Part shown: positions 1-64,000 of the stretch, piece after piece
Layout: each line of letters opens with the position of its first letter
How positions within the stretch are numbered: the first letter of the stretch is position 1
Source: Elusimicrobia bacterium GWC2_64_44
GTDB taxonomy: Bacteria; Elusimicrobiota; Elusimicrobia; Elusimicrobiales; UBA9959
Length of the DNA: 64,000 nucleotides
Assembly (NCBI GenBank): GCA_001799845.1
Contig: MGUG01000027.1
Span: forward strand, 62,001 to 126,000
Direction of reading: 5' to 3'
Notes under the pieces: generated by a model
Databases searched by the model: none
What the model saw: only the letters and a program-made list of their open reading frames with translations
What the model was told of the DNA's origin: nothing
Made by a program: the position numbers and the translations under genes

Positions 1-49
1 AGACTTTAAGTGTTAGGGATGTTTATCCAGTAACGGAGGTTGTAACTGA

Positions 50-1129
50 ATGAATAACAAGCTCATAGTGGCACTTGCCTGCTTTGGCTTTACCGCCAAC
101 GCCGGCGCTGAAGTGGACTTTAACCAGGGCGTAGACGTGAAGGCCGCCATAGAACAGGCCAAGAGCACAGATGTGAAGGGCCCTTATCCGTATTACGGCG
201 CCCATCGCGTGCGCTACAGCAGGGAATGCAAGAGCTTCTCTTTCGGTTCCGGCGGTTTCGCGCAGGCCTCCGACAGGGAATTCCTGAGCAGCACCGAATA
301 TATCGAGGAATGCCGGTTCATTCCGAACCCGCCCCCTCCGCCGCCTCCCCCGGTACTGCCGCCGAACGGCCCCAAGCCGCCGCAGCCCGGCCACCCGAAT
401 CCTCCCGGCCATCAGCCCGGCCACCCCAAGGATTATAACCCCGGCTATCCCGGCCAGCCCGGCTACAATGACAACAGCTACGGCCCGCACGGGAATTACA
501 CCTATCCCGGCAGCCAGGGCGGTCAGCAGGGCATGTACCACTGCCATGAGCGCGTAGGCCAGACCTTCCGCGCCACCGCGCAGATGAACATCCCCGCCCG
601 CCAGCTGTTCCCCTGGGAAAGCGAGCGCTTCGAGGTCTGCATGGAAGCCAACCGCGTTGACTTCGAGACCCGCACTTCGCCTTACCGCTACAGCGTCGAC
701 CGCCAGGGCCTCTACGACCTGACCTTCAACCTGACCCCGAACTACCGCACGCCTACGGCTCCTGACGCCAACGGCATGTCCGAGGCCGGCTGGGCTTTCC
801 GCGACGGCAAGTTCGTGCTGAACGTCTCCGACCGCTGGGCCAGCTACTACGCCGGCGAGAAAGTGGTCATCAAGGTGGAGCTTGTGAAGGACGGCTTCCT
901 GTTCTTCAACAGCAGCCAGGGCGAGAAGGAATTCACCCTCGACGTCAAAGACGGTTACGAGCTGGCCTTCGTGGAGGGCGACCTGCAGAAGACCGCCAAC
1001 TTCGTGGACACCAGCAGCGACATGCGCGGCCCGAAGAAGTTCTTTGTGAAGTGGGGCTTCAAGCGCGTCGGCTCCGTCTCCACTCAGGAATACATCAAGA
1101 AGGGCGACACAAACAAGATAACGAAGTAA
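50..1129 (+). CDS. Secreted proline-rich protein of unknown function
   Basis: 359 residues. The first ~20 residues look like a Sec signal peptide ending near NAGA. A charged N-terminal part is followed by a low-complexity stretch (about residues 92-165) rich in Pro, Gly, His, Tyr and Asn, then a C-terminal part (about 170-345) with alternating hydrophobic and polar residues that suggests beta strands. Paired cysteines lie before and after the Pro-rich linker. A GGAGG sequence at 35-39 supports the ATG at 50. A strong hairpin with a T run follows the gene, so it is probably monocistronic or the end of an operon. I recognise no family; a surface or envelope protein with a flexible spacer is an inference. 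Confidence 0.75.
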   Translation: MNNKLIVALACFGFTANAGAEVDFNQGVDVKAAIEQAKSTDVKGPYPYYGAHRVRYSRECKSFSFGSGGFAQASDREFLSSTEYIEECRFIPNPPPPPPPPVLPPNGPKPPQPGHPNPPGHQPGHPKDYNPGYPGQPGYNDNSYGPHGNYTYPGSQGGQQGMYHCHERVGQTFRATAQMNIPARQLFPWESERFEVCMEANRVDFETRTSPYRYSVDRQGLYDLTFNLTPNYRTPTAPDANGMSEAGWAFRDGKFVLNVSDRWASYYAGEKVVIKVELVKDGFLFFNSSQGEKEFTLDVKDGYELAFVEGDLQKTANFVDTSSDMRGPKKFFVKWGFKRVGSVSTQEYIKKGDTNKITK

Positions 1130-1149
1130 TCAGTCCAACTGTCACCCGG

Positions 1150-1182
1150 GCCCCCCGCTCTCCAAGAGCGGGGGGCTTTGTT
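1150..1182 (+). terminator. Rho-independent terminator
   Basis: An 11-bp GC-rich perfect stem (1150-1160 with 1166-1176) with a 5-nt loop is followed by a T-rich tail. It lies 20 nt after the stop of the proline-rich protein gene. Confidence 0.85.
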
Positions 1183-1195
1183 TTATATTGAAGGT

Positions 1196-1330
1196 TGGCG
1201 GCCTACCGCAGGGGCAGGACCGCAAAACGCGTTCGCGCACACCGTGCGCTCACTCGACACTCGGCCTCGGCGCTACGCAAGCCTCGGCCTCGCGAGGTTT
1301 TTCCGCTGATGCGACATTGCCGCGGAGAGA
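1196..1330 (+). repeat. Structured intergenic repeat, family B, copy 1
   Basis: The segment around 1221-1302 aligns with the reverse complement of 36895-36980: shared GCAAAACGCG, a CACACCGTG hairpin core, a TCGGCGCT-ACGCAAGCCTC block and a CGAGG-TTTT end. An internal hairpin at 1235-1249 (GCGCAC-ACC-GTGCGC) is replaced in copy 2 by GGCCAC-ACC-GTGGCC, so pairing is kept although sequence changes. The outer stem is weak in this copy, which abuts a family A element. The open frames here are not genes. Confidence 0.6.
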
Positions 1331-1339
1331 CGGAGGGGA

Positions 1340-1460
1340 CGGCCGGGGAGGGGTTCCGTGCGACTTTGGGGAAGGGGGTCCCGCCCATAATTTACCAAGG
1401 GCGGGGGAAACCGCGCAACGGTTTCCCTCTACCAGGAGCACGGGGCCCCTCCCCGGCTGG
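1340..1460 (+). repeat. Structured intergenic repeat, family A, copy 1
   Basis: Same core as 9788-9916 and (reverse) 35928-36059. The outer arms are a perfect 12-bp inverted repeat, 1342-1353 with 1446-1457. The inner hairpin at 1406-1426 (GGAAACCG-CGCAA-CGGTTTCC) is one A-T pair longer than in copy 2. Together with family B copy 1 and two terminators it fills the 407-base gap between 1129 and 1537. I see no gene there. Confidence 0.75.
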
Positions 1461-1489
1461 CCCCGACTTTGCATCTCGCGGGAAGAAAT

Positions 1490-1519
1490 AAAAATACCCG
1501 CCGGAGGGCGGGTATTTTT
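1490..1519. terminator. Bidirectional terminator
   Basis: A 13-bp stem (1490-1502 with 1507-1519), AAAAATACCCGCC with its complement and a 4-nt loop, has A-rich and T-rich ends suitable for both strands. It lies 18 nt beyond the stop of the minus-strand histidine kinase gene. Confidence 0.8.
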
Positions 1520-1536
1520 GCGGTGAGCGAGCTGTG

Positions 1537-3099
1537 TTAGGCCGGGAGGGCGATGGTGAAGGCGGAGCCCTTCTGCAGCTGCGAGCGGGCGAAGACCTTG
1601 CCGTTGTGGGCTTCGGCTATTTTCTTGACCAGCGCCAGGCCGAGGCCCCAGCCCTCTACCTGGCCCGTGAAAGAGGATTCCACCTGGTAGAACTTGTGGA
1701 AGATGTTCTCCAGCTCCTCGCCGGGGATGCCGGGGCCGTTGTCGCCCACGGAGATAAGCGCGTAGCCGTCGCGGGCCTGCGCCGAAAGGATGACCAGCTT
1801 GTCCTTGGCCGGGTTGAACTTCACGGCGTTGTCCACCATGGCTTTGATGGCCGTGGCCAGCAGTTTGCGGTCGGCCTTTACCATGACAGGCTCGGTAGCC
1901 ACCACCTTAATGGTGACCTGCACCGGGTCCTTGTGCCAGAGCTTGGCCACTTCCGCCACCTCGGAGAGGAACTCCGACGCGTCGAACTCTATCTTCTCCA
2001 GCTCGGCCGCCCCGAGGTCGTCTATGGTGACGAAATTAAGCAGGCTCTCCACCAGGCCGTTGAGTTTCTGGCCCTGGGCGTGGATGGTCTCGGAGGACTT
2101 CTTTACCAGGTCGGGCAGCTGCGTCCTGGCCGTTTCGTCCTTGAGCAGCTGCGCGAAACCGTTGATGGAGGCCAGCGGCGTCTTGAACTTGTGCGAGATC
2201 AGCGACAGGAAGCTGCGCGCCATGAGCTCTTCCAGCCGCTGCGCGGTCACGTCGGTGAGGATCCACAGCTTGCCCTCGGCGACCTGATTGCCTTCTTTAT
2301 CTTCCTTGAAAAGCTTTATCGCCGAGCCGTCCATGTAGAACTTCTTGGGCTTGGCCCGGAACAGCTCGAAGCGGCAGGCGGCGTCGTCGCAGGAGGAGAC
2401 CTTGTCTATGCCCGGCTTGATCTCGAAAGCCTGGAAAGCGCCGCTGACATTGGTGAATTTGTACTTGTCGTGCTCGAGATAGGTCTTGGCGGCGCTGTTG
2501 ATGAGGATGATCTCGCCGTTGAGGTCGGTGAGGATGGCGCCTTCCTTGACGCGCTTGAAGACTATCTCCATCTTGCGCTTCTCTTCCTTGACGGAGGAGA
2601 ACAGGCGCGAGTTCTCTATGGCGATGGCGGCCTGGCTGGCGAAGGCCTCGAAATTGTTCTTGTCCACTTCCTCGAAGGTGCCCTCGATGCGGTTGACGGC
2701 CTGCACCACGCCGATGACCTTGCCCTTGATGATCATCGGGCAGGTCAAGAGCGACCGCGTGATAAAGCCGCTCTTGGAGTCCGCCTTCTTGGAGTGGCGC
2801 GGGTCGTTGGCCGCGTCGGCGATGATGATGGAGCGGCCTTCCTTCGCGCAGGTGCCGGCTATGCCCTCGCCCAGCTTGAAGCGCATCTTCTGCACTTCCT
2901 CGGGCAGGCCCAGGGCCACGTCGAAATAGAGTTCCTGCGCCTTCTCGTCGAGCAGGTACAGCGAGGCGCGCTCCGCCCCCACCACGCGCGAAGCCAGCCG
3001 CATGATGGTGGTCAGCAGTTCGGAGATATCTAGTTTGGAGGAAAGCAGCCGGCTCACCATCACCAGCATTTCCAGGCTTTCCTGCGATTGTAATATCAT
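1537..3099 (-). CDS. GAF/PAS sensor histidine kinase
   Basis: 520 residues, no membrane segment, so a cytoplasmic sensor. A GAF domain (about 20-165) is followed by a PAS-like domain (about 175-285), a HisKA dimerisation domain with the phospho-acceptor His303 in SHKFKTPL, and a HATPase_c domain with N box DNAVKFNP, G1 box DNGPGIP and G2 box GWGLGLALV. It should autophosphorylate and pass phosphate to a separate response regulator; none is encoded next to it. The start lies 9 nt after an outer-membrane-barrel gene on the same strand, so the two are probably co-transcribed. The signal sensed by the GAF domain cannot be told from sequence. Confidence 0.9.
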   Translation of the reverse strand: MILQSQESLEMLVMVSRLLSSKLDISELLTTIMRLASRVVGAERASLYLLDEKAQELYFDVALGLPEEVQKMRFKLGEGIAGTCAKEGRSIIIADAANDPRHSKKADSKSGFITRSLLTCPMIIKGKVIGVVQAVNRIEGTFEEVDKNNFEAFASQAAIAIENSRLFSSVKEEKRKMEIVFKRVKEGAILTDLNGEIILINSAAKTYLEHDKYKFTNVSGAFQAFEIKPGIDKVSSCDDAACRFELFRAKPKKFYMDGSAIKLFKEDKEGNQVAEGKLWILTDVTAQRLEELMARSFLSLISHKFKTPLASINGFAQLLKDETARTQLPDLVKKSSETIHAQGQKLNGLVESLLNFVTIDDLGAAELEKIEFDASEFLSEVAEVAKLWHKDPVQVTIKVVATEPVMVKADRKLLATAIKAMVDNAVKFNPAKDKLVILSAQARDGYALISVGDNGPGIPGEELENIFHKFYQVESSFTGQVEGWGLGLALVKKIAEAHNGKVFARSQLQKGSAFTIALPA

Positions 3100-3108
3100 C
3101 CTAGGTCC

Positions 3109-3990
3109 CTAAAAAAACAGCTGCAACAAAAGTCTGTAGTAGCTCTTCGGCGCGTCGCCCTCAGCCTTGAAGGCGTTATAGGCCAGGTCCAGGGTGCTTT
3201 TCTCGTTGAGGTTCAGCTTGAGGCCCGTTATGAACGATCCGGCCTTCTGCGCCCGCCTGAAGGATATTTTACTATATCCCGCGTAAATATGGCTGTCGTA
3301 ATCCGGCCGCATGCTGCGGGCTATCTGCGCGCTCAGGGACCACTCGGGCAGGGCGGTCACGGGGCGGAAGGTGCCCAAATAGGCCAGGTCGGCCTGGTCC
3401 AGGACCGGCTTCACCAGGGTGGAGTTGGCGGCGCCGTTGCCGGGTTCGTTGAAGCCCGCGGCCGAGGCCAGGAAGAAGAACTGGTTGTAGAAGGACTTCT
3501 CCACCTGCGCCTCTACGGCCGCCTGCGAGAAGGTTTTGCGCGCCAACACGCCGCCCTCGCTGAGGAAGGCCTTCTGCTGAGCCCAGGCGCCCGAGAGTAT
3601 GAGGTGCGTGTAGGTGTCGTCCTGCTCTTCCCCGATCGAGGTCAGGAAATACAGCTTGCCGCCGTAGGCGCCGGAGCGGGTGTAAGCGGAAACAGGATAC
3701 AGAAAGGGCTTGAAGGAGACGAAGTAACCGGCGCGCGAGTACATCAGCGGCAGGCGCAGCGAGTAGACGCTTTCCTCGTAGGCGCCGGTGTCTTTGTAAA
3801 AAGAGAGGTTCAGGCCGGTGGTGAAGGCGGCCGAGGCTTTTCGGTACACCGTGATCGAATCCTTCTTCAGCCCGTTGGAGCCGAAGGAGTAATCGTTCTC
3901 CATCCACCAGGCCGCGCGGGGCTGGCCCGCCGCCAGGGCGGGAGCTGCGGCCAGGGCCGCAAAAGCGGCGGCGAGGAGTAAGCGCTTCAT
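3109..3990 (-). CDS. Predicted outer-membrane beta-barrel protein
   Basis: 293 residues with a clear signal peptide (MKRLLLAAAFAALAAAPALA). The mature part consists of alternating amphipathic strands rich in Tyr, Phe, Gly and Ser and ends in ...LLLQLFF, with the terminal Phe typical of BAM-inserted barrels. No recognised family; pore or sensor roles are open. It is first in a two-gene unit with the GAF/PAS histidine kinase. A TATAAT box at 3999-4004 lies 8 nt before the ATG with no Shine-Dalgarno, suggesting a leaderless mRNA. Confidence 0.75.
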   Translation of the reverse strand: MKRLLLAAAFAALAAAPALAAGQPRAAWWMENDYSFGSNGLKKDSITVYRKASAAFTTGLNLSFYKDTGAYEESVYSLRLPLMYSRAGYFVSFKPFLYPVSAYTRSGAYGGKLYFLTSIGEEQDDTYTHLILSGAWAQQKAFLSEGGVLARKTFSQAAVEAQVEKSFYNQFFFLASAAGFNEPGNGAANSTLVKPVLDQADLAYLGTFRPVTALPEWSLSAQIARSMRPDYDSHIYAGYSKISFRRAQKAGSFITGLKLNLNEKSTLDLAYNAFKAEGDAPKSYYRLLLQLFF

Positions 3991-3998
3991 TCGTTTAT

Positions 3999-4024
3999 AT
4001 TATATATTAAAACGCCCGTTTTAA
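3999..4024 (-). promoter_or_regulatory. -10 box and palindrome upstream of the beta-barrel gene
   Basis: On the minus strand TATAAT (3999-4004) lies 8 nt before the ATG at 3990. Immediately upstream, 4007-4024 is a perfect inverted repeat TTAAAACG-CC-CGTTTTAA in the -10/-35 spacer region, a plausible operator. No good -35 box is seen. Confidence 0.45.
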
Positions 4025-4051
4025 AACGCGAAAATCAAGCGTGGGAGCGGC

Positions 4052-4083
4052 TAAAAAAAGAACCCTCCCGGGCGGGAGGGTTC
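4052..4083 (-). terminator. Rho-independent terminator
   Basis: A 10-bp stem GAACCCTCCC (4060-4069) pairs with 4074-4083. Read on the minus strand it is followed by seven T. It lies 20 nt past the stop of the NHSPVD-repeat gene. Confidence 0.8.
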
Positions 4084-4102
4084 TTCGTTCGCGCTGCCGC
4101 TT

Positions 4103-5056
4103 TTACTGCGCGGAATTCTTCATGAAGAGGAAGAAATACTGCAGGAAGTCGTAGAGGTCGCAGTTGACCAGGTTCACGTCAACGGGGCTGTGGTTCATGT
4201 AGCCGCCGATATGGCCGTTGACCTTGTTGTAGATCAGGCCCACGGGGGCGTGGCCAGCGTAGCCGGTCACGTTCACGATGGTCTGGTCGATGTAGCCCTC
4301 GCCCATGTTGAACTCGAGCTTTACGGGGGAGTGGGAGGCGTGGCCTTCCAGCAGGCCTTTCTTCCAGTTGACGGTATACTTGACCGGGGAGTGGTTAGCG
4401 CCGCCGTAGACGGTGACTTCTTCCTTGCTCCAGTCGAACTTCAGGTCCACCGGGCTCAGGTTGGCGCCGCCGGTGATGGTTTTTTCGTCGTGGTTTATCT
4501 TCACGTCCACCGGGGAGTGGTTCATGCCGCCGGTGAAGGTCCAGGCCAGCTTGTCGAACTTGACGTCCACGGGGCTGTGGTTCATGCCGCCCTTGATGGT
4601 GCCCTGCTTCACGGCGTAGGTGGACTTGTTGTTGAGGCCGAAGAGCTGGTTATGCACGCGCTGGCCCACCTTCACCTCGCTGATGTAGTAATAGCGGGCG
4701 AGGCCTATGGCGTAGTCGGCCGCGTCCAGGCCTTTAACGTCCACGAAGACCATGTAGCCGCCCTGGTTGTCCTGGAGGGCGCTGGCCTTGAAGCCGTTGG
4801 CGTTGAGCTCGGCGACTACCTTGTCGATGTCCTGGCCGGGCTGCACCAGGCCGATGAGGGTGTCGTTCATGTCGGGCTGGGCGGTGTTAACGGTGATCTT
4901 GCGCAGGGTCATCCACTGGTTGGCCTTGGGGGCCTGGGGGGCGGGTACTTCTACCGCCGGGAGGGTGAAGCCGGCCTGGTTGAGGACCTGGCTTTCACCG
5001 GCGAAGGCCGGGAGGGCGGAAACGGAGAGTAGGATAGCGGCTAAGGCTTTGTTCAT
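4103..5056 (-). CDS. Secreted protein with seven NHSPVD repeats
   Basis: 317 residues. Signal peptide MNKALAAILLSVSALPAFAG, then a domain (about 30-150) without recognised family, then seven repeats of about 20 residues (about 156-298) with consensus GG-M/A-N-H-S-P-V-D-V-K followed by a short charged strand. Successive repeats begin GGMNHSPVD, GGMNHSPVD, GGANLSPVD, GGANHSPVK, GHASHSPVK, GYAGHAPVG and GYMNHSPVD. The regular period suggests a beta-solenoid or a hairpin stack with the N-H-S-P-V turn exposed. A hydrophobic aromatic tail (LYDFLQYFFLFM) follows. AGGAGG upstream supports the ATG. Function unknown; adhesion or envelope binding is speculation. Confidence 0.75.
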   Translation of the reverse strand: MNKALAAILLSVSALPAFAGESQVLNQAGFTLPAVEVPAPQAPKANQWMTLRKITVNTAQPDMNDTLIGLVQPGQDIDKVVAELNANGFKASALQDNQGGYMVFVDVKGLDAADYAIGLARYYYISEVKVGQRVHNQLFGLNNKSTYAVKQGTIKGGMNHSPVDVKFDKLAWTFTGGMNHSPVDVKINHDEKTITGGANLSPVDLKFDWSKEEVTVYGGANHSPVKYTVNWKKGLLEGHASHSPVKLEFNMGEGYIDQTIVNVTGYAGHAPVGLIYNKVNGHIGGYMNHSPVDVNLVNCDLYDFLQYFFLFMKNSAQ

Positions 5057-5183
5057 TAGAACCTCCTGCTTGGTATAGTTATATTCTGCCAGAAAAAGGC
5101 CGGCGCCGCATCGGGCGCAGGGCCTAGGGGGGCGGAGTTATTGGGCCCAGGCCCGGTATAGGCCTTGCCGCGCGGCCGGCCCC

Positions 5184-5211
5184 TTGACAGGTCAAAGCCG
5201 TCTGCTATACT
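5184..5211 (+). promoter_or_regulatory. Sigma-70-type promoter for the clostripain-family gene
   Basis: TTGACA (5184-5189), a 16-nt spacer and TATACT (5206-5211). The -35 lies in an inverted repeat TTGAC-AG-GTCAA. The start codon is 30 nt beyond the -10 and has its own GGAGGA site. Confidence 0.75.
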
Positions 5212-5240
5212 ATTGGCGTAAGTACTTCTACGGAGGATTT

Positions 5241-6602
5241 ATGAAAAAATCGTTAGCGATACTCGCGGTCTTCGGGCTGCTGGCGCCGGTTTTCGCGGCG
5301 GACAACGCGCTTAACCTGGACAGCCGCACCGCCCGCACCGCCCCGGCCGCTTCCGCGCCGGCGCAGGTAGCCGCGGCCAGAGGCGGCGACGCCCCGGCTG
5401 CCATAAAGGAATGGACCGTCATGGTCTTCATCAACGGCAAGAACGACCTGGAACTGGCCGGCCTCTATAACGTCAACATGATGGAGAAGGTCGGTTCTAC
5501 CAAGGACCTCAATATCGTGGTGGAGCAGGGCCGCATGAAAGGCCAGGCCGGCGGCGACACCGACCTGGACGGCGACTGGACCGGCGCCCGCCGCATGCTT
5601 GTCAAGAAGGACAAGAACGAGAACAAGATCACCTCGACCGTCCTGCAGGAGGACAAGGTCGTGGACATGGGCGACTACAAGCGCGCGGTGGACTTCGTGA
5701 AATGGTCCAAGCAGCGCTTCCCGGCCAAGCGCTACATGCTCATCATCTGGAACCACGGCACCGGCTGGATGGACCCGCGCATGGAGAGCAAGGGCATCTC
5801 GTTCGACGACGAGACCGGCAACTACATCCGCACGGCGCAGATCGGCAAGATCCTCAACGAGGCCGGCAAGGTGGACATCCTGGCTTTCGACGCCTGCCTG
5901 ATGAACATGGCCGAGGTGGCCTACGAAGTTAAGGACCAGGCTCAGGTGATAGTGGGTTCGGAAGAGACCGTGCCCGGCCTGGGCTACCCGTACGACCTGT
6001 TCCTCGGCGCTATCGCGAAGAAGCCCGCCATGGGCACCGAAGAGACCGGCGCGCTGATGGTGGAAGCCTTCAAGATGTTCTACGAGAAGGCCAACAAGAA
6101 CGTGCAGCTCTCGGCGATGCGCGCTAACAAGGTGGCGGGGCTCGGGACCAAGATGGCCGAGTTCGCGACGCTGGCCAAAGAGATAAACGACGTGGACGCG
6201 CTGAAGGCCGCCCGCAACGGCGTGATCCGCTACGACGCGGTGGGCGCGGGTTCGGACCCGGCGATGACCATCTCGTTCTACGGCGACATCTGGCAGTACT
6301 CCAAGCTGGTGGCCGATAACCTGAAGCCGCACGCCAAGGCCGCGGACCTGAAGGCCAAGGCCGTCTCGCTGCAGGAGTACATAGACAAGGACCTGGTCAT
6401 CTACAACAAGGGTGTGGGCAAGAACCGCGCCAACCACCAGATGGCCGAGAGCCACGGCGTCTCGGTGTACCTGCCGCCCGCGGAGACCCGCGTGCCGCAG
6501 GAGAAGCTGGAGGGCATCTTCGAGGCGCCCTACACCGACTTCGCCTTCGACAAGGCGACCAAGTGGCACGACTTCGTGACCTTCCTCTACGGCGCGAAGT
6601 AA
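5241..6602 (+). CDS. Secreted clostripain-family (C11) cysteine peptidase
   Basis: 453 residues from the ATG at 5241, chosen because GGAGGA lies 4 nt upstream and MKKSLAILAVFGLLAPVFAA is a signal peptide; an upstream TTG overlaps the -35 box and is rejected. Family hallmarks are the catalytic His172 in IIWNHGTGW and Cys219 in AFDACLMNMAEV, each after a hydrophobic beta strand, as in the caspase-like fold. The family cleaves after basic residues, usually after self-processing. The protein is likely periplasmic or exported. Monocistronic: it has its own promoter and a following terminator. Confidence 0.88.
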   Translation: MKKSLAILAVFGLLAPVFAADNALNLDSRTARTAPAASAPAQVAAARGGDAPAAIKEWTVMVFINGKNDLELAGLYNVNMMEKVGSTKDLNIVVEQGRMKGQAGGDTDLDGDWTGARRMLVKKDKNENKITSTVLQEDKVVDMGDYKRAVDFVKWSKQRFPAKRYMLIIWNHGTGWMDPRMESKGISFDDETGNYIRTAQIGKILNEAGKVDILAFDACLMNMAEVAYEVKDQAQVIVGSEETVPGLGYPYDLFLGAIAKKPAMGTEETGALMVEAFKMFYEKANKNVQLSAMRANKVAGLGTKMAEFATLAKEINDVDALKAARNGVIRYDAVGAGSDPAMTISFYGDIWQYSKLVADNLKPHAKAADLKAKAVSLQEYIDKDLVIYNKGVGKNRANHQMAESHGVSVYLPPAETRVPQEKLEGIFEAPYTDFAFDKATKWHDFVTFLYGAK

Positions 6603-6621
6603 GCGAGCCTCAGCGTAATGA

Positions 6622-6656
6622 AAAATACCCCGGCCCCCGCCGGGGTATTTTTTTGC
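6622..6656 (+). terminator. Rho-independent terminator
   Basis: A 13-bp stem (6622-6634 with 6641-6653, AAAAATACCCCGG and its complement) with a 6-nt loop and a T run, 20 nt after the peptidase stop. Confidence 0.85.
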
Positions 6657-6673
6657 CCGCCTTCTCATGCCGC

Positions 6674-6866
6674 GGCCCGGGCGGGCTCGCCGCTCGCTCA
6701 TAAGCGGCCGCGGCCGAAGAGGGCCTGCGGTCCTCCGCCGGCAAAGAACTCGCTCGGCACACAGTGCCTCGCTCAAACATTCTTTGCCGCCGCCTTAATG
6801 ATAGGCGGTCCGCTACGGACCTTGGCCCTGCGGCCTAAAATCGCTCGCAGCGAGCCCGCCCGGGCC
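6674..6866 (+). repeat. Structured intergenic repeat, family C, copy 1
   Basis: About 193 bp, bounded by a perfect 16-bp inverted repeat (6674-6689 GGCCCGGGCGGGCTCG with 6851-6866). The interior is almost identical to 7951-8108, with about 4-5 differences in 160. An internal hairpin GGCAC-ACA-GTGCC (6756-6768) resembles the family B hairpin. With a terminator and a leaderless promoter it accounts for the 6603-6902 gap; the short open frame across it is not a gene. Confidence 0.85.
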
Positions 6867-6889
6867 TTCCTGACGCTGTGATTATTAAC

Positions 6890-6895
6890 TAGAAT
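6890..6895 (+). promoter_or_regulatory. -10 box adjacent to a leaderless start
   Basis: TAGAAT lies 7 nt before the GTG at 6903. There is no Shine-Dalgarno between them and no clear -35. Confidence 0.4.
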
Positions 6896-6902
6896 CTAAA
6901 TT

Positions 6903-7928
6903 GTGAAGAAGATACTGCTGGCGAATTTTGCGGAGTGCCCGGAGAACCTGCATTTCGAGCGGGCTTTTATCCGCGCGCTGGCGGGGCGCAAGGTTGCGCT
7001 GGACATAATCCACGACTTCGATTTCGATTATAAATTTATCGGGGCGCAGGTGCCGCGGGGCGGCAGGCGTATTAAATACTCCGGGCTGGCGGCGCTCAAG
7101 CGCGAAGCGGCGGGCAAGTACGATCTGCTGGTGCTGCTGGATTTCCCCAAGCGCGCGCGCTGCGCGCCGGCTTTCCTGTGGCTCGCGCGCGAGGCGGACG
7201 CCGCGAAAAAGGTTTATGTTGCCAATCACCTGATACCCATGCCGGGGCATAACTTCACGGCGGACCTGGCGCGGCGCTACAAGGCGCTGTCGGGGCTGAC
7301 GGCGGGCTACATGCTGGAGTTCGACGACTGGGAACTTTGGGGAGCGATGGGCCTGGAGGGGGAGCGGCTGCTGCGCCGCGGCTACGCCACCGATTGCGAA
7401 TACTACAAGCCGGTGCCCGGCGCGCCCGGCGATTATGTTTTTTCGGCGGGCTCGGCGGGGCGCGCTTTTGACGCGCTGGCCGGGGGCGTTAAGAACACCG
7501 GCCTGGGGCTCAAGATCTTCAGCGACGCCAAGCCCGATAAGCTGCCGCGGGGCGCGCAATTCTTGCCGCTCGCGAAGAACCTGCACAACCTCAAGGCCGC
7601 CGCCGCCGAGGCGCGCGCGGTGGTGATACCGGTGAAGGACGGGCATGTCAACGAGGCCGTGGGCAACTCCATCGCTTTCCTGGCCATGGCGCTGGGCCGC
7701 CCGGTGCTCATCCGTAAGACCCCTTACATGGAGCGCTTCATAAAGGACGGCGAGAACGGTTTCTTCTACAATTCCCTTTCCCCGCTCACCATAGCCCGTG
7801 GCCTCAACCGCATACTCGCGCTAAAGCCCGCCCAGCTTAAAAAGATCTCCGCCGCCGCCCGCGCCACCATCCTCCAAAAAGCCAGCCTCGACCTCTTCTG
7901 CAAAGAATTCGCGCGTAAATTCGCTTAG
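6903..7928 (+). CDS. Glycosyltransferase-like protein (GT-B/GT4 type)
   Basis: 341 residues starting at GTG. The N-terminal half has a Rossmann-like beginning (KKILLANFAECPENLHFERAFIRAL). The C-terminal half has the pattern of a GT-B nucleotide-sugar-binding domain: strand, LPLAKNLHNLKAAAAEARAV, then a helix-rich segment with GRPVLIRKTPYMERFIKDGENGF, matching the usual E-x7-E region of group 1 transferases. No signal or membrane segment; a cytoplasmic enzyme using a nucleotide sugar is likely, with acceptor unknown. It stands alone between two directly repeated family C elements. Confidence 0.6.
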   Translation: MKKILLANFAECPENLHFERAFIRALAGRKVALDIIHDFDFDYKFIGAQVPRGGRRIKYSGLAALKREAAGKYDLLVLLDFPKRARCAPAFLWLAREADAAKKVYVANHLIPMPGHNFTADLARRYKALSGLTAGYMLEFDDWELWGAMGLEGERLLRRGYATDCEYYKPVPGAPGDYVFSAGSAGRAFDALAGGVKNTGLGLKIFSDAKPDKLPRGAQFLPLAKNLHNLKAAAAEARAVVIPVKDGHVNEAVGNSIAFLAMALGRPVLIRKTPYMERFIKDGENGFFYNSLSPLTIARGLNRILALKPAQLKKISAAARATILQKASLDLFCKEFARKFA

Positions 7929-7934
7929 CCTCCG

Positions 7935-8127
7935 GGCCCAGCCGGGCTCCCCGCTCGCTCATAAGCGGCCGCGGCCGAAGAGGGCCTGCGGTCCTCCGCC
8001 GGCAAAGAACTCGCTCGGCACACAGTGCCTCGCTCAAACATTCTTCGCCGCCGCCCTAATGATAGGCGGTCCGCTACGGACCTTGGCCCTGCGGCCTAAA
8101 ATCGCTCACGGGGAGCCCGGCTGGGCC
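7935..8127 (+). repeat. Structured intergenic repeat, family C, copy 2
   Basis: Direct repeat of 6674-6866. The outer arms form a perfect 19-bp inverted repeat (7935-7953 with 8109-8127) beginning GGCCCAGCCGGGCTCC. Over the aligned 16 bp they differ from copy 1 at three positions, and all three changes are matched on the opposite arm. Inner hairpin at 8017-8029. This element occupies most of the 7929-8244 gap. Confidence 0.85.
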
Positions 8128-8244
8128 GGTGCGTGGGCAATCCCAACGCAATGCCCTGTTTCGCCGGGAAGCGCGGGGGCTTTTAATTTGTTAGAATTTA
8201 AGCGTAGTCCTACATTTTCTGGCGGGTCTTGAGGTGAATAACTG

Positions 8245-9777
8245 ATGGATCAGATCCTTATCCTGGACTTCGGCAGCCAATACACCCAGCTTATCGCCCG
8301 CAGGCTTCGCAGCCTGCGGGTTTATTGCGAAATACTGCCCTACAGCGCGCCCATAGAGGACATCCTCAAGCGGTCGCCGCGGGGCATTATACTCTCGGGC
8401 GGCCCGTCGAGCGTTTACGACAAGGCAGCCCCCAAGCCGGACCCGGCGGTGTTCAACCTGGGCGTGCCGGTGCTGGGCGTGTGCTACGGCATGCAGCTGC
8501 TCGCGCACGAATACGGCGGCAAGGTGGCCAAGGCCGCCTCCCGCGAGTACGGCTTCAGCAAGCTGAAGATCTTGAAGGGCTCGCGGCTCTTCAAGGGCAT
8601 CAAGAGCGACGTGAACGTCTGGATGAGCCACGGCGACGAAGTGAAGAAAGTCCCGCCCGGTTTCCATGTCACGGCGCGCGCGGCCGGCTCCGACATCTCC
8701 GCCATGGAGAACCCGGCGCTGAACCTCTACGCGCTGCAGTTCCATCCCGAGGTGCACCACACCGAGATGGGCGCGAAGATGATAGAGAATTTCGCGCGGG
8801 GCGTCTGCGGCTATAAAGAGCGCTGGACCCCGGCCTCCTTCCTGAAGGACAGCATAGCGGAGATAAAGAAGCAGGCCAGCGGCGCGTCCGTCATCTGCGG
8901 CCTGTCCGGAGGCGTGGATTCCTCCGTGGCGGCGGTGCTCGCTCACAGGGCCATAGGCGACAAGCTCAAGTGCATCTTCGTCGACACCGGCGTGCTGCGC
9001 CACGGCGACCGCGAGCGCATGACCGAAGTCTTCAAAAAGAAATTCGGCTACTCGCTAAAGATCGTGGACGCCTCCGCGCTGTTCCTGGGCCGCCTCAAGG
9101 GCGTCACCTCGCCCGAGAAGAAGCGCAAGATCATAGGCCATACCTTCATAGAGGTGTTCGACCGCGAAGCGAAGAAAGTAAAGGGCGCGGCCCATCTGCT
9201 GCAGGGCACCCTTTACCCCGACGTGATAGAGTCCGTTTCGGTCAAAGGCCCCTCGGCCGTCATCAAGAGCCACCACAACGTGGGCGGCCTGCCGGCGAAG
9301 ATGAAGCTGGGCCTGATTGAGCCGCTGCGCTACTTCTTCAAGGACGAGGTGCGCGAGCTGGGCCGCTCTTTGAAGATCCCCGAGAGCGTGCTGATGCTGC
9401 ACCCTTTCCCGGGGCCGGGCCTGGCCATCCGCGTGCTGGGCGAGGTCACCCCCGACAGGCTCAAGATCCTGCGCGAGGCCGACCGCCTGATGCGCGAGGA
9501 GATACAGAAGGCCGGCTGGTACTCCAAGATCTGGCAGGCCTTCTGCGTGCTGCTGCCCGTGCGCTCCGTGGGCGTGATGGGCGACGAGCGCTCCTACGAA
9601 TACACCATAGCCATCCGCTGCGTCAGTTCCGTGGACGGCATGACGGCCGACTGGAGCCGCCTGCCGCACGACCTGCTGCAAAAAATTTCCTCGCGCATAG
9701 TCAGCGAGGCGCGCGGCGTAAACCGCGTTGTCTACGACGTTACCTCCAAGCCGCCCGCCACCATCGAGTGGGAGTAG
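8245..9777 (+). CDS. guaA: GMP synthase (glutamine-hydrolysing)
   Basis: 510 residues, usual length. It converts XMP, ATP and glutamine to GMP in the cytoplasm. A class I amidotransferase domain (about 1-190) carries the nucleophile Cys80 in GVCYGMQ and the His/Glu pair in FHPEVHHTE. An ATP pyrophosphatase domain follows with the P-loop SGGVDSS, and the C-terminal dimerisation domain ends ...TSKPPATIEWE as in the family. guaB follows on the same strand after a family A element. A TAGAAT box at 8192-8197 is a possible -10. Confidence 0.97.
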   Translation: MDQILILDFGSQYTQLIARRLRSLRVYCEILPYSAPIEDILKRSPRGIILSGGPSSVYDKAAPKPDPAVFNLGVPVLGVCYGMQLLAHEYGGKVAKAASREYGFSKLKILKGSRLFKGIKSDVNVWMSHGDEVKKVPPGFHVTARAAGSDISAMENPALNLYALQFHPEVHHTEMGAKMIENFARGVCGYKERWTPASFLKDSIAEIKKQASGASVICGLSGGVDSSVAAVLAHRAIGDKLKCIFVDTGVLRHGDRERMTEVFKKKFGYSLKIVDASALFLGRLKGVTSPEKKRKIIGHTFIEVFDREAKKVKGAAHLLQGTLYPDVIESVSVKGPSAVIKSHHNVGGLPAKMKLGLIEPLRYFFKDEVRELGRSLKIPESVLMLHPFPGPGLAIRVLGEVTPDRLKILREADRLMREEIQKAGWYSKIWQAFCVLLPVRSVGVMGDERSYEYTIAIRCVSSVDGMTADWSRLPHDLLQKISSRIVSEARGVNRVVYDVTSKPPATIEWE

Positions 9778-9787
9778 CCAGGCGGGC

Positions 9788-9916
9788 GAAGTCGGGGGGT
9801 AAGGGTTCCTCGCGACTTTGGGGAAGGGGGACCCGCCCTTAGTTTCCCAAGGGCGGGGGGAACCGCGCAACGGTTCCATTCTGCCCAGGAGCGAGGGGCC
9901 CTTACCCCCCGACTTC
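9788..9916 (+). repeat. Structured intergenic repeat, family A, copy 2
   Basis: About 129 bp between guaA and guaB, bounded by a perfect 18-bp inverted repeat (9788-9805 with 9899-9916) whose sequence is unrelated to the arms of the other two copies. Core hairpin GGAACCG-CGCAA-CGGTTCC at 9859-9877, preceded by a second stem CCCGCCCTT / AAGGGCGGG. Confidence 0.85.
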
Positions 9917-9944
9917 CACTAGTTTGGATACCCAAGGAGATATC

Positions 9945-11402
9945 ATGCTTCAGGACAAGATAGAGCTGGGCCTTACTTTCGACGACGTGCTGCTGCTGCC
10001 GGCGAAGTCCGCCGTCATGCCCAGGCAGACCGACCTCGGCACGAACCTCACGAAAACGATAAAGCTGAACGTTCCGCTGATCTCCGCGGCGATGGATACC
10101 GTGACCGAAGCCGGCCTGGCCATAGCCATGGCCCGCGAGGGCGGCATCGGCATCGTCCACCGGGCCATGCCCCCGCATCAGCAGGCCCTGGAAGTGGCCA
10201 AGGTCAAGAAACACGAGAGCGGCGTCATCTCGGCCCCGCTGACCGTCTCGCCCGAAGAGAAATTGAAAGACGCCCTGGCGCTGATGGCCAAGCACGGCGT
10301 CTCCAGCGTGGCCGTGATCGCCCGCGGCCGCCTGGTGGGCCTGCTGACCAACCGCGACGTGCGCTTTCTGAAGGACCTCGACAGGAAAGTCTCCTCCGCG
10401 ATGACCACCAAGCTCATCACGGCCCGCCCCGGCACCACGCCGGCGCAGGCCGAGAAGATCCTGCAGGAGCACCGCATCGAGAAGCTGCCGCTCGTCGGCC
10501 GCAACGGCGAGCTGAAAGGCCTGATCACGGTGCGCGACATCCTCAACACCAAGCAGTACCCCGACGCCTGCAAAGACCTGTCGGGCCGGCTGCGCGTGGG
10601 CGCGGCCATAGGCGCCGGCCCCGACGCGGTGGAGCGCGCGGGCGAACTGGTGAAGGCCGGCGCCGACATCATTTCGCTGGACTCGGCCCACGGCCATTCC
10701 GCCAATGTCATGCGGACCCTCAGGGAAGTGAAGCGCCGCTACGGCTGCGAGGTGATAGCCGGCAACGTGGCCACCTACCAGGGCGCGCTGGACCTCATCA
10801 AGGCCGGCGCCGACGCCATCAAGGTGGGCATTGGCCCCGGCTCCATCTGCACCACGCGCGTCATCTCCGGCGTGGGCGTGCCGCAGCTCACCGCGGTGAG
10901 CGCCGCCGTTAAGGCGGCCTCGCGCAGCAAAACCCCCGTCATAGCCGACGGCGGCATAAAGTTCTCCGGCGACATTACCAAGGCCATGGCCGCGGGCGCC
11001 AGCGCCGTGATGCTCGGCACGCTGCTCGCCGGCACCGAGGAAGCCCCCGGCGACATCATCCTCTTCCAGGGCCGCTCTTACAAGGCCTACCGCGGCATGG
11101 GCTCGGTGGGCGCCATGGAGGCCGGCTCCAAGGACCGCTACGGCCAGGCCGGGGTGGAAAAAGAAAAGCTGGTGCCGGAGGGCATAGAGGGCCAGGTGCC
11201 GTACAAGGGCACGGTGGCGGCCATCATCCACCAGCTCACCGGCGGCCTGCGCGCCGGCCTGGGCTACTGCGGCTGCAAGGACCTGGGCGAGCTCAGGCGG
11301 CGCGCGCGCTTCGTGCGTATCTCGAACGCCGGCCTGAAGGAAAGCCACGTCCACGACGTGAAGGTGACTAAGGAAACCCCCAACTACGCCACCAACGACT
11401 AG
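9945..11402 (+). CDS. guaB: IMP dehydrogenase
   Basis: 485 residues from the ATG at 9945, preceded by AAGGAG; the in-frame TTG 21 nt upstream is rejected. It oxidises IMP to XMP with NAD+, the committed step of GMP synthesis, feeding GuaA encoded just upstream. It has the TIM-barrel N-terminus [12 protein letters not shown], an inserted CBS pair (about 95-205), catalytic Cys302 in GPGSICTTR and the flap region GMGSVGAM. Full-length and cytoplasmic. Confidence 0.97.
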
Positions 11403-11412
11403 GGCGCAGCGC

Positions 11413-11455
11413 AAATAAAAAAGCCGCCGGCTGAAAACCGGCGGCTTTTTTATTT
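11413..11455. terminator. Bidirectional terminator between convergent genes
   Basis: An 18-bp stem (11413-11430 with 11438-11455) has a GC core GCCGCCGG and A/T flanks. It lies between guaB and the convergent enoyl-CoA-hydratase-family gene and can serve both. Confidence 0.9.
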
Positions 11456-11464
11456 GAGGGGCTT

Positions 11465-12247
11465 TTACTTGCCCTTGAACTCCGGCTTGCGCTTCTCCAT
11501 GAAGGCCTTGATGCCCTCCTCGTAGTCGCCGCTGTTGTAGACCTTGCGGCGCAGCGCCTGGATGCGCTCGAAGGATTCGGGGCTGATGGGGTGGGCCTCG
11601 GAGAGTATCCTGAACTGCTCCTTGACCACCGAGACGGCCAGCGGCGAGTTGCCGGCAATGGTGCGCGCGAGCTCGAAGGTGAATTCCTCCACCTCCCTCG
11701 AGCTGACCAGGTGGTTGAGGATGCCGAAGTGGTAGGCGCGGTCGGCCTTGACCGGCTCGGCGGTGAAGAACATCTCCTTGGCGATGTTGCTGCCCACGCG
11801 GTTGATGAAATGCATGATGCCCGACGCGTTATAGGGCAGGCCCATCTTGACCGGAGTGATGGCGAAAGTGGCGGTCTCGTCGCCGATGGCCATGTCGCAG
11901 GTGACGGCCAGGTCGGTGGCGCCGCCCCAGACGCTGCCCTGGATGAGCGCTATGACGGGGCCCGGGTAGCACTGGATGGCGCGGAAGGCCACTTCCATCG
12001 GGCTGTCGTAGGCGAGCGGGTCGTTGTGCACCTTGGGCAGCTGGGTGATGTCGTGGCCGGCGGACCAGACGCGGGCGTTCTTCTCGGCGCGCAGCACGAT
12101 GACGGGCACCTTCTTCTTTTTCATCTCGTCGAGGGCGGTGACCAGCTGCTTGCAGAGCTCCAGGCTGAGCGCGTTGCGGCGCGCCGGGTTGTTGAGCGTA
12201 AGCACGCCTATGCCGTCCTTGACTTCCCTGAGTATGAGCTCGTCCAT
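11465..12247 (-). CDS. scpB: Methylmalonyl-CoA decarboxylase-like crotonase
   Basis: 260 residues, crotonase fold. From memory of E. coli ScpB (YgfG), shared signatures are SAGHDI-x-LP, DPL-YD-P, GSVWGGA, TPV-x-G-PYN-x-GI, GILNHLV and the end EKRKPEF. That makes decarboxylation of methylmalonyl-CoA to propionyl-CoA more likely than enoyl hydration. Oxyanion-hole strands lie near VWSAGHDIT and GSVWGGATD. GGAGG lies before the ATG. No mutase or CoA transferase partner is adjacent, so the pathway context is missing here; another crotonase activity remains possible. Confidence 0.75.
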   Translation of the reverse strand: MDELILREVKDGIGVLTLNNPARRNALSLELCKQLVTALDEMKKKKVPVIVLRAEKNARVWSAGHDITQLPKVHNDPLAYDSPMEVAFRAIQCYPGPVIALIQGSVWGGATDLAVTCDMAIGDETATFAITPVKMGLPYNASGIMHFINRVGSNIAKEMFFTAEPVKADRAYHFGILNHLVSSREVEEFTFELARTIAGNSPLAVSVVKEQFRILSEAHPISPESFERIQALRRKVYNSGDYEEGIKAFMEKRKPEFKGK

Positions 12248-12278
12248 GGTCCGCCTCCTTAAACCGCTTTCAGCATTG

Positions 12279-12284
12279 TATAAT
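12279..12284 (+). promoter_or_regulatory. -10 box adjacent to a leaderless start
   Basis: A consensus TATAAT lies 7 nt before the ATG at 12292, with no Shine-Dalgarno. The -35 is weak. Confidence 0.5.
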
Positions 12285-12291
12285 TTTAAAT

Positions 12292-13587
12292 ATGAAAATT
12301 TTATTCGCGTTCCTCGCGCTGCTGCTCGCCGCCGCGCCCGCCCGGGCGCGGGACCTGAACGCCGCGGCGGCGGAGGCGGCGCGGCAGGTGGCCGCGGAGC
12401 CGGGGGGGCTGCCGGAACTGTTCGACAAGACTTTCTTCCGCCACATTTCGCTCGAGGAGCTGCGCGGGCTCTTCGCCGGGCTTTACGCCGGGCACGGCGC
12501 GGTGGAGCGCGTGGTGCTGGTCAGCTCCGCCGCGGCGTCCGGCCATTTCTTCTTCGACACGGACAAGGGCTACCGCATACCGGCGGCGCTTTCTGTGGCC
12601 CCTGAGAGCGGGCTGATCACCGGCCTTTTCTTCCAGCCTGCCTACCTGCGGAACGCCGCGCTGCGGAGCGTGCGCGCCGACCTGGCCGCCCTGCCCGGGC
12701 GCAAGGGCTTCCTGGCGCGCCGCCTGGGCGAGAAGCCAGAGGACCTCGAGGAGCTGGGCGGCGACGAGCACTTCGCCGTCGGCCCGGCGTTCAAACTCTA
12801 CGTGCTCGGCGCCCTGGTGCGGGCCGGCGTGCCGTGGGACCGGGTCTTCAGGCTGCGCGAGGAGGACAAGTCCCCGCCTTCGGGCCGGCTGCGGGCCTGG
12901 CCGGACGGCTCGCCGCTGACCGCTCATACGCTCGCGGCGCTGATGCTCTCCGAGAGCGACGACACCGCCTCCGACGCGCTGATAACCGCGCTCGGCCGCA
13001 GGAAGCTGGAGGACTCGCTGGCCGCGCTGGGCGATCCTGATTCCGCCCGCCTGCGCCCCTTTCTGAAAACCTCCGAGATGTTCAAGCTGAAGTCCGATAC
13101 CGCCGCCGCGCTCAAATACCTGAACCTGCCCGCTGCGGAAAAATACCGCTTTCTGGACGCCCTGGCCGGCGCAGAGCCGGGCCCGGCGAAACCGCAGCGC
13201 AGCCCCTTCGGCGTGGGTAAGCTTGGGTGGTTCGCTTCCCCGGCCGACCTCTGCCGGGTGATGGAGTGGCTGGAACGGGAGGGCGGGACCGGGGCGCTGG
13301 AGCTGCTGGCCCTCGACCCGGGTCTGGGCGCCGGGGCGGACTTCCTGTACGCGGGCTACAGGGGGGGCTCGGAGCCGGGCGTGCTCTCCGCGACCTGGCT
13401 GCTGAAGAACGACAGGTCGCAGTGGTACTGCCTCTCGGCCTCCTGGAACGACGAGAAGGACCCGTTGGACGCTGACAGGTTCTCCGCCCTCATGCGGGAG
13501 GCCCTGGCGGCGCTGGCGGCGGCCGACCGGGCGCCCGCGGCCGCAAGTGCCGGCCGGGCCCGCCCCGCGGGTCCTCCTGGCCCTTGA
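12292..13587 (+). CDS. Secreted serine-hydrolase-fold protein lacking the catalytic serine
   Basis: 431 residues with a signal peptide (MKILFAFLALLLAAAPARA). The layout is that of class A beta-lactamase-related proteins: a helix with FKLYVLGAL, an S-D-D motif (Ser222-Asp224, SESDDTASDALI) 54 residues later, and a C-terminal strand region. The usual S-x-x-K is here P-A-F-K (Pro165 to Lys168), so the nucleophile is absent and no KTG-like motif is seen. A non-catalytic binding role is inferred. The C-terminus is Ala/Pro-rich. The stop codon overlaps the -35 box of the following cassette. Confidence 0.65.
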   Translation: MKILFAFLALLLAAAPARARDLNAAAAEAARQVAAEPGGLPELFDKTFFRHISLEELRGLFAGLYAGHGAVERVVLVSSAAASGHFFFDTDKGYRIPAALSVAPESGLITGLFFQPAYLRNAALRSVRADLAALPGRKGFLARRLGEKPEDLEELGGDEHFAVGPAFKLYVLGALVRAGVPWDRVFRLREEDKSPPSGRLRAWPDGSPLTAHTLAALMLSESDDTASDALITALGRRKLEDSLAALGDPDSARLRPFLKTSEMFKLKSDTAAALKYLNLPAAEKYRFLDALAGAEPGPAKPQRSPFGVGKLGWFASPADLCRVMEWLEREGGTGALELLALDPGLGAGADFLYAGYRGGSEPGVLSATWLLKNDRSQWYCLSASWNDEKDPLDADRFSALMREALAALAAADRAPAAASAGRARPAGPPGP

Positions 13588-13612
13588 CAATAATCAACCG
13601 TCTTATTACACT
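13584..13612 (+). promoter_or_regulatory. Sigma-70-type promoter for the HExxH cassette
   Basis: TTGACA (13584-13589), a 17-nt spacer and TACACT (13607-13612), 36 nt before the first cassette ATG. The -35 overlaps the TGA stop of the preceding gene. Confidence 0.7.
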
Positions 13613-13648
13613 TTAAATAGCGCTCGTATTAACTGAGAGGGTACCTAT

Positions 13649-15508
13649 ATGACAAAACTTTTAATAGCCTTAATGATCTCCCTGCCTGCGTACCCGGCGC
13701 TGGCGTCGCTCACCGCGCCGGAGCAGGCGCTGATAACGGAATGCGCATCAAACGTGGACTTGTCCAAGAAGCTGCTCTCCCCGGAGACGGCCGACAAGTG
13801 CGTGAAAGGCCTTAACGCTGGCAGCCCTACCCTGCTGACCAAGTACTCCCAGGATAACCCGGAGTCCGCCGCCAACATGATCGGCTACAACAGCGCGCTG
13901 CTGGACCTCAAGGAGATCGTGGTGCGCCAGGAGAGCGCTGACGGCGCGCTGGCCCTCACCCGCGTGCTGGAAAAATCCGACTGCGCCCTCTGCGACCTGC
14001 AGCTGGGCCCCAAGCCCGAGCAGGCCTTCGAGTGGGTGGGCAAGTACGCCTCCGCCCGCGACGGCGTGTTCAAGAAGACCGTGCGCACCTGGGACGCGCT
14101 CGGCGGCATCCGCACCGCCTCCCTCTCCGCCGCGCCCTACAGCAAGAACAAGGGCGGCTGGAACGGCCAGAACATCCTGGACCGCTACCGCGAGCTGGCC
14201 AAATGGGCCAAGGCCGAGACCATCCGCCTCGAGGCCGCCGCCAAAGTGCCCGGCGCCGCCGCCAAAATGAATATAGGCGCGCTGGCGGGCATATTGCGCG
14301 AGGACCTGGAGATCGTGGGCGACAGCGCTTCGATAGGCAAACTGCAGGCCATCACAGCCGCCGCCGGTATCCGCGAGGAAGCCCCCAAGCCCAGCACCGC
14401 CGACAAGAAGGGCAAGGACCTGGCAGCGACCAGCGGCAAGCTGTCGGGCCTTAACGCGGAAGGCCGCGGCGAGTACCTTAACACCGCTTTCGACGGCACC
14501 GGCGCCTTCGGCGCGGGCGCCATGGCCGCGGTAAAGCCCGCCGCCACGGGTTCCGGCACCAAGACCGGGACCGCTACCGGCACCGCGGTCAAGCCCATCA
14601 CCCCGGTCAAGATGACCGCCGCCGAGGAAAAAGCGCTGGGCGAATCCATGATGCGCATGGAGAAGGGCAAACCGGCCGGCTACCTGGCCGACGTGATGAG
14701 CCAGACCGAGGCCGGCAAGCGCACCAACGCCTTCTACAGCGACCCGAAGTACGCCAAGGCCGGCAGCAACAAGCTCGCCTTCGGCTTCACACGCGCCGAG
14801 GGCGCCTTCGGCTACTGGGATCCCGACGCCAAGGTCATCCGCATCAACAGCGAGGTCGCCGAGGAGTTCGCGGCCAAGCGCGGCATGACCGTGCCGCAGA
14901 TGATGAAGGACCCCGCCGCCATGAAGGCCCTGGCGCTGCAGGTGTCGCCGGTCATGGTGCACGAGGCCGAGCACCAGAACCAGACCGCCCGCGCCATAGC
15001 GGCCGGCATAGACTTCAAGAAGTACACCAACGGCAGCACCGACCCGTATACGCGCGCCAAGGAGAACCTCTCCAACACCGAGTCCTCCAAGCACATGATA
15101 GAGTACTGCTCCAAGAACGGCGGCCCGGCCTGCTGGAAGAGCTTCCACCCCATGCACGCCGACAACGCCGAGAAGTTCATGGCCGGCGGCGCCGAGGCGC
15201 TGGACGCCCTGAAGGCCCCGCTCTACCCGAAGATCGACAGCTTCGAGGGCGGCACGGCGCGCGAGTTCAAGTCGGCCCAGACCTATGCGGCCCAGCTGCA
15301 GGCGCTGGAGGCCAAGGCGCGCACCAATCCCAAGGGCATGACCCGCGCCGAGCAGCAGAACCTGCGCGACTACCGCGAGCTGATGGACACGCGCTTCAAG
15401 TGGTACACGCAGATCTACCGGGAGAACACCGCCAACGACGCCGAGGCGCTGGCCTTCAGGAAGAAGTACGGGACCGCCGCCTCCGGGCTGGCCGTGCCCA
15501 GTCTTTAA
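13649..15508 (+). CDS. Putative secreted zinc metallopeptidase, cassette protein P1
   Basis: 619 residues with a signal peptide (about 1-20). An N-terminal helical region has a conserved Cys pair (ECASNVD...ADKC), followed by a Thr/Ala/Lys linker (about 285-315). The C-terminal domain has a gluzincin-like zinc site: H438-E-A-E-H442, and Glu472 as candidate third ligand, aligned with Glu485 of the paralogue at 16091-18016. It is first in a five-gene run with its own promoter; 9 nt separate it from the next gene. Substrate unknown. The HExxH and the aligned Glu are seen; peptidase activity is inferred. Confidence 0.65.
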   Translation: MTKLLIALMISLPAYPALASLTAPEQALITECASNVDLSKKLLSPETADKCVKGLNAGSPTLLTKYSQDNPESAANMIGYNSALLDLKEIVVRQESADGALALTRVLEKSDCALCDLQLGPKPEQAFEWVGKYASARDGVFKKTVRTWDALGGIRTASLSAAPYSKNKGGWNGQNILDRYRELAKWAKAETIRLEAAAKVPGAAAKMNIGALAGILREDLEIVGDSASIGKLQAITAAAGIREEAPKPSTADKKGKDLAATSGKLSGLNAEGRGEYLNTAFDGTGAFGAGAMAAVKPAATGSGTKTGTATGTAVKPITPVKMTAAEEKALGESMMRMEKGKPAGYLADVMSQTEAGKRTNAFYSDPKYAKAGSNKLAFGFTRAEGAFGYWDPDAKVIRINSEVAEEFAAKRGMTVPQMMKDPAAMKALALQVSPVMVHEAEHQNQTARAIAAGIDFKKYTNGSTDPYTRAKENLSNTESSKHMIEYCSKNGGPACWKSFHPMHADNAEKFMAGGAEALDALKAPLYPKIDSFEGGTAREFKSAQTYAAQLQALEAKARTNPKGMTRAEQQNLRDYRELMDTRFKWYTQIYRENTANDAEALAFRKKYGTAASGLAVPSL

Positions 15509-15517
15509 AGGAACGCT

Positions 15518-16078
15518 ATGAGCCACTTTTTCCTGGCCGCGGCGCTGTGCCTGGCCGCCGCCCCCGCGGCGGGCGGGCAGCCTTACACCGAGGGCGAATA
15601 TTTCACCATGGCCGTGCCCGACGGGTGGACCAGGAAGGAGCCCGGCGTCGGCCTCTCCGACGCCGAGAAGAAAGTGTTCGGCGCGGAATTCTTCGGCCCC
15701 GCGGCGGACGGCCTGGCGGTGCTGTTGGGGGCGCATTATTACGCCCCCGGCAATTTGCTGCACGCCACGCCGGAGAAATTCATAAAGCTGCACGCGGCGC
15801 CGGCCATCGGCGTCAACCTGGACGGCAAGGTGTACGGCCCCGTGAAGACCGGCAAGGCCGGCAACTATTACGCCAAGGTCTTCGAGCGCAAGACTTACGA
15901 GTACCAGCCCAAGGACGCGCTGCACCCGAAGAAGATCCACATTTTCGAGAAGTTCTACGTGGTGCCGGTCAAGAACGGCTTCTACGTGCTGCGCTACTAC
16001 GCGCCGATGGACCTGGCCAAGGCCAACCTTAAGCATTTCGAGGCGGCGGTGGCGTCCTTCAAACCGCTAAAGCGCTAG
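15518..16078 (+). CDS. Small secreted cassette protein S1
   Basis: 186 residues with a signal peptide. Paralogous to the products at 18016-18600 and 18628-19194: all share F-x-V/A-x-P-x-GW, GL-S/T-x-x-EKKV-Y/F-G, YYAPGN-L, PEK-Y/F-I and a C-terminal KGFYVLRY-x-AP...ASFKPL pattern. The fold resembles PsbP/DUF1795-type single-domain proteins, an impression only. It lies between the two putative metallopeptidase genes with short spacers and an AAGGA site. A partner, inhibitor or substrate-binding role is a guess. Confidence 0.65.
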   Translation: MSHFFLAAALCLAAAPAAGGQPYTEGEYFTMAVPDGWTRKEPGVGLSDAEKKVFGAEFFGPAADGLAVLLGAHYYAPGNLLHATPEKFIKLHAAPAIGVNLDGKVYGPVKTGKAGNYYAKVFERKTYEYQPKDALHPKKIHIFEKFYVVPVKNGFYVLRYYAPMDLAKANLKHFEAAVASFKPLKR

Positions 16079-16090
16079 TCGGAGACGGCT

Positions 16091-18016
16091 ATGAAACCCA
16101 AACTTAACCTGTTGCTGTCGGCGCTGCTGGCGCTCAGCGCCGCCGCGCCCTTCGCCGCGGGGGCCAGGGAACTCACCGAGGCCGACGCTCAGATGGTGCT
16201 GGACTGCATCAACAACGTCGACCCCGCCAAGAACCTGCTGTCGCCCGCCAAGGCCGACGAGTGCAACGACCAGTTCACCGAGGGCGGCGGCGAGCTGATG
16301 GACAAGGCCTCCCGGGATTTCCCCACGCTGGCCGTGCAGGCCGTGGCGCGCAATAACGCGCTGGCCGACCTGCGCGATATCATAGTGAAATACGACAATA
16401 TGCCGATGGCCAGCGGCCTGACGCGCGTGCTGACGGAGCGCAAGGTGCTGTCTCAGATGAACCTGGGGCCCAAGGCGGAGTCAGTCACCCCGTGGGTGAA
16501 TAAACATCTCCAGGGCCGCGAGGCCGCCTTCAAGAAAGGCATACGCAGCTGGGACACCCTGGGGCAGATCCGGACCAACGCCCTGTCGGCGACCCTGAGC
16601 GAGGGCTCCTGGAACGAGGTGATCCCCGCCGACCGCGACAACACCAAGCCGGACCGCTACAAGACCCTTTATTTCTGGGCGAAGGATAAGACCGAGGAGC
16701 TGCTGGCCGCCTCGGCCGTGGCCGCCAGGGCCAAGGACGCGGCCGCTGAATACGGCCCGCTGGTGCAGATCCTGAAAGAGGACCTGGAGCCTTTCGGCGA
16801 CAGGGCGCGCATCGCCAAGCTCGACAAGTTCCTGGAGGGCATCGGCGTCGCGGCCAAGGCCCCGCCGGCCGGCCCCAGCGCCGCCGACAAGAAGGGCAAG
16901 GACGTGCTGGACGCCGCCAACCGCCTGAAGGGCGCCAACTCCGGCGGCAATGCCGACGCTTTCCTCGCCCGCACCTTCGATAATTCCAACGCTGCCGGCG
17001 GCGTAGCCGGCAAGATCGCCGTGGTTCCCGGCGGCAAGGGCGCCGCCTTCACGCCCGTGCCCATCACCGACGCGCAGGCGGCGCAGCTGGGGCCGCGGAT
17101 GGGCGCGGTCAAGAACGGGAAATTCACCGGCGCCCTCGCCGACGAAATGCGCGGCACCAAGGCCGGCGACGAGCTGGTGACCTTCTTCGAGGACAAGAAG
17201 CTGGCCAAGACCGGCGGCAACAAGCTGCAGCTCAAGTTCGAGAAGGGCGTGGACGGCACGGAGAACGCCCTGGGCTGGTACAGCAGCGACGACAAGGTCA
17301 CCCGCATCAACACCTCGCTGGTGGATAATTTCTGCGCGGAGCGCAAGATCACCCCCGAGGAGCTGCTTAAAGACAAGAAAGCCATGCGCGACCTGGCCGC
17401 CTACGTGGCGCCCACCTTCGTGCACGAGACCACGCACCAGCGCCAGGACGTCTGGAACACCCAGCGCGGCTTCAACTTCCTGCGCTGGACCGATCCCGCC
17501 ACCGGCAAGGTGGACAAGTTCTCGCCCTACCAGATGGAGATGGAGGCCGAAGCCTTCGCCATGAACGGTTCTTTTGTGGCCGAGAAGACCAAGAAACAAG
17601 GCCCCGCCTACCTGCAGAAGCTCGACCGCATAGACCGGGCCGACGCCGAGCGGTACCTGGAGGACGGCGTGGACGGCCTGCGCAAGCAGTACCACGGCGA
17701 AAGCTATACCGGCATAGACTCCATGCGCGGCGAAGCCGCCAGGCAGATCAACGCCGCCGCCTACACCGCGCAGCGCGTGAACGCGCTCGCCCAGAAGGCC
17801 CAGCAGAAAGACGCCGTCATGACGGCGGCTGAGCGCAAGGAGCTGCAGGAGGGGCGTGACGCCCTCAAGACGCGCTTTAGCTGGTACAGGGAAACATTGG
17901 CCAAATCCAAGACCGACGAATTGAAGCTGCTGGACTGGCGGGATGATATAGATCCGGAGGGCAAGGTCCTCACCACGCTCAAAACGTCCCTGATGCCCGA
18001 ACCGGGAGGCGAGTGA
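16091..18016 (+). CDS. Putative secreted zinc metallopeptidase, cassette protein P2
   Basis: 641 residues, a paralogue of the product at 13649-15508 along its whole length. Signal peptide, N-terminal Cys-containing repeat-like region (LDCINNVDPAKNLLSPAKADEC), a linker around 260-300, then the zinc site H445-E-T-T-H449 and Glu485 in PYQMEMEAEAF as third ligand. The C-terminal helical region ends ...FSWYRETLAK, close to FKWYTQIYRE in the paralogue. The stop overlaps the next ATG by one base, indicating coupling. Activity and target are unknown. Confidence 0.65.
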   Translation: MKPKLNLLLSALLALSAAAPFAAGARELTEADAQMVLDCINNVDPAKNLLSPAKADECNDQFTEGGGELMDKASRDFPTLAVQAVARNNALADLRDIIVKYDNMPMASGLTRVLTERKVLSQMNLGPKAESVTPWVNKHLQGREAAFKKGIRSWDTLGQIRTNALSATLSEGSWNEVIPADRDNTKPDRYKTLYFWAKDKTEELLAASAVAARAKDAAAEYGPLVQILKEDLEPFGDRARIAKLDKFLEGIGVAAKAPPAGPSAADKKGKDVLDAANRLKGANSGGNADAFLARTFDNSNAAGGVAGKIAVVPGGKGAAFTPVPITDAQAAQLGPRMGAVKNGKFTGALADEMRGTKAGDELVTFFEDKKLAKTGGNKLQLKFEKGVDGTENALGWYSSDDKVTRINTSLVDNFCAERKITPEELLKDKKAMRDLAAYVAPTFVHETTHQRQDVWNTQRGFNFLRWTDPATGKVDKFSPYQMEMEAEAFAMNGSFVAEKTKKQGPAYLQKLDRIDRADAERYLEDGVDGLRKQYHGESYTGIDSMRGEAARQINAAAYTAQRVNALAQKAQQKDAVMTAAERKELQEGRDALKTRFSWYRETLAKSKTDELKLLDWRDDIDPEGKVLTTLKTSLMPEPGGE

Positions 18017-18600
18017 TGAAGCGCAGGCATTTGTTGATTTATGCTATGTTCTGTCTTATGACGGCTTCTTCGGCCTGCGCGGGAAATACGCCCGCCCCCG
18101 GCGACCGCAAGGTCCACCGGGAAGGCAAATATTTCGAAGCGGTCCTGCCCGAGGGCTGGACCGTCATCCCCGCCGGCGGCTACGGCCTGAGCCCCGCGGA
18201 GAAGAAGGTTTACGGGGTGGAGCTGGCCGGCCCTGACGCCGGCGCCCGCATCTCGGCGCACTATTTCGCGCCTGGCAACCTGGTGGACAAGACCCCCGAG
18301 AAGTACATCCGGGTGCATTCCATCCCCGAGGGCGCGGCGCCCGCGGCCGTGCCGGCGCTGCCGAAGGCGCAGGACGGCAAGGCGGGCGGGCGCAAGGCGG
18401 CCCTCTTCGTGAACATAACGCATGAGCGCGGGGCCGACCGGACCATAGGCGGCGGGGCCGAGGTCTGGGAAGGGTTCGCCGTGATCCCGCTGAAGAAGGG
18501 CTATTACGCGCTGCGCTATTCCGCCCCCGCCGGCAAATACGCCGAGCACCTGCCGGTGTTCGAGGCCTTTATCGCCTCTTTCAAGCCGCTGCTGAAATAA
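18016..18600 (+). CDS. Small secreted cassette protein S2
   Basis: 194 residues from the ATG at 18016, 6 nt after GGAGG and overlapping the upstream stop by one base; the adjacent GTG at 18013 is less likely. It has a possible lipoprotein or Sec signal (ASSACAG). Same family as the 15518 and 18628 products but more divergent: a Gly/Ala/Lys-rich insertion (about residues 110-140) replaces the NLDGKVYG segment of the other two. Function unknown. Confidence 0.65.
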   Translation: MKRRHLLIYAMFCLMTASSACAGNTPAPGDRKVHREGKYFEAVLPEGWTVIPAGGYGLSPAEKKVYGVELAGPDAGARISAHYFAPGNLVDKTPEKYIRVHSIPEGAAPAAVPALPKAQDGKAGGRKAALFVNITHERGADRTIGGGAEVWEGFAVIPLKKGYYALRYSAPAGKYAEHLPVFEAFIASFKPLLK

Positions 18601-18627
18601 CCGGCCGAACGCCGGAGGTTTTCCCTG

Positions 18628-19194
18628 ATGCTGAAAAAACTATCCCTGCTCCTGCTGCTGGCGGCGCCCTGGCCCTGCGCCGCCGCCGGGCCGCAGGTCT
18701 ACGCCGTGCGGGACTGCTTCACGGTGAACGTGCCGGCGGGCTGGCGGCGCGAGGGCGAGCCTTACGGCCTGACCGACCAGGAGAAGAAGGTTTACGGCGC
18801 CGACTTTATAGCGCCGCGGGGCGGGGAGTTCCCGGTGCGCATCTCCGTCAGCTACTACGCGCCGGGCAACCTGCAGCACCCCACGCACGAGAAATACATC
18901 CGCCAGCATTCCACGCCGCCGCTGGGCGCCAACCTCGACGGCAAGGTCTACGGCAAGGTGGCCGACGGCCGCGCCGGTAATTATTACGCCAAGGTCTTCG
19001 AGCGCAAGACCTTCGAATATTTCCCGCCCCGGACCCTGAAGGCCAAAAAGGTCTTCATCTACGAAAAATTCTACGTGGTCCCGGTCAAGAAGGGCTTTTT
19101 CGTGCTCCGCTATTCCGCTCCCGCCGACGTCGCCAGGGCCAACCGCACCGCGTACGAGGCCGCCGTGGCCTCGTTCAGGCCGCTGCTGCGCTGA
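18628..19194 (+). CDS. Small secreted cassette protein S3
   Basis: 188 residues, signal peptide to about residue 22. Closest to the 15518 product: both keep NLDGKVYG-x-V and the AGNYYAKVFERKT block. Last gene of the five-gene cassette; a terminator follows. GGAGG precedes the ATG by 11 nt. Function unknown. Confidence 0.65.
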   Translation: MLKKLSLLLLLAAPWPCAAAGPQVYAVRDCFTVNVPAGWRREGEPYGLTDQEKKVYGADFIAPRGGEFPVRISVSYYAPGNLQHPTHEKYIRQHSTPPLGANLDGKVYGKVADGRAGNYYAKVFERKTFEYFPPRTLKAKKVFIYEKFYVVPVKKGFFVLRYSAPADVARANRTAYEAAVASFRPLLR

Positions 19195-19214
19195 GCCCGC
19201 CCCGGCCCCCCGAG

Positions 19215-19244
19215 GAACCCCGGCCCGCGCCGGGGTTCTTTATT
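19215..19244 (+). terminator. Rho-independent terminator
   Basis: A 10-bp stem GAACCCCGGC (19215-19224) with 19229-19238 and a T-rich tail closes the HExxH cassette. Confidence 0.8.
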
Positions 19245-19275
19245 TATATTGCGCGCGCGGGCGGTAATTTCTAGA

Positions 19276-20346
19276 ATGAAAAAGATGACTAACCTCCAGG
19301 ACATGAGAGCCGGCGACTGGGTGCGCTGGGGCTCTATAGATTGGGAAGTTACCGAACGCACCCTCTACCGCGAATCGGCGGACTACCAGGAAACGCAATG
19401 GGAACTGGAGGGCGGCGGCGACACCCGCTACCTGGTGATGTCCGTAGAGAACAAGGGCGGCACTTCCGAAACGGCCTGGGTCTGCACCCGGCAGACCGGC
19501 ATAGGCCGCATACAGCGCCCCGACGGCGGCGGCTGGAAAAATTTCCGCGAAAAAGACTCCATGCAGGCGGCCCCGCCCAAGGTCAAGTTCGACGGCGTGG
19601 ACTTCTCGCTCGAGGGCGAGACCGAGGGCAGCGCCGAGTCCGACGAGGGCGAGACCGTCAACAAGCTGACCTGGGACTATTACGACGCCACGCGCAAGCG
19701 CAACCTGGCCATAGAGGTCTGGCAGTGCTCCGACGCCGACTATTACGAGGCGTACGACGGGCAGGTGGTGCGCCCGGCCGACTTCGCGCGCATCCCGGCA
19801 AAAGCCCGCCGCGGGCTGCCCAAGGGCGAGGCCCTCGGGTCGCTAGTGATAGCTGGTTTTTCCTGCCTGTTCTTCCTGCCCATCGTGGGCGGCATGATGG
19901 GCGCCTTCGACACCGGGGCCGAGTACCTGGTAGCGCTTCTGCTGCCGGCCCTGCTGGCGTTCATGGCCTACCTCGCCGGGACGCACCGCGGCCTGCTCGC
20001 GGCCTGTATGACCGTCGGCATAGGCGCGGCGATAGCCATTCTCGAGACCCTGGGGCTGGGCCTTTCCTACTGGCAGTACGCGGGCTACGGCCTGGCGACA
20101 GGCGTGGCCGCCGCGGAACTGGGCTCACGCCTGATGGGCGGCGTGCGCCGCGCCGACAAGGCCTGGGCCGCCGGACTCGCCACGCTGCTGGCCCTGTTCA
20201 TCATCAGCTTCGCCCACTACATCCGGTTCGCGCCCCGCCCGCACAACCCCGGCGGGCTGCTGGCGGCCTGCGCGCTGCCGCTGCTGCCGGCCGTTCTCCT
20301 CTTCGCGGGCTATTTCTTCCTGGGAGGCTCCGATGAACCGGCATAA
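19276..20346 (+). CDS. DUF4178 domain membrane protein
   Basis: 356 residues from the ATG at 19276; an upstream TTG frame is not used because it would add an odd Arg-rich start. The N-terminal ~170 residues match the DUF4178 pattern (GDWVRWGSIDWEVTERTLYRE...WELE...RYLVMSVE, ...YDATRKRNLAIEVW). They are followed by about five membrane segments (about 195-350). DUF4178 proteins occur next to spermidine-synthase-like and DUF350 genes in a conserved but poorly understood cluster; the same partners follow here. The end overlaps the next gene by 14 nt. Confidence 0.75.
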   Translation: MKKMTNLQDMRAGDWVRWGSIDWEVTERTLYRESADYQETQWELEGGGDTRYLVMSVENKGGTSETAWVCTRQTGIGRIQRPDGGGWKNFREKDSMQAAPPKVKFDGVDFSLEGETEGSAESDEGETVNKLTWDYYDATRKRNLAIEVWQCSDADYYEAYDGQVVRPADFARIPAKARRGLPKGEALGSLVIAGFSCLFFLPIVGGMMGAFDTGAEYLVALLLPALLAFMAYLAGTHRGLLAACMTVGIGAAIAILETLGLGLSYWQYAGYGLATGVAAAELGSRLMGGVRRADKAWAAGLATLLALFIISFAHYIRFAPRPHNPGGLLAACALPLLPAVLLFAGYFFLGGSDEPA

Positions 20347-22387
20347 ACTGGAACTGCGCGAGGTGCCGGGCGGGCGCGCCTTCTACATAGACGGCAGCCT
20401 GCAGTTCGACAGCCGCGACGAGGGAATGTACCACGAGGCGCTGGCCCTGCCGGCTCTGGCGCTGGCCGCGGCCCGCTTCAGGCGGCCGCTCTCCGCGCTG
20501 GTGCTGGGCGGCGGCGACGGCCTGGCGCTCAAGCGCCTGCTGGCGGGCAGCCGCGTGAAGAGCGCGGACCTGGTGGACTACGACCCCGGCGTGCTGGAGC
20601 TGGGGCGCACCGAATTTTCCGCCTACAACGGCGGCTCGCTGGACAGCCCGCGCGCCAGGGTGTATACGCGCGACGCCCGGCGGCACCTGGCCTACAAGGG
20701 CCCCGCCTACGACCTCGCGCTGGCCGATTTCACTTTCCCCGAGGACCTGGCCGGCTGCTCGCTGTTCACGCGCTCGTTCTTTTCCGCCGTGCGCGCGCGG
20801 CTGGCCGCCGGCGGCGTCTTCGCGCTGAACGCGGTGTCGCCGGACCGCCATCCCGCCGCCTTCTGGTCCATCTACCGCACCTTGGCCGCCGCGCGGCTCT
20901 ACCCGCGCCCCCTGCGCGTGTCCATTCCCTCCTTCAGCGCCCACGGCTACGGCGACTGGGGGATGTTCCTGGCCTCCGCCAAACCCGTCCGCGACGAGGA
21001 ACTCTCGGCGCTGCGCTTCGGCCGCGGGAGCTCCTGGCTGAACTCCGGAACTTTCCGCGAGACGCTGCGCCTGCGCGCCGCCGGCCTGGAGCGCGGCCTG
21101 CCGCTCAGCGGCGTGATAAAGAAACCCGGCGACCTGCTCTGCCTTATCAACCTGCAGGAGCCGCCGCTGCAGCAGGGCGGAGCGCTGGCCGACTTCGGCG
21201 ATTCCGCCGCCGTCCGCCGGCTGCTCGCGGGCCTGCCCGGCTCCGGGGCGCAGGGCTGGCCGCAGCTCTCCCCGGAGTGGGAGTGGCGCCTGCTGGAAAC
21301 CCTGCGGCGGCTGGACTGGGAAAGCTTTTTTGCCGAGCTGGAGGGCTGCGCTCAGGACCTCCCCGCGCAGCTGAGCGCCGACCTGCGGCTCCTGCGCGAA
21401 AAGCTGCCCGAGCTGCTGAAGGGCGTAGTGCCCGACGGCGGCCGCGCCTGGCAGGTCTTCGCGGTGCTGATGACGCTGCTGGTCTTCGCCAACATGGCCT
21501 ACCCCGACAACGCCTACGCCAAGGGCTACTCCTCGCACGGTTCCAACTACGGCTCCGGCGGCGAACTGGAGATAACTTTCTTCACGCAGGACGCGCGCTC
21601 GCCCTTTCACCACCCGGCCTACCAGGCCGCCGACATCTTCCTGGTGGTGCCGCCGTCGGGCCAGCCCAGGCCGGCGGAGCTGCTGCGCTACCGCGCGCCC
21701 GACGCCCCGGCCGGGGTAAAAGAGGATCGCCTCTGGTTCGCCCTGGCCGACGACGCCTACGTTTCCCGCGAGGGCGAACTGTTCTACAGCCTGGGCCCTA
21801 CGAAATACCTGCTGCACGCCCGCCCCGACGGCTTCGCCCTGCTGGACAAGCAGCGGCCGGAGCCTTTGTTCGAGTTCTGGCCCGAGCCGGGCACGGTGCA
21901 GAACTCCCTGGGCGCGGTGGACCAGCACGTGCAGGCCGCCGACAAGGCGCTGGCCGCCTACGACAAGTGGCTGGCCTGGGCCGGCCCCGCGGCCCCCGTC
22001 TCCGGCGAGATCCGCGCCAACGCCCGCGAAGCCGAGAACATAGGCCGGATACGCGGCTCGCTGCTGAAGGCCGCCGAGCGCCTGCGCGCCGTCACCGGCG
22101 CGGCGCCCGCCATCCCCGCCCCGGCCGTGCAGCCCGGCTGGCAGCGCCTGGCCCCCGGTCTCTTCCTCGTGGACGAGGCCGAGATAACGCTGCTGCGCAA
22201 AGACGGGACCATACTCTCCTATCCTTTCCTCGGCGAGCGCCGCATGACCTACCCGCTGATGGAGACCACGCCCGAGCTGGACGCCTACGTGGCGGCCGTG
22301 CTGGCCTGGCGCAGCTCGCAGATGGGCCCGGTGGACCCGCGCAAGGCCGTGCTGGAAGTCCTGCTGGAGGCCAGGTCCAACCTATGA
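20333..22387 (+). CDS. Spermidine-synthase-like domain fused to a TM and extracytoplasmic region
   Basis: 684 residues. The N-terminal half (about 20-230) is a spermidine-synthase-type Rossmann domain with LVLGGGDGLALK (SAM-type motif I), DLVDYDPGVLEL and YDLALADFTFPED in the active-site Asp region. Around 380-400 there is one membrane span (WQVFAVLMTLLVFANMAY), followed by a Gly/Ser-rich stretch and a ~270-residue C-terminal domain without recognised family, probably outside the cytoplasm. It sits in the DUF4178/FemAB/DUF350 run with a 4-nt ATGA overlap to the next gene. Making or attaching a polyamine-like group is an inference. Confidence 0.7.
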   Translation: MNRHKLELREVPGGRAFYIDGSLQFDSRDEGMYHEALALPALALAAARFRRPLSALVLGGGDGLALKRLLAGSRVKSADLVDYDPGVLELGRTEFSAYNGGSLDSPRARVYTRDARRHLAYKGPAYDLALADFTFPEDLAGCSLFTRSFFSAVRARLAAGGVFALNAVSPDRHPAAFWSIYRTLAAARLYPRPLRVSIPSFSAHGYGDWGMFLASAKPVRDEELSALRFGRGSSWLNSGTFRETLRLRAAGLERGLPLSGVIKKPGDLLCLINLQEPPLQQGGALADFGDSAAVRRLLAGLPGSGAQGWPQLSPEWEWRLLETLRRLDWESFFAELEGCAQDLPAQLSADLRLLREKLPELLKGVVPDGGRAWQVFAVLMTLLVFANMAYPDNAYAKGYSSHGSNYGSGGELEITFFTQDARSPFHHPAYQAADIFLVVPPSGQPRPAELLRYRAPDAPAGVKEDRLWFALADDAYVSREGELFYSLGPTKYLLHARPDGFALLDKQRPEPLFEFWPEPGTVQNSLGAVDQHVQAADKALAAYDKWLAWAGPAAPVSGEIRANAREAENIGRIRGSLLKAAERLRAVTGAAPAIPAPAVQPGWQRLAPGLFLVDEAEITLLRKDGTILSYPFLGERRMTYPLMETTPELDAYVAAVLAWRSSQMGPVDPRKAVLEVLLEARSNL

Positions 22388-23394
22388 AGCTTCAAAACCT
22401 GGGCCGCGAGCACTCCGGCGACTGGAACGCTTTGGTCAGGGCTTCGGCCGCCTCCGGCTTCATGCAGAGCCGGGAGTGGAGCGATTTCAAGGCTGACGAG
22501 GGCGTTGCCGTGGAGCGCCTCGGCGTCTTCGAGCGGGATCGCCTGATCGCCGGCGCCATGGTCTACCGCGTGGAGACCTCGCTCGGCGTGTCGCCGCTGG
22601 CGCTGCCGCAGGGTCCCGTGCTGCCCTGGGAGGACCCCGCCAAAGCCGAGGCCTGCTTCGCCCTGCTGAAGGGTCGCCTCTCGGCCCTCGCCGAAAAAGC
22701 CAATTCCCCCATGGCGCGCTTCGAGCCTTTCCTCGGCGCGCTGCCGCCGTGGCTGGGCGCCCCGGCGCGGGCGCCGCTGGACCTGGTGCCCACGCCCACC
22801 CTGCTGGTGCCGATCGCCGGACCCGACGAGCGTCTGCTCGCCGGCATGACGCAGAAGGGCCGCTATAACGTGCGCCTCTCCGGGCGCAAAGGCGTGGAGG
22901 TGGTCTCCGCCTCCGACAATTCCCTGACCGGCGAGTTCCACGAACTTTTCAGCCTCACCTGCGCGCGCCACAGTTTCACCGGCGAGCCGGTGGGCTTCTT
23001 CACGCGGCTGATGGACGCGCTGGGCCCGTCGGGCATGGCGCGGGTCTACCTGGCCAGTTACAAGGGCATGCCGGCCGCCGCGCTGGTGGCGGTGTTCTTC
23101 GGCAACAAGGCCACCTACCTCTACGGCGGCACGTCGCCGTTCCTGAAGCACACCATGGCCAGCTACGCCATGCACTGGCAGGTCATGCGCGACGCGCGGG
23201 ACCTGGGCTGCGGGCTTTACGACATGTACGGCGTGGCCCCGGCGGACCAGCCCCACCACCCCTACGCCAGGTTCTCGGCTTTCAAGGCCCGCTTCGGCGG
23301 GTTCCTGGCGCGCAGCGCCGGGGCGCACGATCTTTATTTTTACCCGCAGCTCGCGCGGACGCTGGTCTCGCGGCTGGAAGGAGCGGTCAGATGA
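22384..23394 (+). CDS. FemAB-like aminoacyltransferase (GNAT fold)
   Basis: 336 residues. The start ATG at 22384 overlaps the upstream stop (ATGA); the frame is open further upstream only as a shadow. The pattern is that of FemAB/FemX or methicillin-resistance-type proteins: ASGFMQSREWSDFK near the N-terminus, a central KGRYNVRLSGRKGVEV, and a C-terminal GNKATYLYGGTS...MHWQVMRDARDLGCGLYDMYGV...FKARFGG. Such enzymes transfer amino acids from aminoacyl-tRNA to lipid II or other amines. Here the neighbours suggest a modification linked to the spermidine-synthase-like protein. The substrate cannot be read from sequence. Confidence 0.82.
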   Translation: MKLQNLGREHSGDWNALVRASAASGFMQSREWSDFKADEGVAVERLGVFERDRLIAGAMVYRVETSLGVSPLALPQGPVLPWEDPAKAEACFALLKGRLSALAEKANSPMARFEPFLGALPPWLGAPARAPLDLVPTPTLLVPIAGPDERLLAGMTQKGRYNVRLSGRKGVEVVSASDNSLTGEFHELFSLTCARHSFTGEPVGFFTRLMDALGPSGMARVYLASYKGMPAAALVAVFFGNKATYLYGGTSPFLKHTMASYAMHWQVMRDARDLGCGLYDMYGVAPADQPHHPYARFSAFKARFGGFLARSAGAHDLYFYPQLARTLVSRLEGAVR

Positions 23395-24230
23395 TGGAAA
23401 CTGCATACGATATACTCAAATCGCTGGGCTATGGCCTGCTGGCGCTGCTGCTGTGCTGGCTGGCGCGCCTGCTGTACACGGTGAACCCCGCCCGCGGCCG
23501 GCTGGACTGGAAGCTGCTGGAGGCCAGGAATCCCGCGGCCGCGCTCGACGCCGGCGGCTACTTCCTCGCCGTCATCCTGTCGCTGGGCGGGACCATCTCC
23601 TGGGCCGTGGAGTCGCCGCTCGAGGGCGCGTTCCAGACCGTGGCCTTCGGCCTCTACGCGCTGCTGCTGCTCAACGCCTCCATGTGGGCCGCCGACTGGA
23701 CCTATCTCAAGGACCTGAAGCTGGCGCAGCGCATCAAGGACGGCTCCATCGGCGCCGGCCTGCTGCGCGCCGCGCACGAGGCGGCGCTGGGCCTGGTCAT
23801 CCTGGGCGCGTCGTGGGGCGAAGCCGACGGCATGACGATCTCGGTGTTCTGGCTGCTGGGCCAGCTGCTGCTCGCCGCTGCGGTCAAGCTCTGGTTCAAA
23901 GCGGCCAAGGTGGACCTCGCCGCCGAGCTGGAGAAGCGCAATGAAGCCGCCGCCGTCAGCGCGGCCGGAGTGGCACTGGGGCTGGGCTTCATGGCCTGGT
24001 GCTCGCTCTCGGGGGAGTTCCTCGGCTGGGGGCGCAGCATCTTCGACGCCGTGCTCTATTTCGCCGCCGGCACGGCCGGCATAGCCGGCTTCCGCTGGGC
24101 CGCTGACCTGGCGCTGCTGCCGGGCGCCACTTTCCGGCAGGAGGTGCTGAAGGGTAACTCCGCGGTGGGCCTGCTGGACGCGGCGCTCACCGTCGGGGTG
24201 GCGGTTCTGCTGACCTGGTGCCTCATTTAA
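23391..24230 (+). CDS. Membrane protein with two DUF350 domains (YjfL-like)
   Basis: 279 residues, about eight hydrophobic segments arranged as two similar halves (about 1-130 and 135-279). Each half has a small-residue-rich pattern and a repeated feature: AALDAGGYFLAVILSLGG in the first, EKRNEAAAVSAAGVALGLGF in the second, and SIGAGLLRAAHEAALGLV / NSAVGLLDAALTVGVAVL. That is the internal duplication seen in YjfL-type proteins. ATGA overlap with the FemAB-like gene. DUF350 proteins recur with spermidine-synthase-like genes; function is not established. Confidence 0.8.
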   Translation: MMETAYDILKSLGYGLLALLLCWLARLLYTVNPARGRLDWKLLEARNPAAALDAGGYFLAVILSLGGTISWAVESPLEGAFQTVAFGLYALLLLNASMWAADWTYLKDLKLAQRIKDGSIGAGLLRAAHEAALGLVILGASWGEADGMTISVFWLLGQLLLAAAVKLWFKAAKVDLAAELEKRNEAAAVSAAGVALGLGFMAWCSLSGEFLGWGRSIFDAVLYFAAGTAGIAGFRWAADLALLPGATFRQEVLKGNSAVGLLDAALTVGVAVLLTWCLI

Positions 24231-24233
24231 GCC

Positions 24234-25691
24234 ATGCCTTTAAAGAACAAAGAAGCCCAAACCGCGGAGCTCAAGTCCCAGCCGGAGGCGCCGCTGCGCG
24301 CCCTCTATAAGAAAACCTTCGGCGCGGAGCCGGAGGGCTTCGAGCCGCTCAAGGCCGACGGCTCCGCCCGCCGCCTGTTCAGGCTGACGGGCGGCAAACG
24401 CACGGTCATTGGGGTCTTCGGCCCGGACAAGCTGGAGAACCGCGCTTTCCTGGAATTCTCGCGCCATTTCCGCGCGCAGAAGCTGCCGGTCCCCGAGATC
24501 TACGGCGAGGATGCTCCCCAGGGCGTCTACCTCGAGGAGGACCTCGGCAACACCACGCTGTTCGAGTTCCTTTCCGCCGAGCGCGGGGCGGAAATACCGC
24601 CGCAGGTGCTGGGCGCCTACAAAAAAGTTTTGGACTGGCTGCCGAAGTTTCAGTCCCAGGTAAAAGCCGGCCTGGACCTGAAGTTCTGCTACCCGCGCGC
24701 CGCCTTCGACCGGCAGTCCATAATGTGGGACCTGAACTATTTCAAGTACTACTTCCTGAAGCTGGCCAAGATCCCGTTCAACGAGGCCAAGCTGGAGGAC
24801 GACTTCGCCCGGTTCGCCGACTTCCTGCTCGAAGCCCCGTCGGACTACTTCCTCTACCGCGACTTCCAGAGCCGCAACATCATGCTCCGCAACGGCGAGC
24901 CCTGGTTCATAGACTACCAGGGCGGCCGGCGCGGCGCGGCGCAGTACGACGTGGCTTCGCTGCTCTACGACGGCAAGGCGGACCTGCCGCCGGAGACGCG
25001 CGTGGAGCTGTGCAAATATTACCAGGAGGCGTCCGGGCAGGACGCCGCCGGGTTCATGAAGTATTACCCGGCCTTCGTCTATGTCCGCATCATGCAGGCC
25101 ATGGGCGCCTACGGCCTGCGCGGCTTCTACGAGCGCAAGACGCATTTCCTCGCGAGCGTCCCTTACGCGGTGCGCAACCTCGAGTGGCTGCTGCGCAACT
25201 CCGAGCTGGAGGTCAAAACGCCTGAGCTGACGGCCTGCTTCAAACGGATCGCGGCCTCTTCCTACCTGCGGCAGTTCGGCCAGACCCGGCTGGGGCTGAC
25301 CGTGCGCATCATGAGCTTCTCCTACAAGAACGGCGTGCCGCTGGACGACCGCGGCCACGGCGGCGGCTTCATCTTCGACTGCCGCGCGCTGCCAAACCCC
25401 GGGCGCTACGCGGAGTACGCGCAGCTCACGGGCCGCGACAAGCCGGTGGCGGAGTTCCTGAAGAAAGAGCCCGAGGTGGAGAAGTTCCTCGCCGGAGTTT
25501 TCTCTATAACCGGCCAGAGCGTGGAGAATTACCAGACCCGCAACTTCACCTCGCTGTCGGTGGCCTTCGGCTGCACCGGCGGGCGGCACCGCTCGGTGTA
25601 CTGCGCCGAGGCGCTGGCCGCGCACCTGAAGCTGAAATACGGCGCCCGCGTGGAAGTGACGCACCGCGAGAACTGGGGCGCGGCCAAGTGA
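24234..25691 (+). CDS. AmgK-like sugar kinase fused to a RapZ C-terminal domain
   Basis: 485 residues, two modules. Residues about 15-330 form an aminoglycoside-phosphotransferase-type kinase with the catalytic loop FLYRDFQSRNIML and the Mg-binding FIDYQGGRRG, the pattern of AmgK, which phosphorylates MurNAc/GlcNAc at C1. Residues about 345-480 match the RapZ C-terminal domain: GLTVRIMSFSYKNGVP, FIFDCRALPNP and GCTGGRHRSVYCAEALA. The RapZ N-terminal P-loop domain is absent. The GTG of the adjoining MurU-like gene overlaps the stop. A kinase coupled to a GlcN6P-sensing-type domain is inferred. Confidence 0.8.
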   Translation: MPLKNKEAQTAELKSQPEAPLRALYKKTFGAEPEGFEPLKADGSARRLFRLTGGKRTVIGVFGPDKLENRAFLEFSRHFRAQKLPVPEIYGEDAPQGVYLEEDLGNTTLFEFLSAERGAEIPPQVLGAYKKVLDWLPKFQSQVKAGLDLKFCYPRAAFDRQSIMWDLNYFKYYFLKLAKIPFNEAKLEDDFARFADFLLEAPSDYFLYRDFQSRNIMLRNGEPWFIDYQGGRRGAAQYDVASLLYDGKADLPPETRVELCKYYQEASGQDAAGFMKYYPAFVYVRIMQAMGAYGLRGFYERKTHFLASVPYAVRNLEWLLRNSELEVKTPELTACFKRIAASSYLRQFGQTRLGLTVRIMSFSYKNGVPLDDRGHGGGFIFDCRALPNPGRYAEYAQLTGRDKPVAEFLKKEPEVEKFLAGVFSITGQSVENYQTRNFTSLSVAFGCTGGRHRSVYCAEALAAHLKLKYGARVEVTHRENWGAAK

Positions 25692-26386
25692 AGGCCCTGG
25701 TCTTCGCGGCGGGGCTCGGCACCCGCCTTCGCCCGCTCACCGACAGCCTGCCCAAGGCCCTCGTCGACATCAACGGCGTACCGCTGCTGGAGCTGGTGAT
25801 AAAGCGCCTGGCCGCCTCCGGCGCCGACGGCTTCGTGGTCAATACGCATCACTTTCACGACAAGATAGCGGAGTTCCTGCGCGCGAAAGGAAATTTCGGT
25901 TTTAAGATAGAGCTCTCCCGCGAGGAGGCTTTCCCGCTGGAGACCGGCGGCGGCCTCAGGAAGGCGGCCGCGCTGCTCAACGACGGGCGTCCCTTCTTCG
26001 CCTGCAATTCCGACGTCTACTCCGAGATGGACCTGCGTGCGCTCTACGCCGCGCACCTGGCCTCGGGCGCGCTGGCCACCCTGGCCGTGCGCGACCGCCC
26101 CTCCAAGCGCCGGCTGCTGTTCGACGGGGAACTGAATTTGAAAGGCCGGGAGGGGGAAGCCGCGGCCCCGGGCCTGCGGCCCCTGGCCTTCAGCGGCATC
26201 CAGGTGCTCTCGCCGGAGATCTTCGCCAAAATGACCGAAGACGGCGTCTTCTCCGTCACGCCCGTCTATCTGCGCCTCGCCGCCGCCGGCGAAAAAATAA
26301 AAGGCTTCGTGGATGACTCCCCTTTCTGGAGCGACATCGGCGACCTCGAGCGCCTCGAATCCGTCCGCCTCCGCGCCCGCGGTTGA
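25688..26386 (+). CDS. murU: MurU-like sugar-1-phosphate nucleotidyltransferase
   Basis: 232 residues, start GTG overlapping the upstream stop by 4 nt. N-terminal NTP-binding motif FAAGLGTRLRPLTDSLPKALVDINGVPLLE with the family G-x-G-T-R-x(4)-T-x-x-x-P-K pattern, followed by FACNSDVYSEMD in place of the usual metal-binding D-x-D. No C-terminal hexapeptide repeat, so it is short like MurU. Pairing with an AmgK-like kinase suggests conversion of MurNAc-1-P to UDP-MurNAc in peptidoglycan recycling. Other hexose-1-P substrates are possible. Confidence 0.75.
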   Translation: MKALVFAAGLGTRLRPLTDSLPKALVDINGVPLLELVIKRLAASGADGFVVNTHHFHDKIAEFLRAKGNFGFKIELSREEAFPLETGGGLRKAAALLNDGRPFFACNSDVYSEMDLRALYAAHLASGALATLAVRDRPSKRRLLFDGELNLKGREGEAAAPGLRPLAFSGIQVLSPEIFAKMTEDGVFSVTPVYLRLAAAGEKIKGFVDDSPFWSDIGDLERLESVRLRARG

Positions 26387-26411
26387 CTCGGGCGGCAAAG
26401 ATATATATAAA
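26383..26411 (+). promoter_or_regulatory. Promoter giving a leaderless mRNA
   Basis: TTGACT (26383-26388, overlapping the TGA of the upstream gene), a 17-nt spacer and TATAAA (26406-26411). The ATG at 26418 lies 6 nt after the -10, at the expected transcription start, and there is no Shine-Dalgarno. Confidence 0.7.
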
Positions 26412-26417
26412 TCTGTT

Positions 26418-27452
26418 ATGACGCGTTTTATAACCGCACTGCTTTTTACCCTGTCATTCTCCGGGTCCGTGGCCGCTTCTTGTTTTGAGTCCGGGGCGCC
26501 TTGCGCCGCCGTTGAGGCCGCCGCGCCCGCCCCGGAGCCCGCCGCGCCCGCCCGCGCGCCGCAGTCCGCCAAAAAGCCCGTGGTCATTTCCATCGTCGGA
26601 GTGGATTTCAGCCAGGTAGGCCTGGGCAAACTGGAACTCGCCTACTTCAAGCAGCTCCTGGAGCACTTCAAGCCTGGCTCGCGCCTGGACACTCGCCTGT
26701 TCGAGGAACGCCTCGCCAGCGTGGGCGAAGACCTGGCCGCGGCCGAGCTTTACAAGTCCGACGTGATCCAGCCCAAACAGCCGGACGATTACCTGGATTC
26801 CCGCCTGGCCGCTGTGCTGCCCGCCGGGCGCTACGAGATAGCGCCCGTGCGCTGGTCGCGCGATCCCGACGAGAGCGCCGCCGCCGTGCCGCTGGTGGAG
26901 GCGGAAATAAAGAAGATCTTCACCAAGGCCCGGGCCGAAGGCCGCCCGGTCTACCTGGTGGCGCACAGCTGGGGCACGTTGCTCGCGCATACCGCGCTGC
27001 ACCGCCTGGCCGCCTCCGCGCCCGAAGTGCGCATAGATAAATTCGTCACGCTGGGTTCGCCGCTGGTGCCCGGCAGCTGGTGGCTGGATATCTTCGTGCA
27101 GCACCAGGTCAATGCCGGCCAGCTGCAGCAGTACGTCTCCAAGCCGGCCAACGCCGCCTACTGGGTGAACCTCTGGGCCAAGAACGATTACTTCTCCAAC
27201 GAGATCAAGGCCGCCGACAAAAACCTGCGCCAGGACGGGCTGGTGGACGCGCTCGAGAGGCGCGTGATATGGGCCGCCGAGGCGGACCACTCGCTGCGCC
27301 CCGCGGCCCTGCGCGATCTCTTTTTCCTGAAGAGCCTCAAGACCTGGCACTTCGCCTATATCTTCGATTTCAAGGTTTACCTGAAGACCCTGCGCGAGAA
27401 CCACAACCAGACCATCTTCGCGCCGGTGGTCTCCGCCGAGCTGGCCTACTAG
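26418..27452 (+). CDS. Secreted alpha/beta hydrolase (lipase-like)
   Basis: 344 residues from the ATG at 26418; signal peptide MTRFITALLFTLSFSGSVAAS. An Ala/Pro-rich segment is followed by a hydrolase domain with the nucleophile elbow VYLVAHSWGTLLAHTAL (A-H-S-W-G) and, downstream, KFVTLGSPLVPGSWWL, as in lipases and PGAP1-like enzymes. A candidate catalytic His is in EADHSLRP. Periplasmic or exported; substrate unknown. It begins a three-gene unit with the YhcH-like and small helical proteins. Confidence 0.75.
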   Translation: MTRFITALLFTLSFSGSVAASCFESGAPCAAVEAAAPAPEPAAPARAPQSAKKPVVISIVGVDFSQVGLGKLELAYFKQLLEHFKPGSRLDTRLFEERLASVGEDLAAAELYKSDVIQPKQPDDYLDSRLAAVLPAGRYEIAPVRWSRDPDESAAAVPLVEAEIKKIFTKARAEGRPVYLVAHSWGTLLAHTALHRLAASAPEVRIDKFVTLGSPLVPGSWWLDIFVQHQVNAGQLQQYVSKPANAAYWVNLWAKNDYFSNEIKAADKNLRQDGLVDALERRVIWAAEADHSLRPAALRDLFFLKSLKTWHFAYIFDFKVYLKTLRENHNQTIFAPVVSAELAY

Positions 27453-27458
27453 GTATTT

Positions 27459-27923
27459 ATGATCGCGACGCTGCTTGAGAACGCTGACCGGCAGGCGCCG
27501 GGCACCGACGGCTTCGCCAGGGCCTTCGCCTTTCTGCGCCGCCCGGACCTGGCGGCGCTCCCCGACGGCAGATACGAGATCGACGGGGACCGCGTCTTCG
27601 CGCTGGTGCAGCGCTACGAGACCGCGCCCGCGGCGGAGCCGCGCTTCGAGGCCCACCGGGCCTATATCGACGTGCAGTACCTGGCCGCGGGCAGCGAAGT
27701 GATAGGCTGGGCGCCGCTGGGCGCCGTGCAGGTCAGCGAGCCCTACGACGGGGCGAAGGACGTCTGTTTCGGCCGCGCGGCCGCCTGGACGCCGCTGCGG
27801 CTTGGGCCGGGAGAGCTGGCCGTGCTTTACCCCGAGGACGCGCACGCGCCGCGGCTGGCCGCCGGCGGGCCTGCCCCGGTGCTGAAAGTGGTGATAAAGG
27901 TTTCCCTGGGAGCAAATTTATGA
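27459..27923 (+). CDS. YhcH/YjgK/EbgC family protein
   Basis: 154 residues, the normal family length. Diagnostic pattern: FEAHRAYIDVQYLAAGSE, ...LGPGELAVLYPEDAHAPRLA and a C-terminal VLKVVIKV. These cupin-like proteins bind Zn and are linked to sialic acid and other sugar anomer metabolism. The gene lies 7 nt after the hydrolase stop and overlaps the next ATG by 4 nt. Nearby amino-sugar recycling genes make a sugar role plausible; exact substrate unknown. Confidence 0.85.
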   Translation: MIATLLENADRQAPGTDGFARAFAFLRRPDLAALPDGRYEIDGDRVFALVQRYETAPAAEPRFEAHRAYIDVQYLAAGSEVIGWAPLGAVQVSEPYDGAKDVCFGRAAAWTPLRLGPGELAVLYPEDAHAPRLAAGGPAPVLKVVIKVSLGANL

Positions 27924-28324
27924 CGCTAAAAGAACTGATACGCGCCGCCATCAGCGGCGAGATGGAAGATATCTCCGCCTGCAAAGTGGACATCGTCGCC
28001 TTCGGCGCGGCGCCCGGAGGGCAGAAGCCCGCCGAATTATACGAGAAGCTTATAGAAGAGAAGCGCACCCGCCTGCTGGACCTGGGCCGCATCTTCAAGG
28101 AAGGCACCGGCTTCCGCCAGCGCGCCATACCGCACGCGCGGTCGCTGGAGGCCTCGCTGCGCGCCCGCGCGGCGCGGGCCGGCGCGGCCGCAGTGGTCTA
28201 CGCCGACCTGATGAAGGTGATGAACAAGCCGGAGTTCAAGGCCGTCATGAAAGCGCTCTCGGAGCGGGAGCGCGCTGTGTACGCCGAGGTCAAGGCTATG
28301 CAGGCGGAACTTAAAAAAGATTGA
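27920..28324 (+). CDS. Small helical protein of unknown function
   Basis: 134 residues, ATGA overlap with the YhcH-like gene. Almost entirely predicted helix (LKELIRAAISGEMEDISACKVD, ...ALSERERAVYAEVKAMQAEL). The beginning recalls rubrerythrin-type ferritin-like proteins, but a full set of metal-binding Glu/His motifs is not visible. I do not assign a function. Confidence 0.65.
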   Translation: MTLKELIRAAISGEMEDISACKVDIVAFGAAPGGQKPAELYEKLIEEKRTRLLDLGRIFKEGTGFRQRAIPHARSLEASLRARAARAGAAAVVYADLMKVMNKPEFKAVMKALSERERAVYAEVKAMQAELKKD

Positions 28325-28347
28325 GGAGCGCGGAGGCGCAACGCCGG

Positions 28348-28377
28348 AGGCCGGCCCTTAGCGGGGCCGGCCTTTCG
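28348..28377. terminator. Terminator hairpin between convergent genes
   Basis: A 10-bp stem AGGCCGGCCC (28348-28357) with 28364-28373, followed on the plus strand by TTTCGCTTT. The loop contains the TAA of the minus-strand TPR gene, so the hairpin overlaps that coding end. Confidence 0.65.
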
Positions 28378-30073
28378 CTTTCAGGGCTTCCAGCCGCCGC
28401 AGGTTCTGCGCCGCGCTGCCGCCGGGTGCCAGGCGCAGGGCGCGCCTGAACAGCTCTTCCGCGCCGGCGTAGTCGCCGCGCCTGGCCAGCAGTACGCCCA
28501 GGTCGTTGAGCGTCTCCAGGCTGCCGGAGCCGGCGGCGAGCGCGCGGCGGTAGGCCGCTTCGGCTTCCGCTTCGCGGCCGGCGGAGAGCAGCGCGCGTGC
28601 CTCGGCCAGGAGCGCCGGGGGGAAAGCGGGATGCGCCCGCAGTAGCGCGGCCAGGGCCTCCGCGCCTTCCGCCTTCCGGCCGGCGTCCATCCAGACGCCG
28701 TAGCGGTTGAACAAAAGTTCCGGGTCGCCCGGCTTCAAAGCCAGCGCGCGGTCCGAAGCGGCCAGCGCGCCCGGCAGATCGCCGTCCTTTGACCTGGCGA
28801 GGGCCAGCCCGTCGAGGTAGAGCGGGTTGTCCGGGTCGCCGGCGGAGACGCGCTCCAGCAGCAGGCGGCTTTTCTGATAGCGCCCGGCCAGGTAATACTC
28901 GCGCGCCAGGTTGTAGAGCATCGGCTTGGACGTGGACCTCTGCGCGGCGTGCTCGTAGATGCGCAGGTCGGTGTCGCGCAGGCCGATGTTGAAGAAATTC
29001 GCGGTCATCAGCACGGCCGCGGCCAGCGGCAGCAGCGGGCGGTGCTCTTTGTCCGCCGCCAGTTTGTCTGCCAACAGCAGGAACAGCCCGGCGTTGGCCA
29101 GGTAGACCCAGTGGTCCAGCATCAGGTCGTTGGCCGCCAGCAGCGGCAGCTTGGGCGCCAGGTTGAGCAGGTACCAGCCCGCGCAGAAGACGGCCAGCCT
29201 GCTTCCCTTCCGGTAGAGAAAATAGCCCGCCGCGGCGCTCGCCGCCGGCGCGGCCCAGCGCAGCAGGGCCAGGTCCGGCTGCAGGCGGTGCGAGTGCATG
29301 TCGAAAGGAAAAACAGCTTCTTTCAGGTAGGCCAGGACGCTCGCCGGCACTTTAAGGAAGAGGCCGGAGAGCACCGGGGCCAGGCCGTGCGAGAGCGTGC
29401 CCATGCCCAGCGCCAAATGCCGCGCCGCGAGGTAGAACGGGATGAAGGCGAAGAAAGGCAGCAGCGCCTGGTAATCTTTTTTTTCGCGCTTGAGGTACCA
29501 CAGGCAGAGCGCGGCCAGCGCCGGGGTGACCACCCCGTTCTCTTTGAAGCCGCAGGCCGCCGCGAAAAAGAAGAAGGAGGCGAGGGGCTTCCTTTTAAGG
29601 AAGAGCAGCAGCGAGGCTGCCACGCAGGCCGACGAGGCCAGCTCGGCGCGGCCGGCTATCACCAGCAGCTGCTCCACCGCGGCCGGGTGCGCGGCCAGCA
29701 GGGCGGCGGCCCAGAAGGCGGCGGGCCGCGCCAGGCCCAGCGCCAGCGCCAGGTAGAAGAACAGTACCGCCGTCGCCGCGTGGAAAAGCAGATTGGTCAG
29801 GTGGTAGCCGAAGGGGCGCAGGCCCCAGACGGCGAAGTCGGTCATATTGCTGACCGTCTGCAGCGGGCGGTAATAATTCAGCCCCTGCGCGAACGGGTCG
29901 CCTTTGAAGGCGGCGGCCAGGTTCTCCGCGCTCAGGGCCAGGCGCGGGTTCTGCTCTATCATGCGGTGGTCGTCCCACATGAACCCCACCCGCAGCGTGA
30001 GGCCGAAGGCCAGCAGCGCGGCCAGCAGCAGGCCCGCCGGCGCCAGCGCGCCCCGGAATTTCTCTATGGTCAT
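28358..30073 (-). CDS. Polytopic membrane protein with C-terminal TPR repeats
   Basis: 571 residues from the ATG at 30073 (the TTG one codon earlier is less likely). About ten membrane segments in the first ~390 residues, with an early luminal-type motif MWDDHRMIEQNP (an Asp-containing loop as in GT-C/PMT-like enzymes), then about four TPR units (400-570). This is the layout of TMTC-like or O-mannosyl-transferase-related proteins. An extended -10 (TGCTATAAT, hexamer at 30082-30087) lies 8 nt before the ATG. Glycosyl transfer is an inference. Confidence 0.7.
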   Translation of the reverse strand: MTIEKFRGALAPAGLLLAALLAFGLTLRVGFMWDDHRMIEQNPRLALSAENLAAAFKGDPFAQGLNYYRPLQTVSNMTDFAVWGLRPFGYHLTNLLFHAATAVLFFYLALALGLARPAAFWAAALLAAHPAAVEQLLVIAGRAELASSACVAASLLLFLKRKPLASFFFFAAACGFKENGVVTPALAALCLWYLKREKKDYQALLPFFAFIPFYLAARHLALGMGTLSHGLAPVLSGLFLKVPASVLAYLKEAVFPFDMHSHRLQPDLALLRWAAPAASAAAGYFLYRKGSRLAVFCAGWYLLNLAPKLPLLAANDLMLDHWVYLANAGLFLLLADKLAADKEHRPLLPLAAAVLMTANFFNIGLRDTDLRIYEHAAQRSTSKPMLYNLAREYYLAGRYQKSRLLLERVSAGDPDNPLYLDGLALARSKDGDLPGALAASDRALALKPGDPELLFNRYGVWMDAGRKAEGAEALAALLRAHPAFPPALLAEARALLSAGREAEAEAAYRRALAAGSGSLETLNDLGVLLARRGDYAGAEELFRRALRLAPGGSAAQNLRRLEALKAKGRPR

Positions 30074-30081
30074 CAAGAGGG

Positions 30082-30109
30082 ATTATAGCAAGTCAGAAAA
30101 AGATAAAAT
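30082..30109. promoter_or_regulatory. Divergent leaderless promoter region
   Basis: Minus strand: TGCTATAAT with the hexamer at 30082-30087, 8 nt before the TPR-protein ATG. Plus strand: TAAAAT at 30104-30109, 5 nt before the methyltransferase ATG. The two starts are only 41 bp apart. Confidence 0.5.
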
Positions 30110-30114
30110 CTTGT

Positions 30115-30888
30115 ATGGCCAGACTGAAGATAGCCGACGGTTCGGAAATTTACGGCGACGCGCTGCAGTACGACGCCTTCAATGACCCCGCCAGCGGCGA
30201 CGCCGACTACTACCTTGCCGAGGCGCGCCGCGCCCGCGGCCCCGTGCTGGAGCTGGCCTGCGGCACCGGGCGATTGACCATACCTTTTAAGAAGGCCGGC
30301 GTGGATATCACCGGGCTGGACTCGGCCGCGCCCATGCTGGCGCAGGCCCGCGCCAAGGCCGCCGCCGCCGGGGCGCAGGTGCGCTTCGTGCCGGGCGACG
30401 CCCGCAAATTCAGCCTGGGCCGCAAGTTCAAGCTGATCTTCATGGCCTTCAATTCCGTGCAGCACCTGGGCGGCCGGCGGGACATGGAGGGCCTGTTCGC
30501 CTCGGTGCGCCGCCACCTGGCTCCTGGCGGGCGCTTCATCTTCGACGCTTTCAGCCCCGATCCGCGCTACCTGACGCGCGATCCGGAGGAATTGCTGCCG
30601 GTGGCTTACTATGACGATCCGTCCGGCCCGGGTAAAATTCTGGTCAATGAGCGCTATTCCTATGATAAAGTGGCCCAGACCTCGCGCATAGACTGGTATT
30701 ACAGGCGCGAAAAAGACGGCAAAACCGTCAAAAAACGCTTGAATCTGCGGTGTTTTTTCCCCGAAGAGCTGCTGGCGCTGGCGCATTACAACGGTTTCAG
30801 GGTGGCGGCCCGCTACGGCGGCTTCAGGCGCGAGGCTTTCGACGGGAATTCTTCCCGCCAGGTGCTGGTCTGCCGGCCCCGTCCCTGA
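30115..30888 (+). CDS. Class I SAM-dependent methyltransferase
   Basis: 257 residues. Motif I VLELACGTGRLTIPFKKAG, acidic motif II end ITGLDSAAPML, then VRFVPGDARKF and KLIFMAFNSVQHL correspond to the Methyltransf_25-type core. The C-terminal part has an antiparallel sheet region (DWYYRREKDGKTVKKRLNLR). Cytoplasmic; substrate unknown. The start is leaderless in appearance. It stands alone between a divergent TPR gene and the rpsF operon. Confidence 0.85.
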   Translation: MARLKIADGSEIYGDALQYDAFNDPASGDADYYLAEARRARGPVLELACGTGRLTIPFKKAGVDITGLDSAAPMLAQARAKAAAAGAQVRFVPGDARKFSLGRKFKLIFMAFNSVQHLGGRRDMEGLFASVRRHLAPGGRFIFDAFSPDPRYLTRDPEELLPVAYYDDPSGPGKILVNERYSYDKVAQTSRIDWYYRREKDGKTVKKRLNLRCFFPEELLALAHYNGFRVAARYGGFRREAFDGNSSRQVLVCRPRP

Positions 30889-30895
30889 GGCCTTC

Positions 30896-30924
30896 TTGTA
30901 AACCCGCCCGGGATTTGGTATTAT
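30896..30924 (+). promoter_or_regulatory. Promoter of the rpsF operon
   Basis: TTGTAA (30896-30901), a 17-nt spacer and TATTAT (30919-30924). The rpsF ATG at 30934 is 9 nt beyond the -10, leaving almost no leader and no Shine-Dalgarno. Confidence 0.6.
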
Positions 30925-30933
30925 TACCCTACT

Positions 30934-31245
30934 ATGAATACCTATGAGTTAATGCTGATTATCAATCCCCAGCTTACCGACGCCGAAGTCGCGGAAGCCG
31001 TGGAAAAAGCCAAAAAGGTCCTTACCGACGAGAAGGGCGAGGTCCTTGCCGAAGACAGGCTGGGCCGCAAGAAGTTCTCCCACGCCGTCAACAAGAACCG
31101 CGACGGCTATTACGTCTACATGAAGGTCAAGGCGACTCCCGAAAGCGTGAAGGTCATTAACCATGCCCTGAAGCTGCAGGAAACCGTACTGCGCGCCCTG
31201 ATGATGAAAGCTACCGTCGAGCCGGTGGCCGTCAAGAAGCCTTAA
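30934..31245 (+). CDS. rpsF: Ribosomal protein bS6
   Basis: 103 residues. It begins NTYELMLIINPQLTDAEV and contains DRLGRKKFSHAVNKNRDGYYVYM, the typical bS6 RNA-binding pattern; it binds 16S rRNA with bS18 in the 30S platform. First gene of rpsF-ssb-rpsR-rplI-dnaB, the common bacterial order. Confidence 0.97.
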   Translation: MNTYELMLIINPQLTDAEVAEAVEKAKKVLTDEKGEVLAEDRLGRKKFSHAVNKNRDGYYVYMKVKATPESVKVINHALKLQETVLRALMMKATVEPVAVKKP

Positions 31246-31264
31246 GCCGAAGTTTTTTACTTCT

Positions 31265-31714
31265 ATGGAATTAAGGATGCCGGAGATCAACTCGGTGATG
31301 CTGGCGGGCCGTCTGACCCGCGATCCCGAGGTGCGCTACACCCAGTCGCAGATGGCCGTGGCCAGCCTGGGGCTCGCCGTGAACCGCCGCTTCCAGGACA
31401 AGGCCTCCGGCGAGTGGAAGGACGACACCATCTTCGTGTCCGTCACCGTGTGGGGCCAGGCCGCCGAGCGCTGCAAAGAGAAAATGCGCAAGGGCACCCC
31501 GCTGCTGGTGGACGGCCGCCTCACGATGTCGGAATACACCGACAAGACCGGGGCCAAGCGCAAAGAGATGAAGGTGACCGCCAACCGCGTGCAGATCATG
31601 TCTTTCGACGGCCCCGCCGGCGAAGGCGCCCCGAAGTCCGCGCCCGCCGAGGAGTCCGTGGAAGCCGAGGCCAAGCCCGGCGCCGAGGGCGGCATAGAAG
31701 AAGTGCCGTTCTAG
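31265..31714 (+). CDS. ssb: Single-stranded DNA-binding protein
   Basis: 149 residues. OB fold (about 5-110) with INSVMLAGRLTRDPEVRYT and WGQAAERCKEKMRKGTPLLVDG, then an acidic Ala/Glu/Pro-rich tail ending EEVPF, the hydrophobic acidic tip that binds repair proteins. The ATG at 31265 gives four extra residues; the ATG at 31277 (MPEINS) is an alternative, since neither has a good ribosome site. Confidence 0.95.
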   Translation: MELRMPEINSVMLAGRLTRDPEVRYTQSQMAVASLGLAVNRRFQDKASGEWKDDTIFVSVTVWGQAAERCKEKMRKGTPLLVDGRLTMSEYTDKTGAKRKEMKVTANRVQIMSFDGPAGEGAPKSAPAEESVEAEAKPGAEGGIEEVPF

Positions 31715-31747
31715 CAGGATTTTAGAAATCAGGTAGGAGCTAATACT

Positions 31748-32074
31748 ATGGAGAATACCGAAAATACCACCCCCAAGCCGGCGGAGACCGCCGCGCCCAG
31801 GCCCCAGGGAGCGCCCGCGCACCGCGAGGGCCCCGGCGGGTTCCGCCGCCCCGGCGGCCGCAGGTTCGCGCCGCGCCGCAAGGTGTGCCGCCTCTGCGCC
31901 GAGAAGATCGCCCTGGTGGACTACAAGCAGGCCCAGATCGTCAAATCGTTCTGCACCGACACCGGCAAGATCCTGTCCCGCCGCATCACCGGCGCCTGCG
32001 CCAGGCACCAGCGCCAGATCATGCGCGCGGTGAAGATCAACCGCAATCTGTCCCTCATGCCCTATAGCGGCTAA
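31748..32074 (+). CDS. rpsR: Ribosomal protein bS18 with extended N-terminus
   Basis: 108 residues, longer than the usual ~75 because of a Pro/Thr/Gly-rich N-terminal extension (about 1-42). The core is typical: KVCRLCAEKIALVDYKQAQIVKSF...RRITGACARHQRQIMRAVKINR. It pairs with bS6 in the 30S subunit. AGGAGC precedes the ATG by about 7 nt. The extension may be disordered and is a lineage feature. Confidence 0.95.
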   Translation: MENTENTTPKPAETAAPRPQGAPAHREGPGGFRRPGGRRFAPRRKVCRLCAEKIALVDYKQAQIVKSFCTDTGKILSRRITGACARHQRQIMRAVKINRNLSLMPYSG

Positions 32075-32086
32075 TTGGAGCAAATC

Positions 32087-32536
32087 ATGAAAGTCATACT
32101 CAAAAAAGACGTTAACAACCTGGGCCGCTCCGGCGAGATAAAGACCGTGAAAGACGGCTACGCCCGCAACTTCCTGATGCCCCGCGGCATGGCCGAGCTG
32201 GCCACCGAGGGCTCGCTGAGCGCCTGGAAGAATTCCGCCGACAAGCGCGCCAAGCGCGTCGCCTCGGAGGACGCCGGCCTGCAGGACCTGGCCAAGCGCC
32301 TTTCCGCGATCACCCTTTCCTTCTCGCGCCCCGTTTCCGAAGAGGGCGTGATGTTCGGGTCCGTGGCCAAGAGCGACATCATCAAGAACCTGGCCGCCGC
32401 CGACATCGAAGTGCACAAGGACATGATCCGCCTGCCGGCCTCCCTTAAGGCCGTCGGCACCTTCGAGGTGGAGATCGCTTTGAAGCCGCATATAGCCGCC
32501 AAGATAAAGGTGGCGGTTTCCGCGCAGAGCAAGTAA
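32087..32536 (+). CDS. rplI: Ribosomal protein bL9
   Basis: 149 residues from the ATG at 32087, with GGAG about 9 nt upstream; the in-frame ATG at 32075 is rejected since it precedes the conserved MKVILKKDVNNLGRSGEI start. The N-terminal domain and long connecting helix are followed by a C-terminal domain. Normal length. Confidence 0.96.
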   Translation: MKVILKKDVNNLGRSGEIKTVKDGYARNFLMPRGMAELATEGSLSAWKNSADKRAKRVASEDAGLQDLAKRLSAITLSFSRPVSEEGVMFGSVAKSDIIKNLAAADIEVHKDMIRLPASLKAVGTFEVEIALKPHIAAKIKVAVSAQSK

Positions 32537-32630
32537 GTCACAGCGGTCATTCCTGATAAGCCCGGAGCCGAGGCCGCCATGGCCGGAGCCCGGGTTTGTC
32601 ATCACAAACCAAACAGGGCAGGGGATTCAC

Positions 32631-34016
32631 ATGAGCTATAACAAGGTTCCTCCGCATTCCACCGAGGCGGAAATGGCCGTGCTCGGCGCCATGCTCATCG
32701 AGAAGGAAGCCATCGACGGGATCCTGGAGATCCTGGAGCCCAAACATTTTTACAGCGACATCCACGCCAGGATCTACGAGTCCATCCTGGACCTGCGGCA
32801 GCGCAACCTGCCCGTGGACGTGGTCACCCTGTCCGAGGAGCTTAAGAAGACCAACCGCCTGGAGGAGCTGGGCGGCCAGAAATACATGGCCGAGCTGATG
32901 GAGAAGGTCTCCACCGCCGCCCACACGCAGGCCTACGCCAACATCGTGCGCGAAAAGGCGCTGCTGCGCGAGCTGATCCGCGTCTCCACCAATATCGTGG
33001 AGAAATCCTTCGACGGCTCCGAGAGCGTCGACAAGATCATGGACTACGCCGAGGAGAAGGTGCTCTCCGTCGCGCAAAAGAACACCGACCACGGCTTCGC
33101 CTCCTCCGCCACGCTGGCCGGCGAGACCCTGGCCCGCATAGAGAAGACCTACAACCAGCATTCCGCCGTCACCGGCGTGCCCACCGGCTTCGCCAAGCTC
33201 GACGACATGACCGGCGGCTTCCAGAAGTCGGACCTGATCATCCTGGCGGCCCGCCCGTCGATGGGCAAGACCGCGCTGGCGCTGAACATGGCATACCACG
33301 CCTGCGTCGAGAAGAAGGTCCCCACGGCGTTCTTCTCGCTGGAAATGAACCGCTATTCCATCATGCAGCGCCTCATCTGCTCGGCCGCGCGCGCCAACCT
33401 CAGCGGCGTGCGCAAGGGGCAGCTGTCGCGCGATATCTGGCCGCAGCTCACCCGCTTTACCGGCCTGGTCTCGGAGGCGCCGCTCTTTGTGGACGACTCG
33501 CCCGGCCTCAACATCCTCGACATCCGCAACCGCACGCGCAAGCTGATGACGCAGCTCAAGAACGAGGGCAAGCAGCTGGGCCTCGTCGTGATAGACTACC
33601 TGCAGCTCATCCGCGGCGCTGGCCGCAGCGAGAGCCGCCAGCAGGAAGTGGCCGAGATCTCCCGCCTGCTCAAAGACCTGGCCCGCAGCCTGGAGCTGCC
33701 TATCGTCGCCCTCTCTCAGCTTAACCGCCGCAGCGAGGACAAGGGCCGCGAGGGCAACCGCCCGCAGCTCTCCGACCTGCGCGACTCCGGCTCCATCGAG
33801 CAGGACGCCGACCTGGTGGGCCTGATCCACCGCGAGGAGTACTACAAGCGCGAGGACCCGACCCATAAAGGCAAGGCCACGCTGATCATAGCCAAGCAGC
33901 GCAACGGCCCCGTCGGGGACGTGGAAATGGCTTTCATCCACGAATACACCAAGTTCGAGAACCTGGCCACCCAGGCGCCGGAGCCCATGGGGGCCGAGAC
34001 GGCCTCGGTCTACTAG
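32631..34016 (+). CDS. dnaB: Replicative DNA helicase DnaB
   Basis: 461 residues. N-terminal DnaB domain (PPHSTEAEMAVLGAMLIEKEAIDGI), linker, then the RecA-like ATPase with Walker A ARPSMGKTALALN, GLVVIDYLQLIRG (Walker B region) and the arginine-finger region SDLRDSGSIEQDADLV. It unwinds DNA at the fork as a hexamer. Usual length; no intein. The 94-nt gap after rplI contains GC-rich dyads but no clear terminator. Confidence 0.97.
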   Translation: MSYNKVPPHSTEAEMAVLGAMLIEKEAIDGILEILEPKHFYSDIHARIYESILDLRQRNLPVDVVTLSEELKKTNRLEELGGQKYMAELMEKVSTAAHTQAYANIVREKALLRELIRVSTNIVEKSFDGSESVDKIMDYAEEKVLSVAQKNTDHGFASSATLAGETLARIEKTYNQHSAVTGVPTGFAKLDDMTGGFQKSDLIILAARPSMGKTALALNMAYHACVEKKVPTAFFSLEMNRYSIMQRLICSAARANLSGVRKGQLSRDIWPQLTRFTGLVSEAPLFVDDSPGLNILDIRNRTRKLMTQLKNEGKQLGLVVIDYLQLIRGAGRSESRQQEVAEISRLLKDLARSLELPIVALSQLNRRSEDKGREGNRPQLSDLRDSGSIEQDADLVGLIHREEYYKREDPTHKGKATLIIAKQRNGPVGDVEMAFIHEYTKFENLATQAPEPMGAETASVY

Positions 34017-34034
34017 GAGCGCTGCCGGCCTTTC

Positions 34035-35135
34035 ATGGCAACCATCCTGCGCCCGACCATCGCCGAAATACGGCTTTCAGCCGTAAGGAAGAACCTTCAG
34101 AAGCTGAAGAAAGCAGCCGCGCCCGCGCGGCTGCTTTTCGTCGTCAAGGCCAACGCCTACGGGCACGGCGCCGTGGAGCTGGCGCGCCTGGCCGAGCGCG
34201 AGGGCCTGGCGTACGGCTTCGGGGTTTCCAGCGTGGAGGAGGGCCTGGCGCTGCGCGCGGCCGGCCTGAAGAGCCCGGTGCTGGTGCTGGGCAGCCTGTA
34301 CCCTTTCGAGAGCTTTGTGGAGGCCATCAACTCCGACCTGATGGTGACCATCGCCAGCCTGGACGCGGCGCGGCAGGTGGCCGAAGCGGCTCGCGCGGCC
34401 GGCCGCAAGGCCGTCTGCCACGTCAAGCTGGAGACCGGCATGGGGCGCATCGGCGCGCGCCGGCCCTCCGTGCTCAAGATCTACGACGAGCTCCGCGCCC
34501 ACGAGGGGGTGGAGATAGGCGGCGTCTACACGCACCTCTCCAGCGCCGACAGCGACCCGGACTACACCGGCGCGCAGCTGGCCATCTTCAGCGAGACCGC
34601 CGTCGAGCTGGAGCTGCGCGGCGCGCGCGGCCTGACGCTGCACGCGGCCAACTCCGCCGCCACCATGAATTTCCCCGTCAGCCGCCTCGATATGGTGCGC
34701 TGCGGCATCGCTGCCTACGGCGGGCTGTCCGGCTTCGAGCCGGCGATGTCGCTGAAGACCCGCATCGTCTTCCTCAAGAACGTGCGCGAGGGCGCCTATA
34801 TCAGCTACAACAAATCCTTCCGCGCCGACCGCGCCATGAAGATAGCCACCGTGCCCGCCGGCTACGGCGACGGCTATATCCGCCGCTTCTCCAACAAGGC
34901 CGACGTGCTGATAGGAGGCAAGCGCTGCCGCGTGCTGGGCAACGTCACGATGGACATGACCATGGTGGACGTGACCGCCGTTAAAGAGGCCGCCGTCGGG
35001 TCGGAGGCGGTGCTGCTGGGCCGGCAGGGCGCCGAAGAAGTGACCGCGGAAGAGCTGGCGGAGCTGGCGGGCACGATAAATTACGAGATCTTCACGCAGG
35101 TCTCCGCCCGCGTGCCGAGGGTGTTCGTCGAATGA
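34035..35135 (+). CDS. alr: Alanine racemase
   Basis: 366 residues. PLP-binding lysine in LLFVVKANAYGHGAVELA, catalytic-region TGMGRIG, and GYGDGYIRRFSNKADVLIGGKRCRVLGNVTMDMTMVDVT in the C-terminal domain. It makes D-alanine for peptidoglycan. It overlaps mlaE by 4 nt (ATGA), placing cell-wall and lipid-transport genes in one transcript. Confidence 0.95.
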   Translation: MATILRPTIAEIRLSAVRKNLQKLKKAAAPARLLFVVKANAYGHGAVELARLAEREGLAYGFGVSSVEEGLALRAAGLKSPVLVLGSLYPFESFVEAINSDLMVTIASLDAARQVAEAARAAGRKAVCHVKLETGMGRIGARRPSVLKIYDELRAHEGVEIGGVYTHLSSADSDPDYTGAQLAIFSETAVELELRGARGLTLHAANSAATMNFPVSRLDMVRCGIAAYGGLSGFEPAMSLKTRIVFLKNVREGAYISYNKSFRADRAMKIATVPAGYGDGYIRRFSNKADVLIGGKRCRVLGNVTMDMTMVDVTAVKEAAVGSEAVLLGRQGAEEVTAEELAELAGTINYEIFTQVSARVPRVFVE

Positions 35136-35920
35136 AATACTGCCTGACCGAAAAGATCGGCGGCGAATTTATCGCCCTGACCCAGGCGCTGGGTTCGGCC
35201 GCGCTGATGCTGCGCTCCGTGTTCTTCTGGTTCTTCCGCTCCAAGCTGGAGGTCCACGAGACGGTGAAGCAGTGCGTGAGCATAGGCGTGGACTCCGTCA
35301 CCGTGACCGCGCTGACCAGCTTTTTTACCGGCATGGTGCTGTCGCTGCAGACCGGCAACTCCTCCAAGAACCTTTTCAACGAGCCGCTCTACATCGGCAC
35401 GATGGTGGCTTTCACGATGCTCAAGGAGCTGGGCCCGGTGCTGACCTCCATCGTCGTGGCGGGCCGCGCGGGCGCCGTGGTCACGGCGGAGATAGGCACG
35501 ATGGCCGTGACCGAGCAGATAGACGCGCTCTATACCCTGGGCACCAACCCGACGCGCTACCTGCTGGTGCCGCGCTACATAGCCTTCATGGTCATGCTGC
35601 CGCTGCTCACGGTGCTGGCGGACTTCCTGGGCATCCTCGGAGGCGCCTTGGTGGGCGTGGTGCGGCTGGGCATCCCGACGTCGGTGTTCATGAACGACAT
35701 CTACACCTACGTCGAGATAGGCGATTTCATGCACGGCTTCCTGAAGACCTTCGCCTTCGCCTTCATGATCGCCACGGTCTCCTGCTACAAGGGCATGAAC
35801 ACACGGGGCGGCGCCGAAGGCGTGGGCAAGGCCACCACCGAGGCCGTGGTCGCCAGCATGGTGCTGGTGATGGTCATAGACTATTTCATCAGCGCCATCC
35901 TCGTGGCGGTGGGAATATGA
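35132..35920 (+). CDS. mlaE: Mla-type ABC permease
   Basis: 262 residues, about five membrane segments. Matches the MlaE/permease pattern: VTALTSFFTGMVLSLQTG, ELGPVLTSIVVAGRAGAVVTAEIGTMAVTEQIDAL and GVGKATTEAVVASMVLVMVIDYFIS. Inner-membrane permease of an MCE phospholipid transporter working with the ATPase and MCE protein encoded downstream. It is separated from mlaF by a family A repeat element. Confidence 0.93.
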   Translation: MKYCLTEKIGGEFIALTQALGSAALMLRSVFFWFFRSKLEVHETVKQCVSIGVDSVTVTALTSFFTGMVLSLQTGNSSKNLFNEPLYIGTMVAFTMLKELGPVLTSIVVAGRAGAVVTAEIGTMAVTEQIDALYTLGTNPTRYLLVPRYIAFMVMLPLLTVLADFLGILGGALVGVVRLGIPTSVFMNDIYTYVEIGDFMHGFLKTFAFAFMIATVSCYKGMNTRGGAEGVGKATTEAVVASMVLVMVIDYFISAILVAVGI

Positions 35921-35927
35921 TGGGGGC

Positions 35928-36059
35928 GCGGCCTGGCCTGGGGCTGTCCCCTCTCACCCGGACTGCAGGAACCCTTGCGTCGGTTCCCCCCGCCTTGGGA
36001 AATTATGGCGGGGCCCCCTTCCGCAACGGGTGCTCGGGAACAACCCCAGGCCAGGCCGC
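35928..36059 (-). repeat. Structured intergenic repeat, family A, copy 3
   Basis: Reverse orientation relative to copies 1 and 2. Bounded by a perfect 16-bp inverted repeat (35928-35943 GCGGCCTGGCCTGGGG with 36044-36059), unrelated in sequence to the other arms. The hairpin at 35968-35987 corresponds to the GGAACC...GGTTCC hairpin of the family. It lies between mlaE and mlaF. Confidence 0.85.
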
Positions 36060-36077
36060 TGAGGCTGGTGGTGAATT

Positions 36078-36836
36078 ATGATAGAGATTAAAGGCCTCAA
36101 TAAAGCTTTCGGGGAGAAGCGCATCCTGAAGGATATTACCGTCACGATAAAGGAGGGGGAGCTGTTCTCCGTCATCGGCCCCTCCGGCATCGGCAAGAGC
36201 ACCTTTATAAAATGCCTCATCCGGCTGCTGCGCCCGGACAGCGGCCAGATAATAGTGGACGGCCAGGATATCGCCTCCACCAGGAGCGAGTTCACCCTGG
36301 CCAAGGTCCGCCGGAGTTTTGGTTATTTATTCCAGGAAGGCGCGCTGTTCGACTCGCTGACCGTTCTGGAGAACGTGGCTTTCGGCCTGAAGTACCTGAC
36401 CGACATCCCCAAGAGCGAGTTCCCGAAGATCGTGAAAGCCAAGCTGGCGCTGGTGGGCCTGAAGGACGTGGAGAACCTGAAGCCCTCCGAGCTGTCCGTC
36501 GGCATGAAGAAGCGCGTGTCGCTCGCCCGCTCCATAGCTGCCGAGCCGAAATACATACTTTACGACGAGCCTACCACCGGCCTGGACCCGGTGACCACCG
36601 GCATGGTGAAAGACCTCATCACCGACATGCGCGCGAAGCTCGGCATCACCTCCGTGGTGGTCACGCACGACATGAAGCTCGCGCTCGACATCTCCAGCCG
36701 GGTGGCCATGCTCTCCAAGGGCGAATTCGTGGAGGTTTCGGAACCGGACAAGTTCCGCCTCTCCGCCAACGCCGAGGTGCGCGAGTTCATGCGCATCTCC
36801 CACCTCTCCCGCGTCCGCCAGAACACCTGCGATTAA
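36078..36836 (+). CDS. mlaF: Mla-type ABC transporter ATPase
   Basis: 252 residues. Walker A GPSGIGKST, Q-loop region FGYLFQEGALFDSLTV, signature LSVGMKKRVSLARSIA (LSVGM in place of LSGGQ), Walker B YILYDEPTTGLDP and H-loop VVVTHD. It powers the MlaE permease. The ATG follows the family A element by 18 nt and lacks a strong ribosome site. The first ~10 residues are conserved-looking (MIEIKGLNKAFGEKRIL). Confidence 0.94.
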   Translation: MIEIKGLNKAFGEKRILKDITVTIKEGELFSVIGPSGIGKSTFIKCLIRLLRPDSGQIIVDGQDIASTRSEFTLAKVRRSFGYLFQEGALFDSLTVLENVAFGLKYLTDIPKSEFPKIVKAKLALVGLKDVENLKPSELSVGMKKRVSLARSIAAEPKYILYDEPTTGLDPVTTGMVKDLITDMRAKLGITSVVVTHDMKLALDISSRVAMLSKGEFVEVSEPDKFRLSANAEVREFMRISHLSRVRQNTCD

Positions 36837-36868
36837 GCAATTTCCTTGTTTCTTCCTTCCACTCCCCA

Positions 36869-37005
36869 GCGGTGCCTGCCAAGGGGACGGGTTAGCAAAA
36901 CCCTCGTGAGGAGGAGGCTTGCGTAAGCGCCGACGACGAATGCGGAGGGGAGGCCACGGTGTGGCCGACCCGCGTTTTGCGTTCCGTCCCCTTGGAAGAC
37001 ACCGC
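36869..37005 (-). repeat. Structured intergenic repeat, family B, copy 2
   Basis: Between mlaF and mlaD. Nested perfect stems: GCGGTG (36869-36874) with 37000-37005, then CCAAGGGGACGG (36879-36890) with 36984-36995, then GCAAAA with TTTTGC, with small symmetric internal loops of 4 nt. The inner hairpin GGCCAC-GGT-GTGGCC at 36952-36966 is the counterpart of 1235-1249 in copy 1 with compensatory changes. Confidence 0.75.
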
Positions 37006-37018
37006 GCCCCCTTTTTTA

Positions 37019-37047
37019 TATAATGGATATCGTATATAGATATCATT
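37019..37047 (+). promoter_or_regulatory. -10 box and dyad upstream of mlaD
   Basis: A consensus TATAAT (37019-37024) is followed by GATATC-GTATATA-GATATC, an imperfect dyad that could be an operator. The mlaD ATG is at 37076. No good -35 at standard spacing; it suggests mlaD may have its own start of transcription despite its place in the mla cluster. Confidence 0.4.
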
Positions 37048-37075
37048 GGGCGCTAACGCTTTGGCTAAGGATCAC

Positions 37076-38368
37076 ATGAACAGCGAGATGAAGGTGGGGG
37101 TTTTTGTACTAATAGGCGGGGTCCTGTTCGCTACCGCCGTCTTCCTGCTGGGCGATTACTCCTTCCAGAAGTACTATCCCGTCTACGTGGAATTCAGCGA
37201 CGTCGCCGGCCTGCCCGACCGCGCCACCGCCAAACTTTCCGGCGTGGAAGTCGGCAAGATAAAACAGATCTACCTCAAAGAAGACAAGGTCATAGTGGAG
37301 CTGGCCATCAAGGACGGCGTCAAGATCTACCGCGACGCCCGCTTCCTGGTGGGCGCCACCAGCATGATAGGCTCCAAGTACATGCAGATAGACCAGGGGC
37401 GCGCCGCCTCCGGGCTCATCCCCGCCGGCGCCACCGTGCCGGGCGACGATTCGCTGCCGCTGGACCGGGCGCTGTCCAAGGCCGTGACCAGCCTGCAGAA
37501 GATGGTGGAAGATATCAACGGCGAGGGCCGCCTGGCGCACGACCTCAACGAGGTCATGGGCAACCTGCGCGAGATCACCGCCAACGTCAACGACCTGGTG
37601 GCCAACAGCCAGCCGCACGCCGAGAAGGTGGTGGAGCGCCTGGATTCCATCACCGCCAGGCTCGACAGCATGCTGGCGAAGACCGACGCGATAGTGGACA
37701 AGGTCAACCGCGGCGAAGGCGTGGCCGGCGCGCTGGTGAGCGACCAGAAGATGAAGGCCGACGTCAGCGAGGCCGTCAGCAATATCCGCGACGCCTCAGT
37801 GTCCGTGAAAGAGGCCCTGGGCCGCGTGGGCGGCTTCCGCACCTACCTGCGCTGGGATTACAAGTACGAGCCCAACGCCAACTCCTCCAAGAACGATTTC
37901 GGCGTGAAGATCTACCCCCGCGAGAAGCGCTACTATTACCTCGGCGCGGCCAACATGATCAACACCAAGGACACCGCCCGCGGCACCGACTACGAGGTGA
38001 TGAACACCGTGGACGCGCAGCTGGGCTGGGATGTGGGCAACTTCGACCTCTACGCCGGCGTGCTGCGCGGCTCCGGCGGCTTCGGGGCGCGCTGGGCGCC
38101 GTTCCTCAATACCAAGTGGGACCGCATCGCCTTCCTGGTGGAGGGCTCCGAGTTCACCCGCAACCGCGACATCAAGGGCCGCCTCTTCAACAAGCCGCGC
38201 TACGACGCCGGCGTGGACGCCCGCATCAATAAATATATTTCGGCCGGCATGCGCCTCAACGACATGGCCGAGACCAGCCGCGTGAACCTGACCACCCGCC
38301 TCATTTTCGAGGATAAGGACATAGCGTACCTGTTCGGCTTCGCTTCCCTGGGGGCCATGAAGAAATAG
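37076..38368 (+). CDS. mlaD: MCE-domain (MlaD-like) protein with a barrel-like C-terminal region
   Basis: 430 residues from the ATG at 37076 (AAGGA upstream); an in-frame TTG at 37046 is rejected. One N-terminal membrane anchor (VGVFVLIGGVLFATAVFLLG) and one MCE domain (about 30-110, YVEFSDVAGLPDRATAKLSGVEVGKI). A long helical segment with heptad-like spacing (about 135-255) is followed by ~175 residues of amphipathic strands (LRWDYKYEP...LIFEDKDIAYLFGFASLGAM) that look like outer-membrane-barrel strands. It is far longer than E. coli MlaD (~183). An envelope-spanning lipid conduit is inferred. Confidence 0.85.
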   Translation: MNSEMKVGVFVLIGGVLFATAVFLLGDYSFQKYYPVYVEFSDVAGLPDRATAKLSGVEVGKIKQIYLKEDKVIVELAIKDGVKIYRDARFLVGATSMIGSKYMQIDQGRAASGLIPAGATVPGDDSLPLDRALSKAVTSLQKMVEDINGEGRLAHDLNEVMGNLREITANVNDLVANSQPHAEKVVERLDSITARLDSMLAKTDAIVDKVNRGEGVAGALVSDQKMKADVSEAVSNIRDASVSVKEALGRVGGFRTYLRWDYKYEPNANSSKNDFGVKIYPREKRYYYLGAANMINTKDTARGTDYEVMNTVDAQLGWDVGNFDLYAGVLRGSGGFGARWAPFLNTKWDRIAFLVEGSEFTRNRDIKGRLFNKPRYDAGVDARINKYISAGMRLNDMAETSRVNLTTRLIFEDKDIAYLFGFASLGAMKK

Positions 38369-38369
38369 C

Positions 38370-39773
38370 ATGAAGCTCAAGTCCATCTACCGTTGCCAGC
38401 AGTGCGGCCAGGCCTCCCCCAAGTGGGCGGGCCAGTGCGCCGGCTGCGGCGGCTGGAACACCCTGATAGAGGAGGCCGAGCAGGTCCTCTCCAAGGCCGC
38501 CGCCGCCGCGCGCGGCCTGACCGATTTTTCCGAAGCGCCCGTGAAGCTTTCCGAGGCGCGCGCGCTGAAGGCCGAGCACGCCCCCACGGGCATCACCGAG
38601 CTGGACCGAGCGCTGGGCGGCGGGCTGGTGAAGGGCCAGGTGGTGCTGCTGGCGGGCCCGCCCGGCATAGGCAAGAGCACGCTGACGCTAGAAAGCTGTG
38701 CGGCCCTGGCCGCGGGCGCCTTCAAGGCGGGCAAGATACTTTACGTCTCCGGCGAGGAATCGCTGGCGCAGGTGGGCTCGCGCGCCGAGCGCCTTGGCGC
38801 CAGGCCCGACAACGTCTACCTGATGAGCGAGACCAACCTCGCCAAGATAATCGAGGAATTCCGCAAGCTCAAGCCGGCCTTCCTCGTCATAGATTCCATC
38901 CAGACCATGTACCATCCGGAGTTCGTGGGCAGCCCCGGCTCCGTGGGGCAGATCCGCGAATGCGCGGCCGAACTGCTGAAGATAGCCAAGTCCGCCGGTA
39001 CGCCGCTGTTCCTGCTCGGCCACGTCACCAAGGAAGGCTCCCTCGCGGGGCCCAAGGTGCTGGAGCATATAGTGGACACGGTGCTCTATTTTGACGCGGA
39101 GAAGAGCAACGTCTTCCGCGTGCTGCGCCCGCACAAGAACCGCTTCGGCCCGGTGGACGAGACCGGCATCTTCGAGATGACCTCCAAGGGGCTGCGGCCT
39201 GTGGACGACGCCGGCCTGCTGATGAGCGAGACCGACCGCGACAAGGCGCTGATAGGCCGCGCCTTCGCCGTGGCCTTCGAGGGCGCGCGGCCCATGCTGG
39301 CCGAGTTGCAGGTGCTGGCCACCAAGTCCTACCTGCCCTTTCCGCGCCGCACCGTGACGGGCATGGACCTCAACCGCGCGCAGATGCTGATAGCGGCGCT
39401 CGAGAAGAGCGTGGGGCTGCGCTTCGACGAGATGGACGTTTTCGCCTCGCTGCAGGGCGGCATCAAGGTGAAGGACACCGCGCTGGACATGGCCTTCTGC
39501 GCGGCGCTGATCAGCTCTTACAAGGATATCCCGGTGCCTCCCGACTGCGTCTTTATCGGAGAGGTGGGCATACTGGCGCAGGCGGCCAGCCCCGGGTTTT
39601 TGGACCGGCGCCTGGCCGAGGCCGAGCGCCTCGGCTTCAAGACAGCTTTCGTGCCGCGCCTGCCTAAGAAGGACGAGGGGCGTTTCAAGACCCTCAAGCT
39701 CGAAGTCGCGCGCGACCTGGGCGGGCTGTACGCCGCCCTGATGAAATTAATCCCCGCGAAAGCGGGCAAGTGA
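38370..39773 (+). CDS. radA: DNA repair protein RadA
   Basis: 467 residues. N-terminal zinc finger CQQCGQASPKWAGQCAGC, Walker A AGPPGIGKST, the RadA-specific KNRFG motif (HKNRFGPVDE) and a C-terminal Lon-protease-like domain. It promotes branch migration in recombination. The start is one base after the mlaD stop, so translation is probably coupled. Confidence 0.97.
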   Translation: MKLKSIYRCQQCGQASPKWAGQCAGCGGWNTLIEEAEQVLSKAAAAARGLTDFSEAPVKLSEARALKAEHAPTGITELDRALGGGLVKGQVVLLAGPPGIGKSTLTLESCAALAAGAFKAGKILYVSGEESLAQVGSRAERLGARPDNVYLMSETNLAKIIEEFRKLKPAFLVIDSIQTMYHPEFVGSPGSVGQIRECAAELLKIAKSAGTPLFLLGHVTKEGSLAGPKVLEHIVDTVLYFDAEKSNVFRVLRPHKNRFGPVDETGIFEMTSKGLRPVDDAGLLMSETDRDKALIGRAFAVAFEGARPMLAELQVLATKSYLPFPRRTVTGMDLNRAQMLIAALEKSVGLRFDEMDVFASLQGGIKVKDTALDMAFCAALISSYKDIPVPPDCVFIGEVGILAQAASPGFLDRRLAEAERLGFKTAFVPRLPKKDEGRFKTLKLEVARDLGGLYAALMKLIPAKAGK

Positions 39774-39786
39774 CAAGGAGTTAACC

Positions 39787-40794
39787 ATGATAGTTTGGAT
39801 CTTCAGGGCCGCTGCCCTCATTGTAACGCCGGTGCTGACCTGGCTGACCGTCTCCAAGGACCTCAAGGGCCTTGCTTTCGGCGTGCTGATAGGCCTGGTG
39901 ATAATAGGCATAGAGTACGTCTTCGAGAGCGTGAGCCTCTTCTCGCTGATCATCAGTATCGTGGGCGCGGTGGCCGGCATCATCATCTCGAAACTGCTGG
40001 ACTACAGCGTGGCCCAGGTAGCCAACCCGGGCTTTAACGAGATCTGGCTCAAGTACAACCTGATCATCAGCTACGCGCTGGCGCTGCTGGGCATGATCGT
40101 CAGCGTCAAGAAGATCCCCGAGATGGACGACTTGGACAAGAACATCCTGTCCGTGGGCAAGAAGGGCGGCAAGAACATGAAGGTGCTGGACATCAGCGCC
40201 ATCGTGGACGGCCGCGTGCTCGACATCTGCGACACGCACTTCATCACCGGCGGCATCATTACCCCGCGCTTCGTGGTGACGGAACTGCACTCGCTGGCCG
40301 AGTCCTCCGACCACATCGCCCGGGCCAAGGGCCGCCGCGGCCTGGACATCCTGGCCCGCCTGCAGGAGTCGCGCGACATTCCCTTCCGCGTCATCGACCG
40401 CGACATCAAGGAGACGGCCGACAACCAGATGAAGCTGGTGGTCATAGCTAAAGAGCTCGGCGCCTCCATCATCACCATAGACTTCAACATCAACAAGCTG
40501 GCCGCGCTGGAAAACGTGACCGTGCTCAACATCAACGACCTGACCATCGCCCTCAAACCCGTGGTCCTGCCCGGCGAGGACATGAGCGTCTTCGTCATGA
40601 AGGACGGCAAGGAGAAGGAGCAGGGCGTGGGCTACCTCGACGACGGCACCATGATCGTCATCGAGGACGGCCGCGAGTTCATCGGCAAGAAGGTGGACGC
40701 GGTGGTGCAGTCCATCCTGCAGACCTCGCAGGGGCGCATCATCTTCACCCGCGTGAAGGGCAAGGCCGCCGCGCAGGGGCCCAAGCAGCCTTAA
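39787..40794 (+). CDS. PIN-TRAM membrane protein (YacL family)
   Basis: 335 residues. Four membrane segments (about 1-110), then a PIN nuclease-like domain (LDISAIVDGRVLDICD...SIITIDFNINKLAAL with the acidic residues) and a C-terminal TRAM domain (GVGYLDDGTMIVIEDG...). This is the YacL/PilT-like layout, commonly beside radA and ispD as here. RNA-directed activity is inferred from the domains. Confidence 0.92.
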   Translation: MIVWIFRAAALIVTPVLTWLTVSKDLKGLAFGVLIGLVIIGIEYVFESVSLFSLIISIVGAVAGIIISKLLDYSVAQVANPGFNEIWLKYNLIISYALALLGMIVSVKKIPEMDDLDKNILSVGKKGGKNMKVLDISAIVDGRVLDICDTHFITGGIITPRFVVTELHSLAESSDHIARAKGRRGLDILARLQESRDIPFRVIDRDIKETADNQMKLVVIAKELGASIITIDFNINKLAALENVTVLNINDLTIALKPVVLPGEDMSVFVMKDGKEKEQGVGYLDDGTMIVIEDGREFIGKKVDAVVQSILQTSQGRIIFTRVKGKAAAQGPKQP

Positions 40795-40809
40795 GACCGG
40801 AGTCCTACG

Positions 40810-42003
40810 GTGTCCATCAAGAAGAAGACCCCCGGAGCCGAGGCCATCATCCTGGCCGGCGGCTCCGGCTCGCGCATGGGGCGGGAGAAACAGTATCTCC
40901 TGCTCGGCGGCCGGCCGCTGATAGAGCGCACAGTGGAGGTCTTCGCCTCGAGCGGGCTGTTCTCCAAGATCATCCTCGCGCTGTCCCCCGCGAACCTTGC
41001 GGTGCACGGCGCCGAGTGGGCCAGGGCCGGCGTGCAGACCGCGCCCGCCGGGGCCACGCGGACCGAGTCGCTGCGCAACGCTTTTAAACTGGTAAGCCCC
41101 GGCGCAGAGCTGGTGGCAGTGCACGACGGGGCCAGGCCCTTCGCCGACGCGGAGCTGATCCGGACCTGCCTGGACCAGGCGGCCGCCGCGGGCGCCGCGG
41201 TGCCCGCCGTGCCGCTGAAAGACACGGTGAAGACCGTGGCCGCGGGCGGGCAGCGGTTCGAAAGTACCCCGGACCGCGCCTCGCTGCTGGCCGTCCAGAC
41301 GCCGCAGTGCTACCGGCGCGACGTGCTGGAGCGCCTGCTGGCCGCGGCCGCGGAGAAGGATTACAGCGACGAGTCGCAGATCCTGGAGACCCTGGGAGTG
41401 AAGGCGGCGGTGGTGCCCTCGACCTACCGCAACATCAAGATAACCACCCCGGAAGATCTGCTGATAGCGGAGGCTTTTATGAAAGACGAAAAAGAAGCGG
41501 CCAAGGTGAGCACCCGGATAAGGATCCCCGTGGCCCGCGCGGGCTTCGGCTACGATATCCACCGCCTGGTGGAGGGCCGGCCGCTGATCATAGGCGGCGT
41601 GAAGATCGAGCACACCAAAGGCCTGCTGGGCCACAGCGACGGCGACGTGGTGCTGCACTCCATCTGCGACGCGCTCCTGGGCGCCGTGGCCGCCGGCGAG
41701 ATCGGCGTCTATTTCCCGCCCACCGACCTGACCATCATGGGCATCTCCAGCGAGGCCATAGCCGAGAAGACGCTTGAGATACTCGCCTCCCAAAAGGCCC
41801 GCATCATCAACGTGGACGTCACCATAGTGGCCGAGGAGCCCAAGCTCAAGCCGTATTACGAGCCCATCCGCGAGTCGCTCTCCAAGATCCTGAAAATGGA
41901 CAAGGGCGACATAAGCGTGAAGGCCAAGAGCCGCGAAGGCCTGGGCGAAGTGGGCCACGGCGACGCCATGGTCTGCTACGCGATAGTGAGCGTGCTGAAA
42001 TGA
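40810..42003 (+). CDS. ispDF: Bifunctional IspD/IspF enzyme
   Basis: 397 residues, start GTG at 40810. Residues about 10-225 are IspD (AIILAGGSGSRMGREKQYLLLGGRPLIERT; VAVHDGARPF), making CDP-methylerythritol. Residues about 238-397 are IspF (GYDIHRLVEGRPLIIGGVKI, GLLGHSDGDVVLHSICDALLGA, FPPTD), making the cyclic diphosphate. Both act in the MEP isoprenoid pathway; the fusion skips the IspE step, which must be encoded elsewhere. Overlaps the next gene by 4 nt. Confidence 0.96.
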   Translation: MSIKKKTPGAEAIILAGGSGSRMGREKQYLLLGGRPLIERTVEVFASSGLFSKIILALSPANLAVHGAEWARAGVQTAPAGATRTESLRNAFKLVSPGAELVAVHDGARPFADAELIRTCLDQAAAAGAAVPAVPLKDTVKTVAAGGQRFESTPDRASLLAVQTPQCYRRDVLERLLAAAAEKDYSDESQILETLGVKAAVVPSTYRNIKITTPEDLLIAEAFMKDEKEAAKVSTRIRIPVARAGFGYDIHRLVEGRPLIIGGVKIEHTKGLLGHSDGDVVLHSICDALLGAVAAGEIGVYFPPTDLTIMGISSEAIAEKTLEILASQKARIINVDVTIVAEEPKLKPYYEPIRESLSKILKMDKGDISVKAKSREGLGEVGHGDAMVCYAIVSVLK

Positions 42004-42416
42004 GGCGCGCGGCGCTGCTGGCGCTGGCGGCCGGGCTGCTGGCCGCCTGCTCGGGCGCCCGCCCCGGCGGCGACGGCAAGCGGGAGCCGCCCGCCGGCCC
42101 CGGCGCGGCCACCGTCTTCGAGAAGCGCACTTTCAAGCTGGTTAGGACGCCGGACCCGGACCTGGAGGCGGCGCTGGAGCCGCTGCTGACCGCCGCCTAC
42201 GACGCTGCCGTCAAACGGCACGCCGAGGCCTCGTTCAGCGAGATCGGCTTCACCTATTCGCTGGCGCCCAAGGGCGCGGTCTATCCCTTTTCCGAAATAG
42301 AAGTTTCCTGCATCATGCAGGACAAATACGCCGTCCGCCGCGGGCCCGAGCTCTGCGGCGCTTTCTACGAAGATCTGGAAGCCAGACTTAAGAAGGCGCT
42401 GGCCGGCAAGCAGTAG
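42000..42416 (+). CDS. Small lipoprotein of unknown function
   Basis: 138 residues with a lipobox LLAAC (Cys at about 17) after a short hydrophobic stretch, so probably lipid-anchored. The mature part is about 115 residues with two Cys (SCIMQDKYAVRRGPELCGAF), possibly a disulfide. No family recognised. ATGA overlap with ispDF and 8 nt before cysS. Confidence 0.7.
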   Translation: MRRAALLALAAGLLAACSGARPGGDGKREPPAGPGAATVFEKRTFKLVRTPDPDLEAALEPLLTAAYDAAVKRHAEASFSEIGFTYSLAPKGAVYPFSEIEVSCIMQDKYAVRRGPELCGAFYEDLEARLKKALAGKQ

Positions 42417-42424
42417 GAGCTGTC

Positions 42425-43837
42425 ATGAACTTCAGGATCTACAACACGATGACGCGGCAGAAGGAGCTCTTCAAGCCGATCAAAGAGGGCGAGGCGGGCA
42501 TCTACACCTGCGGCCCTACCGTTTACCATTACGCGCATATCGGCAACCTGCGCACCTACATCTCCGAGGACGCCTTCGTCAGGACGCTGAAGTTCTTTGG
42601 CTGGAAGGTGAAGCGCGTGATGAACATCACCGACGTGGGCCACCTGACCTCCGACGCCGATACCGGCGAGGATAAGATGGAGGTGGGCGCCAAGCGCGAG
42701 GGCAAGACCGCCTGGGAAGTGGCCAAGTTCTACACGGAAGCTTTCTTCAAGGATTACAAGGCGCTCAACTGCCTGCCGCCCGACGTGCTCTGCCCCGCCA
42801 CCGACTACGTGCAGGAGATGATAGACATGGCGCTGGCCATCGAGAAGAAGGGCTATACCTATAACATTCCCGGCGACGGCGTCTACTTCGACACGGCCAA
42901 GCTGCCGGACTACGGCAAGCTGGTGGGCAAGGCCCATGTCGAAGGTATACAGGCCGGCGCGCGCGTGGAGGCCAACTCGGCCAAACGCCACCCCGCCGAC
43001 TTCGCCGTCTGGAAGTTCGCCGCGCCAGGCGAGCAGCGCCAGATGGAATGGGACTCGCCCTGGGGCAAGGGTTTCCCCGGCTGGCATATGGAGTGCTCGG
43101 CCATGGCCGTTAAGCACTTAGGCGAGACCATAGACATACATTGGGGCGGCGAGGACCACGTGGCTATCCACCACACCAACGAGATAGCCCAGAGCGAAAC
43201 CGCCAGCGGCAAGACTTTCTCCAACTACTGGATGCACGCCCGCTTCCTGGTGACCGGCGACGAGGGCAAGATGTCCAAGAGCGCGGGGGATTTCCTCACC
43301 GTGTCGTCGCTGCCGCAGCGCGGCTACGACCCGCTGGCCTACCGCTACTACTGCATGCTGACCCATTACCGCAAGCAGCTGGAGTTCACCTGGGAAGGCG
43401 TGGAGGCCGCCGCCCGCGGCCTCGACGGCCTGCGGGCTCTCGCCCAGAAGGTGAAGGCCGAGGCCGGCACCGCGCCGCACTCTCTGGACCGCGAGGCCCA
43501 ATACTTCAAGGATTTCTGCGCCGCGCTCGCCGACGACGTGAACATGCCCGCCGCCATGGCCGTGCTGTGGGAGACGCTTAAAGACGCCTCCCTGCCCGCG
43601 CCGCAGCGGCTGGCCTTCGCCGCCGCCGCCGAGGAAGTGACCGCGCTGGACCTCTTCAAGTCCGCCGAGGCGGGCGCGCTGGCCCCCGAGCTGGCCGCGC
43701 TGATAAAAGAGCGCGAGGCCGCCCGCAAGGCCAAGGACTGGAAGCGGTCCGACGAGCTGCGCAAAGAGCTGGCCGACAAGGGCGTGCTGATAGAGGACGC
43801 CGCCGGCGGCACCAAATGGAAGCTGGCCCGGGGCTGA
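42425..43837 (+). CDS. cysS: Cysteinyl-tRNA synthetase
   Basis: 470 residues, normal length. HIGH-type motif YHYAHIGNLRTY, zinc ligands beginning at Cys in IYTCGPTVY and later WHMECSAM...HHTNEIAQSE, and the KMSKS motif GKMSKSAGDF. Charges tRNA-Cys. AGGAG precedes the ATG by 6 nt. The stop overlaps the PAP2 gene start by one base. Confidence 0.97.
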   Translation: MNFRIYNTMTRQKELFKPIKEGEAGIYTCGPTVYHYAHIGNLRTYISEDAFVRTLKFFGWKVKRVMNITDVGHLTSDADTGEDKMEVGAKREGKTAWEVAKFYTEAFFKDYKALNCLPPDVLCPATDYVQEMIDMALAIEKKGYTYNIPGDGVYFDTAKLPDYGKLVGKAHVEGIQAGARVEANSAKRHPADFAVWKFAAPGEQRQMEWDSPWGKGFPGWHMECSAMAVKHLGETIDIHWGGEDHVAIHHTNEIAQSETASGKTFSNYWMHARFLVTGDEGKMSKSAGDFLTVSSLPQRGYDPLAYRYYCMLTHYRKQLEFTWEGVEAAARGLDGLRALAQKVKAEAGTAPHSLDREAQYFKDFCAALADDVNMPAAMAVLWETLKDASLPAPQRLAFAAAAEEVTALDLFKSAEAGALAPELAALIKEREAARKAKDWKRSDELRKELADKGVLIEDAAGGTKWKLARG

Positions 43838-44787
43838 TGCGCAACGCCGTAATCTCCGCCTGCCTGCTCTCCGTGCTGTGCGCGCCGGCCGCCGCGCAGA
43901 CCAGGACCTATACCCTCAAAGACGGTTCTACGCTGGAATACGCCAAACCCGGCCTGTGGCGCACCATAGGCGCCGGCCCCTCGGACTGGGGCCTGGCAGT
44001 AAAGCAAAGCTTCCAGAAAGAAAACCTGCCGTGGCTCGCGGCCATCGGCGCCTCCACCGTGCTGCTCATCAAGTACGACCAGGAGATCTACGAGGAGACT
44101 CAGCGCGTGGGCAAGCGCCTCAACATCTCCCGCGTGGACAAGACCAAGACCTATCTGAAGGTGGGCGGCGTCTCCATCTTCCGCGGCCCGAGCGACCTGG
44201 GCTCGGCTTTCTATTTTATCGGCGACGGCTGGGTGAACCTCGGGCTGTTCGGCTATTTCGAGGCCGCGGGCTGGCTGAAAGACGACTGGCGCGCCGCGCA
44301 GACCGGCCACCAGCTGGCCGAGGGCCTGCTGGTCACGGGTTTCACCACGCAGGTGATGAAGCGCGTGACCGGCCGCGAAACCCCGCGCGCCGCCACCGCC
44401 GACCGCGGCGTCTGGCGCATGTTCCCTTCCTTCAAGGACTTTCAGGCGCACCGCACCCGCTACGACGCCTTCCCTTCCGGCCACCTGGCCACCTGCGTGA
44501 TGACCATGACGGTCATCGCCGAAAATTACCCAGAGAAGAAATTCGTTAAGCCGGTGGGCTACGCGCTGCTGGCCGCGCTGAGCTTCCAGATGGTCAACAA
44601 CGGCGTGCACTGGGCCAGCGACTATCCGCTGGGCTGGGCCGTGGGCTACGGCATAGGCAAGGCCATCGCCCGCGGGGGGAAGACCGCCGCCAAACGCGGC
44701 GCGCCCGTGGCGCCCTCCGCCGTGCGCTTCGCGCCGTACCTGTCGCCCGAAGGCGCGGTCGGCGGCGCGCTGGCCTATAAATTTTAG
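43837..44787 (+). CDS. PAP2-family phosphatase
   Basis: 316 residues from the ATG at 43837, which gives a signal-type N-terminus (MRNAVISACLLSVLCAPAAAQ). Type 2 phosphatidic acid phosphatase motifs: KRVTGRETPR, FPSGHLATC with the catalytic His, and HWASDYPLGWAVG. Membrane-associated lipid or undecaprenyl-pyrophosphate-type phosphatase activity is likely; substrate unknown. It follows cysS with a one-base overlap. Confidence 0.83.
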   Translation: MRNAVISACLLSVLCAPAAAQTRTYTLKDGSTLEYAKPGLWRTIGAGPSDWGLAVKQSFQKENLPWLAAIGASTVLLIKYDQEIYEETQRVGKRLNISRVDKTKTYLKVGGVSIFRGPSDLGSAFYFIGDGWVNLGLFGYFEAAGWLKDDWRAAQTGHQLAEGLLVTGFTTQVMKRVTGRETPRAATADRGVWRMFPSFKDFQAHRTRYDAFPSGHLATCVMTMTVIAENYPEKKFVKPVGYALLAALSFQMVNNGVHWASDYPLGWAVGYGIGKAIARGGKTAAKRGAPVAPSAVRFAPYLSPEGAVGGALAYKF

Positions 44788-44820
44788 TTGTCCGCAAGAT
44801 CGCGCAGGTTAGGAGGGAAC

Positions 44821-46431
44821 ATGGCAGACGATAAAAAACCTTTCAAATACGAATGGTTCACGATGGGCGACATCAACGGCTTCTTCGGCCTGATGTTCGA
44901 TAACATGACGGTGCTGTCCTTCATGGCCGGCATCCTCATCTTCGCCTTCGGCTTCCCGGCCGAGATCGTCTACAAAAGAATGTTCCCCGGCACCGCCTTC
45001 GGCGTGCTGTTCGGCGACCTCATCTACACCTGGATGGCCTTCCGCCTGGCCAAAAAGACCGGCAACGCGAAGGTCACCGCCATGCCGCTCGGCCTCGACA
45101 CGCCGTCCTCCATCGGCATAGCGCTCGCCGTGCTCGGCCCGGCCTTCCTCAGTTTCAGGGCCAACGGCATGAGCGAGTACGACGCCGGCATGGCGACCTG
45201 GTACCTCGGCATGGCCACCATGGTGCTCATCGGCGTCTTCAAGTTCGCCTTCTCCTTCATCGGCGGCTGGCTGCAGCGTCAGATCCCGCAGGCGGGCCTG
45301 CTGGGTTCCCTCGCCGGCATCGGCCTCGCGCTCATCGGCTTCTTCCCGCTGCTCGAAGTCTTCAAGATGCCAATTGTCGGCCTCATCGCCCTCGGCCTGA
45401 TCATGTACACGCTGGTGGCCGGCATCAAGCTACCCCGCAACTTCCCCGGTGTGTTCGGCGCCGTAGCCATCGGCACCGCGCTCTATTACCTACTCGCCCC
45501 GCACGGCCTCGCCGGCGGCGCGCCCAAGCCGCTGCCCGAGCTGTCGCTATACCTGAGCCTGCCCATACCCACGATGGAGTTTATGAAGGGCCTGGGCGAC
45601 GCGCTTAAATACCTGCCGATAGCCATACCCTTCGCCATCCTCACCGTGGTGGGCGGCGTTAATGTGACGGAAAGCGCCCGCGTGGCCGGCGACGACTTCA
45701 ACACCCGCGACATACTGCTGACCGAGGCCGTGGCCACCCTGGTGGCAGGCGTCTGCGGCGGCGTGGCGCAGAGCACGCCCTACATCGGCCAGCCGGCCTA
45801 CAAGGCCATGGGCGCCCGCGCCGGCTACACGCTGCTGACCGGCCTGTTCATCGGCCTGGGCGGCTTCCTGGGCTACCTCGGCTTCATGGTGGAGCTCATA
45901 CCCGCGGCCGTGATAGCGCCTATCCTCATCTTCGTCGCGCTCGACATCATGTGCCAGGCCTTCCACGCCTGCCCCGTCAGGCACGCTCCCGCCGTGGCGA
46001 TGGCGTACTTCCCCACGGTGGCGCGCATGCTGCAGATAAAGCTGTCCAACCCGGGCATGGTACCCACCGAGCTCTTCAACAAGAACATGATGGCCGCGGA
46101 CAAAGGCCTGCCCGAGCTGCTGGTGACGGTGGCGCTGGGTAACGGCTTTATTCTCACCGGCATGCTGTGGGGCGCCTTCATGGCCAAGCTCATAGACCGG
46201 CAGGTGCGCGCGGCCGCTTTCTATGTGAGCGTCTGCGCCGTGCTGACCTTCTTCGGCGTGATCCACTCCGCCATCCCGGACGGCAACATGTACCTGCCCT
46301 GGCACTTGGGCGATATGATGCGGCAGGTGCCGTACCAGTTCACTATCGGCTACCTGGCGCTGGCCGTGATGCTGCTGGGTCTGTCGTTCTCCAAGGAAGT
46401 GAAAGAGGGGCACGCGCCCGAGCATTATTGA
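44821..46431 (+). CDS. NCS2-family transporter
   Basis: 536 residues from the ATG at 44821, preceded by AGGAGG. About 12-14 membrane segments. Family features include MTVLSFMAGILIFAFGFP at the start, GGVNVTESARVAGDDFNTRDILLTEAVATLVAGVCGG in the substrate-region helices, and SNPG...GNGFILTGMLWG. It resembles xanthine/uracil permease family members, but the exact substrate is unclear; purines fit guaA/guaB and the second NCS2 gene at the right edge. Confidence 0.8.
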   Translation: MADDKKPFKYEWFTMGDINGFFGLMFDNMTVLSFMAGILIFAFGFPAEIVYKRMFPGTAFGVLFGDLIYTWMAFRLAKKTGNAKVTAMPLGLDTPSSIGIALAVLGPAFLSFRANGMSEYDAGMATWYLGMATMVLIGVFKFAFSFIGGWLQRQIPQAGLLGSLAGIGLALIGFFPLLEVFKMPIVGLIALGLIMYTLVAGIKLPRNFPGVFGAVAIGTALYYLLAPHGLAGGAPKPLPELSLYLSLPIPTMEFMKGLGDALKYLPIAIPFAILTVVGGVNVTESARVAGDDFNTRDILLTEAVATLVAGVCGGVAQSTPYIGQPAYKAMGARAGYTLLTGLFIGLGGFLGYLGFMVELIPAAVIAPILIFVALDIMCQAFHACPVRHAPAVAMAYFPTVARMLQIKLSNPGMVPTELFNKNMMAADKGLPELLVTVALGNGFILTGMLWGAFMAKLIDRQVRAAAFYVSVCAVLTFFGVIHSAIPDGNMYLPWHLGDMMRQVPYQFTIGYLALAVMLLGLSFSKEVKEGHAPEHY

Positions 46432-46436
46432 AAAGA

Positions 46437-46471
46437 AAGGGCGGTACTTTCAAAAACGCCGCCCTTTTTGC
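46437..46471 (+). terminator. Probable terminator after the NCS2 gene
   Basis: AGGGCGG pairs with CCGCCCT across a ~15-nt loop and is followed by TTTTT. It separates the permease gene from the tRNA. Confidence 0.6.
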
Positions 46472-46505
46472 TAAAATATTCGGGTAGCGCAGTAGTTGGC
46501 ATTAA

Positions 46506-46579
46506 GCGGGCGTGGTTCAATGGTAGAACGCGACCTTGCCAAGGTTGAGACGTGGGTTCGATTCCCATCGCCCGCTCCA
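46506..46579 (+). tRNA. tRNA-Gly (GCC)
   Basis: 74 nt including encoded CCA. The 7-bp acceptor stem GCGGGCG/CGCCCGC, D-arm with TGGTTCAATGGTAGA, anticodon arm CGACC-TTGCCAA-GGTTG with anticodon GCC, and T-arm with GGTTCGATTCC are all visible. It is the only tRNA in the window. Its last 15 nt form part of a perfect inverted repeat with downstream sequence. Confidence 0.95.
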
Positions 46580-46630
46580 AAATTTTAGGCCACCCGTCAG
46601 GGTGGCCTAAAATTTTGGAGCGGGCGATGG
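46565..46630. repeat. Perfect 31-bp inverted repeat incorporating the tRNA 3' end
   Basis: Left arm 46565-46595 and right arm 46600-46630 are exact complements with a 4-nt GTCA loop. The left arm contains the last 15 nt of tRNA-Gly, including CCA. A further copy of the tRNA end, TCGCCCGCTC, occurs exactly 100 bp after the tRNA one, at 46668-46677. No gene is seen between 46632 and 46732. Confidence 0.9.
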
Positions 46631-46732
46631 AAATTTCCTTATGAAGAACGGTCGCTGCCGCTCCCTGTCGCCCGCTCGAGACGATGGGGGAATACGGGAG
46701 GGCTTGCGGTCTATAGCTTTGGGTAATGTGCT

Positions 46733-46762
46733 AGGCCATCCTTGAGCGGGATGGCCTTTTCC
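46733..46762 (+). terminator. Rho-independent terminator downstream of tRNA-Gly
   Basis: AGGCCATCC (46733-46741) pairs with 46749-46757, followed by a T-rich tail. It points the same way as the tRNA and is about 150 nt past it, so a longer primary transcript or a small RNA may end here. Confidence 0.65.
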
Positions 46763-46763
46763 T

Positions 46764-47207
46764 TTATTCCGGCAGGGCGGAGACGGTGAGCCAGTAGTTG
46801 CCGAAGCTGTGGAGGAGTTTCTTGTAGCCTTCGTAGCTGCTGGGTTTGGTCAGGTACGAGGCGGCGCCGCATTCGAAGCTGCGGGAGATGTCCTCGCGGG
46901 CGGTGGAGCTGGTGAGCATGATGACGGGGAGCTTTTTCAGCGCCTTATCTTCCTTGATGGCGCGCAGCAGGGTGAGGCCGTCCATGAGGGGCATGTTTAT
47001 GTCCACGAGCAGCAGGTCCGGCATGGCGGGCTTGCGGCCGGCGTGCTTGCCGGCGCAGCGCAGGTAATCCAGCGCCTCCCTGCCGTCGCAGAAGCTTTTA
47101 AGTTTGTGGGGCAGTTTCAGGTGTTCCAGGACGGTGCGGGCCATCAAGGCGTCGTCCTCGCTGTCGTCCACCAGTAGTATGTTTAGCCGCTGAGCCGAGC
47201 CGCTCAT
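46764..47207 (-). CDS. Single-domain response regulator (Rcp1-like)
   Basis: 147 residues, receiver domain only. Acidic pocket Asp14/Asp15, phospho-acceptor Asp69 in LLLVDINMPLMDG, switch residues in LTSSTA and the Lys in LTKPSS. The insert between alpha-2 and beta-3 (CAGKHAGRKPAMP) is typical of Rcp1-type regulators that serve phytochrome- or GAF-type kinases, so the GAF kinase at 1537-3099 is a possible but unproven partner. GGGAGGGG precedes the ATG. No output domain. Confidence 0.92.
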   Translation of the reverse strand: MSGSAQRLNILLVDDSEDDALMARTVLEHLKLPHKLKSFCDGREALDYLRCAGKHAGRKPAMPDLLLVDINMPLMDGLTLLRAIKEDKALKKLPVIMLTSSTAREDISRSFECGAASYLTKPSSYEGYKKLLHSFGNYWLTVSALPE

Positions 47208-47381
47208 ATCCCCTCCCGACCGGCCAAAAAATAAAACTCCGGCTTTACGATCCAGACCACGCGGCCTGTCGGTATCGCCGTTGCCCCTCAGGCTTATGTT
47301 ATAGCAGGTCTATTGGGGAAAACAAGGTGATTTAGAATACACAGCAGCCCGCCGGGGTTTGCCCCGGCGGGACGCGGGCGG

Positions 47382-48347
47382 TCAGTGCTTCCTGATGCCG
47401 GCGAATTTCACGGTGACGGAGAACTTGTGCGTGGTGCCCAGGCCGCCCATCGGCGCGAAGGCGTAATCCACGGTGTAGGCCGCCGCCTCCAGGCCGATGC
47501 CGCCGGACACGCCGGAGGCGTCGCCGTTAGCCGCGGTCTTGTAGCCGGCCCGCAGGGCGAACATGTAATCCTTGTCGTAGGCGCTGGTGAATTCCACGCC
47601 CGCGCCGAGGGCCGCTCCGGAGTCCCTGAGGTAGCTGGCGTCGGAGAGGAAGGCCAGGTCCATGCGCTGGCCGCGGCCTTTCTGGATGACCACGTTATAC
47701 TGCCCGCCGGCCCTGAGGGTCAGCGGCAGCGGGTCGCCCGCGCCGGCGTACTTCAGCTCTCCGCCGAGGTTCTGCAGCGCAGCGCCGAAGACAAGTTTGT
47801 CCTTGGCCGCCGTCCAGCGCAGGCCCGCGTCCAGCGCGGGCGCGGAGGCGGTCTCGTCCTCGAGGCTGCTGCGTATGTATTTAAGGTTCACGCCGAAAGC
47901 CACGGCAGCGTCGGTCTTGGGGCAGTAGCCTACGGCCGCCGCGATGTCGCTGGCGGAGTAGGTCTCGCCCAGGTCATTGCCAAACTTGTCGTACTTGTCT
48001 ATGGGCGGCCCCGACAGGTAGGCGGCCGCGAAGCCGAAGGCGCCGCTGCCGGCCTTCCTGGCGAAGGCGAGGCCGGAGTAGCCGGTCTCGCCTATCCACC
48101 GGGCGTGCGACAGGTACAGCTCGGGGCCCTTGAGCGCGGAGAGGCCCGCCGGGTTGTAGAACAGCGCGCGGGCGCCGCCGGCGGCGGCGCCGGTCTCGCC
48201 CAGGGCTGCGGCCTTGGCGTCCACGCCTATGCGCAGGAACTGGCCGCCGGACACGCCCTCGTCGGCCGCGCGCGCGGGGAGCGCGAGGGCCAGCAGGGCG
48301 AGGACGGGCAGGATGATCGGTTTAAGGGTCATGGTCTTGGTCCTCAT
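47382..48347 (-). CDS. PorV/PorQ-like outer-membrane protein
   Basis: 321 residues with a signal peptide (KPIILPVLALLALALPARA). The beginning of the mature protein, GGQFLRIGVDAKAAALGETGAAAGGARALFYNPAGLSAL, is the PorV/PorQ (UPF0164) signature of FadL-like barrels; the rest is alternating barrel strands. PorV proteins shuttle type IX secretion cargo in Bacteroidota; here the co-transcribed upstream gene encodes a giant FN3 protein with a FlgD-like end, a plausible client. ATGA overlap with that gene. Confidence 0.8.
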   Translation of the reverse strand: MRTKTMTLKPIILPVLALLALALPARAADEGVSGGQFLRIGVDAKAAALGETGAAAGGARALFYNPAGLSALKGPELYLSHARWIGETGYSGLAFARKAGSGAFGFAAAYLSGPPIDKYDKFGNDLGETYSASDIAAAVGYCPKTDAAVAFGVNLKYIRSSLEDETASAPALDAGLRWTAAKDKLVFGAALQNLGGELKYAGAGDPLPLTLRAGGQYNVVIQKGRGQRMDLAFLSDASYLRDSGAALGAGVEFTSAYDKDYMFALRAGYKTAANGDASGVSGGIGLEAAAYTVDYAFAPMGGLGTTHKFSVTVKFAGIRKH

Positions 48348-51300
48348 TTTATTATAGCCACCCTTCCGGTCTTCTTACTGCCCCCGGAGCTGACTACGTA
48401 AATGTACACACCGGACGCGGCGCGCGAGCCGTCGGCGTTGCGCGCGTCCCACAGGCAGCGCCCGTCGCCGTCGTCGTCGGCGAGCTCGCGGACCAAACCG
48501 GCGGCCAGGCTGTAGATCTTCACCTTGGCCCCGGCGGGCATGGACTCGAAGACTATGCCCTCGCCGAACGAGGACTGCCCGAAAGCGCCGGCGCTGCCGG
48601 GCTTGTACGGGTTCGGGTAGGCGAAGACGGTGCCGAGCTCGCCCACGGCCGACGCCTGGCTGCCCAGCGCGTAGATGGAGAAGTGGCTGGTGTCGAGGTA
48701 GACCGTGTTGGCGGTCGTGTCCGTCACCGAGTTGCGCTGCGGGTACCAGACCAGGGTGACCGGGTCCAGCAGGAAGACGCGCAGCGTGTCCTCTGCGATG
48801 GCGGTCCCGTCCACCACGCCGTCGTTGGTGGCGTCGGTGTAGGTGAAACTCACGCGCGCCGGGGTTGCGAAGCCGGCCGTGGCCAGCGCGCCGTACATGT
48901 CCCAGCGCCGCAGCTCCACGATGGTGCCCGGCACCAGGGTGTTGGCCGGCAGCTTGGCGGTGGCCGCGTCCAGGTTCGCCTTGGTCACCTCGGCCGGCAC
49001 GGTGCCGGCGCTGGTGCTGACCTGCACATAGTTGTCCGCGGCGACGGCGCCAGCGGGCAGGGTGACAGCCAGCGTGCCCACTCCGGGCAGCGGGGCGTTG
49101 ATGGCCAGCGAGGCCGCGGCCGTGGAGAAGACCTGCGTGACATTGGCCGGCAGGTCCAGCGTGCGGATGGCGGCGGAGGTAGCGCTGGAGACCGTCAGCA
49201 CGCCGTCCTGGTTATAGGCGCGGACCGCGTAGTAGTAGGTGGCGGCCGCGTGCAGCGAGGTGTCGGTGTAGGCGGCGACGCTCAGCGCGTCGGCCCAGGC
49301 CCGCACCGTGGTCCAGGTGACCAGGTCCTCGGAGCGGTCCAGCCGGTAGCGCGTGCCGCCGTTGCCGGTCCAGCCCAGCGTGACATAGTGCACGTCGGTG
49401 GCCGAGGCGGCCAGCGCGGCCGGGGCGGCCGCGAAGGTGACCGCGGAGGCTTCGGAGAAGTCGCTTTCGCCGGCCGTGGTGACCGAGCGGATGCGCCTGG
49501 TGTAGACGGTGTTGGCGCTCGATAGATTGACCTCCACCCAGAAGGTGGTGGCCGCGCTCAGGTTCCGCGCCAGGATGCCGTTGGTGGAGGTGTAGAGGTT
49601 GTAGGAAAGCACCGCGGGCACGTCGTTGGTCCACGACCAGTTTATCGTGGAGCTGCCGGTGGCCGCCGCGAAGAGCGTCGGCGACCGCTGCACGGTCATG
49701 GTGCTTTCCACGAAGCTGTAATCCCGGCGGTTGCCGCCGGTGGCGTCGGCGAGCCCAAGGGTCTGTATGCCCAGGGTGTTTATCGCGCCGATACGGTAGG
49801 CGTAGGTGGTCGACGTGGTGAGCCCGGAGGCGGAGATGTCCAGACCGGTGTCGAGGTAATGGTTGCCGGCCACGCTGGAGAGGAAGACCCAGGGGCCGTC
49901 CTCGCCGGTTGACGTGGCGCGCCACACGCTGTACTGCGTCGCCGGTATCTCCGGCTCGTTCCACCAGAGGCCCACGGTGTGCGCCGTGATGGTGTCGAAG
50001 CTGACGTCGTTGGGCGGGGTGGCGAACGTGGCCCCGGTGGCGGCTACGCAGAGGCCGTTGAAGGAGGCGTAGTTGTAGGTGGCGGTGCTCTGGTCCGGGC
50101 AGATATAGCGCTCGTGCACGCTGTTGGTTATCAGGTAGTCCAGCGTGTAATTGGTGGTGTTGGTGCCCAGTATATAATCTATCGGCAGCACGAAATTGCC
50201 CAGCTCGGGGGTGGTGCTGCCTATGCCGATGATGTAGCCGATTATGTAGTCCATGTTGGTGAACGTGCCCGTGGACCAACTCCACTTGATCGCGGTGTCG
50301 GTGACCGCGGCGGCCGAGACGTCGGTGGGCGGCGGGCGAGTGATCACCTTGTAGCGGGCGCTGTAGGCCTCCGGGTTCAGCGCGTTGTCCGGGGTCATGA
50401 GGTCGTCGCCGTTGATGGCGCCGATCCGGAAGTCGTGCTTGGTGTTGCCCTGCAGGCCGGCCACGGACGACGGGCCGGGGACCACGGCGGAGGTCAGCCC
50501 TACGCTGAAACTGGCCGAGCTCTGCGCCAGGGTGGCGGTGGCGTACTCGATGACGTACTTGGAGGCGCCGGAGGCGGTCCAGGAGAGGTTCACGGAATTG
50601 CTGAATACGTTCTGGAAGTCCGGGAAGGTCGGGGCGCAGGTGGACGGGGCGATGGCGTAGGTGTAGCGCGTGTAGACGGCGCGGCCCTCGCTTTCCAGTA
50701 TGCCGGCGGCTTTTATCCAGCGCGCGTGCTGCGAGTTGGCAAGCGGGCTGCCGGTATTGGCGAAGGTCTCTATCCAGTAGGTCGTGTTCACGCCCAGCGT
50801 CTGCACCACCGTGCCTGTCTCGCCGGCCGCGGGGCCGGCGCTTTCCGACGTGGTGGACTTATAGATGTTGTAGGCGGTCACGCCGGTGTCGGCCACGGCG
50901 CTGATGTCCCAGCTCCACTGGATGGTGTGGGAGGAGATCGCGGCGCCGGTCATGGTCATGTTGAGCGGCGGGGTGGTGGCCAGCTGCACGGTGGTGTAGT
51001 AGCCGGGGGACAGCTCGTCGTCGCCGTTGATGGCGCCTATCCTGAGGCGGTAGGCCTTGTTGCTCATCAGCGGCACCGTCTGCCACGGCACGAAGGCGTC
51101 CCTGATGCGGTAATAGCTGACCCCGCCGTTGGTGGAGCCTTCCACGGCGTAGGCCGTGGCGGTGCTGTAATGCCATTCCAGGTAGGCGCTGACGGCGGTA
51201 ACGGAGCTGAGCGCGAAGGAGGCCGGCGGCAGCGCGTGCGTGTACTTGGTCACGCGCGAGGACGCGGTTCCCTCGGCGGCGCCGGTGAACGGCGCTACCC

Positions 51301-54300
51301 ACCGGGTGTAGGGCCTGTTGGGGGAGAGCCCCGAGTCGATGTAGGCGCTCGTGTTGGAGCTGACGGTGATCTTGGTGGCCGTGCTGGAGGAATACAGGTA
51401 GTACCCGTCCACGCCGTTGACCGTGGGCCACTTCCACTGCAGGCTGACGGTAGAGAGCGCGACGCCCATGAAGGTCGAGGCGAAGTCGTCGCCGGCAAGG
51501 GCGTAGAAGGAGAAATGCGGCAGGTCGGCGGAGACCGTCTTGGCGCCGGAGTTCAGCACGGAATTCTGCACCCGGTTCCAGACCAGGGCGTCGGTGTCCA
51601 GGTTATAGAGGCGCAGCGTGGGCGTCCGCACCAGGCTCCCGTCCACTATGCCGTCATCGGTCGCGTCAGGGTAGGTTATGGCGATCCGCGCGGGGGACGG
51701 CAGGGCGGCGGTGGAGACGTTGCCGAACTGGTCGAACAGGTGCAGCTCTACGATGTTGCCCGGGACCATGCTGGCCTCGGTCAGCCTGGCGTTGGCGTCG
51801 TCGATGGCGTTCTTGGAGACGTCGGACGGCGAGGCGGCGGCGGCGGTGCTGAGCCAGAAGAAGCCGTCGGGCGTGCCGGCCGGGAGGGTGACCGTTATAG
51901 AGCCTCCGCCCTGCAGCGGCGCCGTGATGTCCAGGGGGAGCGCCGCGGCTGAGACGGGGGTGTAGATGCCGGGCAGTACGGCGGTCACGGCCGCCGTGAT
52001 GGCGCTGGAGAGGGCTACCACGCCGTCGCCGTTGTAGGCGCTGACGGCATAGTAATAGGTGGTGGCGTAGCGCAGGCCCGAGTCGTTGAACCAGGTTGAG
52101 ACGTGCACGTCGCTCCAGTCGCGGCGGGGGGTCCAGTTGACCCTGTCGGTGGAGCGGTCCACCTTGTAGCGGGAAGCTTCGGTAGCCGGCCAGCCCAGCG
52201 TCATGGTGTAGGAGCCTGTGCTGGTTATAGCCACCGACGCCGGCGCGTTGGCCAGCGTGTAGGCCGGCACTTCGTCGTAGTCGCCCAGTCCGTCGTAGGC
52301 GGTAACGGAGCGCACGCGGCGCGTATACAAGGCGTTGGCGCTGGAGAGCGCCACCTCGTTATAGAGGAAGACGCCCGCGCCCAGGCCGGGGGCTATGAGA
52401 CCGTCGGTGGAGGTGTAGAGATTGTAAGCCGTCACCCCGGAATAGGACTCGGTCCAGAACCAGCGTATGGAATTGGTGCCTGTCGCTAAGGCGAAGAGCG
52501 ACGGCGCGCCGTGCTTGGTCATGGTGCTCTCGGCGAAGCTGTAGTCCTTGCGGTGGCCGGCGGTGTGCGTGGACAGGTCCAGCGTCTGGAAGCCCAGCAG
52601 GTTGATGGCGCCTATGCGGTAGGTGTAGGTGGTGTAGACGGCCAGCCCCGCGGTGGAGATGTCTACGCCGGAGTCGTGATAGCTATTCCCAGTGACGCTG
52701 GCGACGAAGACCCACGGGCCCGCGGGGCCCAGCGTGGTGGAGCGCTCCACGCGGTACTGCGTGGCAGGCACCTCGGGCTCCAGCCACCACATGCCGAGGC
52801 CGTGCGGGGCTATGGTAGCGAAGGCGACGTCGTTCGGGGGGGTGGCGTAGGTGTAGCCGTTGCTGCTGAGCGAGTAACTTCCGAAGTTGTTGTAGTAGTA
52901 CTCCGCTTCCTGGGGGCTGGCGTCGAAATGGGGGTTGCCGGCCACCCAGTCCGGGTCCGTCTGCCCCACCGTGATGTAGGCGGTGACCGTACTGTTAGTC
53001 AGCAGGTAATCCAGGTTATACTCACTGCTCGCCACGCCCGGCAGAGGGTACGACGGGGTCCAGTAGTCCGAGCCATCGGGGTGATAGGACACGCCCCTGA
53101 GGAAGTAGCCCGTCAGGTACTCGGGGTGGGTATAGGCGCCCGGAGTCCAGGTGCAGTGCACGGCCGTGTCCGTCCAGGGAGCGCAGGCATAGTCGGAGGG
53201 GGTGCCCGGGCGCGTCATCACCCGGTAAAGCTGGCTGTAGGCGAAGGGGTTCGGGCCGTTGGCCGGCGTCTGCTCGCCGTCGCCGTTGATGGCGCCTATG
53301 CGCAAGTCGTACTTGGTATTCTCGGTCAGCCCTGTGACGGCCTGTACCGGCTGGCCGACTATGGTCGAGGTGACGGCCACCGTGAAGCCGCCGGTAGTAG
53401 AGCGGTCTATCACGTAATTGCTGGCCACGCCCGGCCGCCACTCGGCGGAGAACACATCGGTGGATACACCGAAGGTGGGCCAGTTCAGGCTGAGGGAATT
53501 CTCCCAGACGTGGACTGCCCAGTACGGCAGCGGGTCGCGCCACTCCGCGGTGGTGGTCCCGGGCGCCACGGCGTAGGTGTACTTTTGGTGAAACTGCGAT
53601 CTCTCGCTTTCCAAAAAACCGTAGGCCTTCAGCCAGCGCGTGTGGCGCGAGTCGGCCGACGGGAGCGTGGGAGTATCGCGGTAGACCTCGGTCCAGTCGC
53701 TGACGCCGGCTCCCAGGGTGGCTATGACCTCGCCAAAGTCGCCCGGCTCGGGGATGGTGCCGTCCTCGGCTATCGAGGAGCGGTAGACCTTGAAGCCGGC
53801 GATCTCGGTGCCGGCGAACATGTCCTTGTCCCAGCGCCACTGTATAGTATAGGAAGAGACGGCCACGGCGGTGAAGTCCGCCGGGGTCAGCGGCGGGGTG
53901 GTGAAGGTACGGGTGGCGCTATAGACGCCCGGGGTCACCTCGTCGTCGCCGTTCACGGCGGCCATCCTTATCATGTAATGCCTGTTGCTCATGACGGGGA
54001 AGGTCTCCCACGGCACGAAGAAGGTGCGGTTGCGGACATAGGTCAAGCCGCCGTCCGTAGAGCACTCGATCGCATAGGCGCTGGCGTGCACGGGGTTCGG
54101 GAACCAATAGTCCGGCGGTATCTCGGCATAGGCGCTGGTGGAGATAACGTTGTCGGTGCGCCTGGCCCAGGGCAGGGCGAAGGAGTTGGTGGTCGGGGCG
54201 GCCACGGGCGCGTCGGTGGAAATGGCTATCTGCGCCGGCGGTATGGCGTAGGTGTACTTCTGGATGTGGTGGGAATCGCTGCCCTCGGTGGCGCCCTGGT

Positions 54301-54640
54301 AGGCGGTCAGCCACCGGGTGTAGGACTGGTCGGCTCCCAGCCCGGAGTCTATGTAGAACGCGGTGGAGGAACTCAGGGCTATCTTGGTGGCGGTGCTGGA
54401 GGAATACAGGTAAAAGCCGTCTATGCCGGTGTAGGTGCCGGTGGACCAGCTCCACCTTATGCTGCTGGTGGACAGGGCGGCGGCAGTCATGTCGGAGACC
54501 ACGGCCGAGACGGCGCTCCTGGGGCGCAGTACGCGTTTTGAGGTTTTTGAGATGGCGGCCTGAAGCGGGGAGGTAAGGCAGGAGAGGAGAAGACAGGCGC
54601 AAAGCGCGGCCGCGGAGGTCCTAAGGTTTTTTATGGTCAT
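48344..54640 (-). CDS. Giant secreted FN3-repeat protein with FlgD-like C-terminus
   Basis: 2,098 residues from the ATG at 54640 (AAGGTG upstream). N-terminal signal peptide, also readable as a lipobox (LLSC). The body is a tandem duplication of a ~1,000-residue block, roughly residues 50-1050 and 1053-1997. Each block has about seven fibronectin-III-like units with repeated phrases (YLYSSSTATKI, YTRW, RIGAING) and closes with a ~150-residue module (LPAG...VPGNIVELHLFDQFG / VPGTIVELRRWDMYG...HFSFYALAG / HFSIYALGS). The last ~100 residues (FAYPNPYKPG...GVYIYVV...GRVAIIK) are a FlgD-like/T9SS-type sorting domain. Surface display is inferred. Confidence 0.85.
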   Translation of the reverse strand: MTIKNLRTSAAALCACLLLSCLTSPLQAAISKTSKRVLRPRSAVSAVVSDMTAAALSTSSIRWSWSTGTYTGIDGFYLYSSSTATKIALSSSTAFYIDSGLGADQSYTRWLTAYQGATEGSDSHHIQKYTYAIPPAQIAISTDAPVAAPTTNSFALPWARRTDNVISTSAYAEIPPDYWFPNPVHASAYAIECSTDGGLTYVRNRTFFVPWETFPVMSNRHYMIRMAAVNGDDEVTPGVYSATRTFTTPPLTPADFTAVAVSSYTIQWRWDKDMFAGTEIAGFKVYRSSIAEDGTIPEPGDFGEVIATLGAGVSDWTEVYRDTPTLPSADSRHTRWLKAYGFLESERSQFHQKYTYAVAPGTTTAEWRDPLPYWAVHVWENSLSLNWPTFGVSTDVFSAEWRPGVASNYVIDRSTTGGFTVAVTSTIVGQPVQAVTGLTENTKYDLRIGAINGDGEQTPANGPNPFAYSQLYRVMTRPGTPSDYACAPWTDTAVHCTWTPGAYTHPEYLTGYFLRGVSYHPDGSDYWTPSYPLPGVASSEYNLDYLLTNSTVTAYITVGQTDPDWVAGNPHFDASPQEAEYYYNNFGSYSLSSNGYTYATPPNDVAFATIAPHGLGMWWLEPEVPATQYRVERSTTLGPAGPWVFVASVTGNSYHDSGVDISTAGLAVYTTYTYRIGAINLLGFQTLDLSTHTAGHRKDYSFAESTMTKHGAPSLFALATGTNSIRWFWTESYSGVTAYNLYTSTDGLIAPGLGAGVFLYNEVALSSANALYTRRVRSVTAYDGLGDYDEVPAYTLANAPASVAITSTGSYTMTLGWPATEASRYKVDRSTDRVNWTPRRDWSDVHVSTWFNDSGLRYATTYYYAVSAYNGDGVVALSSAITAAVTAVLPGIYTPVSAAALPLDITAPLQGGGSITVTLPAGTPDGFFWLSTAAAASPSDVSKNAIDDANARLTEASMVPGNIVELHLFDQFGNVSTAALPSPARIAITYPDATDDGIVDGSLVRTPTLRLYNLDTDALVWNRVQNSVLNSGAKTVSADLPHFSFYALAGDDFASTFMGVALSTVSLQWKWPTVNGVDGYYLYSSSTATKITVSSNTSAYIDSGLSPNRPYTRWVAPFTGAAEGTASSRVTKYTHALPPASFALSSVTAVSAYLEWHYSTATAYAVEGSTNGGVSYYRIRDAFVPWQTVPLMSNKAYRLRIGAINGDDELSPGYYTTVQLATTPPLNMTMTGAAISSHTIQWSWDISAVADTGVTAYNIYKSTTSESAGPAAGETGTVVQTLGVNTTYWIETFANTGSPLANSQHARWIKAAGILESEGRAVYTRYTYAIAPSTCAPTFPDFQNVFSNSVNLSWTASGASKYVIEYATATLAQSSASFSVGLTSAVVPGPSSVAGLQGNTKHDFRIGAINGDDLMTPDNALNPEAYSARYKVITRPPPTDVSAAAVTDTAIKWSWSTGTFTNMDYIIGYIIGIGSTTPELGNFVLPIDYILGTNTTNYTLDYLITNSVHERYICPDQSTATYNYASFNGLCVAATGATFATPPNDVSFDTITAHTVGLWWNEPEIPATQYSVWRATSTGEDGPWVFLSSVAGNHYLDTGLDISASGLTTSTTYAYRIGAINTLGIQTLGLADATGGNRRDYSFVESTMTVQRSPTLFAAATGSSTINWSWTNDVPAVLSYNLYTSTNGILARNLSAATTFWVEVNLSSANTVYTRRIRSVTTAGESDFSEASAVTFAAAPAALAASATDVHYVTLGWTGNGGTRYRLDRSEDLVTWTTVRAWADALSVAAYTDTSLHAAATYYYAVRAYNQDGVLTVSSATSAAIRTLDLPANVTQVFSTAAASLAINAPLPGVGTLAVTLPAGAVAADNYVQVSTSAGTVPAEVTKANLDAATAKLPANTLVPGTIVELRRWDMYGALATAGFATPARVSFTYTDATNDGVVDGTAIAEDTLRVFLLDPVTLVWYPQRNSVTDTTANTVYLDTSHFSIYALGSQASAVGELGTVFAYPNPYKPGSAGAFGQSSFGEGIVFESMPAGAKVKIYSLAAGLVRELADDDGDGRCLWDARNADGSRAASGVYIYVVSSGGSKKTGRVAIIK

Positions 54641-54923
54641 CAACGTTCACCTTTTAATATATATAAAATAGCAACGCCGGCGGCGGTGAGAAATAGGTGT
54701 ATAGCGTTGGTTCCCCCGTGCGCCGCAGGCTAAAAAAGGAATTGTAGCACTATTGCAGGGTATATTTCACATATAAACGCGTATATATAGACCACTCGGA
54801 CCGGGGCCTAAGGACCTAGGCCCCTGGCCGCGGGTGGGCCCAAAGCGTATAGGCATTAAAACGCGCGCGCCATGGGTACTTGGCCTCTTATGAAAAGCGC
54901 TTGTTTCCGCTAAACTATTAGCA
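54641..54923. other. Divergent intergenic region
   Basis: 283 bases between two divergent secreted-protein genes. It is locally AT-rich near 54650-54670 and 54760-54790. A TAAACT box at 54911-54916 lies 7 nt before the ATG at 54924. I see no repeat element, RNA or small gene here. Confidence 0.5.
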
Positions 54924-57212
54924 ATGACCCATACTAAACCTTCCAATAAAGTGTTCGCGGCGGTGTTCTTCTCGCTGGTTTGCGCGCTCTGCGCTCCGGC
55001 TCACTCGGCGGAGTTCTCCCAATATTTCGACGGCAGCGGCCAGGGTTCCATGGCGGACCTGGTCAACGGCCTGCGCTCCGCTCCCGCGACGCAGGACCAG
55101 AAAGACCCGTCAGCCCAGCCCGTTCAGCCCAATACCGGCAACAACGAACTCCTGCACTTCTGGGAAGACCTGAAAAGCGACGTTTTCGACGACATCTGCC
55201 GCGACGTGGAGATACCGATAGAAGCGGGCTTCGACATCGCCGACATCGTAGGCGTGGAAGGCAAGTTCAAGCGCTCCATGAAGCAGTACCCGGACAATAA
55301 GATAGCCGTGATAGACGAAGTGGGCGTCAAGCTGGACGCCGGCCACACTTTTACCGACATCTTCAACATCAACGGCAACACCTTCAATATCGGTTTCTCG
55401 GGCGGCCTGGAAGGCAAGTCGGTGGTGGTCCGCAAGACCAACGAGGACAAGTACTGCAAGAACCTCCTGAAGATCCTGGACCTCCGCAAGGTAAAGACCA
55501 TCCTCCCCATCAACGAGAAGCGCATCAACGAGATGGGCGTCAACGAGATCTGGAAGTTCCCCGCCCGCCTGCACATGGGCGTTTCCGGCGGCCTGGGCTA
55601 CCCGGTGCAGCCCTGGCTCACCGTCGGTTTCTCGCTCGGCACCTCCAAGGAACTGAAGCCCTCCGTCACCCTCTTCAAGATGAACGAGGACCAGATCCGC
55701 ATGCGCATCCGCCTGGACCGCATCACGGTCAAGAGCGCCGGCGCCTCCGTTGGCACCTCGTTCGACGCGGGCATGATCGGCCTGCCCGAGGCCGAGGGCT
55801 TCCTGATGAAGGAGCTCGATAAGGCCATCGTTAAGGAATTTAATAAATACATCGCGCTGAAGTTCGGCCTCTCGGCCAGCCGCGCCAAGGGCCAGAAGAT
55901 CCTGCTGGAGTTCATCATCGACGCCAAGAATCCCGCGCAGGTGGCCAAGCTGGTGGACTTCCTCAAGGGCGACCTCAGCATCATCAAGCGCCTGATAGAG
56001 ATGGGCGTGCGCTTCAACGACTTCTCCTCTCTCGACGACACCGCGGCCGGCCAGGAGGCCTTGAACAGCGTGTCGCAGGTGGCCGCAGACGGCCTGGGGC
56101 TCAACTCCACGTTCGCCGGCTCCAACCACTTCAACAGCAACTCCCACGCGTCCAACATAGTGCTGCCCATCGTGCTGCACCGCGAGGCCAACGCCGGCCA
56201 GCGCTACGACCGCTACCAGGTCTCCGGCAGCGACCAGGTACTGCACGTGCATAACGCCTCCAAGAATACCTCGGTCAGCAACATCAACATACCGATCGTG
56301 GGCAAGATCTTCAAGCACAACACCAACCAGAACTTCTACGTGGTCAACTACGAGGACGGCCGGGGCGACGTCTCCGACGCGGCCGTGGTCTACCAGCGCT
56401 ACGAGGGCTACATCAAGCACGACGAGAGCGACGCCCGCGACATGGTAGTCAACATGAACGAGATCCTCAAGTACGCCGGCACGCAGGGCAACGGCACCAA
56501 CAGCCAGTTCATAATAGACGTCAACACCCTGTTCCCCCGCCTGGACGACGCCAACAGCACCGAGGTGGACGAGTGGGGCGACCCGGTGCACAACACCAAG
56601 AGCTACAAGTCGGCCCTGATGTCCTTCTCCCTGGTCTTCACCCAGGAAGCCGTGCGCGACATCATCGCGGCCCCCGCCGTCGGCATCATGAAGGCCGTGC
56701 TCAACGTGATGGAAGGCCTGGACAAGGAAATCATCAGCAAGGTGCAGCACCTCTTCAAGATCGGCGCCGACAATAAAGTGGATTACGACTGGAAGGCCGC
56801 CCGCAAGCTGCTGGCCGAGTACCAGCGCGACGGCGATAATTCCTTCGACCCGATCTCCGTGGTCAACAGCTTCTGCACCAACGTGGCGCAAATCGTCTCC
56901 GACCTGGCCAGCGTGCGCACTGCCGGCGGCCAGAAGGACAAGTCCAAGCGTCTCTCCGAGGTGCTGGCCGGCAAGGGCAAAAGCCGCCTGGGCTACGAAG
57001 GCCTGATGCAGGTCCTGATCCAGCTGGTGGACGTGAAAGATATCTACGCCAAGCTCGACATCCAGACCGACAAGCGCATCAAGAACGAGGAGAACCTGGC
57101 GAACTCCTACAACGTCTACAACGAGGGTCTGCAGGCCGGCTACAATTCGCAGCTGGGCCAGGCCAACTCGCTGCGCGACCGCTTCTCGGACCCCTCGGTA
57201 CTGAGCGACTAA
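54924..57212 (+). CDS. Large secreted protein of unknown function
   Basis: 762 residues with a signal peptide (FAAVFFSLVCALCAPAHSA). A central region (about 85-330) has Gly-rich beta segments (FNIGFSGGLEGKS, LHMGVSGGLGYP, VGFSLGT) alternating with charged strands. It is followed by a helical part with a long basic/acidic helix (about 290-380), and the C-terminal ~200 residues are mostly helix. The Cys count is low. No family recognised. It appears leaderless (TAAACT 7 nt before ATG) and is followed by a terminator identical in stem and loop to that of the Cys-repeat gene, its neighbour. Confidence 0.7.
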   Translation: MTHTKPSNKVFAAVFFSLVCALCAPAHSAEFSQYFDGSGQGSMADLVNGLRSAPATQDQKDPSAQPVQPNTGNNELLHFWEDLKSDVFDDICRDVEIPIEAGFDIADIVGVEGKFKRSMKQYPDNKIAVIDEVGVKLDAGHTFTDIFNINGNTFNIGFSGGLEGKSVVVRKTNEDKYCKNLLKILDLRKVKTILPINEKRINEMGVNEIWKFPARLHMGVSGGLGYPVQPWLTVGFSLGTSKELKPSVTLFKMNEDQIRMRIRLDRITVKSAGASVGTSFDAGMIGLPEAEGFLMKELDKAIVKEFNKYIALKFGLSASRAKGQKILLEFIIDAKNPAQVAKLVDFLKGDLSIIKRLIEMGVRFNDFSSLDDTAAGQEALNSVSQVAADGLGLNSTFAGSNHFNSNSHASNIVLPIVLHREANAGQRYDRYQVSGSDQVLHVHNASKNTSVSNINIPIVGKIFKHNTNQNFYVVNYEDGRGDVSDAAVVYQRYEGYIKHDESDARDMVVNMNEILKYAGTQGNGTNSQFIIDVNTLFPRLDDANSTEVDEWGDPVHNTKSYKSALMSFSLVFTQEAVRDIIAAPAVGIMKAVLNVMEGLDKEIISKVQHLFKIGADNKVDYDWKAARKLLAEYQRDGDNSFDPISVVNSFCTNVAQIVSDLASVRTAGGQKDKSKRLSEVLAGKGKSRLGYEGLMQVLIQLVDVKDIYAKLDIQTDKRIKNEENLANSYNVYNEGLQAGYNSQLGQANSLRDRFSDPSVLSD

Positions 57213-57230
57213 GCCTTCACGAGGCAAACA

Positions 57231-57259
57231 AAAGCCCCCGGCAGAACCGGGGGCTTTTT
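57231..57259 (+). terminator. Rho-independent terminator
   Basis: AGCCCCCGG (57233-57241) pairs with 57247-57255 around a CAGAA loop, followed by T5. The same stem and loop recur at 58176-58207. Confidence 0.85.
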
Positions 57260-57329
57260 GTCGGGATCGAGATGCTGCCCCGGCATTAAAATTGCTCCGT
57301 AAAAAAGAGCGATTCGATCAAGGATAAAG

Positions 57330-58160
57330 ATGAAAATTAAAAAGCTAATGTTCGCCTTGCTGCTGACAGGTGTTGCCGCCGGCAACTTAAGGGCTTACGA
57401 GGCTGAAATGCCCTCCGTGATGCGCGGCAGTACTTTCCTTTCCCTGCTCAATTCGGCGGACGCCGGGTGTGCCCAACCCCCGCTTCCCGCTTCGAAATGG
57501 GTCGCGCCCATCAATTATGGGTATGGCACACTGGATTGCCAGGAAGGTTCGGACGGGCACCTGGTGTGCGGCGGCGGCGGCGGAGTGTGCCGCACCGGCA
57601 GGGACGGGCACGCCGCTTGCGGCGGCACGGTCATTAATTGTCTGGAAGGCGCTGACGGACGCATGGTATGCGGCGGCGCGGCCGGTAATTGCCGGGAAGG
57701 CCGCGACGGGCGTATGACTTGCGGCGGCAGGGCCGGTAATTGCCAGGAAGGCGCTGACGGGCGCATGTCCTGCGGCGGAGGTTCTTCGATGTGCATGGAA
57801 GGGCGTGACGGCCGCATGTCCTGCGGCGGGGGGACCATTGATTGGCGGGAAGGCAGAGATGGCCGCATGGCCGCCGGAGGCGGCGCCCACGGCTGCCGTG
57901 AAGGGCGCGACGGGCGCATGGTATGCGGCGGGGTTACCATAGACTGCGGCGAGGGCCGCGACGGCCGCATGGCCTGTGGCGGCGGCGGCAACGGCTGCCG
58001 CGAGGGGCGCGACGGGCGCATGGTATGCGGCGGGGCCAGCACAAGTTGCGCGGAGGGCCGCGATGGGCGCATGGCTTGCGGCGGGCGCGCCAGCGGCTGC
58101 CGCCAGGGAAGTGACGGGCGCATGGCCTGCGCCGGAGACCCGAACCTTGAAGAGGACTGA
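57330..58160 (+). CDS. Secreted Cys/Gly-rich 17-residue repeat protein
   Basis: 276 residues. Signal peptide to about residue 22, a ~47-residue lead-in, then twelve tandem repeats of exactly 17 residues (70-273): C-x-E-G-R-D-G-R-M-x-C-G-G-x4. Each repeat has Cys at positions 1 and 11, except repeat 7 (172-188), where both are replaced (Trp and Ala) together. The pattern suggests one disulfide or metal pair per repeat, with an exposed EGRDGRM loop. At DNA level this is a 51-nt unit. AAGGA precedes the ATG. Function unknown. Confidence 0.8.
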   Translation: MKIKKLMFALLLTGVAAGNLRAYEAEMPSVMRGSTFLSLLNSADAGCAQPPLPASKWVAPINYGYGTLDCQEGSDGHLVCGGGGGVCRTGRDGHAACGGTVINCLEGADGRMVCGGAAGNCREGRDGRMTCGGRAGNCQEGADGRMSCGGGSSMCMEGRDGRMSCGGGTIDWREGRDGRMAAGGGAHGCREGRDGRMVCGGVTIDCGEGRDGRMACGGGGNGCREGRDGRMVCGGASTSCAEGRDGRMACGGRASGCRQGSDGRMACAGDPNLEED

Positions 58161-58175
58161 ACTGAAAGGCTAAAC

Positions 58176-58207
58176 AAAAAGCCCCCGGCAGAACCGGGGG
58201 CTTTTTT
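58176..58207. terminator. Bidirectional terminator between convergent genes
   Basis: AAAAAGCCCCCGG pairs with CCGGGGGCTTTTTT around CAGAA. It lies between the Cys-repeat gene and pyrB. Confidence 0.85.
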
Positions 58208-58224
58208 GTTGTCTGCAGCTTGTT

Positions 58225-59286
58225 TTACCTGATCTTCCCGTCCACGCCGAAGATGTAGGCCATCAGGGCGGCGCGGGCCCACATGCCGTTGCGCTCCTGC
58301 CGCCAGAACACGGCGCGCGGGTCGTCGTCCACGGAGACCTCTATCTCGTGGCGGCGGGGCAGCGGGTGCATGATCACGCAGGTCTTCTTGATGTCATTGA
58401 GGTTCTCCTGCCTGAAGTAGAAGGGGGAGTAGTCCACGCCCTTGCTCTCGCCCGCCTTGTCGTGCTCGTCCTGGATGCGGGTCATGTAGATGGCGTCGGC
58501 GGTCTTCATGACGCCCTTGAAATCCTCGGTCTCCTGGAACGGGATGTTGTGGCGCTTGAGGAAGTCCAGGATGTCGGCCTCCATCTTGAACTCCTTCGGC
58601 GAGACGAAGGAGAGGGACATCTTGTTGTAGTTCTTCATCAGGTAGGACAGCGACCGCACGGTGCGGCCGCGCTTGAGGTCGCCCACCATCACGATGTGCT
58701 TGCCGTCCATGTCGCCGTTGAAGCTGCGGTAGAGGGTGTAGGTGTCGAGCAGCGCCTGCGTGGGATGCTGGTCCTTGCCGGAGCCGCCGCTGATGATGGG
58801 CACGGGGCGGCCGGTGCGGTTCATCAGCCAGGCCGTCTTTTCCACGAAGCCGGGCGTGGGGTGGCGCATGATGATCATGTCCACGTAGCTCGAGAAGGTG
58901 CGCACGGTGTCCTCGGGCGTCTCGCCCTTCACTTCGGAGGAGGTGGAGCTGTCGCGGATCTCGCTGGTCTTCACGCCCAGGATGTGGGCGGCGTTGAGGA
59001 AAGACATGAACGTGCGGGTGGAGGGCTGCGCGAAGTAGAGCATCGCGCGCTTGTCGGAAAGCAGGCCCGAGACGTAGTCCGCGCCGTCCTTGTGCTGCGT
59101 CACTTCGCGCAGGCGGTCGGCCGTGCGGAACAGCAGGGTCAGCAGGTCGCGGTTGAGCTGCTGGGCGAACAGGCAATCGTAGACGCGCCCGTCCCTGGAG
59201 AAGAAGGGGATCTTTTCTGAGATGGGGCGGGGATAAAAGTTCTCCCAGTCCGGCTGCACGCTGGTCATTTCCTGAGTTCGCTGCAT
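58225..59286 (-). CDS. pyrB: Aspartate carbamoyltransferase-like protein
   Basis: 353 residues, somewhat longer than the usual ~310 catalytic chain. Carbamoyl-phosphate site FAQPSTRTFMSF, then SSEVKGETPEDTVRTFSSYVD, IISGGSGKDQHPTQALLD in the aspartate domain and VIMHPLPRRHEI at the end. These fit ATCase rather than OTCase. It would form carbamoyl aspartate in pyrimidine synthesis. AAGGAGG precedes the ATG. No pyrI or other pyr genes adjoin. The N-terminal ~30 residues are an extension. Confidence 0.9.
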   Translation of the reverse strand: MQRTQEMTSVQPDWENFYPRPISEKIPFFSRDGRVYDCLFAQQLNRDLLTLLFRTADRLREVTQHKDGADYVSGLLSDKRAMLYFAQPSTRTFMSFLNAAHILGVKTSEIRDSSTSSEVKGETPEDTVRTFSSYVDMIIMRHPTPGFVEKTAWLMNRTGRPVPIISGGSGKDQHPTQALLDTYTLYRSFNGDMDGKHIVMVGDLKRGRTVRSLSYLMKNYNKMSLSFVSPKEFKMEADILDFLKRHNIPFQETEDFKGVMKTADAIYMTRIQDEHDKAGESKGVDYSPFYFRQENLNDIKKTCVIMHPLPRRHEIEVSVDDDPRAVFWRQERNGMWARAALMAYIFGVDGKIR

Positions 59287-59367
59287 GTGTGGCCTCCTTG
59301 GTTGAAGGGCAAACCTCGCGGTTTGCGCCAGCTGGCGGCTGCGCGGCGCGGGCGCGCCGGCTGGCGG

Positions 59368-59871
59368 TCAGAGTTTCTTTACCAGATCCAACAGAACCAG
59401 TTTGCGGTTCTTGTCTACTTTTACCTTGGCGAGCACGGAGCCGCTGAGGGCGTCCTTGCGCGGGTCGTTCTCGTTGAGGAAAAATTTCTCTATGCCGTAG
59501 ACGGCGGTCAGCCTGCCGTTGTACTGCATGGTGGCGGCGGCCCAGCCGGGCGCCTGCGGGGCGGTCTTGGCGCAGTCGGCGGCCTCGTAGATCTGGACTT
59601 CCCCGGCCTCCGTTTTCGCGGTAGCGCCGAGGGGCTCCAGCTTGACGAACAGCGGGCCGAAGCCGGTGAAAGAGGCGCACGCGCCGCCCTCGGGCCGGGA
59701 GATATCGTAGGTCAGCGCCACATAGGTGCCGGAGATCAGGTCGCGCGGGTCCAACGGGGAGGTTGCCAGGTAGAACTCTGGCGTATCGGAGTAGCGCGAG
59801 GCCAGCAGCCAGCCGCCCCAGGCCGTGAAGAAGAGCAGCTGGGCGGCGAGGACGAGGCGGAGCTTGGTCAT
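59368..59871 (-). CDS. GDYXXLXY-domain membrane-anchored protein
   Basis: 167 residues with one N-terminal hydrophobic anchor (LRLVLAAQLLFFTAWGGWLL). The family motif appears as SPLDPRDLISGTYVALTYDIS, with Gly-Thr in place of Gly-Asp. Usually encoded with a DUF2157 protein, as here (4-nt overlap, downstream). The domain faces the periplasm if the anchor is a signal anchor. Function not established. Confidence 0.8.
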   Translation of the reverse strand: MTKLRLVLAAQLLFFTAWGGWLLASRYSDTPEFYLATSPLDPRDLISGTYVALTYDISRPEGGACASFTGFGPLFVKLEPLGATAKTEAGEVQIYEAADCAKTAPQAPGWAAATMQYNGRLTAVYGIEKFFLNENDPRKDALSGSVLAKVKVDKNRKLVLLDLVKKL

Positions 59872-61190
59872 TTCTTCACCGCCTCGATCAGGGCTTTCCT
59901 GCCCCTGTTGACGAAATAGGCCAGCGCCGCGAAGGCGAGGCCGGTGACGATGAAAGCGAGCCCGCTCTTGAGCAGCCCGCCGAAAAGGTCGAAGAAGCGC
60001 GTGACGGCGGTCAGGGTTATCACGGCTATGCCGCGGTTTATCAGCTTCTCGTCGGAAGTCTTGGCGCCGGCCAGGATGCAGCCCGCGCCGAAGGCGGCGA
60101 GGATGAGGTTGGCGATGACGGCCATGGCCTTGGCATGGACCTCGGTGGCGCCGAAGAGGAAGAAGGCGCAGAGCACCGAGGCCGCGAGCAGGGCCCGGGC
60201 CAGCGTGTCCTCTGTCTTGCCGCCGGGCAGCAGGGGCTGCTTCTTAAGGGCCACCGAAGCCAGCGCGCCGGCGAAGGCGCACCAGGCCACGGCGGCGCCG
60301 GCCGCCGTGTCGGGGGTGCCGCCGTAGTATTCGTTCGCCCGGTAATGCCAGAAGAAGGTCATCGTGTAGACCGCGGCGGTCCAGGCCAGCAGCGGCAGCG
60401 CGGGCCTTTCCCCGTCGTCGCGGTCACCCCAGGCCAGCCACAGCACCGCGAGCGACATTACCGCCAGCAGTACCAGCCCCTCTGAGCGCAGGTGCAGGGC
60501 GGTGCGGTTGAAGAGCAGCAAAGCGGTCCAGGCCACGGCCGCGCCGAGCGGCAGCCCCAGCTTCTTGCCCGGGTACAGCCAGACGCCGCCGCCGAGCACG
60601 GCCAGGGCCAGCGCACAGTGCCAGGCCTGCGGCAGCCGTTCAACGGCTCCGCGCAAGAGGGTAAGGGAAAGCATATTGCCGCCGCTCAGCGTGCCCCAGT
60701 AGAGAACGATGAACAGCAGCAGTGAAACCAGGTAGGCGGCCAGCGGACGCCGCGACAGCACCGCCAGCGGCGCGGAGAGGACGGCCCAGGCCAGGTAGGG
60801 CTTCACCGGGTCGCCGCTGAGCTGGAAGATCTGCGCGTAGAGGCCGATGCCCAGCACCGGCATGAAGAACCAGAGTGTTTCCAGCGGGATAGCGGCGGCG
60901 GGCTTGTCGTCCAGGCGCTGGGCGGCCTCGGCGACGCCGGCGAAAGCCAGCAGGAAGGCGGCCATCTTGGCGATAGCGCCGATCTTGTCCCAGTTGCTGG
61001 CGATTATAAGGCTGGCGCCGAGCGCTATGAAAAGCCCGGCGGCCGCGCCTATCCAGTGCGCGGCCTTGAAGGAAGCGAAGGTTCTTGAAGAGTAGGCTTT
61101 GTCCCAGGCCCTGCCGGCCTGTTCGGGGGTGATAATGCCGGCCGCCGCGGCGTCCAGCAGATCCCTCTTGAGTCTTTTGTAATAAGACAT
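59868..61190 (-). CDS. DUF2157 polytopic membrane protein
   Basis: 440 residues. A short helical N-terminus (RLKRDLLDAAAAGIITPEQAGRAWD) typical of DUF2157 is followed by about twelve membrane segments. First gene of the pair with the GDYXXLXY protein; TATAAT-like sequence about 13 nt before the ATG on the minus strand. The family has no settled role. Confidence 0.82.
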   Translation of the reverse strand: MSYYKRLKRDLLDAAAAGIITPEQAGRAWDKAYSSRTFASFKAAHWIGAAAGLFIALGASLIIASNWDKIGAIAKMAAFLLAFAGVAEAAQRLDDKPAAAIPLETLWFFMPVLGIGLYAQIFQLSGDPVKPYLAWAVLSAPLAVLSRRPLAAYLVSLLLFIVLYWGTLSGGNMLSLTLLRGAVERLPQAWHCALALAVLGGGVWLYPGKKLGLPLGAAVAWTALLLFNRTALHLRSEGLVLLAVMSLAVLWLAWGDRDDGERPALPLLAWTAAVYTMTFFWHYRANEYYGGTPDTAAGAAVAWCAFAGALASVALKKQPLLPGGKTEDTLARALLAASVLCAFFLFGATEVHAKAMAVIANLILAAFGAGCILAGAKTSDEKLINRGIAVITLTAVTRFFDLFGGLLKSGLAFIVTGLAFAALAYFVNRGRKALIEAVKK

Positions 61191-61342
61191 TGGTGCCCGC
61201 TGAAATTATATTAAATTCGCGGGGACCATGGGCCTATAAAAGCCGGTCCAAATAACGCCGCCGGAGTGGGCCCTTGGCTTCATAACCCGTCCCCCGTTTT
61301 ATCTGTATCATTTAGTCAGCGGTAAACAAGTCAGGAGCTCTA

Positions 61343-62434
61343 ATGAAATATACTGCCTTATTGATGCTTTCCATGGCGCTGCCCGCGGCGGCCGCCGATT
61401 TCTCTTTCCCCGGCTTGGGCGAGCGTATAGGCGCCATGGCCGTGCCCGCCGCCGGCCTGCCCGACAGGATGCAGGTGCCCTACCGCCCGGTGTACGTGCA
61501 GAAGCCGGTGGTGAACCATACCGCCAACGCCGGCAAGTACCGCCCCTATATCCCCGCGCTGGACCGCGTGAAGACCGTTTTCCTGGCCCCTTACGATCCT
61601 TCCCGCGACAATAAGAGCTACGGCAACATGAGCATAGAGAACATCATGGAGGCCATCAACACCACGGCGGCCGAGCTGAGCAAAATGGGCGTGCGCGCCA
61701 TCCTGGTGGGCAATCCCGGTCAGGACCTGCGGGCCTCGCTCGAGCAGGTGCGCAGCAAGGGCGGCAACATGGCCCTGGTGGACACCTTCCATAAGGCCGA
61801 TTACCACCTTAACCATGTCTGGTTCCGCGACTACGGCCTGCTGCCCGTGAAGGACCTGCAGACCGGCAAGTGGGACAATTTCAACATGATCATCCGCGGC
61901 AAGCCGCTCAACGACCTGCTCGACTACACGCAGAGCAGCTTCGGCTACCGCACCATCGACAGCCTGGACGTGTCCGAGACGGGCGGCCAGCTGCGCGGCG
62001 GCAATATCATGGCGGACGCCGCCGGGCGCTGTTTCTCGGCCGGCTTCAGGCACCCGCTCTACGAGGGAACCTTCAAGTGCGTGAAGACCGTCACCTTCCC
62101 GTGCCGCTCCAACGTGTGCCACGTGGACGAATACGTCACCTTCCTCAAGAACGACACCGTGGTCACCAATAAGGCCGAGTTCGTGCCCGCCCTGCAGGAG
62201 GCCGGCTACACCAAGATCCGCATGGTGCCCGACGACGTGCACCTGTCGCTGGCCAACGTGCTGATAGTCAACGACACCGTGTTCATGATGTACCTCGACG
62301 CGGTGAAGGAAAAGATGCTCAAGGCCAAGGCCGTGTTCGAGGCCGAGGGCTACCGGGTGATCCCCGTGAACTCCGGCGGCGCCGGCGCAGACTTCGGCGC
62401 TATCCACTGCCTCACCAAGGAAATCCCCGAATAA
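61343..62434 (+). CDS. Secreted agmatine/peptidyl-arginine deiminase-like protein
   Basis: 363 residues with a signal peptide (YTALLMLSMALPAAAA). Pentein fold of the agmatine deiminase/PPAD family: HVWFRDYGLLPV, GGQLRGGNIMAD, the catalytic CHVDEYVTF (His and acidic residue) and the C-terminal nucleophile Cys in DFGAIHCLTKE. Secretion argues for guanidino groups on extracellular peptides or amines rather than cytosolic agmatine. AGGAGC precedes the ATG. It converges with a secreted C15-like gene. Confidence 0.8.
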   Translation: MKYTALLMLSMALPAAAADFSFPGLGERIGAMAVPAAGLPDRMQVPYRPVYVQKPVVNHTANAGKYRPYIPALDRVKTVFLAPYDPSRDNKSYGNMSIENIMEAINTTAAELSKMGVRAILVGNPGQDLRASLEQVRSKGGNMALVDTFHKADYHLNHVWFRDYGLLPVKDLQTGKWDNFNMIIRGKPLNDLLDYTQSSFGYRTIDSLDVSETGGQLRGGNIMADAAGRCFSAGFRHPLYEGTFKCVKTVTFPCRSNVCHVDEYVTFLKNDTVVTNKAEFVPALQEAGYTKIRMVPDDVHLSLANVLIVNDTVFMMYLDAVKEKMLKAKAVFEAEGYRVIPVNSGGAGADFGAIHCLTKEIPE

Positions 62435-62448
62435 AGACCGGGACAAAG

Positions 62449-62478
62449 AAAAACCGCCGGGCAGCCCGGCGGTTTTTT
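62449..62478. terminator. Bidirectional terminator
   Basis: A 13-bp stem AAAAACCGCCGGG (62449-62461) with its complement around a CAG loop, between convergent genes. Confidence 0.85.
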
Positions 62479-62497
62479 CATGCCCGGAGCCTTGACG

Positions 62498-63601
62498 CTA
62501 CGGCAAAACGGTGCTGCCGAAGCGCCCCAGCAGCCTCGAGCGGAAGGCCTCGCCCTCCGCCCCGCGCGCCGCGGGAGGGCGGGCCCCGCCGGCGGAGCCC
62601 AGCGAGCCGTGGATGGCCGTGGCCAGCACCTGGGCCCAGCCGTAGATGCCGCCGCCGTAAGAGGCCAGGTCGGGGTGGTGGGTGGGTACATCGGGGAAAT
62701 GGAAGAAGCCCACTATGGTGCCGCGCTGCAGGTTGAGGGCGGGCAAGACTATGCCGGGGCCCGCGGCGGCACTCCCGGCCAGCCGGGTGGGCCTGTTGCC
62801 GCCGGCGGCGTGCAGCGCCACGAAGGCGATATTATTGCAGATGTAATCGTTGCCGGGGCTCTGCCGGGCGGGTGCCGAGACCGTGTAGCCCAGTTCACTG
62901 ACTTTCGCCCTGACCCCGTTGGCCAGGCGCTCGCCGTCCCAGGTGGTGGTCAGCTCGTGGCCGGGCGGGTAGTCCTGCAGCAGCCAGTCCGAATTGGGGG
63001 TGTTGCGCTTGTCTATCACTCCCGCGGAATCGAAGCCGGACAGGCGGGCGGGGGTGTTGATCGCCGCGCCTTCGAACCGGGCCTCCGGCGCTCCGCCGCC
63101 GGTCATCATGATCATGTCCGGCCTGAAGAAGCCGGCCTCGTAGACCAGGATGGCCGCCGCCAGGTCCCAGGCGACGTTCAGGGCCAGGAAGCAGACCTGG
63201 TACGGCTGGCCGTCGAGGCGCAGGCTGCGGCTGTGGGCGACGGCGCCATTGGAAAACTGCTCCGGGGTCAGGCGGCGCGCGTAGGGCTGGCCGTCGGCAA
63301 AAGCGCCCCGCTCGGCCAGCAGCAGGTCCGAGGGCCAGAAAGCCGGGTCGGCCATGGCTCTTACCACCTCGCCGGAGATATTGTAGCCGCGCCCGGCGAA
63401 GAGGCCGTAGCCGGTCAGCAGGACGCGCTTGCCGGGGCCTTCGGCCCGGCAGGCGCCGGAAGGATGGGCCGATCTGTAAGCGTCGAATTCAGAGGAGACG
63501 GCGGCGTTTCCCGCTTCACCGAGATCGGTGAACAGGGCGCGGGCTTGCCCCGCCAGAAGGGCGCAGGCGGCGGCAGCGAGGAGCAGGCGCGAGGTCTTCA
63601 T
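62498..63601 (-). CDS. Secreted pyroglutamyl-peptidase-like (C15-type) protein
   Basis: 367 residues with a signal peptide (LLLAAAACALLAGQARA). The layout follows peptidase C15: LLTGYGLFAGRGYNISGEVV at the start of the domain, catalytic Glu in ARFEGAAIN, Cys in NDYICNNIAF and His in VGFFHFPDVP. It is longer than cytosolic Pcp (~215) and exported, which is unusual. Removal of N-terminal pyroglutamate from extracellular peptides is inferred. Promoter at 63641-63669. Confidence 0.7.
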   Translation of the reverse strand: MKTSRLLLAAAACALLAGQARALFTDLGEAGNAAVSSEFDAYRSAHPSGACRAEGPGKRVLLTGYGLFAGRGYNISGEVVRAMADPAFWPSDLLLAERGAFADGQPYARRLTPEQFSNGAVAHSRSLRLDGQPYQVCFLALNVAWDLAAAILVYEAGFFRPDMIMMTGGGAPEARFEGAAINTPARLSGFDSAGVIDKRNTPNSDWLLQDYPPGHELTTTWDGERLANGVRAKVSELGYTVSAPARQSPGNDYICNNIAFVALHAAGGNRPTRLAGSAAAGPGIVLPALNLQRGTIVGFFHFPDVPTHHPDLASYGGGIYGWAQVLATAIHGSLGSAGGARPPAARGAEGEAFRSRLLGRFGSTVLP

Positions 63602-63640
63602 AGAACGAGCGGTAACGGTTTAACATAGTTCGCTTATAAA

Positions 63641-63676
63641 AGTATAATAGCCGGCCCTTGACATGTCAAGGGCCGG
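63641..63676 (-). promoter_or_regulatory. Strong promoter with a 26-bp palindrome over the -35
   Basis: On the minus strand TTGACA (63664-63669), a 17-nt spacer and TATACT (63641-63646), driving the C15-like gene. The -35 lies in a perfect 26-nt palindrome (63651-63676, centre ACATGT). This could be an operator, or the terminator of the upstream permease gene. Confidence 0.75.
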
Positions 63677-63695
63677 AGGGGTTGACCGCGGGGGG

Positions 63696-64000
63696 CTACT
63701 TGGAAGCCAGGACGAAGGAAAGCAGGAAGGCGCCGCTGACCAGATACATCAGCGGGTGGATGTCGGCGAACTTGCGCTGCGCCAGCTTGATGGCGGTGTA
63801 GGTGATGAAGCCGAAGCCGATGCCGTAGCTGATATTGTAGGTCAGCGGTATGCCTATCATGGTCAGGAAGGCCGGCAGGGCCTCGTCGAACTTGTCCCAG
63901 TCTATCTCGCGCACGGTCTTCATCAGCAGCGAGCCTACTATTATCAGAGCGCCCGCGGTGATGGGGTACACGAAGTAGTCCCCGCAGCCGGGCGGTATCA
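63696..64000 (-). CDS. NCS2 (AzgA-type) purine permease, C-terminal end
   Basis: Partial: only the last ~100 residues are in the window; the 5' part lies beyond the right edge. Sequence such as PPGCGDYFVYPITAGALIIVG, then ALPAFLTMIGIPLTYNISYGIGFGFITYTAIKL and a final membrane segment, is the typical AzgA-like C-terminus of guanine/hypoxanthine permeases. Inner membrane. It is the second NCS2 transporter here. Confidence 0.85.
   Translation of the reverse strand, partial: IPPGCGDYFVYPITAGALIIVGSLLMKTVREIDWDKFDEALPAFLTMIGIPLTYNISYGIGFGFITYTAIKLAQRKFADIHPLMYLVSGAFLLSFVLASK

Follow-up and report, generated by a model that had tools for sequence, protein, structure and literature searches.

bcr1 and BOX are group-specific mobile repeats of bacteria with a conserved secondary structure, and we know of no tip-inserting module in either of them. 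Insertion sequences (IS) that target REP palindromes carry a transposase and measure 1–2 kb. The MITE-type repeats Correia/NEMIS, ERIC/RU-1, YPAL/RU-2, CIR and RPE are described as roughly 100–170 nt long, intergenic, multi-copy and folding; the same source reports empty and filled sites for YPAL, and for CIR two arms joined by a linker (PMC2229807). REP, BIME and REPIN sequences, with their RAYT, are presented as high-copy, extragenic palindromes that occur in paired units at regular spacing, and the preservation of REP palindromes is there taken to suggest complementary mutations (PMC2817692). REP palindromes themselves serve as targets for IS1397, IS621, ISPpu9 and others, which by that account insert at one exact point (PMC1525189). 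Mitochondrial hairpin and double-hairpin elements are portrayed as tiny, mostly intergenic repeats, the double forms being tandem hairpins, with conserved stems and varying loops (PMC2800124).

One uncultured group of Elusimicrobiales carries hundreds of short mobile hairpin elements, the tips of which are invaded by a hairpin element of 46 nt. The larger elements, families A and B, and the B-A unit that they form are best read as MITE/REP-type, non-autonomous mobile repeats, in a structured and modular version that is new. In general description, rather than by comparison of sequences, A is like bcr1 and BOX: group-specific, mobile and conserved in structure. It resembles the MITE-type repeats, as they are characterised in the cited account, in size, intergenic place, copy number, folding and empty sites; unlike them, it has a long outer stem that compensates between lineages, a three-way junction with a near-invariant P3 hairpin, and a partner at fixed spacing in the B-A unit (PMC2229807).

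The window, by which we mean the whole 64,000-nt stretch of DNA analysed, was re-read and contains three A copies where a first-pass annotation had placed them, at 1340–1460, 9788–9916 and, in reverse, 35928–36059. Their outer arms had been described as perfect over 12–18 bp, and indeed measure 12 bp in copy 1 (GCCGGGGAGGGG/CCCCTCCCCGGC), 18 bp in copy 2 (GAAGTCGGGGGGTAAGGG and its complement) and 16 bp in copy 3 (GCGGCCTGGCCTGGGG and its complement). The inner stems also keep pairing as reported: GGAAACCG/CGGTTTCC in copy 1 corresponds to GGAACCG/CGGTTCC in copy 2, and CCCGCCC/GGGCGGG becomes CCCCGCC/GGCGGGG in copy 3, shifted yet complementary. In copy 3, TTGCG in J1/2 is complementary to CGCAA of the P3 loop. 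The gene names guaA, guaB, mlaE and mlaF are labels that we gave on Pfam matches, and the ATPase gene beside copy 3 is presumably mlaF. The features, with P1 as the outer stem and P2 and P3 as the inner hairpins, are as follows.

1213–1321, plus strand: degenerate family B copy, the upstream half of copy 1's B-A unit (50.8 bits, E 1.2e-7)
1340–1481, plus strand: family A copy 1 with its distal end CCCCGACTTTGCATCTCGCGG (1461–1481), the A half of the B-A unit
1341–1361, plus strand: copy 1, P1 left arm GGCCGGGGAGGGGTTCCGTGC
1380–1405, plus strand: copy 1, P2 hairpin, CCCGCCC (1380–1386) and GGGCGGG (1399–1405)
1406–1426, plus strand: copy 1, P3 hairpin, GGAAACCG and CGGTTTCC with loop CGCAA (1414–1418)
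1438–1459, plus strand: copy 1, P1 right arm
9788–9916, plus strand: family A copy 2, solitary, in the guaA-guaB spacer (GMP synthase and IMP dehydrogenase genes by Pfam)
9788–9813, plus strand: copy 2, P1 left arm
9832–9857, plus strand: copy 2, P2 hairpin
9859–9877, plus strand: copy 2, P3 hairpin GGAACCG-CGCAA-CGGTTCC
9891–9916, plus strand: copy 2, P1 right arm
35928–36059, minus strand: family A copy 3, solitary, antisense, between the MlaE permease and ABC-transporter ATPase genes (by Pfam)
36036–36059, minus strand: copy 3, P1 left arm (5' on the minus strand)
35988–36013, minus strand: copy 3, P2 hairpin CCCCGCC/GGCGGGG
35968–35987, minus strand: copy 3, P3 hairpin, loop GACGCAA
35928–35951, minus strand: copy 3, P1 right arm
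36882–36992, minus strand: family B copy, solitary (110.9 bits)

The outer arms had been called unrelated between copies, which is true of these three but not of the family at large. The left arm of copy 1 recurs exactly in nine other fetched copies from its own genome and with at most two mismatches in four more, and in the genus as a whole P1 arms that belong to the same junction type can be aligned as diverged forms that co-vary. On our reading the seemingly locus-specific stems are lineages of P1 whose two arms changed together.

A search of the genome and its relatives with a covariance model had been proposed as a check, and we ran it alongside blastn. As a blastn query copy 1 gave 28 match rows (27 places) in its own genome (3.09 Mb, 60 contigs) at E ≤ 1.2e-9, many more than chance would yield. 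The model R1, built from 16 sequences of the A core, found 31 copies there at E < 1e-12; with up to 150 candidates scored per genome, it matched 31 of the 32 genomes of the genus (Elusimicrobiales MAGs), with 609 matches summed at E ≤ 0.001 and 1–98 per matching genome. Outside the genus, under stricter filters, 8 of 196 genomes of the class had one to three weak matches (best E 1.6e-9). A pattern scan of named genomes returned at least 107 stretches; among 80 matches listed, all titles that bear a taxon read Elusimicrobia or Elusimicrobiales, and the remainder just "bacterium". One exact pattern had zero matches in viral contigs, and a 301-nt query had zero in plasmids and phages. Rfam at gathering score identified only a tRNA in the whole window, and relaxing the threshold for sets of 11 and 9 loci brought up nothing but matches that fell far short of gathering scores. 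A limited search of the open-licence literature yielded no description that we recognised as these elements. The A copies are dispersed, near-identical and without coding capacity, as MITE-type elements are. A replication-strand bias of A was considered: all 11 listed copies on contig C51 of G028 lie on one strand, but other contigs are mixed, and GC skew in 20-kb windows was too weak for orienting replication.

Comparison with relatives, also proposed at first pass, revealed empty alleles at mlaE-mlaF, at guaA-guaB and at further flank-matched pairs of filled and empty A sites. Among 30 fetched loci of the mlaE-mlaF junction, 16 have a bare ATGA-type overlap, four hold A in reverse (window copy 3, L165, L168 and L170), five hold B (L161, L164, L167, L169 and L175) and five were left unparsed. 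The guaA spacer, compared in 28 loci, holds A in two (G000 and, reversed, G003) and B in three; nine loci have only 34–71 nt between the stop of guaA and a conserved motif of guaB, versus 191 nt in G000, four loci have longer spacers, and the motif was not found in ten. ATGA stands on both sides of A at mlaE-mlaF in three of four loci (L158, L165 and L170), and L168 has TAA on the left side instead; because two intact genes need the repeated ATGA for start and stop anyway, it is no proof of target duplication. Nearly one same element occurs in L029–L032 with different downstream flanks. The earlier suggestion that A is mobile is supported by copies that are almost the same yet lie at different sites, by empty alleles in relatives of the kind that marks MITE-type elements, and by near restriction to one genus.

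Family A copies are about 120–150 nt long, often form the right half of a B-A unit of roughly 370 nt, and have in common a three-way junction of outer stem P1, P2 with a variable cap, and P3, near-invariant as GGAACCG-CGCAA-CGGTTCC. We measured covariation in a gapless set of all 24 of 113 copies whose core starts with CCGTTG, over 30 named pairs. With the structure taken from one row of the set (L232), and hence somewhat favoured, 96.1% of cells were paired, as against 41.5–53.3% when partners were slid by 1–3 columns. Both sides had changed in 22 of the 30 pairs, double-changed cells numbered 127 versus 33.6 after shuffling, and none of 500 shuffles reached any of five covariation measures. 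Covariation in A therefore exceeds both shuffled and slid controls, as that of a structured RNA would. L233, with 9 of 30 pairs broken, is an exception among the 24, and the arms of L203 pair at −39.5 kcal/mol only.

Several details of the fold recur. The length of P3 changes in step on both sides, and many copies have a tandem G.A internal loop in P1, exactly GAGC/GAGC in 13 of 24 copies, and those of the copy-1 type have GCGA/GGAGC. J1/2 and the P3 loop vary jointly in 23 copies: GTTGGGGA goes with a GCGCAAC loop in 11 of 11, and the 10 copies with GTTGCGGA never carry GCGCAAC, CGCAA being present in seven of them. This co-change would fit a pseudoknot, GTTG/CAAC or TTGCG/CGCAA, and is suggestive only. 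UUCG-capped P2 was tried as a sign of RNA and rejected; since those caps parse as CTT triloops, the argument was dropped.

Taking together what is observed, namely dispersal, empty sites, the co-varying fold, the order and spacing of B and A, and compensation at two fixed loci, we consider it probable, if well short of certain, that A is a non-autonomous mobile palindromic element whose folded strand is recognised and selected and whose arms arrive with it. A folded single strand, of RNA or of single-stranded DNA, would be recognised by a mobilising enzyme or by a host process acting on transcripts; selection on that fold would keep the P1 arms paired. On this reading the arms are brought along by A and are not part of its target.

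The strong covariation, the tandem G.A motif, the possible pseudoknot and the in-place compensation at two loci described below could also be those of a mainly host-functional structured RNA, an mRNA 3' end or intercistronic element that was incidentally dispersed. Gene context speaks partly for such a role. Among 45 A copies of G000 and G028 with both neighbours called by a simple self-trained gene caller, 18 lie between convergent genes and only 2 between divergent ones, so that A is nearly absent from divergent promoters. However, the tandem contexts are 13 in the same sense and 12 in the opposite one, and this lack of orientation preference does not favour an RNA role. Moreover, beside the same genes sites are filled in some species and empty in others, Rfam gives no match, and P2 is capped in most cases by a long loop containing TTCC (90 of 136 distinct regions), the rest being chiefly CTT or GNA triloops rather than the tetraloops typical of RNA. 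We regard a mainly host-functional RNA as a serious candidate but an unlikely one.

The outer arms were analysed in 113 distinct A copies, 12 of 125 having been dropped for short flanks or Ns. Own arms paired at a mean of −65.4 kcal/mol versus −40.7 kcal/mol for 3000 random between-copy pairings. In 49 of 68 non-redundant copies the arms extend over 15 columns or more with ≥85% complementarity; shuffling arms between copies left 0.9 of 68 on average. In the alignment of these 68, which is strand-neutral and scores both transition types alike, non-Watson-Crick transitions comprised 98 G.T versus 25 A.C, and shuffled arms gave 69 versus 51; this G.T excess points to the R1-oriented strand as the folding strand. 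The bias was weaker in the gapless 24-copy set (21 G.T versus 10 A.C), and family B had none (12 versus 12 in 26 non-redundant copies, 18 G.T versus 29 A.C in all 51), so that we take the wobble bias in A as support for a folding strand and not as proof. A first count of 254 G.T versus 26 A.C was rejected, because the RNA-energy aligner favours G.U by construction.

Compensation was also seen in place. A scan for A copies between matching flanks gave 89 pairs that were not identical, and we compared three solitary pairs among those listed manually. Two clear double changes separate L097 from L393 and three separate L170 from L367, with pairing kept in both cases, and L052/L342 has single changes only. 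With two of three orthologous loci compensated and strong covariation across copies, the first-pass suggestion that A is structured is supported. At several B-A sites common to G000 and G028 the flanks match and the element subfamily differs (L090/L251 and L252/L287 among the pairs listed), from which it follows that A copies may be overwritten by other copies at some fixed sites.

Quasipalindrome template switching is known in bacteria, and arms that are very long, nearly perfect and changing between lineages might be upheld by mutation instead, replication copying one arm onto the other with no selection on the fold. The absence of a wobble bias in family B agrees with this. Such correction should erase mismatches, yet the tandem G.A loop is kept in place both as GAGC/GAGC and as the copy-1 type; it should treat G.T and A.C alike, yet A has 98 of the former and 25 of the latter; and P2 co-varies as well, with P3 length changes matched on both sides. 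Pure palindrome correction thus seems to us rather improbable. Either way, hundreds of copies with orthologous loci and empty sites are an unusually clean natural data set on palindrome upkeep, one that addresses why long palindromes stay paired, whether through selection acting on the folded strand or because one arm is copied from the other.

Family B was modelled from nine sequences (R2). Its arms are variable too, and 17 of 26 non-redundant copies are well paired versus 0.25 after shuffling. In G000, G028 and G019 (G003 was left out of this count), the matches listed include 39 pairs in the order B>A> on one strand within 600 nt; they are spaced 42–106 nt apart, 35 of them at 75–83 nt. The only other arrangement within 600 nt was B><B, with 7 pairs among the matches listed in the same genomes. 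Two A copies point apart in L110 (108 nt) and in L066 (about 630 nt). The right end of the B-A unit is CCCCGACTGGGCATCTCGCGG, found at the distal side of A only; an inverted partner of it at the B side, with up to 4 mismatches, occurred in none of 41 windows.

Paired units with regular spacing are a mark of REP/BIME systems, and the B-A unit, which has both, recalls BIMEs as the cited source portrays them (PMC2817692). A might accordingly be a REP/REPIN-type element moved by a RAYT (Y1) transposase, the two units at fixed spacing being inverted with respect to each other if A is taken for the reverse partner of B, and Y1 genes are present in 27 of 32 genus genomes. However, A was found at none of the 30 Y1 loci examined (among the matches listed), where the best B match was a single weak one (E 0.026), and the one Y1 locus that we read, L302, is bordered by another repeat. 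REPs measure 20–40 bp, and A and B differ from them in unit size and fold. Beside REP/BIME as that source describes them, the units here are much larger and the fold is branched (PMC2817692). Because none of those 30 Y1 loci carries A, we do not file A and B as REPs, and movement by RAYT is in our view very unlikely.

The first-pass annotation had also suggested that the A core inserts into the tips of pre-existing hairpins, the outer arms being the target, an idea to which we give almost no credence: arms do differ between loci, L165 (A) and L164 (B) at mlaE-mlaF have parts of the outermost arm in common, and module C, described below, shows that tip insertion exists in these genomes, but the empty sites inspected lack the P1 palindrome by eye, the inner section of P1, tandem G.A included, keeps its type, and the resemblance of L164 to L165 may be no more than the B arm that is common anyway. 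A is not filed as a tip inserter because the empty sites inspected are hairpin-free and the arms come with the insertion. Core exchange, considered for the same L165/L164 likeness, was not accepted, since the shared part may be the usual B arm. Structured RNA and tip-inserting palindrome had been offered as alternatives; the evidence supports A as both structured and mobile, and hairpin-tip insertion is a property of module C.

Alongside A, read as a mobile element that brings its own arms, module C is exactly 46 nt long, and forms a double hairpin with conserved TAT loops; some A copies carry it in their P3 loop (L026, L034 and L241 in their own genome). A 17-base signature of C matched 104 times, in 19 of the 32 genomes of the genus, including 20 in G022 and 17 in G018 with 0 in 13 sisters, and the reversed control had none. 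The sites studied are 56 distinct ones with sufficient flank, in part reached via A; those with flanks under 30 nt or unfetched are not among them. The element is preceded by a C base at all 56 and followed by A or T at 55; it is single at 53 sites, and two or three lie in a row at 3.

Hairpin loops hold 48 of the 56 sites, 45 assigned by known loop motif without each being folded individually, and 3 by minimum-energy fold (L433, L436 and L482). By flank motif the contexts are the A P3 loop (18), the B P3 loop (17), the B P4 loop (5), a CCCGAC^AAGGG hairpin (3) and terminator-like loops (2). The remaining eight comprise one B internal loop, five sites that by eye lie beside or inside another C-like piece, and two with no evident hairpin (L465 and L483). 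We counted eight distinct hairpin kinds holding C; many sites lie in A and B, and the contexts are thus not independent. A stem of at least 8 bp surrounds 43% of C sites versus 6% of positions elsewhere in the same sequences and 3.3% of random genomic C^W, and by fold alone 22 of the first 26 sites were in hairpin loops versus 18% in the control, so that C lies in hairpin loops more often than control positions do. Its sense equals that of the host element at 40 of 40 A and B loop sites, a constancy that may be explained by the need for a C base before the join. Within C, three pairs co-vary, with 25 double-changed cells versus 8.6 shuffled, in 20 sequences chosen for diversity from 46 distinct ones, under a search pattern that fixed several positions; the number of such pairs does not beat shuffles (254 of 500 reach it).

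C is inserted into loops of several hosts, namely A, B, terminator-like hairpins and others, without visible target duplication, which suggests joining at the single-strand level. We tentatively put forward, as a possibility that falls somewhat short of an even chance, a nest of single-strand parasites: A and B would fold as single strands, and C would be a second mobile element with a structural target, a C base then A or T in a hairpin loop of the folded strand, joined with no target duplication. If so, C would be among the smallest mobile elements known and, to our knowledge, the first found to recognise hairpin loops as a class and not a single repeat sequence. Insertion by loop structure would point to an enzyme able to join very short pieces of DNA or RNA into the tips of hairpins, and such joining would be a stepwise way of building branched structures, possibly a tool.

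Like the REP-targeting IS of the cited report, C uses palindromic repeats as targets and has one exact insertion point; unlike them, it is 46 nt long, non-coding and found in the loops of several unrelated hairpins (PMC1525189). The mitochondrial hairpin elements, which by the cited account have no known mover, are nearest in size and also resemble the present ones as tiny, mostly intergenic hairpin repeats with tandem double forms; the pattern is the opposite of theirs, since here the stems co-vary and the P3 loop and the TAT loops of C are conserved (PMC2800124). Several MAG contigs end in or beside A or C, and the elements seemingly break assemblies.

Two copies of family A, the mobile palindromic element, showed poor pairing between the arms of the outer stem (loci L203 and L233). 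In each, the arms resemble halves of different types, and these copies are possibly recombinants. The near-invariant P3 stem of the L203 copy holds module C, the 46-nt hairpin element, in its loop. Two further copies, L110 (locus positions 1685-1817) and L339, carry other long inserts in P2, of ~80 nt and more and with hairpins of their own, which are unlike module C.

On contig C51 of G028, another genome of the same genus, the A copies among those listed were all on the minus strand (11 of 11) and span some 470 kb; strand was mixed on other contigs. Because several contigs of the genus MAGs terminate inside or next to A or C (L191, L195, L196, L246, L247 and others), the element counts are probably lower bounds.

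Within partner family B, two copies from the bacterium's own genome (L274 and L275) contain a 23-nt insert, GTGCATTGTCGCTTCGCTCCACA, and the B matches in L271 and L281 are of the same length as those in L274 and L275. At L302, the gene for a transposase of Y1, the RAYT-like family sought as a possible mover of A and B, is adjoined by a different, GGGGACAGTATACTCAACC-like repeat.

Other repeats were observed in the window. The ORF at 6903-7928 is bracketed by a 193-nt direct repeat, the two copies of which (6674-6866 and 7935-8127) are 95% identical. A second ORF, at 57330-58160, contains an array of 10 copies spaced at 51 bp (57552-58137), and this array is enclosed by two 30-nt hairpin-like stretches of identical sequence, at 57230-57259 and 58177-58206.
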